From Cupriavidus oxalaticus (lineage in GTDB: Bacteria > Pseudomonadota > Gammaproteobacteria > Burkholderiales > Burkholderiaceae): 64,000 nucleotides of DNA. The translations under genes and the position numbers were made by a program. This document shows, piece by piece, positions 1 to 64,000 of this stretch (the first letter of the stretch is position 1; each line of letters opens with the position of its first letter). The notes beneath the pieces were generated by a model, which saw nothing but the letters and a program-made list of their open reading frames with translations, was not told the origin of the DNA and did no database searches. Location of the stretch: the NCBI RefSeq assembly GCF_004768545.1, contig NZ_CP038634.1, positions 1,302,001-1,366,000 on the forward strand, in the 5' to 3' direction.

Positions 1-620
<620 letters not shown>

Positions 621-644
621 GGGGCGATCAGAAAAAATTTTCTG

Positions 645-827
645 TTACCGGAGGCGGGCCTGCTTGAGGATGCTGCGCACCGTGCCGAGTGGCAGGTCTT
701 TCTTCGGGTGAGGCACCGTTACCTTTCCTGGTTTGGTGGGGTGCCTGAACTGATGGTGCGATCCGACGATGTGCGTCAAATACCAGCCGTCGGACATCAG
801 TTGCCTGATCAGGTCCGCGCTCTTCAT
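645..827 (-). CDS. hicA: HicA-type mRNA interferase toxin
   Basis: This 60-residue protein starts MKSADLIRQL. A longer frame beginning at 848 adds seven residues that do not fit the family, so the ATG at 827 is preferred. HicA toxins are small double-stranded-RNA-binding-fold proteins that cleave mRNA. The catalytic His lies in the motif G-S-H-H-Q-F (about residues 28-33), and the KPGKVTVPHP strand is also conserved. Its partner is the HicB encoded just downstream. The sequence shows the pair is intact; whether it is active is inference. Confidence 0.9.
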   Translation of the reverse strand: MKSADLIRQLMSDGWYLTHIVGSHHQFRHPTKPGKVTVPHPKKDLPLGTVRSILKQARLR

Positions 828-883
828 TTGCGCAACTTTACACAACACGCACTGAGCCGTCCAGCCGGTGTTGCCGGAGACGG

Positions 884-919
884 CGAAAAAAAACCGGCAC
901 CCAAAGGCGCCGGTTTTGC
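884..919 (-). terminator. intrinsic terminator of argG
   Basis: On the minus strand, a 9-bp stem AAAACCGGC / GCCGGTTTT (890-898 with 909-917) is followed by a run of eight T. It lies about 40 bp past the argG stop and points in the direction of argG transcription. Confidence 0.8.
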
Positions 920-955
920 TTACCTGGCAAATCGTGCCAACCGGCGCGACCCCAC

Positions 956-2584
<1,629 letters not shown>

Positions 2585-3748
2585 ATGCTGCATCGCGCCC
2601 TGCAAGGGATCCGGGTCCTGGACCTGTCGCGCATCCTCGCCGGTCCCTGGTGCACCCAGAACCTGGCCGACCTGGGCGCCGAGGTGACCAAGGTCGAACA
2701 TCCCCGGCGCGGCGACGACACCCGCGGCTGGGGCCCGCCCTACCTCGACGCGCCGGCCGGCACCGAAGGCGGTCCGCGCCTGTCGGGGTACTTCATCTGC
2801 TGCAACCGCGGCAAGCACTCGGTGGCAATCGACTACAGCACGCCGGAAGGCGCCGCGCAGGTGCGCGAGCTGGCGCGCGAGGCCGACGTGCTGGTCGAGA
2901 ACTACAAGGTCGGCACGCTGCGTCGCTACGGGCTCGACTACGAAGCCCTAAAGGCAATCAACTCACGCCTGGTCTACCTGTCGATCACCGGCTTCGGCCA
3001 GGACGGGCCGATGGCCGACAAGCCCGGCTATGACTACGTGTTCCAGGGCATGGGCGGCTTGATGAGCTATACCGGCCAGCCCGACGGCGCCCCGGGCGCG
3101 GGGCCGCTGCGCACCGGCGTGGCGGTGGTGGACCTGAGCACCGGCATGTATGCGACCTCGGCGGTGCTGGCCGCGCTGTACCAGCGGCAGTCGACCGGTG
3201 CGGGCGCGCATCTCGATATCGCGCTGCTCGACGTGGCCGTGGCGATGAATGCCAACCAGGCCGCCAACTACCTGGTCTCTGGTCAGAACCCGCAGCGCAG
3301 CGGTAATGCGCATCCCAACTGCGCGCCGTATGAAGTGTTCCGCTGCGCCGACGGCCACCTGATCCTGGCGATCGGCAATGACGGCCAGTTCGCGCGCTTC
3401 TGCGCGGTGGCGGGCATGCCCGAGCTGGCGCAAGACCCGCGCTACGCCACCAATTCGGCGCGCATCGAGCACCTGCCGGCGCTGCGCGCGCTGCTGGCCG
3501 AGCTTTTCCCCACGCGCACGCGCATCGAATGGACCGAAGCGTTCGACGCCAACGGCGTGCCCTGGGGCCCGATCCACACCATGGACGAAGTCTTCGCCCA
3601 CCCGCAGGTGCAGCACCGCGGCCTGATGCGGGTAGCGGAGCATCCCGTCATGGGCCGCGTGCCGATGGTGCGCAACCCGATGCTGGCGGGCCACGACGGC
3701 CCGCTCATGCCGCCGCCGCTGCTGGGCGAGCAGAGCGCCGCGAATTGA
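2585..3748 (+). CDS. CaiB/BaiF family (class III) CoA-transferase
   Basis: This 387-residue protein belongs to the family III CoA-transferases, which move CoA between carboxylic acids such as formyl-, oxalyl- or carnitine-type substrates. The N-terminus has the typical R-I-L-A-G-P-W then DLGAEVTKVEHP segment (about residues 17-40). The catalytic aspartate is expected in VVDLSTGMYA, Asp183 by my count. A Bug-type solute-binding protein and an enoyl-CoA hydratase follow on the same strand with short gaps (41 and 23 bp), suggesting one operon for uptake and CoA-dependent breakdown of an organic acid. A convergent LysR regulator closes the cluster. The substrate cannot be read from the sequence. 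Confidence 0.9.
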   Translation: MLHRALQGIRVLDLSRILAGPWCTQNLADLGAEVTKVEHPRRGDDTRGWGPPYLDAPAGTEGGPRLSGYFICCNRGKHSVAIDYSTPEGAAQVRELAREADVLVENYKVGTLRRYGLDYEALKAINSRLVYLSITGFGQDGPMADKPGYDYVFQGMGGLMSYTGQPDGAPGAGPLRTGVAVVDLSTGMYATSAVLAALYQRQSTGAGAHLDIALLDVAVAMNANQAANYLVSGQNPQRSGNAHPNCAPYEVFRCADGHLILAIGNDGQFARFCAVAGMPELAQDPRYATNSARIEHLPALRALLAELFPTRTRIEWTEAFDANGVPWGPIHTMDEVFAHPQVQHRGLMRVAEHPVMGRVPMVRNPMLAGHDGPLMPPPLLGEQSAAN

Positions 3749-3789
3749 TTGCCCTGCAAGACACACAAACCCTGCTCCGGAGACAACCG

Positions 3790-4761
3790 ATGAAGCCAGT
3801 CCTTTCCACCGTTGCCCTGTTCGCAGCGCTCGCCACTGCCGGCGCCGCGCAGGCCAGCGCCTACCCCGACCGCCCGATCAAGCTGGTCGTGCCCTACGCC
3901 GCGGGCGGCACCACCGACATCATCGCCCGCATCGTCGGCACCCATCTGGGCCCGGTGCTGGGCCAGCCGGTGGTGGTCGAGAACCGCCCGGGCGCCGGCG
4001 GCGCGGTGGGCAGCGCCTATGCCGCCAAGCAGCCCGCCGACGGCTACACGCTGGTGATGGAGGTGGAAAGCTCGCACGCGGTCAATCCCAACGTCTACGT
4101 CAAGACCGCGTATGACCCGGTGAAGGACTTCGCACCGATCAGCAACCTCGCCGACGTGCCGAACGTGCTGGTGGTCAACCCGTCGTTTCCGGCCACCGAC
4201 CTGCAGGCGTTCATCAGGCTGCTGAAAGCCAATCCCGGCAAGTACTCGTTTGGCTCGTCGGGCAACGGCGGCCTGAGCCACATGAACGGCGAGCTGTTCA
4301 TGAACGCCACCGGCACGCGCATGCTGCATGTGCCCTACAAGGGCCTGGGCCCGGCGCTCAACGATGCGGTCGCGGGCCAGATCCAGGTCGTGTTCGACAA
4401 CATCCCCTCGTCGTCCGCGCTGATCCAGGGTGGCCGGCTGAAGCCGCTTGCGGTTGCGGCGAAGCAGCGCCTGAAGGTGCTGCCCAACGTGCCGACCTAT
4501 GCCGAAGCCGGCCTGCCGGCGATGAACAACCCGTCGTGGTTCGGGCTCGGCGCGCCGGCCGGCACGCCCGCCCCCATCCTCGACAAGCTGAACCAGGCCG
4601 TGCGCAAGGTGCTGGCCGAACCCGACGTGATCGCCGCGATCGAGAAGCAGGGCGCGATCCCCGCGCCCACCTCGCGCCAGGCCTTCTCCGACCTGGTGCG
4701 CGGGCAGAATGCGCACTGGAAGAAGGTCGTCGACGATATCCGGTTCACCAGGCTCCAGTAA
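3790..4761 (+). CDS. Bug/TctC family periplasmic solute-binding protein
   Basis: This 323-residue protein has an N-terminal signal peptide (MKPVLSTVALFAALATAGAA, probable cleavage after AQASA near residue 23). It continues with the Bug signature YPDRPIKLVVPYAAGGTTD and the later VENRPGAGG loop. These extracytoplasmic receptors are greatly expanded in Bordetella and Cupriavidus and bind small carboxylates; most are orphans without tripartite transporter membrane subunits, as here. The longer frame starting at 3529 is an out-of-register extension into the upstream gene, and the ATG at 3790 gives the signal peptide. Its place between a CoA-transferase and an enoyl-CoA hydratase suggests capture of the acid they metabolise, which is inference. 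Confidence 0.93.
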   Translation: MKPVLSTVALFAALATAGAAQASAYPDRPIKLVVPYAAGGTTDIIARIVGTHLGPVLGQPVVVENRPGAGGAVGSAYAAKQPADGYTLVMEVESSHAVNPNVYVKTAYDPVKDFAPISNLADVPNVLVVNPSFPATDLQAFIRLLKANPGKYSFGSSGNGGLSHMNGELFMNATGTRMLHVPYKGLGPALNDAVAGQIQVVFDNIPSSSALIQGGRLKPLAVAAKQRLKVLPNVPTYAEAGLPAMNNPSWFGLGAPAGTPAPILDKLNQAVRKVLAEPDVIAAIEKQGAIPAPTSRQAFSDLVRGQNAHWKKVVDDIRFTRLQ

Positions 4762-4784
4762 GCCAGCCACCAGCAAGGAACGAC

Positions 4785-5561
4785 ATGAGCGAAACCATCC
4801 AGGAACAATACGCCGGCGTCGACGTCGACGCGCGCGGCATTGCCACCGTCACCATCCGCGACGCGGGTTCCCTCAACATCCTCGGCACGCCGGTGATCGC
4901 CTCGGTCACGCGCGCGATCGAGGCGCTGGCCGCCAACGATGCGGTGCGCGTGGTGGTGCTGCGCGGCAGCGGCGACAAGGGCTTTGTCGGCGGCGCCGAT
5001 ATCAAGGAAATGGCCGCGCTGGACCGCGCCAGCGCGCAGGCATTCATCAGCGGCCTGCGCCGCCTTTGCGACGCGGTGCGCCATTGCCCGGCGCCGGTGA
5101 TCGCGCGCATGCCGGGCTGGTGCCTGGGCGGCGGGCTGGAGCTGGCGCTGGCGTGCGACATCCGCATCGCCGCCGACAATGCGCAGCTCGGCATGCCCGA
5201 GGTCAAGGTCGGCATCCCGTCGGTGATCCACGCGGCGCTGATGCCGCGCCTGATCGGCAATGCGCGCGCGTCATGGCTGCTGCTCACGGGCGAGATCGCC
5301 AACGCCGAAGACGCGCTGCAGTGGGGGCTGGTCAGCCGCGTGGTGCCGCTGGATGCGCTGGACCAGGAGGTCGAGCGGGTGGCCGCGCTGCTGGCGGGCT
5401 TCGGTCCCGTTGCCGTGCGTCAGCAGAAGCGTTTATTGCGCGAATGGGAAGATGCGCCGGTCGATGTTTCGATCAACAACAGCGTGGCGGAATTCGGCAG
5501 CGCGTTCGACACCGGCGAGCCGCAGCAGCATATGGCCACGTTCCTGAACCGGAAGCGCTGA
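4785..5561 (+). CDS. enoyl-CoA hydratase/isomerase family protein
   Basis: This 258-residue crotonase-fold protein has the oxyanion-hole segment FVGGADIKEM (about residues 67-76) and the second segment GWCLGGGLELALACDI (about 111-126). Glutamates are present at the two expected catalytic places, Glu119 in GGLEL and Glu139 in GMPEV, so hydratase activity is plausible. It is probably the last gene of the CoA-transferase operon, starting 23 bp after the Bug gene. The ATG at 4785 was chosen over the upstream shadow frame because it gives the family length and N-terminus. Substrate and hydratase-versus-isomerase activity are not decided. Confidence 0.9.
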   Translation: MSETIQEQYAGVDVDARGIATVTIRDAGSLNILGTPVIASVTRAIEALAANDAVRVVVLRGSGDKGFVGGADIKEMAALDRASAQAFISGLRRLCDAVRHCPAPVIARMPGWCLGGGLELALACDIRIAADNAQLGMPEVKVGIPSVIHAALMPRLIGNARASWLLLTGEIANAEDALQWGLVSRVVPLDALDQEVERVAALLAGFGPVAVRQQKRLLREWEDAPVDVSINNSVAEFGSAFDTGEPQQHMATFLNRKR

Positions 5562-5583
5562 CCTGCGCCCCCTGGTTGCGCTA

Positions 5584-6519
5584 TTACGGCGCCGTGCCGG
5601 CCACGGCGCCGCCCTCGCGCGTGGCCACCACGCGCGGATCGTTGAGCAGGAACTGCGCGAACGCCTCGGCAAATGACGGCAGCTTGCCGTCGGCGCGCAC
5701 GATCAGGTTGAGCTCGCGCAGTGCCCAGGGCTCGGCCAGCCGCACCCCCGCCACGCGCGCATCGCGCAGCGCTTGTGCCGCCACGCTGCGCGGCACGAGT
5801 GCCACCCCGACCCCCGCCTCGGCCAGCGACAGCACCGCGTCGAAGCTGTGCGCATGCAGGCGCACGTTAGGGCTCTTGCCCGCGCGCTGCGCCATGTCGC
5901 GCAGGAACAGGAAGTTGCTGCTGGTGCGGCTCATGCACACAAAGTCGAAAGCCAGTGCCGCGCCGAAGCGAACCTCCGGCTCGCGCGCCAGCGGATGCTC
6001 CGCCGCGACCGCCAGGATCAGTTCGTCGCGCGCATAGCGCACCGAGCGCACGCCGGTGGTCTCGAAGTCGCCGGCGAGAATGCCGACGTCGGCTTCATGC
6101 GCCGCGACCGCGGTCAGGATCGACTGGCTGGCGCGTTCTTCGAGGTCGATGTTCACGTCCGGGTTGGCCAGCAGGAAGCGGCTCACGCTCGGGATGATGA
6201 AGCCATTGAGCGAGCTGCTGTTGGCCAGCAGCCGGATATTGCCCTTCAGTCCCGCCGAGAAACGGCCCACCTCGCCGTGCATGCGCTCGACGCCGAGCAG
6301 CAGCTCGCGCACATGGACCAGCAATGTCTCGCCGGCCGGCGTCAGCTCCATGCCGCGCGCGGTGCGCACAAACAGCGGCGTGCCCATCGCATGCTCGAGG
6401 TTCTTCAGCCGGTAGCTGGCCGCCGACGCGGTGATATGCGTGGCCGAAGCGCCGCCGGAAAGACTTTGTGCATCGGCGATCGCCTGGAACAGGCGCAGGT
6501 CGGTCAATTCGTAACGCAA
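5584..6519 (-). CDS. LysR-family transcriptional regulator
   Basis: This 311-residue regulator has an N-terminal winged helix-turn-helix (about 1-65: MRYELTDLRLFQAIADAQSL, then ASAASYRLKNLEHAMGTPLF) and a C-terminal LysR substrate-binding domain (about 90-295). It converges on the CoA-transferase/Bug/hydratase cluster, whose last gene ends 22 bp away, so it is a candidate regulator of that cluster. The usual LysR arrangement is divergent rather than convergent, so this link is weak. The effector is unknown. The 258 bp upstream hold no gene. Confidence 0.93.
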   Translation of the reverse strand: MRYELTDLRLFQAIADAQSLSGGASATHITASAASYRLKNLEHAMGTPLFVRTARGMELTPAGETLLVHVRELLLGVERMHGEVGRFSAGLKGNIRLLANSSSLNGFIIPSVSRFLLANPDVNIDLEERASQSILTAVAAHEADVGILAGDFETTGVRSVRYARDELILAVAAEHPLAREPEVRFGAALAFDFVCMSRTSSNFLFLRDMAQRAGKSPNVRLHAHSFDAVLSLAEAGVGVALVPRSVAAQALRDARVAGVRLAEPWALRELNLIVRADGKLPSFAEAFAQFLLNDPRVVATREGGAVAGTAP

Positions 6520-6777
6520 GGCAGCTCCGGATGTCTAAGGTGTTCAGGCGAGAGCCGGATAGTGACGGTTCGCGGGCATTCTACAGCCCGGCATGCACGC
6601 CCCAGCCGAGGCCGATCCCGCATTGATGTGGACACCAGCCACTTGGTTTGCTAAGGTATTGTGGACGGCGTACACAAATCGTTGCGCCCGTTGCCGGATC
6701 CCCGAGGCCATCGTCCGTACGCCGGCTAGGTTCTTCCTGCCTGCCCCGCCCGGGCGGCTCTCTCTACAGGAGTTGTC

Positions 6778-7203
6778 ATGCAAGTCCAGCCCTATCTCTT
6801 TTTTGAAGGCCGTTGCGATGAAGCTGTCGAGTTCTACAAGAAGACCCTTGGCGCCAAGGTCAATATGCGGATGACGTTCAAGGAAAATCCCGAGCCGCAA
6901 AAGGCCGACCCCGGCTGCCAGGCGCCTCCGGGAACGGAAGACAAAGTCATGCACATGGAATTCCAGATCGGCGACAGCGTGATCATGGCTTCCGACGGCC
7001 GCTGCTCGAACCAGCCCAAGTTCGAGGGCTTCGGGCTGACAATCAGCTTTGCCGACAAGGCCGGGGTGGAAAATGCCTTCAACGGCCTGAAGGAAGGTGG
7101 CCAGGTGGTGATGCCGCTGGACAAGACTTTCTTCGCCGAGCAATTTGGCATGGTGAGCGACCGCTTTGGCGTCATGTGGATGCTGATCACCGAGCAGAAG
7201 TAA
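6778..7203 (+). CDS. VOC-fold protein, PhnB/glyoxalase-like
   Basis: This 141-residue cytoplasmic protein has the vicinal-oxygen-chelate fold of the PhnB / 3-demethylubiquinone-methyltransferase-like family. The N-terminal MQVQPYLFFEGRCDEAVEFYK is the first beta-alpha unit. Later segments include MHMEFQIGDSVIMASD (about 60-75) and a C-terminal FGVMWML strand. Such proteins are usually annotated as glyoxalase/bleomycin-resistance-like; the reaction is unknown. It stands alone, with LysR divergent upstream and slyX 97 bp downstream, so the context gives no role. Confidence 0.9.
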   Translation: MQVQPYLFFEGRCDEAVEFYKKTLGAKVNMRMTFKENPEPQKADPGCQAPPGTEDKVMHMEFQIGDSVIMASDGRCSNQPKFEGFGLTISFADKAGVENAFNGLKEGGQVVMPLDKTFFAEQFGMVSDRFGVMWMLITEQK

Positions 7204-7300
7204 GCGCGGCGCGTGCGGTTTCGCCGGCGGCATCGGCATACGGGATTACAATGCGCGCCGCCAGCCGGAGAAACCGGCGAACCCACGACAGCCACGCGCC

Positions 7301-7504
7301 ATGGACGAACGCATCACCGAACTCGAAATCAAGCTCGCCTTCCAGGAAGACCTGCTCGAAACGCTCAACACCACGGTGGCGCGCCAGCAGCAGCAGATCG
7401 ACCTGCTGCAGGAGCAGTTCCGCGCGCTGTACCAGCAATTGCGCAGCGCCACGTCGACGGCGGCAGAGTCCGATCCCCTGCAGGAAATCCCGCCGCATTA
7501 CTGA
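7301..7504 (+). CDS. slyX: SlyX family protein
   Basis: This 67-residue protein is almost entirely a heptad-repeat coiled coil (about 3-48: MDERITELEIKLAFQEDLLE, then NTTVARQQQQIDLLQEQ) with a short C-terminal tail ending in PPHY. Both the coiled coil and the PPHY end are SlyX hallmarks. SlyX proteins are widespread small cytoplasmic proteins without a settled function. It lies 97 bp after the VOC gene and 109 bp before a secreted DUF1439-like gene, all on the plus strand, so a short operon is possible. Confidence 0.92.
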   Translation: MDERITELEIKLAFQEDLLETLNTTVARQQQQIDLLQEQFRALYQQLRSATSTAAESDPLQEIPPHY

Positions 7505-7613
7505 CCTGCGCGCATGCGCGCCGGGGCTATGTGACGGAACGCCATCCCGCGCGCGCGGTCTGACTGGCTGACTCCATCCACGCCGCGCCGTCAAGGCGCG
7601 CACCATCCGCCAC

Positions 7614-8171
7614 ATGCGCCTGCGCCCCTCCCTGCTCCTTGCCGCCGCGGCCGTCTTCGCCGCGGCTACGCCCGCGCTGGCCGGCTACAACGTCTGGACC
7701 GGCGAATACACGCTCACCCGCCAGGAACTGCAGGCCGCGCTGGATCAGCGTTTTCCCGCCACGCTGCGCTACGCGGAAGTGGTGACCGTACAGCTTAGCC
7801 ACCCCCGGCTGGTGCTAGACGAGGCCAGCAACCGGCTCATCACCCATGTCGAGGCCCGCCTGACCAACGCGCTGCTGCCCTCGCCGCCGGTCGACGGCAA
7901 GCTGGCGCTCAACAGCGGCGTGCGCTACGACTCCGGCAAGCGGGCCGTGCTGCTCGACAACCCCACGGTGCAACAGGTGGAAGTTGCCGGCATGGCCCAG
8001 TACCGCGAGCAACTCAACGCCATTGGCGCGGTCGTTGCGCAGCAGCTGCTGAAGGACTATCCGGTCTATACCTTCAAGCCCGAGGAACTGCACTTCGGCG
8101 GCAAGGAGGTCGAGCCGGGGACCATCACGGTCGGCAAGGAAGAAGTGCGGGTTGAAGTGAAGAACCGCTAA
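7614..8171 (+). CDS. DUF1439-like (YceB-type) secreted protein
   Basis: This 185-residue protein has an N-terminal signal sequence (MRLRPSLLLAAAAVFAAATP, cleavage likely near ALAG around residue 23) and a mature domain of alternating beta strands. It resembles DUF1439 / YceB proteins (LTRQELQAALDQRFP; HVEARLTNALLPSPPVDGKL; GVRYDSGKRAVLLDNP). Members are periplasmic or lipid-anchored; this one shows no clear lipobox cysteine, so a soluble periplasmic protein is more likely. Function is unknown. Its end overlaps the convergent DMT-transporter gene by four bases. Confidence 0.8.
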   Translation: MRLRPSLLLAAAAVFAAATPALAGYNVWTGEYTLTRQELQAALDQRFPATLRYAEVVTVQLSHPRLVLDEASNRLITHVEARLTNALLPSPPVDGKLALNSGVRYDSGKRAVLLDNPTVQQVEVAGMAQYREQLNAIGAVVAQQLLKDYPVYTFKPEELHFGGKEVEPGTITVGKEEVRVEVKNR

Positions 8172-9091
8172 CGCCGCGCCGTTTCGCGCGCGCCGCGGAA
8201 CACCAGCGCCAGTCCCGCCAGCACCGCCGCCATCCCGGCAAGCGCCAGCGGCGCCATCCGGTTGCCCAGCAGCAGGTAGTCCAGCACCGCGGTGCCCGCA
8301 GGCACCAGGTAGAACAGGCTGGTCACATTGACCAGGTTGCCCGCGCGGATCAGGCGGTAGAACAACAGCGTGGCGCCGATCGAGATGCCGAGCGTCAGCC
8401 ACAGCAGCGGCAGCGCGAACGCCAGCGATACCTCGAAGGCAAAGGGCTGGAACGGCAGGCACAGCAGGCATGCCGCGAGGCTGGCGCCATACTGCAGCGG
8501 CAACACCTGCGCCGGCGCGCGCGCGATGCGCTTCTGCAGGATGGCGCCGACGGTCATGCAGGCCAGCGCTGCCAGCCCGCACGACACGCCCGCCACAGAA
8601 AGCCGTGCCAGCAGCAGGCTGTCGGCGACCACCAGTGCCAACCCGGCGAGCGCGAGCGCCAGGCCCGCGATGCGGGTGGTGCTGTAGCGTCGCTCGGTCA
8701 GCAGCAGGGTCAGCATCGGTTGCGCGCCCAGCACGGTGGCCAGCACACCAGGCGTCATGCCATGGTCGAGCGCAAGGAAGTAGAACACGGCGTAGCCGCC
8801 AATCAGCAGCAGGCCGGTCAGCGCCACATGCAGCCGTTCGCCGCGCGGCGGCAGCAGGTGGCCGCTTGCCAGGCCGATGGCGCCAAGCACCGCCAGCGTG
8901 ATGGCGAAGCGCAGCGTCAGCAAGGCAAAGGGCGTGGCATGGTCCAGCCCGAGGCGCGCCGCGATGGCGCCGCTGCTCCACAGCAGCACGAACAGGGGTG
9001 TGGCCCAGAACGCGGCGGATACCGCATGCCGGGCGTGGGTCGCGGCGCCCAGTTGCGCCGCGCAGTCTTTTTCGGTGGTCATGGATGTCAT
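8168..9091 (-). CDS. EamA/DMT-superfamily exporter
   Basis: This protein of about 307 residues is made of two repeated EamA units with ten predicted membrane segments (for example AFWATPLFVLLWSSGAIAAR at the start and LSVAGVSCGLAALACMTVGA in the middle). The drug/metabolite transporter superfamily exports amino acids, metabolites or toxic compounds across the inner membrane, and the cargo cannot be told from sequence. The frame is open to 9160, but the ATG at 9091 (or a second at 9082) leaves a short hydrophilic N-terminus typical of the family. It overlaps the convergent gene by four bases. Confidence 0.9.
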   Translation of the reverse strand: MTSMTTEKDCAAQLGAATHARHAVSAAFWATPLFVLLWSSGAIAARLGLDHATPFALLTLRFAITLAVLGAIGLASGHLLPPRGERLHVALTGLLLIGGYAVFYFLALDHGMTPGVLATVLGAQPMLTLLLTERRYSTTRIAGLALALAGLALVVADSLLLARLSVAGVSCGLAALACMTVGAILQKRIARAPAQVLPLQYGASLAACLLCLPFQPFAFEVSLAFALPLLWLTLGISIGATLLFYRLIRAGNLVNVTSLFYLVPAGTAVLDYLLLGNRMAPLALAGMAAVLAGLALVFRGARETARR

Positions 9092-9474
9092 CTGTCGAAA
9101 GCCTGGCAGACCCCGGCGCGCAAGCGCGCATAGCAACTGCGGCAGCCGGCAGCGGCGCACAGGCGCGCGGCTGCCGTGCCGTCAGGCACGCGCAGGCGTG
9201 AAAACCGGGGAGCTGTGATGCGGGCCGCGATGCGCGCCCGTCAGCCGCGTGGCGGCGGGGGCGGATGCGCGCCGGCGGAGAACGGCGGCGGTGCGACAGC
9301 GACGAACGCAGGCTGGCGACGCACGCGCGGCATCGCGTCGCACGGTGGCGCGGCGATGACGGGGCGTTGGCGGTCTGCGTTCATGACGAAATCGGGAAAG
9401 GATTCGAAGATCTGGCGATGCTATGCCTGCAAGGCGGCCGCGTCAACGGGTGGTGTGCCGGGTCGCGCCGGAGT
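9092..9474. other. intergenic region with no recognised feature
   Basis: This 383-bp GC-rich stretch lies between the DMT exporter start and the sirtuin stop. Open frames here are non-homologous shadows. No promoter with good spacing, terminator or repeat was recognised. Confidence 0.4.
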
Positions 9475-10302
9475 TCAGCGCGCAGTGTCCGATTCGAGCT
9501 GCGCCACCAGCGCCTGCAACGTGGGCGCGCAGCCGGCTTCGACCTTCAGCGCCAGCATATCGTCCGCGCGCGTGGTGCCCAGGTTGAGCGCCGCCACCTG
9601 CTTGCCCATCTGCCCGGCCCAGACACAGAAGCGGTAGCCCGAATACACCATCAGCGACGAGCCCACCACCAGCACCGCGTCGGCGGCCTCGAGCGCCGCG
9701 CGCGCGGCATCGACGCGCACGCGCGGGACCGACTCGCCGAAGAAGACCACGTCAGGCTTGAGGATGCCGCCGCAGCGCCCGCACTCGGGCACGCGGAACT
9801 GCGCGAACAGCGGCGATTCGAAATGCACGTCGCCATCGGCGGCGGGCTCGGCGATCACGTCGCGCAGCGCGGCGTTCTGGTCCAGCAGCCAGTCCTGCAG
9901 GCCGGCGCGGTCATGGCGTGCGCCGCAGTCCAGGCAAATGGCGCTGGCCAGGCTGCCGTGCAGCTCGATCACGTCGCGGCTGCCGGCGCGCTGGTGCAGG
10001 CCGTCGACATTCTGCGTGACCAGCGCGCCCAGGCGGCCATGCTCGCCCAGCCGGGCGAGCGCATGGTGCGCGCCGTTGGGCCGCGCCTGCCACGCCACCG
10101 GCCAGCCAAGCATGCTGCGCGCCCAGTAGCGCTGGCGCCCGGCGTGCGAGCCTAGGAAGGCCTGCAGCGTGATCGGTTGCGAACGCTGCCACTGGCCGCG
10201 CGCGTCGCGATAGCCGGGGATGCCGGAATCCGTGCTGATGCCGGCGCCGGTCAGCACGAACAGGCGCGGATGGCGCCGCACGAAGTCGAGCAGCGCGTTC
10301 AA
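9475..10302 (-). CDS. SIR2-family NAD-dependent protein deacylase (sirtuin)
   Basis: This 275-residue sirtuin has the NAD-binding motif TGAGISTDSGIPGYRD (about 17-32), the TQNVDGLH segment and the catalytic-histidine motif ELHGS. Two zinc cysteine pairs, C-x-x-C in CLDCG and in CGRCGG, are present. It removes acyl groups from protein lysines with NAD. The TTG at 10302 is the likely start because its T-T-G overlaps the stop codon of the upstream small gene (AGTTGA), implying translational coupling. The much longer frame reaching 10635 is an artefact running through that gene in another register. Confidence 0.92.
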   Translation of the reverse strand: MNALLDFVRRHPRLFVLTGAGISTDSGIPGYRDARGQWQRSQPITLQAFLGSHAGRQRYWARSMLGWPVAWQARPNGAHHALARLGEHGRLGALVTQNVDGLHQRAGSRDVIELHGSLASAICLDCGARHDRAGLQDWLLDQNAALRDVIAEPAADGDVHFESPLFAQFRVPECGRCGGILKPDVVFFGESVPRVRVDAARAALEAADAVLVVGSSLMVYSGYRFCVWAGQMGKQVAALNLGTTRADDMLALKVEAGCAPTLQALVAQLESDTAR

Positions 10303-10523
10303 CTGGCCGGATCCTCCGCGTGCCGCGCCGCGTGGCGCGCCTCCCACGCGCGCAGTTCCTCGCGATAGCGGTCCAGCTCCTGGTAGTAGAAATCGAAGAT
10401 GCACGGATCGCAGCCGGAGCCGCAGCATTCGTCGTCGCCGGGCCGTTCGGGCGGCACGGGGCGCGGGTCGTCCGCGGGGTTGGCGACAGGGTTGACGGGA
10501 GACACTTGGGACACGGACTGCAC
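10299..10523 (-). CDS. small oxidoreductase-like-domain protein
   Basis: This 74-residue protein has the short conserved block DDECCGSGCDPCIFDFYYQE (about residues 30-49) followed by an amphipathic helix LDRYREELRAWEAR. This matches the oxidoreductase-like N-terminal domain (Pfam family Oxidored-like), in which four clustered cysteines probably bind metal. Its stop overlaps the TTG start of the sirtuin gene, so the two are cotranscribed. The role is unknown. The N-terminal 25 residues are proline-rich linker. Confidence 0.8.
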   Translation of the reverse strand: MQSVSQVSPVNPVANPADDPRPVPPERPGDDECCGSGCDPCIFDFYYQELDRYREELRAWEARHAARHAEDPAS

Positions 10524-10669
10524 GCCGCTGCGGGCGGAAATGGCGGATCAGCCGCCAGTATATGCCGCCGGCGCCAACCACGCCGCCCCCACGCCGCCCC
10601 CACGCCGCCCACCACGCCGCCGACCACCCCGCCACCCGCCACGTGGCTGCAGCGCCGGGCCAGTGGCGC

Positions 10670-10996
10670 TCAGTGGTTCAGCAGCACGCTTCCGACCGGG
10701 ATCACCAGCGCGGTGCCGGACAGGCAGGCGATGTCGTCGTCGGCAAGCCAGCGCGCCACCACGTCTGCCAGCCGCGCGCCGATGCGGGCCAGCTCGGCCG
10801 GGTCGGCCAGGTAGACGGCGTCAATCACGTCCTGGTCGAATGCCAGCGACGCGCTGATGCGGCAGCGGCCGGGCGAGCCGGGCGGCTCGGCCTGCCAGCT
10901 CACCTGCACCTCGCTGCCCCCGGCGCGATGGTATTCGGCCGACATCGGGAACAGCCGGCAGGTATGTTCGCGGGTCCACTCCACCAGTGCGGTCAT
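10670..10996 (-). CDS. hypothetical protein, DUF3022-like
   Basis: This 108-residue protein begins MTALVEWTREHTCRLFP and ends in GTALVIPVGSVLLNH. It may belong to the DUF3022 family seen in Burkholderia and Ralstonia relatives, but I recall this only loosely. It has no signal peptide or membrane segment, and a mix of beta strands and one helix (DPAELARIGARLADVVARWL). The ATG at 10996 is preferred; upstream extension in the same frame is low-complexity sequence that overlaps the opposite patatin gene. Its neighbours give no functional clue. Confidence 0.65.
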   Translation of the reverse strand: MTALVEWTREHTCRLFPMSAEYHRAGGSEVQVSWQAEPPGSPGRCRISASLAFDQDVIDAVYLADPAELARIGARLADVVARWLADDDIACLSGTALVIPVGSVLLNH

Positions 10997-11255
10997 GGCG
11001 ATTCCCCCTCTGTGCGGGCTGCGCCCGCCCTGGTCTGCGTTCATCTTAGTCACTGCAAGCGGCCTGTGCAGTGCGCTCCCGGCAGCGGATGCCGATCTGC
11101 ACGCTTCCGAGCGGCATGATGAATTGTTTTGCGGCGCGCACTCCAGGCGGCCCGTGCGCCGCGTTTTGCCCGAAGATAAGCCGACGCCCATCCCGGCCGC
11201 GCACAGACCGGGCAACCGGCGCCGCATTGCGGCTGCCTGCTGAACGGACGACGAC

Positions 11256-13586
11256 ATGAAGGCAGCCACACCCTGGGGGTTGCGGATCCTGCGGCTGGCA
11301 GCGCTCGCGCTGGCGGCTTGCCTTGCCGTTGGCGCCCGGGCCGCGCCGGACGCAGCGCCGGACGCAACGCCTGACTCCGCACTCGCGCCGGCACCAGCGA
11401 TCATGCCCCCGGCACCCGCCGCGATCGACACACCCGCCGTGAGCGCCGCGCCGGCCCGCGGCGCGCGTCCGCGCATCTGCCTGGTGCTGTCCGGCGGCGG
11501 TGCGCGCGGCGCCGCGCATATCGGTGTGCTCAAGGTGCTGGAGGATCTGCGCGTGCCGGTGGACTGCATCGCCGGCACCAGCATGGGCTCGCTGGTGGGC
11601 GGCGCCTATGCCACCGGCATGTCGCCCGCCGAGATGGAACGGCTGGTCAGCGGGCTGAGCACCGAAAAGCTGTTCAAGGAACGCCCGCCGCGCAAGGACC
11701 TGACCGTGCGCCGCAAGCAGGACGATTTCACCAACCTGTTCACGCCCGAGATCGGCGTGCAAACGAGAGGGCTGCTGCTGCCCAAGGGCGCGGTCTCGGG
11801 CGTGCAGCTTGAGACGGTGCTGCGCCAGCTGGCGCGCACGCCCGGCTACCGCGACTTCGACAAGCTGCCGATCCCCTACCGCGCCGTCGCCACCGACCTC
11901 GTCGCCGGCACGCCGGTCGTGTTCAACGCCGGCGAGCTGGCCAACGTGATGCGCGCCAGCATGTCGGTGCCGGGCGCGGTGGCGCCGGCGGAATACCAGG
12001 GAAGGCTGCTGGTCGACGGCGGGCTCACCGACAACCTGCCGGTCGGCGTGGCGCGCGCGATGGGCGCCGATGTCATCATCGCCGTCAACCTCGGCACGCC
12101 GCTGATGAAGCGCGAGGAGCTGACCTCGGTCATCGGCGTGACAGGCCAGATGCTCAACATCCTGACCGAGCAGAACGTGCGCGCCTCGCTGGCCTCGCTG
12201 GGCCCCGCCGACGTGCTGATCGAGCCCGCGCTCGGCGATTTTTCCGCGACCGACTTCGACCACCTGACCGCCACCATCCCCATCGGCGAAGCCGCGGCGC
12301 GCAAGGTGGCCGAGCGCCTCGCGCCGCTGGCACTGCCGCCGGCGCAGTATGCGCAGCTGCGCGCGGCGCAGCAGGCGGTGTCGCCGCCCGACACGCGGCC
12401 GGTGGATGCGATCGAGCTGGCGCCGCTGCACCGCGTCAATCCCGAGTTTGCGACGGCGGTGATGGAGACCAAGCCGGGCGAGCCGCTTGACCAGGCCACG
12501 CTCGACCAGGACATGCGGCGGCTGTTCGGCACCGGCGACTTCGAGCACGTCAACTACGGCATCATGGAAGAGCCGGGCAAGCGCATCCTGGTGGTCAATG
12601 CGGTCGAGAAATCGTACGGGCCGGACTACCTGCGCTTTGGCCTCGGGCTCAGCACGGACTTCCGCGGCGATGCGTTCTTCAACCTGATCGGCAGCTACCG
12701 GCGCACCTGGCTGAACTCGCTTGGCGCCGAATGGCGCACCGATCTGCAGGTGGGCCAGACTACTTCGCTGACGAGCGAGTTCTACCAGCCGCTGAACACG
12801 CGCCAGTACTTCTTCATCGCCCCGCGCATCGAGCTGGAGCGCCGCCCGGTCAACGTGTTCCAGGGCAGCACCCGCCTGGCCACCTATGACCTGCGCCGCC
12901 TTGACGTAGCGCTGGACGTGGGCAGCCAGTTCACCAAGTACGGTGAGCTGCGGCTGGGCGTGCAGACCGGCACGCTGGACGCCACGCTGAGCACCGGCCC
13001 GGAGGCGCTGTCGCCGGGCCCCGGCAGGATCAAGCGCGGCGCAATTACCGGCCGGCTCTTCTTCGACCAGCTCGACAGCGTCGACTTCCCGCGCTTCGGC
13101 TATGCTGGCTCGTTGCGGGTCTATGCCTCGCAACCGGGACTCGGTGCCGACGATTCCTATATCAAGGCGCAGGGCGACCTGGTGTATGCCCATTCGATCG
13201 GAAACCATACCGTGTCGCTCGGGCTCAAGGCCGGCACCAATGTCGGCAACCCGCTGCCGCGCTATGACCTGTTCCAGTGGGGCGGCTTCCTGCAGCAATC
13301 CGGCTATGCGACCGGGCAACTGCTGGGCGGCAACCTGCAGTTTGCGCGGCTGGTCTACTACAACAAACTGGCGCGGCAGACGCTGCTGCAGGGCATCTAC
13401 GCCGGCTTCTCGCTGGAGGCAGGCCGCATGGGTGCGCCGCTGGTGCCGGGAAGCCCGACCGGGCTGCTCAAGTCGGGATCGCTGTTCCTGGCGCTGGACA
13501 GCCCGCTCGGGCCACTCTATTTCGCCTATGGCCGGGCCGCGGCCGGGACATACAGCTTCTACCTCTTCCTCGGCAAGCCGTTCTGA
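11256..13586 (+). CDS. patatin-like phospholipase with BamA-type barrel (type Vd autotransporter)
   Basis: This 776-residue outer-membrane protein has a signal sequence (about 1-30) and a low-complexity Pro/Ala linker (to about 70). The patatin domain follows, with glycine-rich oxyanion loop GGGARGAAHIG (from about 79), catalytic Ser109 in GTSMGS and catalytic Asp254 in DGG. A POTRA-like segment (about 365-440) leads to a C-terminal Omp85/BamA-type 16-strand barrel that ends in Phe (FLGKPF). This order matches PlpD-type (type Vd) autotransporters, which carry a phospholipase A passenger. The Ser-Asp dyad is intact, so lipase activity is plausible. The gene stands alone. Confidence 0.92.
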   Translation: MKAATPWGLRILRLAALALAACLAVGARAAPDAAPDATPDSALAPAPAIMPPAPAAIDTPAVSAAPARGARPRICLVLSGGGARGAAHIGVLKVLEDLRVPVDCIAGTSMGSLVGGAYATGMSPAEMERLVSGLSTEKLFKERPPRKDLTVRRKQDDFTNLFTPEIGVQTRGLLLPKGAVSGVQLETVLRQLARTPGYRDFDKLPIPYRAVATDLVAGTPVVFNAGELANVMRASMSVPGAVAPAEYQGRLLVDGGLTDNLPVGVARAMGADVIIAVNLGTPLMKREELTSVIGVTGQMLNILTEQNVRASLASLGPADVLIEPALGDFSATDFDHLTATIPIGEAAARKVAERLAPLALPPAQYAQLRAAQQAVSPPDTRPVDAIELAPLHRVNPEFATAVMETKPGEPLDQATLDQDMRRLFGTGDFEHVNYGIMEEPGKRILVVNAVEKSYGPDYLRFGLGLSTDFRGDAFFNLIGSYRRTWLNSLGAEWRTDLQVGQTTSLTSEFYQPLNTRQYFFIAPRIELERRPVNVFQGSTRLATYDLRRLDVALDVGSQFTKYGELRLGVQTGTLDATLSTGPEALSPGPGRIKRGAITGRLFFDQLDSVDFPRFGYAGSLRVYASQPGLGADDSYIKAQGDLVYAHSIGNHTVSLGLKAGTNVGNPLPRYDLFQWGGFLQQSGYATGQLLGGNLQFARLVYYNKLARQTLLQGIYAGFSLEAGRMGAPLVPGSPTGLLKSGSLFLALDSPLGPLYFAYGRAAAGTYSFYLFLGKPF

Positions 13587-13683
13587 GACGCGGGTCCACC
13601 GCAACGTGGGCCGCGCGTGTGATGCGAGCGTACCCCACCGAAGTTGTATGTAATGTCTTAATTCAAAGGTCTATACTTTTCCC

Positions 13684-13752
13684 GTCAGCAAGACCCCCTC
13701 TTGAATGACGACCCTTCCCCGGTCGCCGCTGCCCCAGCGGCGACTTTTTTAT
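13684..13752 (+). ncRNA. candidate small RNA with strong terminator
   Basis: A TATACT hexamer at 13672-13677 would place a transcript start near 13684. About 40 nt later a perfect 10-bp stem GTCGCCGCTG / CAGCGGCGAC (13722-13731 and 13735-13744, loop CCC) runs into TTTTTT. The short region between carries C-rich single-stranded patches (ACCCCCTC, ACCCTTCCCC) that could pair with Shine-Dalgarno sequences. The upstream patatin gene stops about 100 bp earlier, so this could instead be its terminator. No -35 is convincing. Confidence 0.45.
13722..13750 (+). terminator. intrinsic terminator
   Basis: A perfect 10-bp GC-rich stem with a CCC loop is followed directly by six T. It ends either the patatin transcript or the candidate small RNA. 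Confidence 0.85.
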
Positions 13753-14108
13753 GGGCGGTCGCCGCATTCGGGCAACGGCCGCGAGCATGGTTGCCCACCT
13801 CCTATCCCCGCCTCGGGCCGCGCTGCCGGCCGCACTCGCGGAGGTTTCCATGCAGATCGGTTTCACCATTTCACAGCGGCCTGTCGCGTGGTCCGGTGCG
13901 CTCGCTGGTGGCCACGCTGACCTTCATGGCGGCGGGCTTCCTGACGGTGCTGGTGCAACGCCACCTGCTCGGGAGGTATCGCATCGATCACTAAACGCGC
14001 ATCGTGGCCACCGGGACACAGTTGGATGCACGCAATGCTGGCCCGTTGCGCCAAGCCGGTTTAAGATTGCGCGATTATCGAACAACGAACCCGGACAAGC
14101 ACAGCCCA
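13753..14108. other. intergenic region, at most a doubtful small frame
   Basis: Before the IclR gene lies 356 bp. A plus-strand frame ends at 13994 with a hydrophobic stretch (TLTFMAAGFLTVLVQRHLL) that could be a membrane segment, but it has no good start or recognisable relative. Nothing else was supported. Confidence 0.3.
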
Positions 14109-14957
14109 ATGGAAGTCCTCCGCCCCATCGGTCTCGGCCATGCACAGGCCGACACCGTCCGCGTCGCCCGGCCGCAGGCCGATTTGCTGAGCAGCTTTGC
14201 CGGCGATCCCAATTTCATGCTGTCGCTGGCGCGCGGGCTGACCGTGCTGGAGGCCTTCTCGGAACGCAAGCGTCCGCTGACCATCTCGCAGGTGGCGCAG
14301 CGCACGCAGCTGTCGCGCGCCTCGGTGCGGCGCTGCCTCTATACGCTGGAGCAGCTTGGCTATGTCAGCCAGCAGGAGGGCCAGTTCGCGCTGCGCCCGC
14401 GGGTGCTGCACCTGGGGCATGCGTATTTCTCTTCGACCTCGCTGGTGTCGCTGGCGCAGCCGATCCTGGACAACCTGAGCGCGCGCATCCACGAGACCTG
14501 CGCGCTGGCCATCCTCGACGGCACCGACATCCTCTACCTGGTCCGCTCCGAAGTGCAGCGGGTCCTGAACTACTCGCTGGGCATGGGCAGCCGCCTGCCG
14601 GCCTACTGCACCTCCAACGGCCGGCTGCTGCTGGCGCACCAGCCGGCCTCGGTGCTCGACGGCTTTTTCGAGCATGCCGAGCTGCGTCCGCGCACGCTGC
14701 AGACCAAGGTGTCGCGGCAGGAGCTGGAGGCATGCTTCGCGCGGGCACGCGAAGTCGACTACGTGATCGTCGACGAGGAGCTGGAGCCGGGCCTGCGCGC
14801 GATTTCCGTGCCGGTGCGCTCGGCCTCCGGCATCGTGCTGGCTGGCCTGAGCGTGAGCGTGCGCGCCGCGCGCGTACCGGAAAGCGAGATGATCACGCGG
14901 CTGCTGCCGCCGATGCGCGAAGCCGCGGCGGCCATCGGGCGGCTGATCGGCTCCTGA
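14109..14957 (+). CDS. IclR-family regulator, PcaR/PobR-like
   Basis: This 282-residue regulator has an N-terminal winged helix-turn-helix (about 40-100: LTISQVAQRTQLSRASVRRC, then YTLEQLGYVSQQEGQFALRP) and a C-terminal IclR effector domain (SLVSLAQPILDNLSARIHET, CALAILDGTDILYLVRSE). The wording resembles the PcaR/PcaU/PobR branch that controls beta-ketoadipate genes, but no aromatic-degradation genes lie beside it, so the target is elsewhere or unknown. The frame extends upstream to 14004; the ATG at 14109 was chosen for its family-like N-terminus. Confidence 0.9.
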   Translation: MEVLRPIGLGHAQADTVRVARPQADLLSSFAGDPNFMLSLARGLTVLEAFSERKRPLTISQVAQRTQLSRASVRRCLYTLEQLGYVSQQEGQFALRPRVLHLGHAYFSSTSLVSLAQPILDNLSARIHETCALAILDGTDILYLVRSEVQRVLNYSLGMGSRLPAYCTSNGRLLLAHQPASVLDGFFEHAELRPRTLQTKVSRQELEACFARAREVDYVIVDEELEPGLRAISVPVRSASGIVLAGLSVSVRAARVPESEMITRLLPPMREAAAAIGRLIGS

Positions 14958-14984
14958 CGGGCCGCGCCTCGCGCGCCGGGATGT

Positions 14985-15752
14985 TCAGCCCCGGTGCGCC
15001 AGCTCCAGCGCGAATACCAGCCGCTGCAGGAAGTTCTCCATACGGCCGTCCGGATTGATAAAGGCGCAGCCGAAGTGGTGGATGGCGTTGCCGTCATGGC
15101 CGACCAGCCAGTGGCCAACCACCTGCAGGTCGAGCTCGACCTTGCCCAGCTCGCGGAAGTCGAGACGGCACTTGGCCACGGTGGTACCGACCGGCAACTG
15201 TTCCTCGGTGACGCTCTTGGAGCGCAGCCCGACGCCGGACAGCGACAGGTCGGCAATGTCCAGGCACAGCAGCGCATTGTCGGCGCCCCGGATTTCGCAG
15301 CGGTAGCCCTTGGTCACCAGTGTGCGCGCGCGGAAATGGCGGCGGCGCTGGAAGTGATAGAGCTTCTCCGGAAATTCGACGACAAAGGCCGGGCCTTGCT
15401 CGAAGCGGGTCGCGGCCGGCTGCCCCACCATAAAGTTCACCGGCACGCCGCGCAGCAAACCCGAGAATGCATTCTCTTCCGAGGTCATCAGCGACTGCCG
15501 CTCGGCGTCGGCATTGCACCAGTCGAACACGAAGGTCCGGTTGACCGGATCGACCTGCAGGATCGAGGTGACGAACTGGTGCCCGGTACGGGTGCGCACG
15601 CTCAGCATGCACTTCTGCCACGACAGGTCGCGCAGCACGGTGCCGATCTGGGAGTTGTGCGTGAGGCGGTAACGATCGTCCGCCGGCGTGTCGGCGGCGG
15701 CAGTGTCGGTCTCGGTTCCGGTGCCGGCCCCGGTGGCTTCGTGCTGATTCAT
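14985..15752 (-). CDS. ycgR: flagellar brake protein, YcgR-type with PilZ domain
   Basis: This 255-residue cytoplasmic protein has an N-terminal YcgR domain (about 30-130: NSQIGTVLRDLSWQKCMLSV) and a C-terminal PilZ domain that binds cyclic di-GMP. The binding motifs are visible as the arginine-rich R-R-R-H-F-R (start of PilZ) and DLSLSGVGL. YcgR proteins slow the flagellar motor when cyclic di-GMP is high. The ATG at 15752 is used; upstream residues in frame are not conserved. It is not in a flagellar operon here. Confidence 0.92.
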   Translation of the reverse strand: MNQHEATGAGTGTETDTAAADTPADDRYRLTHNSQIGTVLRDLSWQKCMLSVRTRTGHQFVTSILQVDPVNRTFVFDWCNADAERQSLMTSEENAFSGLLRGVPVNFMVGQPAATRFEQGPAFVVEFPEKLYHFQRRRHFRARTLVTKGYRCEIRGADNALLCLDIADLSLSGVGLRSKSVTEEQLPVGTTVAKCRLDFRELGKVELDLQVVGHWLVGHDGNAIHHFGCAFINPDGRMENFLQRLVFALELAHRG

Positions 15753-15950
15753 GGATTCACGCAACGTCTGGTATAGCGGGATGCCGCCGGCTGGGGGTGT
15801 AGTGGGGGCGCGGCAGCCAGTCGGCCTGCCGGCCGCGCGCCGCATGTTAAGCGCGTGCCCCCGCGTCCGGCAAGACTCATGGCGACACCTTCGGCAAAAC
15901 TGTGGCAGAACTTGAGCACAGACTTACGGGGGGTAGCGCCTGCGCCGCTT

Positions 15951-16862
15951 TCAGGCGTCCTTCGGCTCCAATGGCGGCCCCGCCGGGGATGCGGCCGGCG
16001 CCAGCATTGCCTGCGCCTCGTCGCGCAGCCACGCGAGCAGCAGCAGCCGGCGCGTGTCGTGCTCGAACGGCGCCGGCGACAACAGATGGTACGCCGACCC
16101 GTCCGGCGTGAAGCCGAACGGGGCAGCCAGGCGCCCGTCGGCGATCTCGTCGGCGGCCATCAGCCGCGAAGCCATGGCCCAGCCGAGGCCCGCCGCCGCG
16201 GCCTGCAGGCTCAGGTAGAAGTGCTCGTACCAGGCATCGCCCTCGAAGCGGACGGCCTGCGCGTCAGGGCCGGCGGCAGCCAGCCAGCGTTGCCAGGCAT
16301 CGGGCCGGGTGCGCGTATGCAGCCGTGCCGGAACAGCGGCGGGACCCTGGGCCAGCAGCGGGCGGCACACCGGCCCGACCCATTCCTGCGCCACCTCGCG
16401 CGCGTGCCAGCGCGGCTCGAAGGCGAAGTCATTGCGCCGCAGCGCCAGGTCGGCGCCGCTGCGCGCGAAATCGATCGGGCCGCCCGCCGCCATCAGGTGC
16501 AGCGGGATGTCAGGGTGGCGCGCGGCAAAGCGCGGCAGGCGCGGGATCAGCCAGCGCATTGCCACGGTCGGCTCGCACGACAGCACCAGCGCCCGGCCAG
16601 GCGGCTGGGTGCGGATGCGCGCCGCGGCGCCGGCCAGCATCTCCATTGACTGTGAAGCGGCGGCGAACAGCGTGCGCCCCGCATCGGTCAGGAAGACGCC
16701 GCGGTTGCGCCGCTCGAACAGTGCCACGCCGAGCGTGTCTTCCAGCTGGCGGATCTGCCGGCTGACCGCGCCGTGGGTCAGGTGCAGTTCTTCGGCCGCG
16801 CGCACGAAGCTCTCGTGGCGTGCGGCAGCCTCGAAAAAGCGGATCCAGCCCAGCCAGTGCAT
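15951..16862 (-). CDS. LysR-family transcriptional regulator, GcvA-like
   Basis: This 303-residue regulator has an N-terminal helix-turn-helix (WIRFFEAAARHESFVRAAEE, then LTHGAVSRQIRQLEDTLGVA) of the GcvA/AmpR-like subgroup and a LysR effector domain (about 90-290). It is divergent from a LysE-family exporter gene (153-bp gap). Divergent LysR-LysE pairs usually mean that the regulator controls the exporter in response to its amino-acid cargo, which is the likely job here. Confidence 0.93.
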   Translation of the reverse strand: MHWLGWIRFFEAAARHESFVRAAEELHLTHGAVSRQIRQLEDTLGVALFERRNRGVFLTDAGRTLFAAASQSMEMLAGAAARIRTQPPGRALVLSCEPTVAMRWLIPRLPRFAARHPDIPLHLMAAGGPIDFARSGADLALRRNDFAFEPRWHAREVAQEWVGPVCRPLLAQGPAAVPARLHTRTRPDAWQRWLAAAGPDAQAVRFEGDAWYEHFYLSLQAAAAGLGWAMASRLMAADEIADGRLAAPFGFTPDGSAYHLLSPAPFEHDTRRLLLLAWLRDEAQAMLAPAASPAGPPLEPKDA

Positions 16863-17014
16863 CGGGATTTTCAGTCAGTTTTTCTCACGTATTTGCGCGA
16901 GTATATATCGGTTGTGGGTCTCGTTTGTGGCACGCAGAATTGGGTACGCTTTGCCGTGCCGGCCTAGTCCGGCGGCGGCGATCGGCTCTCAACCACAACG
17001 TAACCTCACACAAA

Positions 17015-17650
17015 ATGATTCCAGTTGCCCTTCCAGTCGTCGAACCGCTGGCGGTCGCCGCCGTGACCGTGCTCGCCGTGGTCAGCCCCGGCCCGGATTT
17101 CGCCATGGTGACCCGCAACAGCTACCTGTACGGCCGCCGCGCCGGGCTGCTCAGCGCCCTTGGCATCGCAATGGGGGTGCAGGTCCATGTGCTGTACACG
17201 ATGTTCGGCGTGGCGCTGCTGATGGCGCATGCGCACAGCGTGCTGACGGTGGTGAAGGCGCTGGGCGCGGCCTACCTGGTGTGGATCGGCCTGCAGACGC
17301 TGCGCCGGCGCGCGCCGCTGGCGGTCGACCTGCACGGCGCCCCGGCACTGCGGCCGGCCGCGGCCTTGCGCATGGGCTTCCTGACCAATGCGCTGAACCC
17401 GAAATGCACGCTGTTCGTGGTCAGCACCTATACGCAGGTGGTCGACGCGCACACGCCGGTGCCGGTGCAGTTCGGCTACGGTGCGTTCATGTCGCTGGCG
17501 CACCTGGCGTGGTTCAGCCTGGTGGCCGGTGTATTCGCCGCGCCGGCGTTGCGGGCGGCGATGCTGCGCCGCCAACGTCTGCTGGACGGCGCCATCGGGT
17601 CGGCGCTGTGCGGGCTCGGGGCCGCGCTGGGGCTCAGCAACCTGGCGTAG
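17015..17650 (+). CDS. LysE-family amino-acid exporter
   Basis: This 211-residue inner-membrane protein has about six hydrophobic helices. The family signature after the first helix, VSPGPDFAMVTRNS (about 28-41), is typical of LysE/RhtB exporters of amino acids or their analogues. The ATG at 17015 gives the normal family length. The divergent LysR gene is its likely regulator. Its end overlaps the convergent thpR gene by 17 bases. Confidence 0.92.
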   Translation: MIPVALPVVEPLAVAAVTVLAVVSPGPDFAMVTRNSYLYGRRAGLLSALGIAMGVQVHVLYTMFGVALLMAHAHSVLTVVKALGAAYLVWIGLQTLRRRAPLAVDLHGAPALRPAAALRMGFLTNALNPKCTLFVVSTYTQVVDAHTPVPVQFGYGAFMSLAHLAWFSLVAGVFAAPALRAAMLRRQRLLDGAIGSALCGLGAALGLSNLA

Positions 17651-18203
17651 CAGCAGGCCGGGCCAGTGGCCACGCCTGCAGCACGAGGTGCTCCGCGCCC
17701 TGCGGTCCCAGCCGGCTTTCGAACAGCACCAGCCGCTGCACCGGCCAGGGATCGCTGGCGAGCATCCGTTGCGCGTCGAGCCAGGCGCGCAACATGGCCT
17801 CGGGTACCGTCGGGCGGCAGCGTGCCAGCGTCAGGTGTGGGTGGTAGCGGCGGCGCTCCGGCTCGATGCCGGCGGCCTGTGCCAGCGCCTGCCCCACCGC
17901 GGCATGCAGCGCGCGCAGTGCGTCAAGCCCGGGACCCGGCGCGAGGCCGGCCCACAGCACCGAGCCCTGGCCGGTCCGGAAGCGGCCGGTGCCTGCAGCC
18001 TGCAGCGTGAAGGCGGGCGCTGCGAGTCCGTCGAGCGCGGCGTTCAGCTGCGCCTCGGGCACGCCGCATTCGCCGAGGAAATGCAGGGTCAGATGAACCT
18101 GCGTGGCCGGCACCGGGCGCAGGCCGGTCGCCTCCGGCAGGGTCGACAGCAACCGCTCCGCCCGCGCCGGCGGCACTTCCACGGCGAAAAACAGGCGCGG
18201 CAT
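17634..18203 (-). CDS. thpR: RNA 2',3'-cyclic phosphodiesterase
   Basis: This 189-residue 2H phosphoesterase (LigT family) hydrolyses 2',3'-cyclic phosphate ends of RNA. Both catalytic H-x-T motifs are present: HLTLHFLGE (about 37-45) and HPHLTLARC (about 121-129). MPRLFFAVEVP is the usual N-terminus. It is downstream of, and close to, the methyltransferase gene ogt (9-bp gap) and may be cotranscribed with the alkylation-repair genes. Confidence 0.93.
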   Translation of the reverse strand: MPRLFFAVEVPPARAERLLSTLPEATGLRPVPATQVHLTLHFLGECGVPEAQLNAALDGLAAPAFTLQAAGTGRFRTGQGSVLWAGLAPGPGLDALRALHAAVGQALAQAAGIEPERRRYHPHLTLARCRPTVPEAMLRAWLDAQRMLASDPWPVQRLVLFESRLGPQGAEHLVLQAWPLARPAATPGC

Positions 18204-18212
18204 GGCGCCGGC

Positions 18213-18716
18213 TCAAGCGCCCGCCGGGCCGACACCCTCGCGCCGCAACAGCGCGCGCTTGCGCTCGATGCCGCCGGCGTAGCCCGTCAGCGCGCCGGCA
18301 GTGCCGAGCACGCGATGGCAGGGCACGATGACGGACAGCGGGTTGCGCCCCACCGCGCCGCCGACCGCGCGCGCGTGCGTCGGCGGCAGGCCGAGGGCGC
18401 CGGCCAGTTCGCCGTAGGACGCCGTTGCGCCGCATGGAATGGCCTGCAGCGCGTGCCAGACGCGCTGCTGGAACGGGCTGCCCGCGAAGCGCACCGGCAC
18501 GGTAAAGGCGTCGCGCTTGCCGGCGAAGTATTCGGCCAGCTCCAGCGCGGCGCGTTCGAGCACGGCCGCCTCCTGCAGCGATGCTTCGCCACTGCTTGCT
18601 GCCACGTTGGCGGGATAGTACTTCTGCCCCGCGAAGAAGACGCCGGTCAGGTGCGTCCCTTCCGCGCGCAACAGCATGGTGCCCAGCGGGCTGTCGATCT
18701 GGCGATAGCTGCTCAT
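18213..18716 (-). CDS. ogt: methylated-DNA-protein cysteine methyltransferase
   Basis: This 167-residue suicide repair protein transfers a methyl group from O6-methylguanine to its own cysteine. The active-site motif is IVPCHRVLG with Cys133 by my count. It also has the helix-turn-helix segment ATASYGELAGALGLP and an N-terminal ribonuclease-like domain. Its start overlaps the stop of the upstream Ada-AlkA fusion gene by four bases, so the two are translationally coupled into one alkylation-damage operon. Confidence 0.95.
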   Translation of the reverse strand: MSSYRQIDSPLGTMLLRAEGTHLTGVFFAGQKYYPANVAASSGEASLQEAAVLERAALELAEYFAGKRDAFTVPVRFAGSPFQQRVWHALQAIPCGATASYGELAGALGLPPTHARAVGGAVGRNPLSVIVPCHRVLGTAGALTGYAGGIERKRALLRREGVGPAGA

Positions 18717-20197
18717 GTCATGGTCTCCGGTTCGGACGCGGCGGGCGCGTCCTTCATGGTCTCATAGCGATGCCACAGGTGGACCGCCGCATAGGCGCGC
18801 CACGGCGCCCATTGCGCAGTGCGCGCGTGCATTGCACTGACGGTGCCGACGCCCAGCACCTTGCGCAGCGCATAGTCGGTGCCAGGGAAGGCATCGGGCC
18901 AGCCCAGCGCGCGCATGGCGACGTACTGCGCGGTCCAGTCGCCGATGCCGTCGATGGCGCGCAGCGCCGCGACGGTCGCTTCGGGCGGCGCGTGCGCGTC
19001 AAGCGCGAGTGTGCCGTCGGCCACGCGCTGCGCCAGCGCCTGCAACGTGTGCGCCTTGCCCGCCGGCACGCCGGCGTCGCGCAGGTCCTGCGGCGGCATG
19101 GCGGCGATGGCGGCGGCGCTCGGGAACAGGTAGCGCAGACTGCCCGGCAGGGCATCGGGCAGCGTTGCCGCCGAATCCGCGCGCTGCGCCAGTGCGGCCA
19201 GGATGCGGCGCGCGTGCGCCACCGAAATGACCTGACCCACCACCGCACGCACGGCAATCTCAAACCCGTCGACGCTGCCCGGCAACCGCATGCCCGGCAC
19301 GGCCTGCGCGAGTTCGCCGAGATGGCGGTCGACCACATCGGGGCGGCAGCCCAGGTCGCACAGGCGCCGCACCTTGCCCAGCGCCTGCGGGATCGCGCGC
19401 GCCAGCGACGCCGACAAGGTCACGCGCAACACCATGCGGCGCGGCACATGCTCAATGCGGACCCAGCCGTCATGCACGGTGCCGCCCGCTTCCACGCGCA
19501 GCGTGCGCGCATAGGCGCCGTCGCGGATCTCTTCGATGCCATCCACCGCGCGCGCGGCCAGGAAGCCCAGCAGCGCCTCCCACGCCAGCGGCGGCCGGTA
19601 GCCAAGCTCGAACACGAGCCGGTCGGCCACGCCGTCGGCAGCGCGCCGGCGCAGCGCGAGCGGGGTCAGGCCGTAGCGCGTCTTCAGCACATCGTTGAAG
19701 CGGCGCACGCTGCCGAAGCCGGCCGCCAGCGCCACCTCGGTCACCGGCAGCGCGGTGTCGGCCAGCAGGCGCTTGGCCAGCAGCAGCCGCTGGGTCTGCG
19801 CGTACTCGAGCACCGAGACACCGAACTGCGCATCGAACAGGCGCCGCAAATGCCGCTCGGTCACGCCGATGCGCGCGGCCAGCGTGGTGACGCTGCCTTC
19901 GGCCATGAAGCCTTCGTCGATCAGCGTGGCGGCGGCCTGCGCGAGCCGGCCCGAGATATCGGCAAGCCCGTGCCCGGGCGCCAGTTCCGGGCGGCAGCGC
20001 AGGCAGGGCCGGAAGCCGTGCTTCTCGGCGGCGGCGGCACTTTCGTAGAAGGTGCAGTTCTCGCGCTTGGGGGTGCGTACTGCGCACACCGGCCGGCAGT
20101 ACACACCGGTCGAGGAGACGCCTACGAAGAAGCGCCCGTCGAAGCGGCGGTCATGCGATGCCACGGCCTTGTAGCAGGTGTCGGGATCAAGGTTCAT
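18713..20197 (-). CDS. Ada-type sensor fused to AlkA DNA-3-methyladenine glycosylase
   Basis: This 494-residue protein has three parts. An Ada zinc domain (about 1-75) has four cysteines, C34, C38, C65 and C68, of which C34 would accept methyl from phosphotriesters. An AraC-type helix-turn-helix domain (about 80-185) follows. An AlkA-like N-domain plus HhH-GPD glycosylase (about 205-480) carries DGIGDWTAQYVAMRALG and the catalytic aspartate in PGTDYAL. It therefore combines sensing, transcription activation and base excision of alkylated adenine. It is followed by ogt in an overlapping operon that it probably activates itself. Confidence 0.93.
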   Translation of the reverse strand: MNLDPDTCYKAVASHDRRFDGRFFVGVSSTGVYCRPVCAVRTPKRENCTFYESAAAAEKHGFRPCLRCRPELAPGHGLADISGRLAQAAATLIDEGFMAEGSVTTLAARIGVTERHLRRLFDAQFGVSVLEYAQTQRLLLAKRLLADTALPVTEVALAAGFGSVRRFNDVLKTRYGLTPLALRRRAADGVADRLVFELGYRPPLAWEALLGFLAARAVDGIEEIRDGAYARTLRVEAGGTVHDGWVRIEHVPRRMVLRVTLSASLARAIPQALGKVRRLCDLGCRPDVVDRHLGELAQAVPGMRLPGSVDGFEIAVRAVVGQVISVAHARRILAALAQRADSAATLPDALPGSLRYLFPSAAAIAAMPPQDLRDAGVPAGKAHTLQALAQRVADGTLALDAHAPPEATVAALRAIDGIGDWTAQYVAMRALGWPDAFPGTDYALRKVLGVGTVSAMHARTAQWAPWRAYAAVHLWHRYETMKDAPAASEPETMT

Positions 20198-20377
20198 GCA
20201 GGCATGCTACCGCTTCGGCCGCCTGGGCACCGGCTGGATTCGGACATTTCCCTCTGGCATGCAGAGGTGGGCTGCGGCACAGTTCCGGGTATGGGCGGCG
20301 GCTAGAATTGCGCTTTGCGCCACTGCCGCGCCCCCCTTCAGCTCATTACCCGGCAGCCAGCCCACACCGGAGATGCC

Positions 20378-23230
<2,853 letters not shown>

Positions 23231-23383
23231 CATACCGGGGAAACAAAGTTCGGCTGCACTGGCGGGAAGCGCAGGACCGGCCAGGCAGCAGCTGCCCGGG
23301 CGGCTAGGCTAACGGCCGGGGCGCGCAAGGCCGGGCATGTAGGCATCGCCGCGGTGCAGGCTCTTGCCGCGACCCCGGGTTGA

Positions 23384-23399
23384 CTGTATATTCGTACAG
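23384..23399 (+). promoter_or_regulatory. LexA (SOS) box
   Basis: The sequence CTGTATATTCGTACAG fits the E. coli-type LexA consensus CTGT-N8-ACAG exactly. It overlaps a TTGACT (-35-like, 23380-23385) and abuts TATAAG (23400-23405), although the 14-bp spacing between those hexamers is short. It lies 24 bp upstream of an unknown gene, which is therefore likely under SOS control. Confidence 0.7.
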
Positions 23400-23423
23400 T
23401 ATAAGTCGATACAAGAGGTGTGG

Positions 23424-23813
23424 ATGTCAATCGTGCGAGCTGGCAGCAAGGCAGAAGCGCTCCGGCTTCTGGCCTCGGAAAACGTGCTGGCGCTGGAGCT
23501 GGACTACGAGACAGGCTGGCAGGATGCGGTCGAACTCGGCAGGCTCGGAGAAAAGCGCGGTATCAAGGTGCAGTATCGCGGACAGGAAAGCATCGCCGTC
23601 CGCTCCCGCGAAGCCCTGATCGAAGGGCTTGCCAAACCCAAGGGCACGTTCCGCCAACGCAATCTCTATTGCCAGTTCGATCTCGGCACGCTGGCGGACC
23701 ATGAACTGCTCGACCTCGAGGCCAAGGCCACGCGGCTCGGGGACTATATTCTCGCGGGCCACCTGCTGCGCGATGTCGATGGAGTGTGGCCGCAGCCAAA
23801 AAGCGAGCAATAA
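23424..23813 (+). CDS. unknown protein under a LexA-type box
   Basis: I do not recognise this 129-residue protein. It begins MSIVRAGSKAEALRLLASEN and ends VDGVWPQPKSEQ, with mixed helices and strands and no signal peptide or membrane segment. The ATG at 23424 has an AGAGGTG ribosome site about 7 bases upstream. A LexA-type box sits in its promoter, so expression during DNA damage is likely. Its neighbours are an M16 peptidase and a convergent unknown gene. The wording QFDLGTLADHELLDLEAKAT may help a database search. Confidence 0.75.
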   Translation: MSIVRAGSKAEALRLLASENVLALELDYETGWQDAVELGRLGEKRGIKVQYRGQESIAVRSREALIEGLAKPKGTFRQRNLYCQFDLGTLADHELLDLEAKATRLGDYILAGHLLRDVDGVWPQPKSEQ

Positions 23814-23842
23814 GCGAGCAATAAGCGCTGCAACCAAAAGCA

Positions 23843-23865
23843 AAGGCCGCCATGCCGGCGGCCTT
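23843..23865 (-). terminator. possible intrinsic terminator
   Basis: A 9-bp stem AAGGCCGCC / GGCGGCCTT with a 5-base loop lies between two convergent genes. The minus-strand side is followed by TTTGCTTTTGG, so it best serves the leftward gene at 23893-24486. Confidence 0.55.
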
Positions 23866-23892
23866 CGACCTTCTATATTGCACGCGGCGCGA

Positions 23893-24486
23893 TCAGTGCC
23901 AGACCCGCGTCGCGTTGGCCCATCGCGCCGCGCACGATTGCGTGGCGGCAGCGGCGATTGACTCGGCCGCATCATCGGCAAGCTCGCCGGCATCGGCCGG
24001 CGACACCTGCGCGGCGCTGTCCAGCGCCGTGCGCCACATGACTGCCGACACCAGCGTCTTGCATTGGCGGCGTTCGCCATGCGCCAGCGCCAGCAGGCGC
24101 TCGTAGCCTTCCATCACGATCAGGCGGTCGCCGCGGCATGGCTGCAGCTGCAGCGTGTACAGGTGATCGCATTCGCAATGCAGGCTGCCGCCGCTTACCG
24201 CCAGCACGATCGCGCCGGGCAGCGCAATGCCGCTGGCCTGCACCTTGCCGCGCAAGCGCGCCAGGTGCGCGTGCGCGCGCGGGTCGCTGTCCTGCGCCAT
24301 ATTGGCCGGCACCGCGCCCAGCGCCATCAGCTCCGCGGGCGATACCGCCAGCGTGTACGCCTGTAGCGCAGTGCGATAGGACGCCACCACCGCGCGCAGG
24401 CGGTGCGGCGTGTCAACGTCATGGCCTGCCGGCCCGCGATCCTGCCAATCGTCCATGTCGACTCCTGCCGCGCCGGGCGTTTGCAT
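23893..24486 (-). CDS. unknown protein upstream of nothing conserved
   Basis: I do not recognise this 197-residue protein. It starts MQTPGAAGVDMDDWQDRGPA; a second ATG at residue 11 is a possible start. The middle (about 80-135) is strand-rich with a Cys pair (LHCECDHLYTLQLQP). The C-terminal 50 residues are Ala-rich helices ending CAARWANATRVWH. It starts 3 bp after the stop of the acyl-CoA dehydrogenase gene on the same strand, so the two are probably cotranscribed. Confidence 0.65.
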   Translation of the reverse strand: MQTPGAAGVDMDDWQDRGPAGHDVDTPHRLRAVVASYRTALQAYTLAVSPAELMALGAVPANMAQDSDPRAHAHLARLRGKVQASGIALPGAIVLAVSGGSLHCECDHLYTLQLQPCRGDRLIVMEGYERLLALAHGERRQCKTLVSAVMWRTALDSAAQVSPADAGELADDAAESIAAAATQSCAARWANATRVWH

Positions 24487-24488
24487 GG

Positions 24489-25646
24489 TCAGTCGCGCAG
24501 CAGCTGCTTGGCGATGATCAGCTGCTGGATCTGCGTGGTGCCTTCATACAGGCGCAGCAGGCGCACGTCGCGGTAGAAGCGCTCAGCCTTGTACTCGGCG
24601 ATATAGCCGGCGCCGCCGTGGATCTGCACCGCGCGGTCGGCCACGCGGCCCACCATCTCGGTACAGAACATCTTGGTGCAGGAGGCCAGCATGCTGACTT
24701 CCGGATCGCTCTTGCCGGCGGGCTTGGCGTCGTAGCGCTGCGCGCAGTCACGCACCATCGACAGGCCGGCGTAGAGCTCGGCCTGGCTGTCGGCCAGCAT
24801 CGCCTGGATCAGCTGGAAGTCGCCGATGGGCTTGCCGAACTGCTTGCGCTCCTTGGCATATGCCACCGCGTCGGTGATCAGGCGATGCGCCATGCCGCAG
24901 GCCAGTGCCGAGATATGCAGGCGGCCGCGGTCGAGCACCTTCATGGCGGTCTTGAAGCCCACGCCCGGCACGCCGCCGATGATGTTGGCGGCGGGCACGC
25001 GCACGTTCTCCAGCACCACGTCGCAGGTCTTTGTGCCGCGCTGGCCCATCTTCTTGTCCGGCTTGCCCAGCGAGATGCCCGGGGTGTCGGCCGGCACGAT
25101 GAAGGACGAAATGCCCGAGGCACCCGCACCGCCGGTGCGCGCCATCAGCGTGAAGGCGCCGGCGCGCGGTGCGTTGGTGATAAAGCGCTTGGTGCCGTTG
25201 ATGACGTAGTGGTCGCCGTCAAGCTCCGCCCTGGTCTGCAGCGAGGCTGCGTCGGAGCCGGCATTCGGTTCGGTCAGCGCAAACGAGATGATCAGGTCGC
25301 CGCTGGCGATACGCGGCAGGTAAGACTGCTTCTGCTCCTCGGTGCCATCCATCAGGATGCCCTGCGAGCCGATGCCGACGTTGGTGCCGAACACCGAGCG
25401 GAAGGCAAACGCGGTGTGGCCGAGGTCATACACCACATCGCATTCCTGCGACATCGACAGGCCGATGCCGCCGTAGTTTTCGGGAATGGAGATGCCGAAC
25501 AGGCCCATCTCCTTCATGTCCGCGACGATATCGGCGGGGACGTCGTCGGTCTCTTCCAGCGTGTCCTCGGCGGGCTTCAGGCGTTCGTCGATGAAGCGCT
25601 GCACCGAGGCGCGCAGCAGGGCAAAGGATTCTTGGTCAAGGGCCAT
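24489..25646 (-). CDS. acyl-CoA dehydrogenase
   Basis: This 385-residue flavoprotein oxidises acyl-CoA to 2-enoyl-CoA. Conserved blocks include ALTEPNAGSDAASLQT (substrate/FAD region, about 125-140), ITNAPRAGAFTLMART and the C-terminal QIHGGAGYIAEYKAERFYRD with YEGTTQIQQLIIAKQLL. The catalytic glutamate is expected in the final YEGTTQIQ segment. The start MALDQESFALLR at 25646 was preferred to an upstream extension. The promoter gap carries a 12-bp direct repeat. Chain-length specificity is not predictable here. Confidence 0.93.
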   Translation of the reverse strand: MALDQESFALLRASVQRFIDERLKPAEDTLEETDDVPADIVADMKEMGLFGISIPENYGGIGLSMSQECDVVYDLGHTAFAFRSVFGTNVGIGSQGILMDGTEEQKQSYLPRIASGDLIISFALTEPNAGSDAASLQTRAELDGDHYVINGTKRFITNAPRAGAFTLMARTGGAGASGISSFIVPADTPGISLGKPDKKMGQRGTKTCDVVLENVRVPAANIIGGVPGVGFKTAMKVLDRGRLHISALACGMAHRLITDAVAYAKERKQFGKPIGDFQLIQAMLADSQAELYAGLSMVRDCAQRYDAKPAGKSDPEVSMLASCTKMFCTEMVGRVADRAVQIHGGAGYIAEYKAERFYRDVRLLRLYEGTTQIQQLIIAKQLLRD

Positions 25647-25705
25647 GAGGATTCTCCGGGTCAGGCAATACGTCGGTCTGGCCGACATGGTACGCCGGCG
25701 GCGCG

Positions 25706-25758
25706 ATTTGACAATCCACTGGAGATTGGACAGAAGCGTCAACAAAATTTGACAATCC
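25706..25758. repeat. 12-bp direct repeat in promoter gap
   Basis: ATTTGACAATCC occurs at 25706-25717 and again at 25747-25758, 41 bp apart, between the acyl-CoA dehydrogenase start and the OPT transporter stop. It may be a regulator site for the leftward acyl-CoA dehydrogenase gene. Confidence 0.5.
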
Positions 25759-25765
25759 GCCTGTG

Positions 25766-27562
25766 TCAGTTCCACGTCACTGCGAGCAGCCCGGCCAGGC
25801 CGAGGGCCAGTGCCGCCAGCGCGTCGCCGGCGATCAGGCCGCCACCCAGCAGCGATGCGGTGCTCATGTCCTCGGGCAGCGCCTGCCGCTCACGCCTCGC
25901 CCCAGGCCTGCGCCCGGCCAAAGCGCCGCCGACGCTTGCCGCCACGCCGCCCGCGGCCATCCAGCCGGCCGCCGCCAGGTTGACGAAGCCGCCGAAGGAC
26001 GATGCATAGGGTGACGGCAACAGCACCGCATCCAGCAAAAAGTCCGCCACCCTGCCCCGCCGGCCAGACTGCGCGAAGCGCTGCCACGCCGGGCCGCCCA
26101 GGATGACCTTGCGCAGCACCGCCGTAGCCAGCCCCAGGGCCAGCCCGAGCGCGACCGCGGCATGCTGGGCGGCGCGCGGCTGCGCCAGCCCGTGCAGCAC
26201 GCCGACGATCTTGTAGGTCATGGCCGAGGCCCAGCGCGCCGGCTGCTGGTCCGCCGGCAGTTGTGTCTGGTCCAGCGCCAGCACCGGATACGCCTGCATG
26301 AACAGCCGCGCCATCGCCACGGCCACAAGCGCGCCTACCACGATGCCGGCAACCTGGTAGCCGAACTGCACCATGCGGTCGCTGCCCAGGCGCCAGCCGG
26401 TGGAGCGGTCCTGCTGCATGTCGCTGGCTTCGGCGGTCGCCACCAGCAGCACCGTCGCCGCGATCAGGCCGACATGCGGCGCGCGCAAGCCGGCCGCGGC
26501 CATCAGGATCACCGTCAGCACGAAGGCGGACGAGATCGGGTTCTGGTCGACCATGCCGACCGAGATGCCGTTGACCAGCGCGAACACCAGCACCAGCAGC
26601 ACCGCCATCAGCTGGAAGACCGGCGGCTGGCCGAACCACGCGACGCCCGCCGCGACCGTGGCGGTGCCCCACAGCAGCGCCCACGCGGCCACCCAGGCCA
26701 TGCCGGGTCCACGCCGCGCCTGCGCCTTTCGCGGGGCCCGGCTACGCCACTGCCGCCACGCCTGCGCCAGCAGCAGCGCGACATCGAGCGCGGCCGCCCC
26801 CATGATCATCCCCAGCGCCACCAGGAAGGTGGCCTTGCGATATGGTTCGCCAGGCGCGAGCCATCCCACCGACACGAACCACGGCGTCAGCGCCCAGCCG
26901 GCAAGGCCGCCCACCAGCGCGGCAATGCCGATGCGCGCCCCGACGATCATGCCCGCGCCGAATGTCGCCGCCGACAGGTCCAGCGCCGCCAGCCACGACA
27001 CGCGCGCCGCGCCCAGGCCGCTGGCCAGCCCCAGCGCCATGCCGCCGCCCAGCCGCGCCACCGAGCGCCGCAGCAGCACCGGGTCGGTCAGCGCGCGCAG
27101 GATATTGGCAACCGCCAGTCCCGACGGGAACGTCAGCTGCATCCGGTCCACCAGCAACGGCGTGTACAGCATGCCGATGCCCACGCCGTACATGCCGATG
27201 CACAGCATGTAGAGCACCAGCTGCCACAGCGGCGGCTGTGCCAGGCCGAGCCAGGTCATCGCCTGCAGCACCACCGCCATGCCGCCCATGCCAGCCACCG
27301 ATGCCGCCGCGGTCTGGATGTAGTTGGCGCCATGCCGGCCCGGGGCGCCGTAGCTGGCCGTCACCACCGAGCCGAGTATGCCGGCCAGCACCTGGCCACC
27401 GACAAAGAAGCCCAGCGAGAAATTCATGTAGGCGGCGGCAATGCCGCCAAGTGGACCGAGCACCAGCATGCCGGCCGCGCCCAGCAGCGCGTGGTAGCGC
27501 CAGCTGCCGGCAGCGGGCAGCCAGCTGGCGCGGTGCACGGCGTCGGTGGGCAGGGTTGGCAT
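25766..27562 (-). CDS. OPT-family oligopeptide/metal-chelate transporter
   Basis: This inner-membrane protein of about 598 residues has roughly fourteen hydrophobic helices and belongs to the OPT (oligopeptide / yellow-stripe-like) superfamily. Typical segments are GPLGGIAAAYMNFSLGFFVG near the N-terminus and ANYIQTAAASVAGMGGM. Bacterial OPT members move peptides or metal complexes, and the cargo is unknown. The open frame runs to 27733, but the MPTLPTDAVHR start at 27562 is the better N-terminus. It lies divergent from the monooxygenase gene, so the MarR operators in the 192-bp gap could affect both. Confidence 0.88.
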   Translation of the reverse strand: MPTLPTDAVHRASWLPAAGSWRYHALLGAAGMLVLGPLGGIAAAYMNFSLGFFVGGQVLAGILGSVVTASYGAPGRHGANYIQTAAASVAGMGGMAVVLQAMTWLGLAQPPLWQLVLYMLCIGMYGVGIGMLYTPLLVDRMQLTFPSGLAVANILRALTDPVLLRRSVARLGGGMALGLASGLGAARVSWLAALDLSAATFGAGMIVGARIGIAALVGGLAGWALTPWFVSVGWLAPGEPYRKATFLVALGMIMGAAALDVALLLAQAWRQWRSRAPRKAQARRGPGMAWVAAWALLWGTATVAAGVAWFGQPPVFQLMAVLLVLVFALVNGISVGMVDQNPISSAFVLTVILMAAAGLRAPHVGLIAATVLLVATAEASDMQQDRSTGWRLGSDRMVQFGYQVAGIVVGALVAVAMARLFMQAYPVLALDQTQLPADQQPARWASAMTYKIVGVLHGLAQPRAAQHAAVALGLALGLATAVLRKVILGGPAWQRFAQSGRRGRVADFLLDAVLLPSPYASSFGGFVNLAAAGWMAAGGVAASVGGALAGRRPGARRERQALPEDMSTASLLGGGLIAGDALAALALGLAGLLAVTWN

Positions 27563-27688
27563 GGCGAAGGTTCGCAGGCAGCAGTAGCGGGGTGCGTTCT
27601 GCGAAGCATAGGCCACGGTACCGGGTAGGCGATGTGCGACTTGTCTCTCTTTACAGGGCGGCGCCGCCGAGCCAGCCGGGTAAACACT

Positions 27689-27732
27689 GGTTTCGTGCGC
27701 AACCATCTGGGATATAGTTGCGTACGAAACCA
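27689..27732. promoter_or_regulatory. twin MarR-type operator
   Basis: Two mirror-image copies of a near-palindrome flank a TATAGT -10-like hexamer: GGTTTCGTGCGCAAC (27689-27703) and GTTGCGTACGAAACC (27718-27732), with centres 29 bp apart. Each is about 14 bp with dyad symmetry, the size of a MarR site. They lie just before the monooxygenase operon, which ends with its own MarR gene, so autoregulation is the likely reading. Confidence 0.65.
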
Positions 27733-27754
27733 ATTACATCAAACGAGACCAGCC

Positions 27755-29455
27755 ATGACCGACTCCACCGCACCACGCGCGGCCGTGCCACCGGTACCGC
27801 CTCCCGCGACGCCGCGCCCCTGGCCCCGACACGTACCCGTGCTGATCGCCGGCGGCGGCCCGGTCGGGCTGGCGCTGGCGGCACTGCTGGCGCGCTACGG
27901 CGTCGCCTCGCTGGTAGTGGAGGCCGACGACGGCTACTGCGCCGGCAGCCGCGCCATCTGCATGTCGCGCCGCTCGCTCGAGATCCTGGGCTGGGTCGGC
28001 GCCGACCAGCAAACGGTCGAAACCGGCCTGCCCTGGGTAGGCGGCCGCAGCTACTACCGCGACGCCGAGGTGCTGCATTTCCGCATGCCGAGCGAGCCGG
28101 ACGAGCGCTTTGCGCCGATGGTCAATATCCAGCAGTACTACCTCGAAGCATTCGCGCACGAGGCCGCGCTGCGGGGCGCCACGCCGGCCGAGGTGCGCTT
28201 CGGCGCGCGCGTGCGCACGGTGCGTCCGCATGACGGCGGCGTGGTCGCGGAAATCGAGAGCGCCGACGGCGTGGTGCAGGTCGACGCGCAATGGCTGGTC
28301 GCCTGCGACGGCGGGCGCAGCACGGTGCGCGAGCAACTGGGCCTGCGCATGGAAGGCACCCAGTACGAAGGCCGCTATGTCATTGTCGACATCGTGCAGA
28401 AGACCCGGCGCGAGGTGGAGCGGCTGGCCTGGTTCGACCCGCCGTCGAATCCGGGCTCGACCATCCTGATGCACCGCCAGCCCGACGATGTCTGGCGCAT
28501 CGACTACCAGATCCGCGACGACGAGGATGCCGAGGAAGCGGTCAAGCCGGAGAACGTGCTGCTGCGCGTGCAGAGCCACCTCGACATGATCGGCGAGACC
28601 GAGCCCTGGCAGCCGCTGTGGATCTCGATCTACAACGCCAAGTGCCTGACGCTGCAGGACTATCGCCACGGCCGCGTGCTGTTCGCCGGCGACGCCGCGC
28701 ACCTGGTGCCGATCTTCGGCGTGCGCGGGCTCAACTCCGGGCTGGATGATGCCGGCAACCTGGCGTGGAAGCTGGCAGCGGTCGTGCGCGGCCAGGCCGC
28801 GGACAGCCTGCTCGACTCCTATTCGGCCGAACGCGTCCACGCCACCCGGCAGAACATCGCCTACGGCGCCAAGAGCACCGAATTCATGGCGCCCCCCGAC
28901 TTTGCCTTCCGCCTGATGCGCGAGGCCACGCTGCGGCTGGCGCAGGGCGGCAGCCCGGTGCGGTCGCTGATCAACCCGCGCCAGTCGGCACCGATCGCCT
29001 ATGCCGGTTCGCCGCTGAACGGCGCCAGCGACTTCGGCGCCGACTGCCCCGGCGCCGCGCCCGGGTTGCCCGCTCCGGAGGCGCGCGTCGCCAGCGCGGA
29101 AGGCATCGGCCACCTGACGCAATGCTTCGGGCAGCGCTTCACGCTGCTGTACTTCGGTGATTCGCCAACGCTGCCTGCCCCGCTGGCCGCGCTGGTGCAG
29201 GCCTATCCGCATACACTGCAGGCCCGCGTGATCGTCAACGGTAACGCCGGCCCCGCGCAGGGCGCACTTGCCGATGTCGCCGGCCAGGCGCAGGCGCGTT
29301 ACGGTGCCCGGCCGGGTACGCTCTACGCGATCCGCCCCGACGGGTACGTGCTGTCGCGCTGGCGCGCGCCCGCATGGGACGAGGTCGGCGCAACCCTCGC
29401 CCCCCTGATGCAAACCCCGCAATCCCAACCCGCCGGAGCCCGCCATGCAAGCTGA
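27755..29455 (+). CDS. FAD-dependent aromatic-ring monooxygenase, MhpA-like
   Basis: This 566-residue flavoprotein of the class A hydroxylase family has the FAD-binding GxGxxG-type motif IAGGGPVGLALAALLARYG (about 31-49), the mid DG motif ACDGGRSTVREQLG and the second FAD motif FAGDAAHLVPIFGVRGLNSG (about 308-327). Relatives hydroxylate phenolic acids such as 3-(3-hydroxyphenyl)propionate with NAD(P)H and O2. The last 80 residues form a thioredoxin-like C-terminal domain. It overlaps a small DUF2783-like gene and precedes marR on the same strand, forming a three-gene operon. The substrate is unknown. Confidence 0.92.
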   Translation: MTDSTAPRAAVPPVPPPATPRPWPRHVPVLIAGGGPVGLALAALLARYGVASLVVEADDGYCAGSRAICMSRRSLEILGWVGADQQTVETGLPWVGGRSYYRDAEVLHFRMPSEPDERFAPMVNIQQYYLEAFAHEAALRGATPAEVRFGARVRTVRPHDGGVVAEIESADGVVQVDAQWLVACDGGRSTVREQLGLRMEGTQYEGRYVIVDIVQKTRREVERLAWFDPPSNPGSTILMHRQPDDVWRIDYQIRDDEDAEEAVKPENVLLRVQSHLDMIGETEPWQPLWISIYNAKCLTLQDYRHGRVLFAGDAAHLVPIFGVRGLNSGLDDAGNLAWKLAAVVRGQAADSLLDSYSAERVHATRQNIAYGAKSTEFMAPPDFAFRLMREATLRLAQGGSPVRSLINPRQSAPIAYAGSPLNGASDFGADCPGAAPGLPAPEARVASAEGIGHLTQCFGQRFTLLYFGDSPTLPAPLAALVQAYPHTLQARVIVNGNAGPAQGALADVAGQAQARYGARPGTLYAIRPDGYVLSRWRAPAWDEVGATLAPLMQTPQSQPAGARHAS

Positions 29456-29624
29456 TGACCTCGACCTCGCCTATACCCGCCTGTGCGAGGCCTTGGGCCG
29501 CGTTGGCGAAGCACGATCGCCGCTGCTGCTGGCGATGATGTGCCTGGGGCTGATGAGCCGGCAGGATTCGCTGGCACCGGTGCTGGCATTGATCGACGAG
29601 GCGGAGGCACGCAGCCAGGCGTAG
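29445..29624 (+). CDS. small DUF2783-like protein
   Basis: This 59-residue protein (MQADDLDLAYTRLCEALGRV to ALIDEAEARSQA) starts inside the end of the monooxygenase gene (11-base overlap), so it is translationally coupled. It is all-helical and leucine-rich. It resembles the DUF2783 proteins often found beside FAD monooxygenases in Burkholderiales; I recall that association but cannot confirm it here. The role is unknown. Confidence 0.7.
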   Translation: MQADDLDLAYTRLCEALGRVGEARSPLLLAMMCLGLMSRQDSLAPVLALIDEAEARSQA

Positions 29625-29657
29625 GCACTACAATGCCGACGCCGACCGGACATCGCC

Positions 29658-30125
29658 ATGAAACCACTGCCACGCCTGGACCAGTTCCTGACCTACCGCC
29701 TGCACCAGGTCAACAAGCTCAGCGACAAGGACAGCGCCGCCGCCTACCTGGAGCAGTGCGGCCTGCTGCTGAGCGAAGGCCGTTGCCTGGCCGCGATCGG
29801 CGCGTTCGCGCCGCTGTCGGTCAACGCGCTGGCGCACCGCGCCAACCTGACCAAGGGCCAGGCGAGCCGCTCTGCGCAAGCGCTGGTGGAACGGGGGCTG
29901 GTCAGCAAGGAAACCAGCGCCGCCGATGGCCGTGGCGTGGTGCTGTCGCTAACCGCGCAGGGCAAGCCGCTGTACCGGCAGGCGATCGCCATGATTGCGC
30001 GGCGCAATGACGAGATCTTCGGCTGCCTGAGCGAGGATGAGCAGGCGCTGCTGGGCAGCCTGCTCGACCGGCTGGTCGCGCACGCTGCCCGGCAGGACGG
30101 CGCGGCGGACAGCGACGAGGACTAG
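29658..30125 (+). CDS. MarR-family transcriptional regulator
   Basis: This 155-residue winged-helix regulator has the MarR DNA-binding core LSVNALAHRANLTKGQASRS (about 54-73) and wing SAADGRGVVLSLTAQGKPLY. It follows the monooxygenase and DUF2783-like genes with a 33-bp gap and most likely represses the whole operon through the twin palindromes at 27689-27732, with the aromatic substrate as inducer. That regulatory picture is inferred from layout. Confidence 0.92.
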   Translation: MKPLPRLDQFLTYRLHQVNKLSDKDSAAAYLEQCGLLLSEGRCLAAIGAFAPLSVNALAHRANLTKGQASRSAQALVERGLVSKETSAADGRGVVLSLTAQGKPLYRQAIAMIARRNDEIFGCLSEDEQALLGSLLDRLVAHAARQDGAADSDED

Positions 30126-30147
30126 CCGCAAAGACCAGCGACGACGC

Positions 30148-30603
30148 CTAGCGACGCAAGCCGTCCACGTGCGCGCGCGCACCGTCGCGGCGCGCGGCGT
30201 CGGCTACTTCGTTGGTGACCACGGTCTGGCCGATCGGCGCCAGCGCGATGCCGGCCAGCTTCAGGTGCTGGATCGCGAACGGGATGCCGATGATGGTGAC
30301 GAAGTTGGCGACCGCCGCCATCACGTGGCCGATCGCCAGCCACACACCGGCAAACACAAACCACAGCACATTGCCCACCAGCCCCAGCGCGCCGGTGCCG
30401 ACATCGTCGCGCCCGGTCAGCTCGCGCCGGCTGATGGCCTGCTTGCCGAACGGGAAGAAGGTGAAGCCGCCGATCACGAAGCAGGCCTTGCCCCACGGGA
30501 TGCCGACGATCGAGATAAAACAGAGCAGCCCGGCCAGCCACCAGGCCAGGCCCATCACCACGCCGCCGAGGATGAACCAGAGGAAGTTGCCGATTGCGCG
30601 CAT
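30148..30603 (-). CDS. yccF: YccF-domain inner-membrane protein
   Basis: This 151-residue protein has two copies of the short YccF unit: IGNFLWFILGGVVMGLAWWL with FISIVGIPWGKACF, and VGNVLWFVFAGVWLAIGH with FVTIIGIPFAIQH. The repeated IVGIPxG / IIGIPFA pattern is diagnostic. It predicts about four membrane helices. Function is unknown. It converges on marR. Confidence 0.92.
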   Translation of the reverse strand: MRAIGNFLWFILGGVVMGLAWWLAGLLCFISIVGIPWGKACFVIGGFTFFPFGKQAISRRELTGRDDVGTGALGLVGNVLWFVFAGVWLAIGHVMAAVANFVTIIGIPFAIQHLKLAGIALAPIGQTVVTNEVADAARRDGARAHVDGLRR

Positions 30604-30658
30604 GCGAGCCTTTTGTATGTGAACAGGAGAGGACTTCGATGATACGCGCGGCGAGGGA

Positions 30659-30675
30659 GCGTACCCGTTTCTGCG
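30659..30675 (-). repeat. dispersed iteron-like site 1
   Basis: GCGTACCCGTTTCTGCG, the reverse complement of the origin iteron, is a perfect 17/17 match. It lies in the gap between yccF and the sensor-kinase gene, about 22.5 kb from the origin array. Confidence 0.8.
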
Positions 30676-30783
30676 TGCCCGTTTCTGGCCACTGGCAATG
30701 ACTCCTGTGCATGGCTCGCGGGGCTGAATTGCGATCGCAAACCTGCAGCGGCGCGCCGCATGGCATTGCGTCGCACCTGCAAA

Positions 30784-30800
30784 GCGTACCCATTTCTGCG
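30784..30800 (-). repeat. dispersed iteron-like site 2
   Basis: GCGTACCCATTTCTGCG is a one-base variant of the iteron (16/17), in the same gap and orientation as site 1, 125 bp away. Confidence 0.8.
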
Positions 30801-30816
30801 TGACTTTGGCCGGGGC

Positions 30817-32151
30817 TCAGGCCGCTGGAAATACAACCCTGACACGCAGCCCCGGCCGCGCGTCTTCCAGCGCCACGCGCGCCCCGTGCGACTGCGCGAT
30901 CTCCGCCACGATCGCCAGGCCCAGCCCGCTGCCGCCGGTCGGCGCCTCCGGCACGCGGTAGAAGCGGTCGAACACGCGTTCGTGCTCCCCGGCCGGAATG
31001 CCGGGGCCGTTGTCGCCGACCACCAGCTCGACCGAACGCCCGTCGCTGCCGCGCGCGACCTGCACGTCGACGCGGCTGCCGGCCGGGATATAGGCCAGCG
31101 CGTTGTCCAGCAGGTTGGTCAGCAGGATGCGCAAGGCATCGGCATCGCCATGCACGATGGCAGGCGCCGCGTCGGCGTCGGCATCGCCATCCACGCCCAG
31201 GTCGATATCGCGATCCAGCGCAGCCTGGGCCAGCTCCGCCACCACGCCGGTGGCCAGCGCGCGCAGCGCGACCGGCTCGTGCGGCGGCGTGGCAGCGCCG
31301 GGCTCCTGCCGCGCCAGAGTGAGCAGCTGCGTGACGAGATGGGTCAGCCGCTCCAGCCCCTGGCGCAGCTTTGCGAGCGCCTCGTCGCGCGCAGCGCCGC
31401 TGTCGGCACGCTCGACCAGCTGGGCCTGCAGCTGCAGCGCGGCCAACGGCGTGCGCAGCGCGTGCGCGGCGTCGGCCACGAAGGCGCGCTGCGTGTCGAT
31501 GGCGTGCGAGAGCCGCGCCAGCAGCTGGTTCAGCGCGGCGCTGAGCGGCGCGATCTCGTCCGGCATCTGCCGCAGCGCCAGCGGCGCGAGCGTGGTGGCG
31601 TCGCGCGCACGCACTTCGGCAGCAATCTCGCGCAGCGGCCGCAGCCCGCGCCCCACCGCCATCCACACCAGCCAGCCCAGCAGCGGCAGCAGCAACAGCA
31701 GCGGCGCCACGGTACGCAGCGCCATGCGCGCGGCCAGCGTGCGGCGCGCGCTCATCGGCTGCGCGATCTGCACCACGGTGGGCCCGAGCTGCATGCTGTA
31801 CAGCCGCCATTCGCCCTGCTGCGTGGTCACATTGGAGAAGCCCAGCTCGGCGCGCGCGGGCAGCGCCGGGTGCGAGTGCGACAGGTACAGGCTGCGCCCG
31901 GAGCCGTCCCAGATATGGATGACGACATCCTCGTCGGCATGCGACAGGTCGCCGGGCGAGCCGATGAAGGGCGGCACCACGGGGTTGGCAAACTGGCTCG
32001 GCAGCGCCGCGGCCATCTGCTTCATCTGGTAGTCGAACAGCGCGTTCGCTTCCTGGCGCGCCTGGCCGTAAATCAGCGCGGTGGCGATGGCAATGCCGGC
32101 GAGCAGTCCCGCTGCCAGCCACCACAGCAGCGTTCGCTGGATGGAGCGCAT
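30817..32151 (-). CDS. sensor histidine kinase
   Basis: This 444-residue membrane kinase has a first transmembrane helix (about 7-27), a periplasmic sensor region (about 28-146), a second helix (about 147-167), HAMP, then the phospho-acceptor motif FVADAAHALRTPLAAL with His230. The C-terminal ATPase has N, G1 and G2 boxes (GDNGPGIP; GGSGLGLAIV). The family is TctE/QseC-like. Its start overlaps the stop of the response-regulator gene. Both lie directly behind the zwf-pgl-glk genes, so it may sense a sugar or organic acid. Confidence 0.93.
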   Translation of the reverse strand: MRSIQRTLLWWLAAGLLAGIAIATALIYGQARQEANALFDYQMKQMAAALPSQFANPVVPPFIGSPGDLSHADEDVVIHIWDGSGRSLYLSHSHPALPARAELGFSNVTTQQGEWRLYSMQLGPTVVQIAQPMSARRTLAARMALRTVAPLLLLLPLLGWLVWMAVGRGLRPLREIAAEVRARDATTLAPLALRQMPDEIAPLSAALNQLLARLSHAIDTQRAFVADAAHALRTPLAALQLQAQLVERADSGAARDEALAKLRQGLERLTHLVTQLLTLARQEPGAATPPHEPVALRALATGVVAELAQAALDRDIDLGVDGDADADAAPAIVHGDADALRILLTNLLDNALAYIPAGSRVDVQVARGSDGRSVELVVGDNGPGIPAGEHERVFDRFYRVPEAPTGGSGLGLAIVAEIAQSHGARVALEDARPGLRVRVVFPAA

Positions 32152-32846
32152 CAGCCGGGCTCTCCCTCGCCGTCCAGGCGCGGCACCACGTAGCCCACGC
32201 CGCGGATATTGCGGATCAGCGCGGTGCCGAATTTCTTGCGCAGCGCGTGGATATAGACCTCGACGGTATTGCTGCCGACCTCGTCGTCCCAGCCGTACAG
32301 GCGCTCCTGCAGCTGCGGCACCGACCAGACCTTGCCCGGCCGCGACATCAGCGCCGACAGCAGCGCGAACTCGCGCGCCGACAGCCGCACCGGCTCGCCG
32401 CGTTGCGTGACCTCGCGCGTGGACGGGTTGAGCACGATCTCGCCATAGGTCACCAGCGGCTCGGCCCGTCCCGCGGCGCGGCGCGCGAGCGCGTGCATGC
32501 GCGCGGCCAGTTCCTGCAGGTCGAAAGGCTTGACCAGGTAGTCGTCGGCGCCGGCATTGAGGCCGGCGACGCGGTCGGCGACCGCATCGCGCGCGGTGAG
32601 GATCAGCACCGGCGTTGGCACGCCGCGCGTGCGCAGCGTGCGCAGCACGTCCAGCCCCGAGCGGCGCGGCAGGCCGAGGTCGAGCAGCACCAGGTCGTAG
32701 CAGGCCTCGCCGTCCTGCGACGACGTGGCCGCGGCCAGGCCGGCGTCGCCGTCGCGTGCCCAGTCGACGGTGAAGCCCTCCTGCCGCAGCGCCTGCCTGA
32801 CGCTGTCGCCGATCATGGCGTCGTCTTCCACCAGCAGCACGCGCAT
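32151..32846 (-). CDS. OmpR-family response regulator
   Basis: This 231-residue regulator has a receiver domain with phospho-acceptor Asp56 (DLVLLDLGLP) and Lys in DDYLVKPFD, then a C-terminal winged helix (about 130-225, SREFALL-type segment and NTVEVYIHALRKKFG). It starts 2 bp after the glk stop and overlaps the kinase gene, so it sits in one transcription unit with the upstream sugar genes. Pseudomonas has a comparable arrangement, with gltR-gltS behind edd-glk. Its targets are not known. Confidence 0.94.
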   Translation of the reverse strand: MRVLLVEDDAMIGDSVRQALRQEGFTVDWARDGDAGLAAATSSQDGEACYDLVLLDLGLPRRSGLDVLRTLRTRGVPTPVLILTARDAVADRVAGLNAGADDYLVKPFDLQELAARMHALARRAAGRAEPLVTYGEIVLNPSTREVTQRGEPVRLSAREFALLSALMSRPGKVWSVPQLQERLYGWDDEVGSNTVEVYIHALRKKFGTALIRNIRGVGYVVPRLDGEGEPG

Positions 32847-32848
32847 GG

Positions 32849-33898
32849 CTAGGCGTTCCCCGCTTCGCGGTCCAGGCGCTCGGCCAGCGCGCGCGCCAAC
32901 CCCGGCAGCGCGGGGTGGCGCGCGGTGACGACATGGACCGGCACGTCTTCGAGCCAGCCGCGCATGCGGCCCTTGGCGACAAAGCGCTCGGCGAAGGTGG
33001 AGGCCTGCAGCGCCGGCACGAAGCGCGGCAGGATGCCGCCGCCCAGATAGACGCCGCCGCGGGCGCCCAGCACCAGCGCGATATCCGCCACGACCGAGCC
33101 CAGCAGCCCGAAGAACACCGTCATGGTGCGCTGGCATAGCGGGTCGTTGCGCTGGAACGCGCCGTCGGTGACCTGCTCCGGCTGCAGCGGCGCGAGCAAA
33201 AGCGTACCCGTTTCTGCGGCCAGCGCGGCATGGATCTGCGACAGCCCGGCACCCGATAAAAGCCGTTCCGCGGACACCCGGCCGAGCTGGCGATGCACCG
33301 CGCGCCACGCCACCCATTCATCGTCGGTGGCCGGCATCAGTTCCATATGGCCACCCTCGCCGGCCAGCGCCACCATCTGCCCGCCCGGAGCGGGGACCAG
33401 CCCCGACACGCCCAGCCCAGTGCCCGGCCCCACCAGCGCCAGCGGCGCGGTCGGCACCACGGTGCCGCTGCGCACCCGCGCCAGGCCGTCCGCCGGCAGG
33501 TGCGGCAAGGCCAGCGCCAGCGCGGTGAAGTCGTTCAGCGCCACCAGAGTCTGCAGGCCGAGCGCGCGGCGCATGCCCTCGATCGAGAACGACCAGTTGT
33601 GGTTGGTCAGCTTGACCTGATCGCCGGTGACCGGATTGGCCAGCCCGACCGCCGCATGGCGCGGCAAGCGCTGCCCGGTGGCCGCCAGGCCATCCAGGAA
33701 CTGGCGCATTGCGGCTTCGAGCGAGGGAAAGTCGGCGACCTTGAGCGCGGTCACCGGCCCGATCTGCATCGGCGCGGACTCGATCGCGAAGCGCACGTTG
33801 GTGCCGCCGACATCGCCGAGCAGGCGCGGGAAGGTGGCGCTGGCGCTGGCGCGGGCGGTCGCGGGAGTGGAGGCGGTGTCAGCCATGGCGTCGGTCAC
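32849..33898 (-). CDS. glk: glucokinase
   Basis: This protein of about 349 residues phosphorylates glucose to glucose 6-phosphate with ATP. The phosphate-1 motif GDVGGTNVRFA (about 28-38) and the catalytic aspartate in ALNDFTALA fit the bacterial glucokinase family. The frame opens with GTG at 33898, with an ATG at 33886 (MADTASTP) as the alternative. A perfect copy of the origin iteron lies inside the gene at 33202-33218 and is read as residues A-E-T-G-T-L, with no disruption. It follows pgl by 18 bp, in the zwf-pgl-glk unit. Confidence 0.94.
   Translation of the reverse strand: MTDAMADTASTPATARASASATFPRLLGDVGGTNVRFAIESAPMQIGPVTALKVADFPSLEAAMRQFLDGLAATGQRLPRHAAVGLANPVTGDQVKLTNHNWSFSIEGMRRALGLQTLVALNDFTALALALPHLPADGLARVRSGTVVPTAPLALVGPGTGLGVSGLVPAPGGQMVALAGEGGHMELMPATDDEWVAWRAVHRQLGRVSAERLLSGAGLSQIHAALAAETGTLLLAPLQPEQVTDGAFQRNDPLCQRTMTVFFGLLGSVVADIALVLGARGGVYLGGGILPRFVPALQASTFAERFVAKGRMRGWLEDVPVHVVTARHPALPGLARALAERLDREAGNA
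33202..33218 (-). repeat. dispersed iteron-like site 3, inside glk
   Basis: GCGTACCCGTTTCTGCG is a perfect iteron match (reverse orientation) within the glk coding sequence, the only one seen inside a gene away from the origin. Confidence 0.8.
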
Positions 33899-33916
33899 GT
33901 CCCCTTCAGTCAGAAT

Positions 33917-34597
33917 TCAGGCCTTGAACACATCGAATCCATGCCGGTGGCGCGACGCCACCAGGCTCACCGGCAGCGCCGGCGTCGGCCCCTGCAGCAC
34001 GCGTTCGAGCACCTTTGCCTTGGCTTCGCCAGTGACGGACAGGAAGGCGCGTTCGGCCGCCAGCAGCGCGGCCAGGTTCAGCGTGATCCGCGCATGCGGC
34101 GCGGTGCCCGGATGCGTCAGCAGGTAGGCCGGCTGCGGATCGCTCAGCGCGTCCTGGAGTTCGGGCGCGTCCGGGAACAGCGACGCGGTATGCCCATCCT
34201 CGCCCATGCCGAGCACCACCACGTCAGGCTGGCGGAACGCGCGATTCGCGCGCGCCACCGCCGCGGTTGGGTCGGCCACGTCCTGCGCATCGGCTACCAG
34301 CGGGATAAAGGCGGCGCTGCCCGCGGCCTCGCGCAGCAGGTGCGCGCGCACCAGCGCGGCATTGCTGTCGGGGTGGTCGGGCGGCACCACGCGTTCGTCG
34401 ACCAGCGTCACCGTCACCGCTTCCCAGCGCAGCGGACGGTAGCGCAGCCGCTCGAACATCGGCACCGGCGAGCGTCCGCCGGACACCGCCAGCACCGCCC
34501 AGCCGTTGACGCGGATGGCGAGTTCGAGCGCATTGCTGATCGAGATGGCCAGGGCCTCGGCCTGGTCCATCGGGGTGGGATGTTCAAACATGCGCAT
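33917..34597 (-). CDS. pgl: 6-phosphogluconolactonase
   Basis: This 226-residue enzyme hydrolyses 6-phosphogluconolactone to 6-phosphogluconate. It belongs to the DevB/SOL-type family: the VSGGRSPVPMFERL loop (about 40-53), TLVDERVVPPDHPDSN and the active-site GMGEDGHTASLFPD segment are all present. It sits 15 bp after zwf and 18 bp before glk in one operon that turns glucose into 6-phosphogluconate. Confidence 0.95.
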   Translation of the reverse strand: MRMFEHPTPMDQAEALAISISNALELAIRVNGWAVLAVSGGRSPVPMFERLRYRPLRWEAVTVTLVDERVVPPDHPDSNAALVRAHLLREAAGSAAFIPLVADAQDVADPTAAVARANRAFRQPDVVVLGMGEDGHTASLFPDAPELQDALSDPQPAYLLTHPGTAPHARITLNLAALLAAERAFLSVTGEAKAKVLERVLQGPTPALPVSLVASRHRHGFDVFKA

Positions 34598-34612
34598 GTG
34601 GTTCCCCCTGGT

Positions 34613-36070
34613 TCAGGCTTCTTCGTGCCACAAGCCGCCGTCGCGCGACATCAGCGCCGACGACGCGGCCGGGCCCCAGGTGCCGGCGGTGTAGGGCTTG
34701 GGCGGTACCGTGCTGGCTTCCCATGTATCGATGATGGGCTCGACCCAGCGCCACGCCTGCACCTGCTCGTCGCGGCGCACGAACAGACCCAGCCGGCCGC
34801 GGATCACGTCCAGCAGCAGCCGCTCGTAGGCGCCGGCGCGGCGCACCTTGAACGAGTTGGCGAAGTCGAGGTCGAGCGAGGTCGGCGTCAGCTCGAGCGT
34901 GTCGCCGGGCTGCTTGACCAGGCAATACAGCCGGATGCTTTCTTCGGGTTGCAGCTGGATCACCAGCCGGTTCTGCGGCGACAGCGTCAGCGGGCGCGGA
35001 AAGATCGCGTGCGGCACGTCGCGGAAGTGGATCACGATCTCGGCCACGCGTGCCTGCATGCGCTTGCCGGTGCGCAGGTAGAACGGCACGCCTTCCCAGC
35101 GCCAGTTGGCGATCTCCGCCTTGATCGCGACAAAGGTCTCGGTGCGGCTGTCCGCGGCGATGCCGGCCTCATCGGTGTAGCCCGGCACCGGCTTGCCGCC
35201 GATGGCGCCGGCGCGGTACTGGCCGCGCACGGTTTTCTCGGCGACGTCCTGCGGCGTGATCGGCTTGAGCGCCTTCAGGATCTTGATCTTCTCGTCGCGG
35301 ATGGCGTCCTCCGAAAGGCTGGCGGGCGGCTCCATCGCCACCATGCACAGCAGCTGCAGCAGGTGGTTCTGCACCATGTCGCGCAGCGCGCCGGTCTGGT
35401 CGTAGAAATCGCCGCGCGTTTCCACGCCGAGCTCTTCGGCGATGGTGATCTGCACGTCCCGGACCCACTCGCGCCGCCACAGCGGCTCGAACAGGGCATT
35501 GCCAAAGCGGATCGCCATCAGGTTCTGCACCGACTCCTTGCCGAGGTAATGGTCGATACGGTAGATCTGCTCTTCGGCGAAGTAGTTGGCTACCGCCGAA
35601 TTGATCGCCTCGTTCGAGTCGAGGTCATGGCCCAGCGGTTTTTCCAGCACGATGCGTACGTTTGGCGCCGTGCGCGTATTGAGCCCGGTGCGGGCGAGCT
35701 GCTCGCAGATCGACACGAACAGGTGCGGCGCGGTGGCGAGATAGCACACCACCACTTCCGGCCTGCGCGACAGCACCTTGTCGGCAAGCGCATCGAAATG
35801 CGCGGGCACGCGTGCGTCGGCCTGCACGTAGGTGATGCGCGCGCAGAACTTCTCCCATGACTCCGGCGGCGCATGGGCCAATGCGGGCCGCACGGTCTGC
35901 TCCAGCGACGCGAGGTAGTCGCCGGTCGACAACGGCTGGCTGCCGGTGGCGAGGATACGCGCAGCCGGATGCAGCAGGCCGGCGTGGTGCGCGTCGAACA
36001 GGGAAGGCAGCAGCTTGCGCCGCGCCAGGTCGCCGGTGCCGCCGAACAGCACCATGTCGAAATCAGGCAT
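34613..36070 (-). CDS. zwf: glucose-6-phosphate 1-dehydrogenase
   Basis: This 485-residue enzyme oxidises glucose 6-phosphate to 6-phosphogluconolactone with NAD(P). The nucleotide-binding motif GGTGDLA (10-16) and the active-site motif RIDHYLGKE (about 171-179) are intact. The open frame extends much further upstream, but that extension runs antisense to edd, and MPDFDMVLFGGTGD is the true N-terminus. It is the first gene of the zwf-pgl-glk set and is divergent from edd with a 216-bp shared gap carrying an iteron. Confidence 0.96.
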   Translation of the reverse strand: MPDFDMVLFGGTGDLARRKLLPSLFDAHHAGLLHPAARILATGSQPLSTGDYLASLEQTVRPALAHAPPESWEKFCARITYVQADARVPAHFDALADKVLSRRPEVVVCYLATAPHLFVSICEQLARTGLNTRTAPNVRIVLEKPLGHDLDSNEAINSAVANYFAEEQIYRIDHYLGKESVQNLMAIRFGNALFEPLWRREWVRDVQITIAEELGVETRGDFYDQTGALRDMVQNHLLQLLCMVAMEPPASLSEDAIRDEKIKILKALKPITPQDVAEKTVRGQYRAGAIGGKPVPGYTDEAGIAADSRTETFVAIKAEIANWRWEGVPFYLRTGKRMQARVAEIVIHFRDVPHAIFPRPLTLSPQNRLVIQLQPEESIRLYCLVKQPGDTLELTPTSLDLDFANSFKVRRAGAYERLLLDVIRGRLGLFVRRDEQVQAWRWVEPIIDTWEASTVPPKPYTAGTWGPAASSALMSRDGGLWHEEA

Positions 36071-36183
36071 GCTCACCCTGTGCTCCTTGAGGATTCGGGA
36101 GGATTCGAGTTGTGGCGGCCATCGCGCGCTGGCGGGCCGTGTTGCGGCAAGTTTACGTGAGTCGCTACGGCTTGGCGAGGCAA

Positions 36184-36200
36184 GCGTACCCATTTCTGCG
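36184..36200 (-). repeat. dispersed iteron-like site 4
   Basis: GCGTACCCATTTCTGCG (16/17) lies in the divergent zwf/edd promoter region, where a bound protein could affect both genes. Confidence 0.8.
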
Positions 36201-36286
36201 TGGCGCGCCCGGGCCGCGGGCGGGCCTCCGGCGTGCAGCGCCCGGCAAAGTGCGCTAGGCTGAAAGCTCCCCCGCAGGAGAACCCC

Positions 36287-38116
36287 ATGCCACGTCATCC
36301 AGTGCTCGAGCGGGTCACCGCCCGCATCGTCTCCCGCAGTGCCGCCACCCGCCAGGCGTACCTGGACCGCACCCGCGCCATGGCCGGGCAGAAAGTGGAA
36401 CGCGCCCAGCTCTCCTGTACCAACCTGGCCCACGCGGTGGCCGCGATGCCTGACGAAGCCAAGATCCGGCTGAAGGCCGACGAGCGGCCCAACCTGGCGA
36501 TCGTCTCCGCCTACAACGACATGCTGTCGGCGCACCAGCCGCTGGCGGCCTATCCCCAATGGATCAAGGAAGCCGCGCTGGAGTCCGGCGGCACCGCGCA
36601 GTTCGCGGGCGGCACGCCGGCGATGTGCGATGGCGTGACGCAGGGCCAGGACGGCATGGACCTGTCGCTGTTCTCGCGCGACGTGATCGCGCTGGCTTCG
36701 GCCGTGGCGCTGTCGCACCAGATGTTCGATGCCGCGCTGTACCTGGGCGTGTGCGACAAGATCGTGCCCGGCCTGGTGATGGGCGCGCTGTCGTTCGGCC
36801 ACCTGCCCGCGGTGTTCGTGCCGGGCGGGCCGATGACCACCGGTATCAGCAACGACGAGAAGGCGCGCACGCGCCAGCTCTATGCCGAAGGCAAGATCGG
36901 GCGTGAGGCGCTGCTCGAAGCCGAGACCCGCTCCTATCACGGCCCCGGCACCTGCACCTTCTACGGCACCGCCAATTCCAACCAGATGCTGATGGAAATG
37001 ATGGGGCTGCACCTGCCGGGCACCGCCTTCGTCAACCCCGGCACGCCTCTGCGCGAGGCGCTCACGCGCGAGTCCGCGCGCCAGGCGCTCAAGCTGGTGC
37101 ATGGCGGCGAGCGCTACACGCCGGTGGCCGAGGTGCTGGACGAACGCGCCTTCGTCAACGGCATCGTCGGGCTGCTGGCCACCGGCGGCTCGACCAACCA
37201 CACGCTGCACCTGATTGCGATGGCGCGCGTGGGCGGCATCGTGCTGGGGTGGGACGACTTTGACGAGCTGTCCGCGGTGGTGCCGCTGCTGGCGCGCGTG
37301 TACCCCAACGGCAAGGCGGACGTAAACCAGTTCCAGGCGGCCGGCGGGCTGCCGGTGGTGATCCGCGGGCTGCTGTCGCTGGGACTGCTGCATGACGACG
37401 TGACCACCATCTTCGGCCGCGGGCTGGAGGACTATACGCGCGAGCCAGTGCTGCGCGACGGCAAGCTGGGCTGGATCGACGGCCCGGCGGCGCCGCTCGA
37501 TGACAGCATCGTGCGCAGCGCCGACAAGCCGTTCTTGCCGGACGGCGGCATCAAGGTGCTGGACGGCAAGCTGGGCCGCGCGGTGATCAAGACCTCGGCG
37601 GTCAAATTGGAGCACCAGGTCGTTCAGGCGCCGGCGATCGTGTTCGAGCGTCAGGACGACCTGCTGCACGCATTCAAGCGCGGCGAGCTGGAGCGCGACT
37701 TTGTCGCGGTACTGCCGTGGCAGGGCCCGGCCGCATGCGGCATGCCCGAGCTGCACAAGCTGACGCCGACGCTGACGGTGCTGCAGGATCGCGGCTTCCA
37801 TGTCGCGCTGGTCACCGACGGGCGCATGTCGGGCGCATCCGGCAAGGTGCCGGCGGCGATCCATGTCTGTCCCGAGGCGTTGCTCGGCGGCACGATCGCG
37901 CGCGTGCGCACCGGCGACATGATGCGCGTGGATGCGCCCGCGGGCGTGCTTGACGTGCTGGTGCCGGAAGACGAATGGCGCGCGCGCGAGGCCGCCCATC
38001 CGGACCTCAGTGCCAACCGGCACGGCGTCGGCCGCGACCTGTTCGCGGCCTTCCGCAGCAATGTGAGCACGGCCGAAAGCGGCGCCTGCACGCTGTTTGC
38101 CAACGAGGGCAAGTAG
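36287..38116 (+). CDS. edd: phosphogluconate dehydratase
   Basis: This 609-residue Edd/IlvD-family iron-sulfur dehydratase turns 6-phosphogluconate into 2-keto-3-deoxy-6-phosphogluconate (KDPG), the committed Entner-Doudoroff step. Family cysteines are visible in [14 protein letters not shown] and [15 protein letters not shown], and the [15 protein letters not shown] segment is typical. The ATG at 36287 has an AGGAGAAC ribosome site. It diverges from zwf-pgl-glk. KDPG aldolase (eda) is not in this window and must lie elsewhere for the pathway to be complete. Confidence 0.96.
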
Positions 38117-38384
38117 CGCACGTTCGGCGGTATTCGGCGGCAGCGTCTGCGTACCCGTTTCTGCGTGCTGTCACCGGGAATGCGGCGCCTCGCCGATAAC
38201 CGGCGGACTCGCAAATTTTTATGTAATTAGTGAATATTGATCGCGCGATGTCAGACGATCACAGACAAAGACATGGCGCGCCACACCGAAAGGGCATAAC
38301 CGGGCGCCAATTGGTTTCCCGCACAATCCGCCAGCAGTGCGTACCCCGTCTCCCCAGCCCTTGCCCGGCAAGGCTGGCGGCGAG
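38117..38384. other. intergenic gap between edd and the AraC gene
   Basis: This 268-bp convergent gap carries one iteron copy and an AT-rich patch (about 38214-38235). No terminator with a clear T-run was found. Confidence 0.4.
38149..38165 (-). repeat. dispersed iteron-like site 5
   Basis: GCGTACCCGTTTCTGCG is a perfect match, just after the edd stop. Confidence 0.8.
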
Positions 38385-39275
38385 TCACGCGGAGCGCGAC
38401 GATCCCGCGCGCCAGGTGCCGGGCGTGACCCCGAACGCGGCACGGAAGCGGTGGCTCAGGTGGCTGGCCGAGGCAAACCCGGCACGCACGGCTACTTCAT
38501 GCAGGCCAGGCCATGGCTCGGCCAGCAGCTGGCGGGCGCGCTCGAGCCGCGCCCTCAGGATCCAGGCATGCGGCGGCATGCCGAACGAGACCCGGAACAT
38601 GCGCGCGAAGTGGAACTCCGACAGGCCCGCCAGAGCGGCCAGCTCGCCCAGGGTCGGGTTGTGCGCCGGATGGGCCTCGATCCAGTCGCGCACCGTGCGC
38701 CTCGCCTGCGCCGACAGGCCGCCGCGCCAGTCCGCCGGCGCGGCGCGCCCGGCATGCTGCAGCACCAGGTGGCTGACCGCCTCGTGCGCCAGCGCATTGC
38801 AGGCCATGCGCGCATCGGGGTGGTGCCAGTCGAGCGCGGCCAGCCGCTGGCTCAATGCGTACAGGAACGGATCGTCGGCAAAGGTCAGGTCGCGCAGCGC
38901 CACTGAACGCGGCTCGCGGTCGAGCAGGCGCACGCAGTGCCAGGCCAGCATCTCCGGCCTGAAATACAGGTGAACGAAGCGCTGCGGGCCGCCCACGTGC
39001 CAGCGCGACTCATGGTCCGCCGGCAACAGGCAGAGCCGCCCGGGCGCGCCCTTGTTGCCGGGCTGGTCGCGCCGGTAGGTGCCAAGGCCGCCTTCCAGGT
39101 AGACCGAAACCGTGTGATGGCCGGGATGGGCGTAGGCGGTATCGTCGTCCCGGTTGCGCCATAGCGCCACGCCCAGCCCATCGCCCAGCATGGCCGCGCG
39201 CTCCAGCGACGCGCGCGAGCCGGTGAGCGCGGCGAAGACCGCGTGGCGCTGGAGCGGATCGGACGGAGCGGCCAT
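38385..39275 (-). CDS. AraC-family transcriptional regulator
   Basis: This 296-residue regulator has an N-terminal cupin-like ligand domain (about 1-160, with HTVSVYLEGGLGTYRRDQPG and WHVGGPQRFVHLYF) and a C-terminal pair of helix-turn-helix motifs (about 195-290: LGELAALAGLSEFHFARMFR and EVAVRAGFASASHLSHRFRA). The ATG at 39275 was chosen as the first in-frame start after non-conserved sequence. A near-palindrome (AACTTTC-N6-GAAAGTT, 39330-39349) lies upstream and may be its operator. The target genes are unknown. Confidence 0.92.
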   Translation of the reverse strand: MAAPSDPLQRHAVFAALTGSRASLERAAMLGDGLGVALWRNRDDDTAYAHPGHHTVSVYLEGGLGTYRRDQPGNKGAPGRLCLLPADHESRWHVGGPQRFVHLYFRPEMLAWHCVRLLDREPRSVALRDLTFADDPFLYALSQRLAALDWHHPDARMACNALAHEAVSHLVLQHAGRAAPADWRGGLSAQARRTVRDWIEAHPAHNPTLGELAALAGLSEFHFARMFRVSFGMPPHAWILRARLERARQLLAEPWPGLHEVAVRAGFASASHLSHRFRAAFGVTPGTWRAGSSRSA

Positions 39276-39329
39276 GTGACGGGGGCTGACAGGAGCTGGC
39301 GGGGCGACGTCGGCGGGGCGCCCCGGGGC

Positions 39330-39349
39330 AACTTTCAGCGACGAAAGTT
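39330..39349. promoter_or_regulatory. inverted repeat upstream of the AraC gene
   Basis: AACTTTC (39330-39336) and GAAAGTT (39343-39349) are perfect inverted arms around AGCGAC. The centre resembles the parS-like palindrome near parAB with two mismatches. An operator for the adjacent regulator is the simpler explanation. Confidence 0.4.
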
Positions 39350-39441
39350 GGTCCGGAAAGCCGCCGCACAAAGCTGGACTATACCGTCAGCCGGGCGGTG
39401 GCTGCTCATGCGGCAGCCAGCCAAGGACTAAGCAGGAGCTA

Positions 39442-39458
39442 CGCAGAAACGGGTACGC
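39442..39458 (+). repeat. dispersed iteron-like site 6
   Basis: CGCAGAAACGGGTACGC is a perfect match between the AraC gene start and the MFS gene stop. It is the first dispersed copy in forward orientation. Confidence 0.8.
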
Positions 39459-39512
39459 TTCGTGGCCCCGCCACAGCCTGGACAGATCTGGGCGGCGAAC
39501 AATCTGCGCTTG

Positions 39513-40760
39513 TCAGGTGGCGAGTTCATGCAGCCGGTCGCGCGAGGCCAGCGCCGGGAACAACCGCATCCACACCGCCACCACCAGCAACGTGCCGACG
39601 CCCCCAAGGATCACCGCGCCCACTGGCCCGAACAGCGCGGCGGTCACGCCGGATTCGAACTCGCCCAACTGGTTGGAGGCACCGATGAATACCGAGTTGA
39701 CCGCGCCGACACGCCCGCGCATGTCGTCGGGCGTATCGAGCTGGACCAGCGTCGAGCGCACCACCACGCTGATCATGTCCGAGGCGCCAAGCACCACCAG
39801 CGCGGCCATCGACAGCGGCAGCCACGTCGACACCCCAAACACCACGGTGGCGACGCCGAACAGCGCCACCGCGCCGAACATGATGCGCCCGGAGCGCCGG
39901 TTCAGCGGATGGCGCGCCAGCCACAGCGCCATGACCAGCGCACCGACCGCCGGCGACGAGCGCAGCAGCCCCAGGCCCCACGGCCCGGTATGCAGGATGT
40001 CGCGCGCATAGATCGGCAGCAGCGCCACCGCGCCGCCCAGCAGCACCGCGAACAGGTCCAGCGAGATCGCACCCAGCAGCACCGGCCGGCTGCGGATATA
40101 GGCAAAGCCGGCAAACACCGTGCTCACGCTGACCGGCGCGGTCAGCCGCTGCGCGGCCTGGCGCAGCGTGATGCCGCTGACCAGCACCGCGGCGATGACG
40201 AACAGCGTCGCGCTCAGCGCGTACACCACGCCGGGGCCCGCCACATAGGCAAAGCCGCCGATGGCCGGGCCGATGATGATCGCAGTCTGCCCGGCGGAAC
40301 TGGCCAGCGCCACTGCGCGCGGCAGCTGGCGCGGCGCCACCACGCTGGGCAGCAGCGCCTGCAGCGTGGGGTTCTCGAACGCGCGGGTGGCGCCGATCAG
40401 TGCCACGAAGATAAAGATGTGATGGCTGTCGATCCAGCCGGTAAGGCTGACCACCGCCATGCCGGCGGCCAGCAGCGCTTCGATCGACTGGCACGTGCGC
40501 ACGATGCGGCGCCGGTCGAAGCGGTCGGCAACGTGGCCGGACATCAGGATCAGCACCACCGAGGGCAGGAACTGCACCAGCCCGACCATGCCCAGCATCA
40601 GCGGGTCGCGCGTCAGGTCGTACATCTGCCAGCCCACCGCCACGGTAAAGATCTGGTAGCCGATGGTGGTGCACAGGCGGGCGAACCAGTAGCGGCGGAA
40701 CGCGGCGTCGCCAAAGACGCTATCCGGCTCGGCGGCCGGGACGGTGGCAGGGGAAGACAT
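39513..40760 (-). CDS. MFS transporter, EntS/MFS_3-like
   Basis: This 415-residue inner-membrane protein has twelve predicted helices and the MFS motif A-like loop GHVADRFDRRRIVR between helices 2 and 3 (about 73-86). It resembles the MFS_3 group that includes the enterobactin exporter EntS. A TonB-dependent receptor gene is divergent (330-bp gap), so a siderophore-export role is possible, though no biosynthesis genes are present. The ATG at 40760 (MSSPATVPAAE) is preferred. Confidence 0.9.
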   Translation of the reverse strand: MSSPATVPAAEPDSVFGDAAFRRYWFARLCTTIGYQIFTVAVGWQMYDLTRDPLMLGMVGLVQFLPSVVLILMSGHVADRFDRRRIVRTCQSIEALLAAGMAVVSLTGWIDSHHIFIFVALIGATRAFENPTLQALLPSVVAPRQLPRAVALASSAGQTAIIIGPAIGGFAYVAGPGVVYALSATLFVIAAVLVSGITLRQAAQRLTAPVSVSTVFAGFAYIRSRPVLLGAISLDLFAVLLGGAVALLPIYARDILHTGPWGLGLLRSSPAVGALVMALWLARHPLNRRSGRIMFGAVALFGVATVVFGVSTWLPLSMAALVVLGASDMISVVVRSTLVQLDTPDDMRGRVGAVNSVFIGASNQLGEFESGVTAALFGPVGAVILGGVGTLLVVAVWMRLFPALASRDRLHELAT

Positions 40761-41090
40761 GGATGCGAAGGACGGGATCGGACTGCGAAGGCGCCGCGGC
40801 AAAGCGCAGCAATGTGCTGCAAAGGCGCCCGGCAAGCGGCGGAGTAAAGCCACGATTTTACGGTGGCTGCTGAATTAGTGCATACACGTGCATGCCCTGC
40901 GCGCCAGCAGTCAAGATAAGTGGATCTTTTGTCATATTTTACAGTGCAAATGTATCCAAGCTGATGCATGGATGCGACAAACGTCCCCGTTTGATCTGAC
41001 TAATCGCGTCTGAGAATCACTCGCACTTATAATCCGGCCCCATTCGGCGCATCCGCCAGTGGACTGCGCTGCCCTTTCAGGATTTTCATC
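40761..41090. other. divergent MFS / TonB-receptor promoter region
   Basis: This 330-bp gap has a perfect TATAAT at 41028-41033. Just upstream is TGAGAATCACTCGCA (41011-41025), which partly fits a 7-1-7 Fur site (left half 6/7, right half poor). A matching -35 is not evident. Iron control of the receptor is plausible but weakly supported. Confidence 0.4.
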
Positions 41091-43250
41091 TTGCAGCCCG
41101 CTTTCCGTCCCACCGCCGGTGCCATCGGCGCCGCCCTGTTGTTCGCCCTCCCCGTCCATGCCCAGAACGCAGCCACGGCTCCCGCAGCCGGCAGCGCCAA
41201 CGCGGAAACCACCCTCAATGCCGTCACCGTGGTCGGCAACTGGCTCGACAACGCCGATGAAGCCAAGGTGCTGGAGCACCCCGGCGCCCGCACCATCGTC
41301 GACCGCGTGACTTTCCAGGAAGCCGGCGCCAACAACGTGCGCGAAGTGCTGCGCCGCGTCCCGGGCGTGCAGGTGCAGGAGAACAACGGCACCGGCGGCA
41401 GCGATGTGTCGCTGAACGTGGGCGTGCGCGGCCTGACTGCGCGCCTGTCGCCGCGCTCGACCATCCTGATGGACGGCGTGCCGCTGGCGGTGGCGCCCTA
41501 TGGCCAGCCGCAGCTGTCGATGGCGCCGCTGTCGCTGGGCAACCTGGAAAGCATCGACGTGGTGCGCGGCGCCGGTTCGGTGCGCTACGGCCCGCAGAAC
41601 GTGGGCGGCATCATCAACTTCGCGACGCGGTCGATCCCGCAGACCTTCGCGGCCGACGCCTCGGTCTCGACCGACATCTACAGCCACGGCGGCAACGTCA
41701 AGACCAACCCGACCGCGTTCATCGGCGGCACCAACGACAACGGGCTGGGCGGCGCGCTGCTGTATTCGGGCATCCACGGCAACGGCTATCGCGAGAGCAA
41801 CGACCACGCCAATATCGACGACCTGCTGCTCAAGGGCAACTACCGGATCTCGAAGACCGACGAACTGAGCGCTGCCTTCCACTACTACGAGGGCAGGGCC
41901 GGCATGCCCGGCGGCCTGACCCCGGCGCAGTACGCGGCCGACCCGTTCCAGTCGGTGCGGCCCTATGACAATTTCGACGGCCGCCGCAACGACTTCAGCC
42001 TGAAGTACAGCCATAACGACAACAACCGCAAGTTCGAGGTGCTGACGTACTACACCGACAGCTTCCGCGGCAGCAATATCGAGCAGCAAGGCACGGGCGC
42101 ACAGGCCAACCGGCGGCGCCTGACCTCGGCGCCGCGCAACTACCATACGTTCGCGATCGAGCCGCGCTACTCGCAGCTGTTCCGCGGCGAGAACATGAGC
42201 CATGAGGTCAGCGTCGGCTACCGCTTCCTGCGCGAAGCCAGCGACGAGAAGGCCTCGCGCACGGTGTTCTACACGCCGGGCACCATCGATCCGACCACGC
42301 TGCCGTCGCCGGTGTACCAGTCGCGCACGGGCGGCACCACCGCCAACGCGGTCTATATCGACGACACCATCAACGTCGGCAGCTGGACCATCACGCCGGG
42401 CCTGCGCTACGAATTCATACGGTCGTACGTGACCGACAACTTCACCGGCGCGCGCAACGATGTCTCGTCCAACGAGCCGCTGCCCTCGCTGGCGGTGATG
42501 TACCACGTCAGCGACCAGTGGAAGCTGTTCGCCAATGCCGGCGTCTCGTTCGGGCCGCTGCAGTACTTCCAGATCGCGCAGACCACCAACGGCCTGACGC
42601 CGGAGAAGGCGAAGACGTACGAAATCGGCACGCACTTCAACAGCAACGGCTGGGGCGGCGAGCTGACGCTGTTCAATATCGACTTCGACGACGAGCTGCA
42701 GCTGCGCGGCGGCACCGGCGGCGCGCCGGACGCGTGGACCAACCTCGGCGCCACCACGCACCGCGGCGTGGAATCATCGCTGCGCTATGACTTCGGCGCG
42801 CTCGACAAGTCGCTGGCCGGCCTGTCGGCGTATGCGACCTACACCTTCACCGAAGCCACCTACAACCAGGGCAACTTCGCCGGGCGCGACCTGCCGTTCT
42901 ATTCGCGCCATGTGGCCACCGTGGGCATGCGCTATGCGCGCAACCGCTGGGCGTTCAATATCGACGGCTACGCGCAGTCGAAGCAGCATTCGCCGGGCGA
43001 CCCGAGCACGTCGACCACGTACCAGACCGCGGAGAGCGCCAATGGCGCGCTGGGCGACATCCCTGGCTATGCACTGCTGAACATGCGGCTGGGCTACGAC
43101 TTCGGCAAGTCGGCGCAGAACCTGAAGGTGGCGGTGGGGGTGAAGAACCTGCTAGACAAGCGCTATTTCACGCGCTCGACGGACAACAATGCGGGCAAGT
43201 ATGTGGGGATGCCGCGGACTTTCTATATCCAGGCGTCGCTGGCGTATTAA
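41091..43250 (+). CDS. TonB-dependent siderophore receptor, FecA-like
   Basis: This outer-membrane receptor of about 719 residues has a short signal sequence (about 1-24, ending PVHAQ), a plug domain (about 55-170: VREVLRRVPGVQVQENN, VRGLTARLSPRSTILMDGVP) and a 22-strand barrel ending in the aromatic-terminated QASLAY. The plug wording resembles FecA/FcuA-type ferric-siderophore receptors. The track start is a TTG at 41091 and no in-frame ATG gives a better signal peptide, so the start is uncertain. There is no N-terminal signalling extension, so control by an extracytoplasmic sigma factor is unlikely. Confidence 0.9.
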   Translation: MQPAFRPTAGAIGAALLFALPVHAQNAATAPAAGSANAETTLNAVTVVGNWLDNADEAKVLEHPGARTIVDRVTFQEAGANNVREVLRRVPGVQVQENNGTGGSDVSLNVGVRGLTARLSPRSTILMDGVPLAVAPYGQPQLSMAPLSLGNLESIDVVRGAGSVRYGPQNVGGIINFATRSIPQTFAADASVSTDIYSHGGNVKTNPTAFIGGTNDNGLGGALLYSGIHGNGYRESNDHANIDDLLLKGNYRISKTDELSAAFHYYEGRAGMPGGLTPAQYAADPFQSVRPYDNFDGRRNDFSLKYSHNDNNRKFEVLTYYTDSFRGSNIEQQGTGAQANRRRLTSAPRNYHTFAIEPRYSQLFRGENMSHEVSVGYRFLREASDEKASRTVFYTPGTIDPTTLPSPVYQSRTGGTTANAVYIDDTINVGSWTITPGLRYEFIRSYVTDNFTGARNDVSSNEPLPSLAVMYHVSDQWKLFANAGVSFGPLQYFQIAQTTNGLTPEKAKTYEIGTHFNSNGWGGELTLFNIDFDDELQLRGGTGGAPDAWTNLGATTHRGVESSLRYDFGALDKSLAGLSAYATYTFTEATYNQGNFAGRDLPFYSRHVATVGMRYARNRWAFNIDGYAQSKQHSPGDPSTSTTYQTAESANGALGDIPGYALLNMRLGYDFGKSAQNLKVAVGVKNLLDKRYFTRSTDNNAGKYVGMPRTFYIQASLAY

Positions 43251-43273
43251 GCTGGCGCAAGTAAGGCGGCGTG

Positions 43274-43325
43274 TTTGCTCCCCTCTCCCCCGGCCCCTCT
43301 CCCGCAAGCGGAAGAGGGGAGCAAA
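43274..43325. repeat. REP-like hairpin element
   Basis: Thirteen-base arms TTTGCTCCCCTCT (43274-43286) and AGAGGGGAGCAAA (43313-43325) enclose a C-rich insert with an inner CCGCAAGCGG hairpin. Similar CCCCTCTCCCGC elements are common between genes in Cupriavidus and Xanthomonas genomes, so this is probably one of a dispersed family. Confidence 0.55.
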
Positions 43326-43332
43326 TCCCCCG

Positions 43333-43370
43333 AATGCAAAACGGCTCGCCAAGGCGAGCCGTTTTGCATT
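43333..43370. terminator. bidirectional terminator between tonB receptor and prfC
   Basis: Perfect 18-bp arms, AATGCAAAACGGCTCGCC and its complement (43333-43350, 43353-43370), have a 2-base AA spacer. The GC-rich core has AAAA/TTTT flanks in both directions, placed exactly between two convergent genes. Confidence 0.8.
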
Positions 43371-43386
43371 GTCAGCGACGGGATCG

Positions 43387-45000
<1,614 letters not shown>

Positions 45001-45124
45001 GGAATCTGGCTGGGAATAGGTAGAGGGAACAGAGGGTGCGGCATCAGCCGGCACCCGGACCGGCGCCGCCGCAGGCGGCATTGCGCCGGGCCTGCGGGAC
45101 TTACGGAAGGAATGGGGCGCTATT

Positions 45125-46252
45125 TTACCGGTTCACGGGCCAGGCCGGGGGTTTGCCTTCGCCCTTGCCATCCCCCTCCCCTCCCATGCCCGGCACGCCG
45201 CGCAGGCTGCCGAACTGAAGCGCGTACTGGCGCGTCAGCTCGGCGCCGAAGAAGAAGATCTGCGCCGAGTAGTAGATCCACAGCATCAGCGCCACCACCG
45301 AGCCCGCCGCGCCGTATGAAGAGGCCACGGCACTATTTCCCAGATAGAGGCCGATCAGCCGCTTGCCCACCGAAAACAGCAGCGCGGTTATGACGGCGCC
45401 CATGGTCACGTCGCGCCAGGCGATGCGCGCGTTGGGCAGCATCTTGAAGATCACGGCGAACAGCGCGGTCACGACCGCAAAGGAAAACGCCGTCGAGATC
45501 ACGTCTGCCACCGGGGCGAACCAGGACTGCGTCCACAGCTGGCCCCAGATGCGCTCGACCACCGCCAGCGCGGCGTTGACGATCAGCGACACCAGCAGCA
45601 TGAAGGCCAGCACCAGCACCAGGCTGAACGACAGCAGCCGCGCGCGCAGCAGCGTCTGCCAGCCGGCGGTCTTGGGCACCGGCACATGCCAGATGTCGTC
45701 GAGGCTGCTCTTGAGCTCGGCAAAGGCGCTGGTGGCGCCGACAAACAGGATGCCCATGGCGATCAGTGCGGCCATGCCGCTGCCGCCGGCGCGGTGCGTG
45801 GCGGCCAGGATCTGCTGGATCGCCGTGGCGCCCTGTTCGCCGACCAGCCCTTCGATCTGGGTGAAGATCTCGCCGCGCGCCGCCTCGGCGCCGAAGAACA
45901 GGCCGGCGATCGAGATCACCAGCACCAGGATCGGCGCCAGCGAGAACAGCATGTAGAAGGACAGCGCCGCGCCCTTGCTGGCGGCGCGGTGATCGAACCA
46001 GGAGGCCACCGCCGCGGTGACCACGCGCAGCGTGCGCCCACCGGTGTGGCGGTCCGGCAGCCAGTGAGGGCGGCGGGGCCGCGGCTGCGGGGATTCGGTG
46101 CCAGGGGACGATGCGGGACGGTGTTCGGAGTTGTCGTTCACGGCCTTGGGTTTGCCAGGTTCGGGAGCCCTGGTACGCAGGGACGGAGCCGGAACGCCTG
46201 GCGCGAGCGGCCGCGGCACGCTCCGGCAGCAAGGGTAGCTTGCGTTCATCAT
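45125..46252 (-). CDS. YihY/UPF0761 (BrkB-like) inner-membrane protein
   Basis: This protein has six predicted membrane helices in the order of the YihY family: [20 protein letters not shown] (first helix), [38 protein letters not shown] and [20 protein letters not shown] with [10 protein letters not shown] at the end. Function is unknown despite older ribonuclease or virulence names. The start is uncertain. The ATG at 46252 gives about 375 residues, with roughly 75 residues of Pro/Arg-rich N-terminal extension; a GTG at 46141 (VNDNSEHRP) with a nearby AAGG is a good alternative. Confidence 0.88.
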
Positions 46253-46364
46253 ACTGCGCATTGTGCGGCTTGCCCAAGCAGCACCCCCGGGGCGACCTGC
46301 TACAGTAAGACCAGGCACACCTGCCGGCGCATCCGTGCCAGCGCGCCGGCGCAAGGAGGCATCT

Positions 46365-46547
46365 GTGATCCGTTCCCTCTCCGCACGCCCGGTGGCCGCC
46401 ATGCTTGTGATCGGGATGCTGGGTGTTGCCGGCTGCGAGCGCAGCCAGCCCGGCCCCAAACCCATCTCAGGCACTGCCACGGCCTCGTCCTCCGCTGCCG
46501 CTCCCGCCCTGCCAGCGGCACCCGCCCCGCCGGGCCAGTCCCGCTGA
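46365..46547 (+). CDS. small lipoprotein
   Basis: This 60-residue protein starts at GTG with a clear AAGGAGG ribosome site 6 bases upstream. The signal peptide (about 1-23) ends in the lipobox L-G-V-A-G-C with lipidated Cys24. The mature part is only about 37 residues, rich in Ser, Ala and Pro. It resembles the tiny entericidin-like or unknown lipoproteins of Burkholderiales. No partner gene is evident. Confidence 0.75.
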   Translation: MIRSLSARPVAAMLVIGMLGVAGCERSQPGPKPISGTATASSSAAAPALPAAPAPPGQSR

Positions 46548-47079
46548 CGACCACGGCGGCCGCTAGCCGCTGCCGCGCCCTGCCGCGAGGGACGCCCGCT
46601 GCGTACCCGTTTCTGCGTACTGCGCCGCGCGTCGCCGCAGCGCCGGGCGGGCAGCGCGCTCGGCAATGTTCAAGGCACGGTCCTCAGGTCCCCGGAACCT
46701 TTCTTTGTCTTCCACCGTGTCCCCCGCTGTTACGCCAATGCAAGGCTGAAGTAACTCCAGTTTCAAAGATGCAACCCGGTGCAATGCGAAGAATGCGCCG
46801 CTGCCGGGGCACGCTATCCCGCACCCGGCGTGCATGTCAGGCGGCCATGCCCGCACATGCGCAGGCGCGCCCGGCGGTGGCGCTCGCCGCACGCGTTGCA
46901 ACGGCGAAACCGAATGGCCCCGTGGCGCCGCCCCGGCCGCGCACGGCACGACCGGACGAGCCGCAAACCCGCATGGGATATACCTTTGCGGCCATTGGCA
47001 CACTTGTCGCTCAGTATCCGCAGGGACGCCGTGCGCGTCCGGGCCATCAACCAGCCACTACTGCGGAGAGAGACCAGCC
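46548..47079. other. intergenic region with one iteron
   Basis: This 532-bp gap holds dispersed iteron site 7 (46601-46617) and shadow frames only. No RNA gene, terminator or promoter was convincing. Confidence 0.4.
46601..46617 (-). repeat. dispersed iteron-like site 7
   Basis: GCGTACCCGTTTCTGCG is a perfect match, 54 bp after the small lipoprotein gene. Confidence 0.8.
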
Positions 47080-47316
47080 ATGCGTCATCCGCCTTCACGC
47101 ATGACGGCGCGCCGGCGCTCATACCGGTTGGCGGGCCCCCCGCCTACGGTGACGGACCTGCTTTCGCCGCCACTGCTGCCCTACCCGCGCGCGCGGGTCG
47201 AGCCGGCACAGCTGGACACGGCCAGCGCGCCGTGCCCCGGCGGTGCGCGCCGGGCGCGGGGTCCGTCCTGCACGCGCGCAGCCGGCAGGCGCCCGGCCGG
47301 AAGGCGGCGCGCCTGA
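47080..47316 (+). CDS. doubtful small basic protein
   Basis: This possible 78-residue frame begins at an ATG with GGAGAGAGACC upstream (MRHPPSRMTARRRSYRLAGP). It is Arg/Pro-rich and ends in an RPAGRRRA tail, which is typical of random high-GC sequence. I do not recognise it. It is listed because it has a ribosome site and fills a gap before the next gene; it may not be real. Confidence 0.25.
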   Translation: MRHPPSRMTARRRSYRLAGPPPTVTDLLSPPLLPYPRARVEPAQLDTASAPCPGGARRARGPSCTRAAGRRPAGRRRA

Positions 47317-47419
47317 CCGGGAGCTGGTGCGATATTGAGTGGGCACGCGGGCCAGCGTGCCCGCGCGGATTTGTGCTCCGTCCCCCGGCGGGCACTTTTT
47401 TCCACAAGGAGGAGACGCC

Positions 47420-47827
47420 ATGAAAGCCGCAATCCCTGCCGCAGGCGTGCTGGCCGCCTTGGCGGTCTTCTCGGCCCCTGCCGTGGCAGCCAGCTATGCC
47501 TGGTTCGATCGTCCCGACGACGCCAGCGCCAACAGCCACGCGGCGGTCAGCAATGATGTGTACGTGCGTGGCTTCGGCTGGGCCTGGGGCGAACTGCATA
47601 TGCAGCAGGATACCTCGCCAGGCGCGGCCGCACCTGCGGCGCCGCAAGGCCGCCGGCAGGCGCGCGACTACCCCGACCGGCGCGACGCGCCGCCGTGGCT
47701 GCAACGGGATGACAACGGCCCGCCGCGCACGCCGCGCGGCAAGATCAGCATGAATCTCGCGGCCGCCCCGGCGGATGGGACGATTGGAGGAGGCACGGCC
47801 GGCCAGCCTCGCGTGGTTGTGCGCTGA
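47420..47827 (+). CDS. unknown secreted protein
   Basis: This 135-residue protein has a strong AAGGAGGAGA ribosome site and a signal peptide (MKAAIPAAGVLAALAVFSAP, cleavage near AVAAS, about residue 24). The mature part has a conserved-looking block (NDVYVRGFGWAWGELHMQQD) and then a Pro/Arg/Ala-rich, probably unfolded tail. I do not recognise a family. It is convergent with the sigma-54 activator gene. Confidence 0.7.
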   Translation: MKAAIPAAGVLAALAVFSAPAVAASYAWFDRPDDASANSHAAVSNDVYVRGFGWAWGELHMQQDTSPGAAAPAAPQGRRQARDYPDRRDAPPWLQRDDNGPPRTPRGKISMNLAAAPADGTIGGGTAGQPRVVVR

Positions 47828-47852
47828 CGTGCCAGCGGGCACGGGGAAAGGC

Positions 47853-47881
47853 GGAACCGGCGAGCGGACGTCGGCGGTTCC
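47853..47881. terminator. possible hairpin terminator between convergent genes
   Basis: GGAACCG (47853-47859) pairs with CGGTTCC (47875-47881), followed on the plus strand by CCTTTCC. The T-run is poor. Confidence 0.3.
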
Positions 47882-47974
47882 CCTTTCCTGTGGCGCGCTG
47901 CCCGAGGCTCGACTGTTTGCAGTTCGATAGCTGCGGACAGCGGTGACCGGCGCTTGCGCTGCGCACTTGCCAGC

Positions 47975-49342
47975 CTACTCGCCCGCGGCGGGCTGGCTCT
48001 CCACGCGGATATTGTGCTTGTGCATCAGCCGGTACAGGGTCACGCGCGACACGTTGAGTTCGCGCGCAGCCGGCACGACGTGGAAGCCATGGCTGGCCAT
48101 CACGTTGCGGATCGCCTCGCGCTCGGCCTCCTCGCGGATCGCGTCGAGGGTCTTGCGCGGCAGTTCCGCACCGCCGTGCAGCTGCAGGTCCTCGGCCGTG
48201 ATCTTGCGGTTGTCGGTCATCACGATGGCGCGGCGCACGCGGTTGATCAGCTCGCGCACGTTGCCCGGCCATGCGTACTGCATCATGGCCTGGGTCGCGC
48301 ATGCCGAGAAGCCGCGGATACGCCGGTGCGCCTCGTGCCCATGCTCGGCCAGCACGGCGTTGGCCAGCTGGAGGATGTCCTCGCCGCGCTCGCGCAGCGG
48401 CGGAATGCTCAGCGTCAGCACGCACAGCCGGTGGAACAGGTCGGAACGGAAACGTCCGTCGCCCTGCGCGGCGACCAGGTCCACGTGCGTGGCCGAGATG
48501 ATGCGCAGGTTCAACGGGATCGACTGATGCCCGCCCAGGCGCGTGATGGTGCCCTGTTGCAGGAATCGCAGCAGCGCCACCTGGCTCTCCAGCGGCAGGT
48601 CGCCGATCTCGTCGAGAAACAGCGTGCCGCCCTGCGCCTGCTCGATCCAGCCGATCTTGCGCTGGTTGGCGCCGGTGAACGCGCCCTTCTCGTAGCCGAA
48701 CAGTTCGGACTGCACCAGGTGCGAAGGGATGGCGCCGCAGTTGATGGCGATGAACGGCCCCTTGCGCCGGCTCGAGGCATCGTGAATCGCCTGCGCGGCG
48801 AGTTCCTTGCCGGTGCCGGATTCGCCGGAGATGAATACCGGCGCCTCGTTGTGCGCCACCTTGGCGAGCGAGCGGAACATGGCGCGCATGGCCGCGCACT
48901 CGCCGATCATGGTGCCGCGCGACGCCGTCTCCTGCACGCGCACGCCATGCAGCGACGCCATGCCATGCGCGTGCTTGAGCGTGTAGATCAGCTCCTGCAC
49001 CGAGAACGGCGTGCGCACGTAGTCCACGCAATAGTCGCGGATCAGCCCGCGCACGCGCTCGTCGGCAAGCATCGCGTCGCAGGTGATGGCCACCCAGGCG
49101 ACATGCAGATGCTGCAGCGCAAGTTCGAGCTGGCCAAGCTCGGCATCGCTGTATTCCGCCTGCAGGTCGATCACGCCAGCGCTGGGCGGGCTCGCGCGCA
49201 CCACGCGTTCGGCGTCACGGATCTGCTGCACGCGGCGCAGTTCCCATCCGGGGCCGAAGCTGGACGGGTCAAAACCAAAATCTTCATGACGCGACACGAC
49301 TACGATCTGCGCAGTGCGTGGCGCCTTGCACAGTCGGTCCAT
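47975..49342 (-). CDS. sigma-54 dependent activator, VpsR/BerB-like
   Basis: This 455-residue protein has a degenerate receiver-like N-terminal domain (about 10-125), a AAA+ sigma-54 interaction domain and a Fis-type C-terminal helix-turn-helix (about 405-445, PAARELNVSRVTLYRLMHKH). The AAA+ domain carries Walker A GESGTGKE 173-180, the sigma-54 contact loop GAFTGA 220-225 and Walker B LFLDEIGD 241-248. The N-terminal domain lacks the usual acidic pocket, as in the cyclic di-GMP-linked regulators VpsR and BerB; similarity to them is my inference. The start MDRLCKAPRTAQ at 49342 is preferred to a low-complexity extension to 49651. It activates promoters read by RpoN. Confidence 0.88.
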   Translation of the reverse strand: MDRLCKAPRTAQIVVVSRHEDFGFDPSSFGPGWELRRVQQIRDAERVVRASPPSAGVIDLQAEYSDAELGQLELALQHLHVAWVAITCDAMLADERVRGLIRDYCVDYVRTPFSVQELIYTLKHAHGMASLHGVRVQETASRGTMIGECAAMRAMFRSLAKVAHNEAPVFISGESGTGKELAAQAIHDASSRRKGPFIAINCGAIPSHLVQSELFGYEKGAFTGANQRKIGWIEQAQGGTLFLDEIGDLPLESQVALLRFLQQGTITRLGGHQSIPLNLRIISATHVDLVAAQGDGRFRSDLFHRLCVLTLSIPPLRERGEDILQLANAVLAEHGHEAHRRIRGFSACATQAMMQYAWPGNVRELINRVRRAIVMTDNRKITAEDLQLHGGAELPRKTLDAIREEAEREAIRNVMASHGFHVVPAARELNVSRVTLYRLMHKHNIRVESQPAAGE

Positions 49343-49461
49343 CACGATCTCCCGGACGTTTGGCTTGTTCTTGGTTCCGGCACCCGGCGCCGGGGCCTGT
49401 GGCCGTGGCGCGGACTGGCGCTGGACTGGCTGCGGTTTGGCGCCCGCAGGCAACGTCGGTA

Positions 49462-49935
49462 TCACGAGGTGGACAGACTGCGGGACGGCTCCTCGGGCGC
49501 GGCGAGATAGCCGCTGCCACCCTGGAGCTGTTCGCGGATGCGTCGGCGCACCGCTTCCTTCTCGCGCATCAACTCTACGCGCGGTGCCTCGGGGGTCTGT
49601 CCGGAGTACTGGTAGTAGAGCGACTTGTAGGTGAGCTGGCTCAGGATCCATTCCTGCAGCATGGCGCGCTGGCGCGCCAGTTCGTCCTCCAGCAGGCGAT
49701 GGCGGCGCAGCAGGTTTTCCACCGCGGCACGGGCGCTGTCGCTGAGCGCACTGTCCTCGGCCAGCAGGGCCGCCACGTCGGCAGCAGCGCCGTCGCGGCT
49801 GGCGCGGTGTGCGGGTGTTTCGCCTGCGGCTTCCCCCAGAGCAGCCCAGGCTTGGTGGATGGATCGGCTATTGGATCGGCTTATGGACTCCCTGACGGGC
49901 CCGATGGCGGGTCGCCGAATCTCTCCTGCGGTCAT
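49462..49935 (-). CDS. unknown helical protein
   Basis: I do not recognise this 157-residue protein. It starts MTAGEIRRPAIGPVRESISR. Residues about 55-110 form long charged helices with coiled-coil character (ARAAVENLLRRHRLLEDELA, then RQRAMLQEWILSQL), and a YKSLYYQYSGQTPEAPRVEL segment follows. It lies upstream of, and on the same strand as, the sigma-54 activator gene (119-bp gap) and may be cotranscribed with it. The start is uncertain. Confidence 0.6.
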   Translation of the reverse strand: MTAGEIRRPAIGPVRESISRSNSRSIHQAWAALGEAAGETPAHRASRDGAAADVAALLAEDSALSDSARAAVENLLRRHRLLEDELARQRAMLQEWILSQLTYKSLYYQYSGQTPEAPRVELMREKEAVRRRIREQLQGGSGYLAAPEEPSRSLSTS

Positions 49936-50340
49936 GATTATCCCCGTTGAACAACATCCCCCGGCACTACACGTCTGCGGATACCACTTGTCAGTCTTGG
50001 AATTATTTGTCTCTGCGTGGCGTACGTGTTTCCGCACGCTCCCTGGTCGTGGCCGTGCCGCCTTGCCTGGCGGTCTCATCCGAACTGTCCCCAGACTAGC
50101 GGACGGCGCCAACGCGCGCTCGGTGTGCTCCGGCAATCCAGCCGCATGCACCGGAGTCAAGAAGGGGCGCCTTGCCGCGCCCCTCTTTGCCACGCCTATA
50201 GTTCAGTGCATTTGGGGCGGTTTGTCCAGCCCTGAGTGGGTGACTTACACCCAATCTCATACTTTGGAATGAGCCGGCCTGCACACCGTCGATCTGGCCC
50301 GCCGGAAGCGGCTTGCGGGCTGGTTCGTGACAGATTCGCG

Positions 50341-50388
50341 ACCGAATTTCGAGCCAAATTTCGGACCGAATTTTGGACTAAATTTCGG
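50341..50388 (+). repeat. four 12-bp AT-rich tandem repeats
   Basis: The units are ACCGAATTTCGA, GCCAAATTTCGG, ACCGAATTTTGG and ACTAAATTTCGG in exact 12-bp register. An AT-rich core in a GC-rich genome, right before three iterons, resembles the AT-rich repeats of iteron origins. Confidence 0.7.
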
Positions 50389-50445
50389 ACTGGATGCGGC
50401 CCGCCTGTCGTGCCGCCGGCGCGCCGTTTCCACGCCCGCATGGTA

Positions 50446-50462
50446 CGCAGAAACGGGTACGC
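50446..50462 (+). repeat. dispersed iteron-like site 8
   Basis: CGCAGAAACGGGTACGC is a perfect match, 58 bp after the AT-rich tandem repeats. Confidence 0.8.
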
Positions 50463-50560
50463 TCTCGCACCCCGAACGGGTGATGGCAGAGCTCTCGTTA
50501 GCACGCGTGGCCAATGCGCGAGGTGGTATGGCTCGCGGCAAGGCATGTCGAAACGCAGCC

Positions 50561-50577
50561 CGCAGAAACAGGTACGC
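50561..50577 (+). repeat. dispersed iteron-like site 9
   Basis: CGCAGAAACAGGTACGC matches 16/17, in the same orientation as sites 8 and 10. Confidence 0.8.
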
Positions 50578-50606
50578 TGCGAACGCTCGTGCGGCCGCGG
50601 AAGGGC

Positions 50607-50623
50607 CGCAGAAACGGGTACGC
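50607..50623 (+). repeat. dispersed iteron-like site 10
   Basis: CGCAGAAACGGGTACGC is a perfect match, 46 bp after site 9. Confidence 0.8.
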
Positions 50624-50684
50624 TTTGCGCGCGTTCCGATGCTCCGGCCTTGCGACCTTGCCGCGAAGGGGCAACGGGGGTGTG

Positions 50685-50724
50685 CAATCAAGAATGGGCG
50701 GCCCACGCCGCCCATTCTTGATTG
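50685..50724. terminator. perfect 17-bp hairpin after the NCS2 gene
   Basis: CAATCAAGAATGGGCGG (50685-50701) and its exact complement (50708-50724) enclose a 6-base loop. It lies 14 bp past the NCS2 permease stop and may end that transcript, but no T-run follows on either strand, so factor-independent termination is uncertain. Confidence 0.45.
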
Positions 50725-50737
50725 CCGCCAGGAATGC

Positions 50738-52102
50738 TCAGTGGCCCGGCAGGTAGTAGAACTTGAAGACAAAGACCGCGGCGATGATCCAGACCATCAC
50801 CGGCACGCTGCGCGCGCGCCCGGTCAGCAGCTTGAGTGCCGCGTAGCTGATGAAGCCGAACGCCACGCCATTCGCCACCGAGTATGTGAAGGGCATGCCC
50901 AGCGCGGTCATGACCGCCGGCACGACTTCGGTGACATCGTTCCAGTCGATCTCCAGCAGCTCGCGCAACATCAGGCAGGACACATACAGCAGCGCCGGCG
51001 CGGTGGCGTAGGCCGGAACCGTGCCCGCCAGCGGCGCGATGAACAGCGCCGCCAGGAACAGCACCGCCACCGTCACCGCGGTCAGCCCCGTACGCCCGCC
51101 GGCCTGCACGCCGGAAGCGCTTTCGATATACGCAGTCGTCGACGACGTGCCGAGGAACGAGCCGGCCATGATGGCGGTGCTGTCAGCCATCAGCGCCTTG
51201 TTCAGCCGGTCCATGCGGCCCGCCTTGAGCAGGCCGGCGCGGTTGGCCACGCCCATCAGCGTGCCGGTGGCATCGAACAGCTCGACCAGGAAGAACACCA
51301 GCACGACATTGATGATGCCGATCGACAGCGCCGCCGAAATATCGAGCTTCAGCAGCGTCGGGCTCAGCGAAGGCGGCGCCGAAAACACGCCGTGGAAGGT
51401 GTTGCCGGCAAAGGCAAAGCTCAGCAGCGTGGTCAGCAGGATGCCGATCAGGATCGCCCCCTTCACGCGCAGGTGGTCCAGCGCGACGATCACGAAGAAG
51501 CCGACGATGGCGAGCACCGCCGGGGGTTGGTGCAGGTCGCCGAGGGTAACCAGCGTTGCCGGGCTCGCGGCGACGATGCCGGCATTCTTCAGCGCGACAA
51601 TTGCCAGGAACAAGCCGATGCCCGCGGTGATCGCCACGCGGATGGAATGCGGGATGCCGTTGACGATCATCTCGCGCACGCGGAACAGCGTCACCAGCAG
51701 GAACAGGCAGCCCGAGATAAAGACCGCGCCCAGCGCCGCCTCCCACGGAAATCCCATGCCCTTCACCACCGTGTACGCAAAGTACGCGTTCAGGCCCATG
51801 CCCGGCGCCATCGCAATCGGGTAGTTGGCGTAGAACCCCATGATCAGCGTGCCGATCGCTGCGGCCACGCAGGTCGCGACGAAGACCGCGTCCTTGGGCA
51901 TGCCGGCGTCGCCCAGGATCGACGGGTTGACGAAGATAATGTACGCCATCGTCAGGAAGGTGGTGATACCGGCGAGGACCTCGGTGCGGACATCGGTCTG
52001 GTGCTCGCGCAGCTTGAACAGGCGCTCGAGCAGCGTCGGCTGGCCGCGCGAGGGGTTGACGGAAGGCGTACCCGGCTTGGAAGCGGGTTCCGGCATCGAC
52101 AT
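50738..52102 (-). CDS. NCS2-family purine permease (AzgA-like)
   Basis: This 454-residue inner-membrane protein of the nucleobase-cation symporter 2 family is of the AzgA/adenine-guanine-hypoxanthine type. Signatures are LAGITTFLTMAYIIFVNPSI (about 41-60), APGMGLNAYFAYTVV and GTSSTTAYIESASGV. About 12-14 helices are predicted. It imports purine bases with protons. The ATG at 52102 (MSMPEPASK) is preferred to a longer frame through the promoter gap. It is divergent from cspA. Confidence 0.93.
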   Translation of the reverse strand: MSMPEPASKPGTPSVNPSRGQPTLLERLFKLREHQTDVRTEVLAGITTFLTMAYIIFVNPSILGDAGMPKDAVFVATCVAAAIGTLIMGFYANYPIAMAPGMGLNAYFAYTVVKGMGFPWEAALGAVFISGCLFLLVTLFRVREMIVNGIPHSIRVAITAGIGLFLAIVALKNAGIVAASPATLVTLGDLHQPPAVLAIVGFFVIVALDHLRVKGAILIGILLTTLLSFAFAGNTFHGVFSAPPSLSPTLLKLDISAALSIGIINVVLVFFLVELFDATGTLMGVANRAGLLKAGRMDRLNKALMADSTAIMAGSFLGTSSTTAYIESASGVQAGGRTGLTAVTVAVLFLAALFIAPLAGTVPAYATAPALLYVSCLMLRELLEIDWNDVTEVVPAVMTALGMPFTYSVANGVAFGFISYAALKLLTGRARSVPVMVWIIAAVFVFKFYYLPGH

Positions 52103-52340
52103 GACTAAGTCTCCAGTATCGTTATCGTGTCCGCGGCAGGGATCCCTGCGCGGCATGGCCGCGTGGCGCGCCATCATGCGGCATGCGTACTCTGGTCCAG
52201 CATGGGCCCGATACGCCACGGCGCACACGAATAAGCGATATGCAAAAAGCGTGATGATCCCACAGCGGATACCGGGCGCACAGGGCCCGCGCGGGCGACG
52301 GGCCCGCCCGCGCGTGGCCGGGGTTGGGGCTGGCCCCAAC

Positions 52341-52369
52341 TTGACGCTGGCCCCAATCCCCCGTATAAA
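52341..52369 (+). promoter_or_regulatory. cspA promoter
   Basis: TTGACG (52341-52346) and TATAAA (52364-52369) are 17 bp apart, giving a start near 52377 and a leader of about 140 nt before the cspA ATG. Long leaders are normal for cold-shock mRNAs and act as thermosensitive structures. The rest of the 416-bp gap holds a repeated CTGGCCCCAA but no gene. Confidence 0.65.
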
Positions 52370-52518
52370 CCCGGCTAGATTCAAGCGACGAGGCAACAGT
52401 TCATTCGTTAGCCACCGTCTGGTACTTCGGTTGTCCATGGTGTCCTTTCCTTGAGTTCCCCTGTCGGATGGCGCGCGCGTCATGCGACGTTTTATATCCT
52501 TTTTCTGGAAAGCAAATC

Positions 52519-52722
52519 ATGCAAACCGGTATCGTCAAGTGGTTCAACGACGCCAAGGGTTTTGGCTTCATCAAGCCGGACGCAGGTGGTGACGACCTCT
52601 TCGCCCACTTCTCGGAAATCCGCGCCGACGGCTTCAAGTCGCTGCAGGAAAACCAGCGTGTGCAGTTCGAAGTCAAGAACGGCCCGAAGGGCCTGCAGGC
52701 AGCGAACATCACCCCGCTGTAA
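52519..52722 (+). CDS. cspA: cold-shock protein
   Basis: This 67-residue single cold-shock domain binds single-stranded RNA/DNA through RNP1 KGFGFI (about 13-18) and RNP2 LFAHFSEI (about 27-34). It serves as an RNA chaperone. The ATG at 52519 gives the standard length. A long leader and own promoter are upstream, and a strong terminator follows. With the second cold-shock gene at 55726 it brackets the origin and rep gene. Confidence 0.96.
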
Positions 52723-52764
52723 GCGTTGCCCGCGGCGCGCCACGTGCGCGCCACGCAACGGAAG

Positions 52765-52790
52765 AACCCCGCCTCGGCGGGGTTTTTTGT
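52765..52790 (+). terminator. intrinsic terminator of cspA
   Basis: A 9-bp stem AACCCCGCC / GGCGGGGTT with a 2-base TC spacer runs into TTTTTTGTTTT. It sits 43 bp past the cspA stop. Confidence 0.9.
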
Positions 52791-52853
52791 TTTCTGTCGG
52801 CTTGCGCTGCCGGCGGCGCGTGGGTTGCCCGCCGGGAGGTCCGCCGCTCTCCC

Positions 52854-53066
52854 CGCCTCCCGCCTCCCGCCTCCCGCCTCCCGCCTCCCGCCTCCCGCCT
52901 CCCGCCTCCCGCCTCCCGCCTCCCGCTTCCCCGCCTCCCGCTTCCCCGCTTCCGCGCCTCCCCGCTTTCCCGCTTTCCCGCTTTCCCGCTTTCCCGCTTT
53001 CCCGCTTTCCCGCTTTCCCGCTTTCCCGCTTTCCCGCTTTCCCGCTTTCCCGCTTTCCCGCTTTCC
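52854..53066. repeat. polypyrimidine tandem repeats (7-bp and 8-bp units)
   Basis: Ten copies of CGCCTCC (52854-52923) are followed by mixed variants and thirteen exact copies of CGCTTTCC (52963-53066). One strand is almost all pyrimidine, so triplex (H-DNA), slippage and length variation are possible. Open frames across it encode only repeated Leu-Pro-Pro-Ala-Ser-Arg or Phe-Pro-Leu-Ser type peptides and are not genes. It lies between cspA and the iteron array. Confidence 0.9.
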
Positions 53067-53138
53067 CGCTCCCCGTTTTCCTGCCTCCCGGCTTCTATGC
53101 GCCGGTCCTGGCGCTTACTTTCCTATCCACATGCCGCC

Positions 53139-54251
53139 CGCAGAAACGGGTACGCCTTGCTGCAGTGCAAGCTGCGGGCGCCATCCGCCCGCTAACGCAG
53201 AAACGGGTACGCCCGTCGCCATAAAGCCTCTTCCCAGCGGCTCGCAACAACGCAGAAACGGGTACGCCTGGTGCCAGAACGCCACCTGGCGTGGGTTCGC
53301 ACAGCCCGCAGAAATAGGTACGCCCGGTTCCACCGCGTTACCAGGCTTGCTCGGATCATGGGGCGCCGGTAACAGCCGGACGCCTAGATATCCACACGAC
53401 TACGCCGCGAACGCCACGCAGAAATGGGTACGCCTCGTATTGCAGCGCACAAGATCCGTTCAGCCAAAAGCTTGAAACGAACGCTCGCAGAAACAGGTAC
53501 GGCCACCACAAGTGCGTGGATGCCGCCTGTCGCGCAGAAACGGGTACGGTGTCCGGGGTTTCCGGACATTTCCGACTTGTTGGGATGAAGCGCAGCCCCC
53601 GACTGGCTCGCAGAAACAGGTACGCATGGATGAGGGGCGGCACACTCATGTATACGTTGAGTGTGAGCGCTAGCTTTTTCTATGAGGCAGATATATAATA
53701 GAAACTTGGCAGTACATCCATCCGCAACCCCACCCCTTCAACGCAGAAATGGGTACGGATGCAGGTACAGAGCCCGAGATCTCACCGCAGAAACGGGTAC
53801 GGGGGCCAACGCCCGGCGCACAGGTCTGCGGGCGCAGAATTGGGTACGCCGCAGAAACGGGTACGCAGAGGCAAAGGGGCAGCCGTTTTTCTTCGCCACG
53901 CAGAATCAGGTACGGTTTCGGCCCATTCACCGCAGAAATGGGTACGCCGCCGGCGCTGGGAGGCCGAGGGCGATCCAGGGCTCGAACCCTTTTCTGCGTG
54001 GATAACCCATGTCGCAGGCCGCGCGACGGCGCAATCCGGCGGTAAACCGGGCGTAAACGGCGTATACCGCCCGGGTCGCCGCAGAAACGGGTACGCTTTG
54101 CGCGGTCTGCGTTGTGGAAAAGCCTGTGGAAACACGGGGTTATCCCCGCAGAAACCAGTACGCGCGGTCCGCAGATACTGGTTCGGGGCGCCGCAGATTC
54201 GGGTTCGGCCCTTCGCAGAATCGAGTACGGTTGTCCGCAGATTCGGGTTCG
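53139..54251 (+). repeat. iteron array, consensus CGCAGAAACGGGTACGC
   Basis: Forward copies start at 53139, 53196, 53251, 53307, 53417, 53486, 53533, 53609, 53742, 53786, 53833, 53850, 53899, 53931, 54080, 54147, 54170, 54192, 54214 and 54236; one degenerate reverse copy is at 53983-54000. The first five are spaced about 55 bp or a multiple. The last four (variant GCAGATTCGGGTTCG or close) are exactly 22 bp apart. GCAG and the G-G-T-A/T-C-G end are the most constant. They are the expected binding sites of the Rep protein encoded just downstream. Confidence 0.92.
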
Positions 54252-54302
54252 CAAGGGTAGTTTTTTTCCTTACGAATCAAGGCGCTGAACTTCACGTATA
54301 CG

Positions 54303-54390
54303 GTTTACAAGTAGTTAACCCGTATCGGTATCGTTTACTGGTAGTCACAGGGTTGCGCACCGTGGACAACCCTTGCGGGTTGCCCACCGT
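54303..54390 (+). repeat. direct repeats upstream of rep
   Basis: Two repeat pairs lie between the iterons and rep. GTTTACAAGTAGTTAA and GTTTACTGGTAGTCAC are about 29 bp apart (near 54303 and 54332). GGGTTGCGCACCGT (54350-54363) and GGGTTGCCCACCGT (54377-54390) are 27 bp apart. They may be additional regulator or host-factor sites. Confidence 0.55.
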
Positions 54391-54458
54391 CCGCCCCCCA
54401 GCTACCAGTCGTGAGAGTCCCCGCACGACAAAACCGAGGCAAGCAAGACCAAACCTCA

Positions 54459-54475
54459 GCGTACCTGTTTCTGCG
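54459..54475 (-). promoter_or_regulatory. iteron overlapping the rep start
   Basis: GCGTACCTGTTTCTGCG is an iteron in reverse orientation (16/17) that touches the GTG start of rep at 54475. A Rep protein bound here would block its own expression, the usual autoregulation of iteron initiators. Confidence 0.7.
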
Positions 54476-55623
54476 TGACAACTTTTGCGGCTTCGAGTAC
54501 AAAGGCGGGTAATCCGAAGCACGCCAATATGCCCATCAAACGCTCCCCGGCCGCCACGGGGGATCGAAGTGTCCTCGACGTGGATGCCGAGCCCTCCCGC
54601 ATCATTGTTCCCGGCAACGAGAACATCCTGGTTCCGTCCGAGAAATTCCAGCGTCTGTTTGACGAGGCGCAGGCCATGGAACGCGAAGACGCCTGGCAAA
54701 GCGGCGAAGTTGGCTTCCTCAGCCGCGCCAGCGTCCAGGTCACGCTGCCATATCGGGCGCCCAAGGGCGCACCGCCGGTATGGACGCGTACCAGCGGCAA
54801 TATCTCGCTGATGATCCAGCCGGGCTACTTCACGCAGCAGCGCTCTGAACGCGCCGCCAACGGCCGCCAGAAGCTGGTGTCGGAGACCGTCTCGCTGGGC
54901 TATCCCTATGGCTCCTATCCGCGCCTGATGCTTGCCTGGATCGGCAAGGAGATCATGGCGAAGAAAAAACGGGGTGAATTCACCGGGACGGTGGAAGACC
55001 GGCGTATCTCGCTGGGCAATTCGCTGTCCGAATTCATGTACAACCTCGGTATCCCGATGGCCACTGGCGGCAAGCGGGGCACCATGACGCTGGTTCGCCA
55101 GCAGATGATCCGGCTGTTCTCCGCAACCATTGCGATCGTGCAGAACAAGTCGACGCCTAGCCAGAACCAGAACCCGAATCACGAGCCGCTATCGATCGAC
55201 CGTGTGGGCTACCTGCTGGCCGACCAGTTGTCGACATGGTGGGACCCGATGCAGCCGGGGCAGGGGTCGATGTTCGAGAGCTTTGTGGTGCTGTCCGAGC
55301 CGTTTTTCAACGAACTGGTCAACCGACCGGTACCGGTGGACATGCGTGCACTGAAGGCGCTGAAGCAGTCGCCGTTCGCGCTGGACGTTTACTCGTGGCT
55401 GACCTACCGGTTCTTCACGATCCAGCGGCGCACCGAGATCCCGTGGGAAGCCCTGCAAATGCAATTCGGTACGGAAACCGAAAGCGAGCGCAAGTTCCGC
55501 GCGCTGTTCCGCAAGGCGCTGAAGGACGTGCTGGTGGTCTATCCGGGGGCCAAGGTCGATGCGGATTCGTCCAAGGCGCTGATCCTGCAGCCGTCCCGTA
55601 CCAGCGTGCGCAAGCTGGGCTGA
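54475..55623 (+). CDS. repA: replication initiator protein RepA (RPA family)
   Basis: This initiator of about 382 residues resembles the plasmid Replication initiator protein A family (Pfam RPA) used on Burkholderiales secondary chromosomes. Recognisable parts are GYPYGSYPRLMLAWIGKEIM (about 142-161), the SLGNSLSEFMYNLGI block with PMATGGKRGTM, and a C-terminal winged-helix region (ALKQSPFALDVYSWLTYRFF). It should bind the iterons and open the origin. The start may be the GTG at 54475 or the ATG at 54529 (MPIKRSP); the GTG overlaps an iteron. It is convergent with a cold-shock gene, and parAB follow further on. Confidence 0.9.
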   Translation: MTTFAASSTKAGNPKHANMPIKRSPAATGDRSVLDVDAEPSRIIVPGNENILVPSEKFQRLFDEAQAMEREDAWQSGEVGFLSRASVQVTLPYRAPKGAPPVWTRTSGNISLMIQPGYFTQQRSERAANGRQKLVSETVSLGYPYGSYPRLMLAWIGKEIMAKKKRGEFTGTVEDRRISLGNSLSEFMYNLGIPMATGGKRGTMTLVRQQMIRLFSATIAIVQNKSTPSQNQNPNHEPLSIDRVGYLLADQLSTWWDPMQPGQGSMFESFVVLSEPFFNELVNRPVPVDMRALKALKQSPFALDVYSWLTYRFFTIQRRTEIPWEALQMQFGTETESERKFRALFRKALKDVLVVYPGAKVDADSSKALILQPSRTSVRKLG

Positions 55624-55647
55624 GTTCCTGGCCGAATGGCCAGATGC

Positions 55648-55679
55648 AAAAAAGGCAAGCGTTGAACGCTTGCCTTTTT
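55648..55679. terminator. bidirectional terminator, rep / csp
   Basis: GGCAAGCGTT and AACGCTTGCC form a 10-bp stem with A-run and T-run on the two sides, placed between the convergent rep and cold-shock genes. Confidence 0.88.
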
Positions 55680-55725
55680 GTTTGTCCGCCGCGGCAGGTT
55701 TGCTGCAGCGGGCAAATCAGCTGGA

Positions 55726-55929
55726 TCAGGCCGGCTTGATGGCCGAAGCCTGCAGGCCCTTCGGACCCTGCTTGACTTCAAACGTCACGCGCTGCCCATC
55801 CTTCAGGGTCTTGAAGCCAGAACCCTGGATTTCGGAGAAGTGCGCAAACAGATCTGCACCACCATCGTCCGGGGTAATGAAGCCAAAGCCCTTGGTCTCG
55901 TTAAACCACTTGACCGTACCGGTTGCCAT
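55726..55929 (-). CDS. cold-shock protein
   Basis: This 67-residue cold-shock domain protein ([20 protein letters not shown]) has RNP1 KGFGFI and RNP2 LFAHFSEI. The ATG at 55929 is used; a 7-residue upstream extension (MLRKGTL) is the translated leader. It is a second CspA copy, convergent with rep and close to the origin, with a promoter at 56054-56082 and a leader of about 118 nt. Confidence 0.95.
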
Positions 55930-56053
55930 AAGAGTTCCTTTTCGAAGCAAGTTCTAGTACACCACGCAAACAACCGTTCAAGCACGTTGAGTTCTCGTAG
56001 ATACCGAACGGAAGCCGACGAGGTTGACACGACTTGACTCGACTGTAGCGCGC

Positions 56054-56082
56054 ATCATAACCACTTTGGATTGCGGTGTCAT
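56054..56082 (-). promoter_or_regulatory. promoter of the second cold-shock gene
   Basis: On the minus strand ATGACA and TATGAT are separated by exactly 17 bp (-35 at 56077-56082, -10 at 56054-56059). This would give a leader of about 118 nt, as expected for cspA-type mRNAs. Confidence 0.7.
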
Positions 56083-56230
56083 GTGCGGCGTAATGCGCAC
56101 TACAAATACTTTAGACATAGGGGCGGGCGCATTTCAAGCAAATTTATTGTCGAACGCGACCTCTCCTGCAAAAAAGCCGGGACGACGCTCCGCTGCACCT
56201 TAATAAAATATTTGTAAATTTGTAAAACGG

Positions 56231-56259
56231 TTGAAGCGTCACCTGGTTTTGGCTACAGT
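56231..56259 (+). promoter_or_regulatory. parAB promoter
   Basis: TTGAAG (56231-56236) and TACAGT (56254-56259) are 17 bp apart. A 16-bp palindrome (56282-56297) lies just downstream and before parA, so bound ParB or ParA could repress the operon. Confidence 0.65.
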
Positions 56260-56281
56260 TGCGCCTTAAGAGTCAACCGCG

Positions 56282-56297
56282 CTTTCAGCGCTGAAAG
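56282..56297. promoter_or_regulatory. parS-like palindrome 1
   Basis: CTTTCAGCGCTGAAAG is a perfect 16-bp palindrome between the parAB promoter and the parA start. The same core recurs inside parB at 57132. A repeated perfect palindrome around a parAB operon is the normal look of the ParB-binding centromere parS. Confidence 0.7.
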
Positions 56298-56307
56298 AGA
56301 GGTCGCA

Positions 56308-56967
56308 GTGGCAGCCAAAATCATTACCGTCTTCAACCAGAAAGGCGGTTGCGGAAAGACCACGGTCAGCATGCATCTGGCGGGAACACTCGGCCTGCGC
56401 GGTGCCCGATCCATGCTGGTCGACATGGACGAGCAAGGCACCGCCACCCGCTGGGCTGCGCAGGCCAGCGATGAGCGCCCGTTTCCCGCGTCGGTGATCG
56501 GCCTGGCGCCCTCGGGCGGCGCCATGCACCGGGAGGTTCGGAAGTTTGTGCAGGACTACGATTACATCGTGGTCGATTGTCCGCCTGCGGTTCATTCGGC
56601 GGCGCCATCCAGTGCGCTGCTGATTTCCGACCTTGCCATCATCCCGGTAGTGCCGTCGCCTCCGGACCTATGGGCGGCGGTCGCCGCTAAAACGCTGGCA
56701 CAACATGCGCAAGTCCAGAATGAAACCTTGCTGATCCGGGTAATGGCCAATATGGTGCAGCGGCGCGTGTCGATCGCACGGCAGGCGATCGAGATCCTGG
56801 GTGACGATGGCGAGGTGCCCCTTTTGAATTCGATGATTGGATCGCGCTCGGCCTTCCGCGAATGCCAGGCGATCGGCTGTACCGTCCATGGCGTTGCCGG
56901 AGCGCGTGAAGCGGTACAGGAGGTCGACATGATGGTCGACGAAGTGTTGTCTTTGATTGAGCAATAA
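56308..56967 (+). CDS. parA: chromosome-partitioning ATPase ParA
   Basis: This 219-residue Walker-type ATPase has a deviant Walker A KGGCGKTT (12-19) with the signature lysine, a DMDEQGTATRWAA segment and the Walker B-like YIVVDCPPAVHSAAPSS. It is short and lacks an N-terminal helix-turn-helix, like type Ib ParA proteins. It binds DNA non-specifically and positions ParB-parS complexes. The GTG at 56308 follows GAGAGGTC. parB starts 3 bp after its stop. Confidence 0.93.
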   Translation: MAAKIITVFNQKGGCGKTTVSMHLAGTLGLRGARSMLVDMDEQGTATRWAAQASDERPFPASVIGLAPSGGAMHREVRKFVQDYDYIVVDCPPAVHSAAPSSALLISDLAIIPVVPSPPDLWAAVAAKTLAQHAQVQNETLLIRVMANMVQRRVSIARQAIEILGDDGEVPLLNSMIGSRSAFRECQAIGCTVHGVAGAREAVQEVDMMVDEVLSLIEQ

Positions 56968-56970
56968 GGC

Positions 56971-57984
56971 ATGGCTACAAAACTGAAAAGCCTTAAGGCC
57001 GGCATGCTCGCCGGCATGGTGGCGGAGAAGAACCGCAACGACACGCTGGACCGCTTTGCGCGGGCCGAGGCAGCAATTTCGCAGCATCCGAATGGCCTGC
57101 TGCAGGGCAGGGCCAACGACGCCGCGGCGGTTTTCAGCGCTGAAAGTGCGGGCGAGATGGCGTCCGGCCGGCAGCTGGTGCGGATTCCGCTGGCGCAGCT
57201 CCACGACAATCCACTGAATGCCCGCCGGATCTATGATCCCGCGGTCGTGCAGGAGCGTGCGGCGTCGATCGCCACGCATGGACAGAAGACCCCCGGTCTC
57301 GCTGCACCCGACCCCTCGCGTCCCGGCCACTACATCCTGATCGACGGCCACTACCGCAAACGAGCGCTGGCTTCGGCCGGCAAGCTCGAGATGGAGTGCT
57401 TTGTCGAGGACGACCTGAGCGACCTGGATTTCTACCGGCTGTCGTTCATGCTCAACGAGCAGCGCTCGGACCAGTCGGCGCTGGACAATGCGATTGCCTG
57501 GCGCCAGTTGCTCGATGAAGGCAAGGTTCAGAAGGAAGAAGAAATCTGTGAACTGACCGGGATGTCCGCTGGAACGGTCAACAAGACGCTGGCGCTATTG
57601 CGCCTGCCCGAGTCCGTGCTGGGCGTGATGCGCGAGCGGCCGAGCGCGATCGGCATCGCCGCGGGCTATGAGCTGACTTTGTATTGCAAGCTGGCGGGGG
57701 AGGAGCGAACCCGCGAGCTGGCGGCACGGATCATCAACGATGGCCTGTCGAGCCGCGAAGTCGAGGCAATCCGCAAGCACGCGCAGGAAGGCAAGGCGCG
57801 CAAGGTCAAGGAGATCAGCCGGCAATACAAAATCCGGACCGACAGCGGCCAGTTGCTCGGAACCATCAAGGAGTGGGATTCGGGGCGCGTCGTCCTCGAT
57901 GTCCAGCTGGGCGACCGCAGCGCCCGCGAGGACCTGGTCGAACTCCTCAAGGCTCGCTTCGGGCTGGACAAGACCTTGCTCTGA
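56971..57984 (+). CDS. parB: chromosome-partitioning protein ParB
   Basis: This 337-residue ParB/Spo0J-type DNA-binding CTPase has an N-terminal nuclease-like/CTP domain with the conserved IPLAQLHDNPLNARRIYD block (about 70-87) and the CTP motif region LIDGHYRKRALAS. The central helix-turn-helix (EICELTGMSAGTVNKTLALL, about 190-209) binds parS. A C-terminal dimer domain follows. A parS-like palindrome (57132-57145) lies inside its own coding sequence. It forms an operon with parA directly beside the origin, as expected for a segregation locus. Confidence 0.94.
   Translation: MATKLKSLKAGMLAGMVAEKNRNDTLDRFARAEAAISQHPNGLLQGRANDAAAVFSAESAGEMASGRQLVRIPLAQLHDNPLNARRIYDPAVVQERAASIATHGQKTPGLAAPDPSRPGHYILIDGHYRKRALASAGKLEMECFVEDDLSDLDFYRLSFMLNEQRSDQSALDNAIAWRQLLDEGKVQKEEEICELTGMSAGTVNKTLALLRLPESVLGVMRERPSAIGIAAGYELTLYCKLAGEERTRELAARIINDGLSSREVEAIRKHAQEGKARKVKEISRQYKIRTDSGQLLGTIKEWDSGRVVLDVQLGDRSAREDLVELLKARFGLDKTLL
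57132..57145. promoter_or_regulatory. parS-like palindrome 2, inside parB
   Basis: TTTCAGCGCTGAAA is the same 14-bp core as the palindrome upstream of parA, here within parB codons about 54-58. The two lie about 850 bp apart. Confidence 0.65.
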
Positions 57985-58095
57985 TCGAGTCCGCTGAGCG
58001 AGTCAGGTGCCGGGGAAGCGGGCTACGAACCACCGCACTCCCGGCGCATCAGGGAGACCGCGGACGTGGCAGGATCGCTCGGCAAGACCCCTGCA

Positions 58096-58238
58096 GCGTA
58101 CCCAGTTCTTCGGTGGCGATGCTGCCACCCATATCTACGCCAAGGCAGATGGTCAGCCAAGGCTGTTCATGCCGAAAAGGGTCCTGTTCCGTACAGCCAG
58201 ACCCTACGGCGACTCTTTCTCCGTACCAACTTCTTCGG
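58096..58238 (-). repeat. two degenerate iteron-like sites
   Basis: GCGTACCCAGTTCTTCG (58096-58112; 14/17) and CCGTACCAACTTCTTCG (58222-58238; about 12/17) share the GTACC-N4-TTCTTCGG pattern and face the same way. The second lies inside the end of the recombinase-like gene. They are the only iteron relatives seen right of parB. Confidence 0.4.
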
Positions 58239-59874
58239 CCGATGCCAACGCTGTCCGGCAACGCCGCGCCTCGCGCACGAGGTCACGCGGCGTGCACGCC
58301 GGGAAGCTCGCATCCAGCCTCCGATAGCGCGTAATCACCGCCGACAGCAGTGCGTGCAGCCCTCGCACCGAGTAGGGCGGGTGGGTCATGCTGGCGAGCT
58401 TGCGCTGCGCCCGCCGGGTGGGCGGCGCAACGGGCGGGCCGAGCAGGGGCACATCCGCCATCGCGGGCATGTCCAGGTCCAGCGCCCGGTCTTGCCAATG
58501 GCGGCGTAGCGCGGCCAGCGCCGTGTCGCTGAGCGCAAGCCGGTCGCCATCCAATGCTTCGTCCGCCTTCGTTGCCGGCACCCGGTCGAGGATCCGCAGG
58601 TCTTTCCAGCGCAGCGCCACCAGCCCGGCAAAGCGGGGCCGGCATTCGCGCAGCAGCGCGACCGCTGCGGCCGCGGCGCGGTAGCGCCGGCCATCGGGCT
58701 GGACGCATTCGTTCTCCAGCCAGGCAGTGAAGCGCACCAGCGCCATGTCGTCGACAATTCCCTCACCGGCAGCGCTGCCCGGGTCAAGGCCGGAAGCCAC
58801 ATCGCCTGCCGCGCGCGTCATCCCGATATCCGTTCCTGTACCCGTTGCCGGTGCGCCTGCTGGCAGCCACCGCGCGGCCGAGGCGTACCCGTTGCGCGCC
58901 ATCCAGGCCCACAAGGCGCCCAGGACACGCATGCTATGCCGCAAGCTGGCATCGCCCAGCGGCCCGGTAAATGGCCGCCAGGCCCCGACTTGCCGGGAAG
59001 CCCGCGGTCCGCACCAGCGCGCCGCCGGCTGCGGGTCCGCAAGAAAGGCCAGGTATGCCTGGCGGTCCTGCCCGTCCAGCGCGGCGAGACCCTTGCGGCG
59101 CTCGATCACCGACCACAGCAGCAACCGCTCGGCCTCCTTGCGGTACGCCGCGTACGTGGCGCCGGCAGGGGGCGCACTGGCGTGCAGCCACTTGCGCACC
59201 ACGTCGACGCCGCTCGCAAAGGGACAGGCGGGCGATGCCCCGGCGTCACCGGCGAGCAGTTCCAGCGGCAGCAGGCGCGGCATGTCCGGTGTCAGCGCGC
59301 CGCGCGCCAGCGGCGCGCGGTCACCTACATGCGCGGCCAGCATGGGTTGGCCCTGGGACGTGCGGACCAGGTCGCGATGTTCCGCCAGCCAGCGGTTGAT
59401 GGCCTGGCCGGCGAGGGCGCCGATACGTGGCACACGCCGCCACCATCCCGTGCCGCGGGCATTTGTCAATGCTATAAGTTCCTTAATAGTAACAATATTG
59501 GCTTTGCGCAGGCGGCGTGCCAGTGACGGCCCGAACCATAGTTCCACGCCATGCTCCGCCCGCGGCGCCGCCGTACCGAGCCGTTCCAGTTCCGCCAACG
59601 CATCCACCCGGCGATCCATGCCGCGGTTGGAACGGCCCGGACCGGCCACCAGCAGTTCGCCCAGGTCGGCGCGGCCATGGAGATGGGCGAGCTGGACCAT
59701 GCGGTCGCGCAGACCCAGCAGGGTTCGCAGCGCCGATTCGCCGGCATCGTCGTCATCGCCGTCGTCGGCAAGGTAACGGCCGACGACCAACGCAGCCGGC
59801 ATGCCCTGGACATAGGCGCGGACGGCGGCGAATTCGCTGCGGGTCAGGCTGACGGCATGCGATCCGGACAACAT
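58204..59874 (-). CDS. degenerate tyrosine-recombinase-like (phage integrase family) protein
   Basis: This protein of about 556 residues has an N-terminal DUF3701-like region found in Burkholderiales integrase-family proteins (SLTRSEFAAVRAYVQGMPAA), a core-binding part and a partial catalytic domain. The catalytic arginine block is kept as RPRFAGLVALRWKDL, but the expected H-x-x-R is replaced by a TPRDLVREARR segment, and no catalytic tyrosine with its GH...Y context follows before the stop. It may be a dead recombinase or a DNA-binding derivative. The start is uncertain: ATG 59874, GTG 59909 or a longer frame to 60024. It lies beside parB, where an XerC/D-like role has no other support. Confidence 0.7.
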   Translation of the reverse strand: MLSGSHAVSLTRSEFAAVRAYVQGMPAALVVGRYLADDGDDDDAGESALRTLLGLRDRMVQLAHLHGRADLGELLVAGPGRSNRGMDRRVDALAELERLGTAAPRAEHGVELWFGPSLARRLRKANIVTIKELIALTNARGTGWWRRVPRIGALAGQAINRWLAEHRDLVRTSQGQPMLAAHVGDRAPLARGALTPDMPRLLPLELLAGDAGASPACPFASGVDVVRKWLHASAPPAGATYAAYRKEAERLLLWSVIERRKGLAALDGQDRQAYLAFLADPQPAARWCGPRASRQVGAWRPFTGPLGDASLRHSMRVLGALWAWMARNGYASAARWLPAGAPATGTGTDIGMTRAAGDVASGLDPGSAAGEGIVDDMALVRFTAWLENECVQPDGRRYRAAAAAVALLRECRPRFAGLVALRWKDLRILDRVPATKADEALDGDRLALSDTALAALRRHWQDRALDLDMPAMADVPLLGPPVAPPTRRAQRKLASMTHPPYSVRGLHALLSAVITRYRRLDASFPACTPRDLVREARRCRTALASAEEVGTEKESP

Positions 59875-60024
59875 GGGCAGGGGGGCGGGAGCGTCGGTGG
59901 GGGAGGGCACATAGCTTACGGTAACTCCTTGATTTATAAGGCACTTGAACTCAGGCCAAATCCATCCGACCGGAAATGCACAGCAAAGAGCAATGCCGAT
60001 AATTTTATGCGAGGTAAGCGGCAT

Positions 60025-60480
60025 TCCGCCAGTCCCCGGGCCACCCGAACACCCGTTTGTCGATCTAAGCTCGCTGGCAGGGTCGCAGTGGGCCGCCCGT
60101 GACAGCGTTCCGGGACGAAGGGAGCCCCCTTCGGGAATACCCGCTGCAATGCAACAGAGGCTTGCTTTCGACGCCCCTGTTTCATAAGCTGAAGATCAGA
60201 ATTAGATTCTGTTAAATTTGATCGGAAAGTTGCTAAAGCGTTAGTCATGAACTGCGCGGGTCCGGCACCAGCCGGCCAGACTCGGTTCGAACGGCGCAAA
60301 CGGGGCGATTCGGCACTCCAAGGGAAGGGACGGGCACGGCAACCGACGGGACGCCGTACCAGGCCAGGAACAAGCCGGATCGTATGGATCGACGAGCCGC
60401 AGCATAGCGGAAGGCGGTCCAACAGCAAGAACGGGTTTGTCGCAGGACCTGGGCTTGCCGCAATAAGAAGGAGAGCGGCC
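60025..60480. other. divergent intergenic region, recombinase / LuxR gene
   Basis: This 456-bp gap has an AT-rich patch (about 60183-60240, with TTAGATTCTGTTAAATTTGA) in an otherwise GC-rich context. No well-spaced promoter, terminator or repeat was recognised. Confidence 0.4.
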
Positions 60481-61320
60481 ATGGCCAGCATCCTCTTGAT
60501 CGAACACCATCCACTGCTGCGCCTGGGTCTTCGCCACCTTCTGGCCCAAGCGCATCTCCCGGGCGACCTGATCGATATCGATCCGCTCGCCCCAATCGAC
60601 CCCGATCTCTGGCTGGTAGACGCCGACTTGCTGGTGTACGGGCTACCGCACGACGCCGCGGCAGGCTGGGCCCAGCTCGACGACCTGTGCGAGCGCCTGC
60701 GGCCCCGGCGCGTGCTGCTGCTGACCGAGCGGCCCGCCGCGGCACTGTCACGGCCGACGCTGCCGGAGTCCATACGTGGCTGCCTGCACAAGGCCGCCAG
60801 CGCCGAAGCGCTCGACGCCGCGGTGCGGCTGGTGCTGGCCGGTGGGGAGTGCTTCCCGTCGCTGCTGCTGTCCGAGCCAGCCAGCGGACGCAGCGACGAT
60901 GCCGGCACGCTGGCCATGTCCGCACAGTCCGAACAGTCCGCACCGGCCGCGCCATCCATGCCGTCCGGTCACGCCGGCGCCCCGGTGGTGGTGCCGCTGC
61001 ATGCGTTGCGCGGCGAAACACCGGCCACGCCGCCTGCGTATACGAGCGAAACGCCGTCGAGCGGCGCGCATCTGCTCAACATCACCGAACGGCAGTATGA
61101 GGTACTGGCCCTGCTCGCGCGCGGCTATCCGATCAAGACCGTCAGCCGGATGCTCAATATCTCCGTCGCCACGGCCAAGACGCATGCCTGCACGCTGTAC
61201 CAGCGGCTCCATGTACGCAACAAGGGCGAAGCTGTCTACGTGGCGCTGCAGCGTGGCGCCACGCTGGACTGGGCCGGCCCGCCGGCGGTGCGGCCGCTCG
61301 GCGCATGCCGGGCCGCCTGA
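60481..61320 (+). CDS. LuxR/NarL-type regulator with degenerate receiver
   Basis: This 279-residue regulator has an N-terminal receiver-like domain (about 1-135: MASILLIEHHPLLRLGLRHL), a disordered linker (about 140-190) and a C-terminal LuxR helix-turn-helix (about 198-255: LNITERQYEVLALLARGYPI, KTVSRMLNISVATAKTHA). The receiver lacks a clear acidic cluster, and its DLWLVDADLLVYGLP segment only loosely matches a phospho-acceptor site. No kinase gene is adjacent. The start has AAGGAGAGC upstream. A receiver-only paralogue follows at 61644. Confidence 0.85.
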   Translation: MASILLIEHHPLLRLGLRHLLAQAHLPGDLIDIDPLAPIDPDLWLVDADLLVYGLPHDAAAGWAQLDDLCERLRPRRVLLLTERPAAALSRPTLPESIRGCLHKAASAEALDAAVRLVLAGGECFPSLLLSEPASGRSDDAGTLAMSAQSEQSAPAAPSMPSGHAGAPVVVPLHALRGETPATPPAYTSETPSSGAHLLNITERQYEVLALLARGYPIKTVSRMLNISVATAKTHACTLYQRLHVRNKGEAVYVALQRGATLDWAGPPAVRPLGACRAA

Positions 61321-61643
61321 AGCCCCCCTGCATGACCGTTCTGGGGTGCATCGGTTGCAGCCATGCCGGCGCCGGTCGGATCCGGTGCCGCGGCCATCCC
61401 CGCAGGTCATCCATTTGACGTGGCGGCCTCCACCAAAAGCATGAGGCGGTGCCGGGGAGCGCTTGCTACGTTGACAGGGAGGCGTTCGCCGCCGCCTGCC
61501 GCGCGCCATGCGTCAGGCGCCCAACGGCAGGGCGCGCTCGCCGCGAGGCCCGCCATGTTCGCCACGGCGGGCCATCCGGCCACTTGACCTTCTGACCCCG
61601 GGCCCATCCCGCCGCACCGGCCGTGGCCTCCATTGCCGATTCG
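61321..61643. other. gap between paralogous regulator genes
   Basis: This 323-bp stretch is GC-rich and has no supported gene, terminator or promoter. A GTG in frame at 61623 could lengthen the next gene by seven residues. Confidence 0.4.
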
Positions 61644-62108
61644 ATGCCGACCTACCTGATCGCCAGCAACGAAATGATGTGCCGCACCCTGGTGCGGCGC
61701 CTGGAAGCGCTGGGCCTGCCGCGCCCGATCCGGTGGCGCGCGCCGCATTGGCTGCAGGATGGTGCTGCCGGCCGGCAGCGTCATCCCGATGCGGACGAGC
61801 CCGGCAGCGACCCGGCCGATGTCGCGCTGATCGATTGCAGCGGGCTGGACGGCGACCCGCGCAAGCTGCTCGAACAGATGCAGGCCCGGCTCGCGCCGCG
61901 CCGCTGGCTGGTGTTGTCGGACCGGCTCGACGCGACGCTGATCGTCCACGCCGCGCTGCGGGGCGCGAGCGGTTGCCTGGCGGTGCCGGCGCCTGCCGAG
62001 CTCGTCTGTGCCGCGACCGCGCTGGTGTGGGCTGGCGGCCAGTGCTTCCCGCGCATGGCCCTTTCGCTGATGCAGGCCACGCCCTGCGACAGCGTTGGCG
62101 CCGCCTGA
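61644..62108 (+). CDS. receiver-like domain protein, paralogue of the upstream regulator
   Basis: This 154-residue protein matches the receiver half of the gene before it and has no helix-turn-helix. The pair share GCL...A-G-G-x-C-F-P in their C-terminal parts (ALVWAGGQCFPRMALS here, LVLAGGECFPSLLLSE there). It could titrate the upstream regulator by dimer formation. ATG 61644 (MPTYLIASNE) and GTG 61623 are possible starts. I do not know a named family. Confidence 0.7.
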   Translation: MPTYLIASNEMMCRTLVRRLEALGLPRPIRWRAPHWLQDGAAGRQRHPDADEPGSDPADVALIDCSGLDGDPRKLLEQMQARLAPRRWLVLSDRLDATLIVHAALRGASGCLAVPAPAELVCAATALVWAGGQCFPRMALSLMQATPCDSVGAA

Positions 62109-62267
62109 ATCTGCCCGTCCCTCTCTTGCTTCCCTCCTTCGGCCACCACAGGATTACAGCCTGCGGATGAGGGCGTTCTGTGCGCGCAAGCACTATGCTT
62201 GAGATGCCCGGCGTCCGAGCAGCCCCATTCCAAGAGGGCTTGCCGCGCCGGGATGCTAGGGGGTCGT

Positions 62268-62546
62268 ATGGAAGGCGGGATGGAATACCTGGTCGTGCAT
62301 GGCTTCGCCGTGCGCGAGGGCCGGGGCAAGTGGGCTTGCTGCTTCGAGATCCGGCTGGCTGGTGCGGGCGAGCAGCCACTGTTGTATCGCGGAGAACTGC
62401 ATGGTCGCCGCTACGATTGCGAGCATGCCGCAGCGCAGGCCGCGCGTGAAGCAGGACAGCGTGAAGCGGTGTTGCGGGTGGAAAGCCTGCGCGCACTGAT
62501 CCTGGCGCAGCATCGCCTGCGCCTGCCGGCAGCTACGCTGCCCTGA
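62268..62546 (+). CDS. small unknown protein
   Basis: This 92-residue protein starts MEGGMEYLVVHGFAVREGRG and ends HRLRLPAATLP. The ribosome site GGGGG lies about 4 bases upstream of the ATG at 62268. It is predicted to be strands followed by a long helix (CEHAAAQAAREAGQREAVLR). It is the third plus-strand gene after the LuxR regulator and may share its transcript. I do not recognise a family. Confidence 0.6.
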   Translation: MEGGMEYLVVHGFAVREGRGKWACCFEIRLAGAGEQPLLYRGELHGRRYDCEHAAAQAAREAGQREAVLRVESLRALILAQHRLRLPAATLP

Positions 62547-63233
62547 GCCAGGGCGCCGCGGCGCCCTGCTGTGTTCCGCGTGCCTCGCCAGCGCCAGCGC
62601 GAGGCGCGACCACTGCTGCCGTTGTCCTGCAGCAGTGCTGCCTGCCACCAGTCCCGCTCGCCAGCCATTGCCGTGCACCCACAGGGCATGCACATGCCTG
62701 CTGGCGTCGCCGCGCTGCCGAACCCTGTCGCGCGCGCCGTGCCATGCCACAAAAAAAGAAGCCCGCCGACCGGGGGACCATGCGGGCTTTGAAGGCGTGC
62801 AGGCAATACTGCCCGCCCACACGTCCTCTTGACGATATCCAATCGGCACGCACGCCTCTATCAACCAGAAGCAGCATGCGCGTCACGCATGCGGCTGAAT
62901 GCCACTAAACCGGCTCAACCGGAACTCAACCTCTGCGGCGAACGGTACAGACGCGCTTGCCATCGGCATGCGCGTCCTTGCGCCACGCAATGACGGCCGA
63001 ACCTGTGGGCCCGTGCAAGGTTTGTGCGCCGTCCAACAGACTGTCCTGAACCGCGCGCGCCAAGATCGCCATCAAGACCGATGGCGCAAGCATTTGGCTC
63101 GGGGCAGGGAGAAGGCGGGCATGACAGCAGACAGTCAGTGCACGGCAGCCGGAACGCGAGCGCGAGGGCGCGCATCCGGCGCGGGCCACGCACACCCGCG
63201 ATTGGATCGGCATGGCAGGCGCGGAGGTCTCTA
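62547..63233. other. intergenic region with an orphan minus-strand terminator
   Basis: This 687-bp stretch has no supported gene. Its one clear element is a minus-strand intrinsic terminator at 62751-62789 that ends some leftward transcript starting inside the gap. Confidence 0.45.
62751..62789 (-). terminator. intrinsic terminator on the minus strand
   Basis: AAGCCCGC (62759-62766) and GCGGGCTT (62782-62789) form an 8-bp stem followed, on the minus strand, by C and then seven T. No minus-strand gene is recognised upstream, so a small RNA or leader is possible. Confidence 0.7.
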
Positions 63234-64000
63234 GTGTACGGCGACACCAAGATGCGTGGACGTGGCGGGCCTGGGTTGCGTGGCGGCAATCCGGTGTGGT
63301 CGCACGTCAACTGCCATGTCGACCTGTGGATCGAGTTGCTGCACGGACTTGAACTGCCACCGGTCGCCGCGCTGCCGTGCGCAGTGCGCCAGGATTTCGA
63401 GGCCGATCATTTCACGCAGTGCCGCTTTCCGGTGGCGGACCTGGAGCGGCTCTACGGGCTGACCGCCCATGCGCTGACGCTGTACGACTCGCTCGAGTCG
63501 CACGTGGCGGCGCAGACCGCGCGCGGCCATCTCGTCGTGATCGAACTCGACAGCGGCCAGCTGCCGCCGCCGCCCGGCGCGGGCTACCAGCGCCACCGCA
63601 CGCCGACCTGCATCGCCGTCGACGTGCTGATCCCCCAGGCGGGCGCCGTCGGCTATTACCACACCGACGGCTACCACACCGCCAGCGGCGAGGACTACGC
63701 CGCGATCTTCCGGCTGGCACCGGGAGCGCGCAGCGCCGAGTCGCTGCCCTTCGTGCATGCCGAGGTAGTGCGCCGCGATGGCCGGCTGCGCGGGCGCGAG
63801 TCGTTGCTCGACGCTTCGCTGGCGCTGCTGCGCACGCACCTCGGCAACCGTCCGCAGCAGAATCCCGTGACACAGTTCCGTGCCGTGTTTCCCGCCCACC
63901 TGGAGCGGCTGATGGCGCGCGGCGAGCCGGGCTTCCACCACTACGCCTCGGGCGTGCTGCGCCAGCTCGGCGCCAACTTCGAGCTGCTGGCGCGCTACCT
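63234..64000 (+). CDS. DUF1839 family protein, N-terminal part
   Basis: The frame starts at a GTG at 63234, with a strong GGAGG ribosome site 6 bases upstream, and runs off the right edge after about 255 residues. It matches DUF1839 proteins of Burkholderiales: PVWSHVNCHVDLWIELLHGL (about 23-42), CRFPVADLERLYGLTAHAL and IPQAGAVGYYHTDGYHTASG (about 137-156). These are often encoded with acyl-carrier and acyl-CoA enzymes in small clusters of unknown product; the next genes lie outside the window. The role is not established. Confidence 0.85.
   Translation, partial: MYGDTKMRGRGGPGLRGGNPVWSHVNCHVDLWIELLHGLELPPVAALPCAVRQDFEADHFTQCRFPVADLERLYGLTAHALTLYDSLESHVAAQTARGHLVVIELDSGQLPPPPGAGYQRHRTPTCIAVDVLIPQAGAVGYYHTDGYHTASGEDYAAIFRLAPGARSAESLPFVHAEVVRRDGRLRGRESLLDASLALLRTHLGNRPQQNPVTQFRAVFPAHLERLMARGEPGFHHYASGVLRQLGANFELLARY

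Follow-up and report, generated by a model that had tools for sequence, protein, structure and literature searches.

The 17-bp iteron of the Cupriavidus chromosome 2 origin, ori2, recurs as a halo of dispersed copies clustered around the origin array. We give a probability of about 0.6 to the reading that these copies are predicted extra-origin sites of the initiator Rep, that is, a reservoir of strong sites that would titrate or pair Rep and restrain ori2. In ten Cupriavidus genomes, counting copies with at most one mismatch, the origin array comprises 10-15 copies per genome and the halo 16-20 copies per genome within 160 kb of rep (175 in total). The rest of chromosome 2 holds 6 copies in 25.3 Mb and the other replicons 26 copies in 48.8 Mb, with replicon sizes rounded for the relatives and chromosome 2 of our source genome (G000, 7.97 Mb) being a single contig. 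These ten genomes, of 2-7 contigs, were picked by low contig number after the totals were known; the sample omits G036, G014, G008, G028 and also G037, whose copies are known and which dropped out owing to a rep divided between the record ends. Near-consensus sites thus lie outside the origin and cluster near it, as extra-origin titration sites would. An even spread over the genome, which would have told against the original prediction, is not seen, nor is the motif missing from the ori2 flanks of relatives.

The ori2 locus and its outlying iterons

The window analyzed here is a 64,000-nucleotide part of Cupriavidus chromosome 2 (G000, contig C1, 1302001-1366000), and its best DNA matches are to Cupriavidus records as large as chromosome 2. 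Allowing up to three mismatches, it contains 33 matches to CGCAGAAACGGGTACGC, against 0.35 expected from shuffled sequences. Twenty of these matches (5 exact; 18 on the plus and 2 on the minus strand) form the ori2 iteron array at 53139..54475, direct repeats adjoining the rep gene as in iteron-type origins. Repeats of this sequence are already known at ori2, where C. metallidurans CH34 has at least 12 of them (PMC2864759) and C. necator NH9 has 20 (PMC6379261); the available portions of both accounts make no mention of origin-distant copies. The rep gene (54475..55623, plus strand) encodes a chromosome 2 initiator of 382 aa. A Pfam scan of Rep detects RepA_C only (PF04796) and a sequence search against the PDB returned nothing useful. 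The structure model is that of an iteron initiator with the WH1-WH2 fold; it resembles RctB domains 2-3, RepE and Pi, the nearest fold being Vibrio RctB domains 2-3. An inverted iteron at 54459..54475 (minus strand) touches the rep start codon and is presumably the operator of Rep autorepression. At all 51 named loci, an inverted iteron with at most three mismatches is found in the stretch from -200 to +60 relative to the matched start of rep. An AT-rich stretch between array and rep (54256..54345) is, judging from its sequence, probably the unwinding region.

A partition system follows rep, composed of parA (56308..56967, plus strand; NF041546 partition ATPase, slightly below cut-off, and PF13614) and parB (56971..57984, plus strand; TIGR00180 and PF17762). 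A candidate parS, CTTTCAGCGCTGAAAG, at 56282..56297 is a perfect 16-bp palindrome in 51/51 loci, and a second candidate copy with one mismatch lies at 57131-57146. Two copies per genome are found at +1.8 to +2.8 kb in 4/4 genomes, in which few one- or two-mismatch matches occur farther out. We considered parS as a halo-free control and discarded it, single one-mismatch matches being present at -15.9 kb in G022 and -27.4 kb in G027. Four open reading frames in the window matched no family in the Pfam scan.

To the left of the array, the original prediction listed ten single copies, and all are present, seven exact and three with one mismatch. As it had claimed, nine lie between genes, the exception being 33202, and the seven far copies are on the minus strand except 39442, with 50446, 50561 and 50607 on the plus strand like most of the array. 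The outermost left site has two mismatches (16933..16949, plus strand, -37.5 kb from rep); in CH34 the same neighboring genes are found inverted and across the origin, with a one-mismatch site at +116.3 kb that is turned relative to the genes. An exact site at -23.8 kb (30659..30675, minus strand) touches a possible weak site with three mismatches, found by motif search only (30673..30689, minus strand), and is followed at -23.7 kb by a one-mismatch site (30784..30800, minus strand); relatives show a pair or cluster similarly placed, with another gene intervening in some. The one coding site, exact, lies at -21.3 kb (33202..33218, minus strand) within a glucokinase gene (32849..33898, minus strand; PF02685, E 5e-99). 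A one-mismatch site at -18.3 kb (36184..36200, minus strand) precedes an edd-type dihydroxy-acid/6-phosphogluconate dehydratase gene (36200..38116, plus strand; PF00920 and PF24877). The convergent gap after this gene holds an exact site at -16.3 kb (38149..38165, minus strand), near which the G027 copy is turned, lying on the plus strand. Two further exact sites occupy -15.0 kb (39442..39458, plus strand) and -7.9 kb (46601..46617, minus strand). A plus-strand cluster of three sites (50446..50623, -4.0 to -3.9 kb) adjoins a xanthine/uracil-type permease gene (50738..52483, minus strand; PF00860).

Four of these places were aligned across Cupriavidus genomes, the relatives' places being chosen by distance and order. 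Identity within the 17-mer versus the flanks is 97% versus 74% at the coding site (-21.3 kb, 14 genomes), 97% versus 29% at -18.3 kb (11 genomes), 99% versus 26% at -15.0 kb (12 genomes) and 98% versus 25% at -7.9 kb (14 genomes). Genomes with no clear counterpart were omitted (G001 and G022 at -15.0 kb; G001, G020 and G022 at -18.3 kb). At the three intergenic places the flanks are saturated and the 17-mers nearly unchanged, which requires selection. No flanking sequence of a mobile-element kind is common to the halo copies in these alignments. The order of strands on the left side is largely alike in 14 genomes, with some members missing in G001, G020 and G022. All 49 named loci whose upstream DNA is long enough, Ralstonia and Burkholderiaceae bacterium PBA among them, have at least one copy 2.8-5.5 kb ahead of rep. 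An inverted copy near -7 kb (-6.4 to -9.3 kb) is found within the available DNA in 33/49 loci; the 16 without it are 10 Ralstonia-type loci, PBA and 5 Cupriavidus-type loci.

Extent and conservation of the halo

The halo had been described as one-sided. The whole genome shows otherwise, with copies from +14 to +129 kb on the right that escaped view because the window reaches only 9.5 kb beyond the rep start on that side. In G000, right-hand copies with at most one mismatch lie at +14.2, +51.9, +55.5, +78.6, +83.7, +83.9, +84.0 and +129.4 kb, and copies with two mismatches at +73.4 and +77.3 kb. On the left, density per kb and genome is 0.42 from -10 to -2.2 kb, 0.33 from -20 to -10 kb, 0.16 from -40 to -20 kb and about 0 beyond. 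On the right it is 0.01 in the first 10 kb, almost empty with 1 site in ten genomes, then 0.06 (+10 to +20 kb), 0.035 (+20 to +40 kb), 0.09 (+40 to +80 kb) and 0.03 (+80 to +160 kb). In a 264-kb stretch of G000, the motif is the source of the most repeated 15-mers outside the array (12 copies).

Halo copies are nearer to consensus than array copies. Among copies with at most one mismatch in the ten genomes, 114/175 are exact in the halo versus 46/120 in the array (Fisher p 6e-6, uncorrected for shared ancestry); with two mismatches allowed in four genomes, the counts are 44/74 versus 21/66, likewise uncorrected. Furthermore, halo copies favor an A preceding and a T following the 17-mer. Most are intergenic (at most one mismatch: 17/18 in G000, 12/15 in G022, 16/18 in G027 and 14/15 in CH34); the intergenic share of positions in these genomes is 11-17%.

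In a sample of 40 genomes of the genus, 39 contain 23-38 motif copies and a Rep at least 93% identical to ours, site counts among related genomes not being independent. The sole exception, G023, has 3 motif copies and a remote Rep match only; in the genomes searched for both, motif and Rep are present together and absent together. We compared the halo of G000 gene by gene with those of G022, G027 and CH34. At 13 of 16 loci, a site lies beside the orthologous neighbor in at least one of the three. No counterpart was found in them for the +51.9 and +73.4 kb loci, and for the -23.8 kb pair they offer only a pair nearby. Orientation is mostly conserved, with the sites at +14.2 and -37.5 kb, turned relative to genes, among the exceptions; two site-bearing segments have been relocated across the origin.

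Other genera and other replicons

A search of the family yielded motif matches in 65 of 299 genomes: 41 Cupriavidus, 15 of Ralstonia, 1 of Burkholderiaceae bacterium PBA (the two latter names resting on matching contigs) and 8 with a single match. Rep is 89-93% identical in the 16 genomes of the two further genera, one of which offers only a contig-edge fragment (84%). Three Ralstonia genomes share the cluster near -3 kb, but the bulk of their halo is found between +3.5 and +22 kb, and single far copies stand at about +71 and +165 kb (G133) and at +89 and +208 kb (G168). Fewer of these sites are intergenic (8/11, 11/14 and 10/12), and most have neighboring genes for which the 264 kb of G000 offers no close match. 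A role at the level of the replicon is therefore likelier than gene regulation.

A comparable layout occurs in Burkholderia chromosome 2 (c2), with an unrelated iteron sequence and fewer near copies than in Cupriavidus. A table legend on B. cenocepacia c2, in the part of that paper available, mentions further iteron copies and, at a distance of 140 kb, a second cluster (PMC4948915). Using this published iteron as a query on three chromosome 2-size records filed as plasmids, we found in each an array, a one-sided series within about 17 kb (4, 7 and 2 copies) and, about 150-210 kb out, a distal cluster; two of the three also have a copy about 14 kb away on the opposite side. At one mismatch or fewer, nothing further was found in these records, and the reversed control gave 0.

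Third replicons present a graded picture. The iteron of the Cupriavidus third megaplasmid, searched in four genomes with a strict pattern (exact match to 13 fixed bases), occurs in 11, 10, 12 and 14 copies, all in its own origin. Two pC3-like records each have an array of the c3 iteron, plus outliers (one and two) at a distance of 11.6-12.9 kb. We had considered pC3 as a strict no-halo control; with these outliers it is not a clean one, and the contrast between chromids and non-chromids becomes one of degree. Megaplasmids of G024, G029 and G007 carry a one-mismatch chromosome 2-type iteron inside their own origin. Across 20 genomes with a Rep3-type initiator (at least 77% identity), 7 have such an iteron at about 525 bp before rep (4 with one mismatch, 2 with two and 1 with three), and in one further origin it looks decayed by eye. 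A universal cross-site is rejected, as 13/20 origins are without it, one of these having a three-mismatch match elsewhere. We regard these putative cross-sites as a lead, below the rank of a finding.

The original prediction also raised timing by chromosome 1, which is not supported: in ten genomes, chromosome 1-size contigs hold 3 sites (G003, G013 and G022, one of them in a called gene) and seven genomes have none, near the level of the reversed-pattern control, assignment to chromosome 1 resting on contig size. We thus rejected a crtS-like site of this motif and found no conserved initiator site on chromosome 1, in a search for this motif only, which a crtS of differing sequence would escape. 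Matches off chromosome 2 cannot be treated as one class, since a recurring coding motif accounts for several of them (L017, L068, L074, L082 and L087 in called genes; L089 and L090 by likeness of their flanks); the remaining ones, on megaplasmids, are only partly explained.

A proposed reservoir of initiator sites and competing explanations

We may hypothesize that about 18 strong sites, spread over about 150 kb around ori2 and mostly where no gene is disturbed, form a reservoir for Rep. Rep would limit its own synthesis via the inverted iteron on its start codon, and would occupy the strong outlying sites before the weaker, more varied sites of the array. With the halo filled first, ori2 would fire only once Rep exceeds the reservoir and, because the halo sites are near ori2, the reservoir would double soon after firing, leaving less free Rep and more Rep-bound sites for pairing (handcuffing) with the origin. 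Handcuffing and lower free Rep may then block a second firing: the reservoir would be a built-in counter, and chromosome 2 would be copied once per cell cycle. In theory, where an initiator is autorepressed, titration by itself brakes only weakly, so that pairing or another step would be needed. Simple titration does not predict the uneven halo, dense from -3 to -40 kb, empty from 0 to +10 kb and sparse to +130 kb. Not every copy is fixed (+51.9 and +73.4 kb lack counterparts; +14.2 and -37.5 kb are turned), an observation that we count against the reservoir.

The original interpretation is supported in part. Its core of Rep titration or pairing around ori2 is well supported by sequence, and its chromosome-scale system agrees with the clustering at ori2, the constraint on single copies, the consensus of the halo, the inverted copy at the rep start and the layout in relatives. 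Its one-sidedness is wrong, its chromosome 1 timing unsupported and its zwf/edd regulation disfavored.

Gaps between genes bear on two other explanations. In G000, G022, G027 and CH34, 43 gaps hold a site (12 convergent, 13 divergent and 18 tandem), gene calls being our own from codon usage, with gene starts therefore uncertain and calls poor on megaplasmid pieces. Convergent gaps are enriched (12/43 versus 7.6% of gap bases), as might be expected if Rep at the halo were architectural, with bridges from ori2 to sites as far as 130 kb off that fold or hold together the ori2 domain for segregation. The extent of the halo, the largely conserved order and orientation on the left and the ability of iteron Reps to pair sites also speak for this role. 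However, a partition system with a candidate parS pair adjoins rep, so a further segregation device is not obviously needed, and the layout differs in Ralstonia. We consider an architectural role rather unlikely as the main explanation; titration and bridging are compatible.

That Rep acts as a transcription factor at neighboring genes such as glk and edd is improbable. Edd-type and glucokinase genes do lie within the cluster, and the 13 divergent and 18 tandem gaps would suit such a role. Nevertheless, divergent gaps are not enriched (13/43 versus 40% of gap bases), one conserved site is within a gene, and the Ralstonia halo is kept mostly beside unrelated genes. In these four genomes, with our own gene calls, sites are not preferentially upstream of genes, and the gap-type counts led us to reject transcription regulation as the main role, which disfavors the proposed control of zwf/edd-type genes. 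Since Rep binding to the copies is itself inferred, they might instead be sites of another DNA-binding protein sharing the origin motif, or a mobile short repeat; this is very improbable given the joint presence and absence of motif and Rep, the inverted copy at the rep start in 51/51 loci and, for a mobile repeat, the lack of a common flanking sequence. Least credible of all are passive remains of a larger ancestral origin scattered by insertions and rearrangement, which the two segments moved across the origin would suit and which the selection required at three intergenic places contradicts.

The reservoir that we favor has known relatives. Plasmid control iterons (F incC, R6K and pPS10) sit within or beside the origin, and titration is an alternative means of restraint for them. 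Their extra iterons restrain the origin by bridging, according to the available text of a recent study (PMC11711613); the Cupriavidus halo would resemble them in this, but is spread over 150 kb of chromosomal genes. As with Vibrio cholerae chromosome 2, the predicted initiator sites of a secondary chromosome lie beyond ori2 itself and close to it, and the Rep model is nearest in fold to RctB domains 2-3. From the portions of the Vibrio literature at hand, the six V. cholerae sites (five iterons plus one like a 39-mer) occupy a 74-kb stretch that lies 40 kb away from ori2, and extra-origin RctB sites on its chromosome 2 lower the copy number of an ori2 plasmid in E. coli (PMC3937223; review PMC6090056). 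Unlike Vibrio, each Cupriavidus genome has the iteron itself at 16-20 halo sites, conserved genus-wide, and no evident counterpart of the chromosome 1 checkpoint site crtS. In a newer Vibrio study, as far as its accessible text goes, mutating three prominent RctB sites, all on Chr1, altered Chr2 copy number little (PMC11711613), a result that we count against the reservoir. The halo also recalls DnaA titration and datA in E. coli, where origin-near initiator sites are doubled soon after firing (PMC3937223, in part); there, however, the initiator is DnaA and the origin oriC, and datA works via DnaA-ATP hydrolysis, whereas Cupriavidus Rep shows RepA_C only. The literature searched, mostly without subscription papers and supplements, yielded no earlier description of a halo in Cupriavidus or Ralstonia; the precedents are the Vibrio chromosome 2 titration sites and, with its array, near copies and distal cluster, B. 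cenocepacia c2, known from the legend available to us.

How plasmid-derived secondary chromosomes come to replicate once per cycle is an open question, with detailed work mainly in Vibrio. Cupriavidus is a tractable genus, and its halo is a large, countable collection of presumed initiator sites under deep conservation. Comparisons come built in: one genome placed in the genus lacks the initiator, the third megaplasmids lack a halo, and a sister genus has its halo elsewhere. The sites are exact and removable, with a predicted effect on chromosome 2 copy number and timing. Tentatively, a halo of initiator sites may be a hallmark that recurs as plasmids turn into chromosomes, and the chromosome 2 initiator may also control some third megaplasmids, in a hierarchy of replicons. 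Halos occur in at least two unrelated iteron systems (Cupriavidus/Ralstonia chromosome 2 and Burkholderia c2), with a weaker form in Vibrio chromosome 2; none is seen in the four third megaplasmids of Cupriavidus that we searched, and the two Burkholderia pC3-like records show just one or two outliers. The hierarchy is suggested by one clade of Cupriavidus third megaplasmids, with a chromosome 2-type iteron conserved inside their own origin. The halo may also matter for the engineering of C. necator, where an insertion or deletion close to ori2 could disturb the control of replication.

Elements flanking the ori2 array and rep

A candidate parS palindrome, CTTTCAGCGCTGAAAG, lies directly 5' of parA, at 56282-56297 of the window, and recurs with one mismatch at 57131-57146. 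The palindrome is present at all 51 Cupriavidus/Ralstonia-type loci compared. On the other side of rep, a long polypyrimidine tract built from the units CCCGCCT and TTTCCCGC adjoins the iteron array at 52852-53094; a search by rough pattern found no match to it in 48 relatives. Array and rep are together enclosed by a 198-nt inverted repeat, whose arms (52519-52716 and 55732-55929) are 76% complementary.

A second dispersed repeat

Around ori2 we also observed a different dispersed 15-mer, CCGCTTGCGGGAGAG, of which five copies occur within 264 kb of the chromosome 2 contig, at approximately -107.9, -74.7, -11.2, +89.9 and +145.7 kb from rep.

The 17-mer in other genomes and replicons

The genome G023, assigned to the same genus (Cupriavidus), has neither a close copy of the chromosome 2 Rep nor a halo of outlying 17-mers. 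The 17-mer, presumed site of Rep, is also contained in a recurring, mainly plasmid-borne coding motif (loci L017, L068, L074, L082, L087, L089 and L090), which is a false positive when scanning for Rep sites. Finally, four origins of third megaplasmids with a Rep3-type initiator (L246, L247, L250 and L254) include a chromosome 2-type iteron, which is kept there in one clade.
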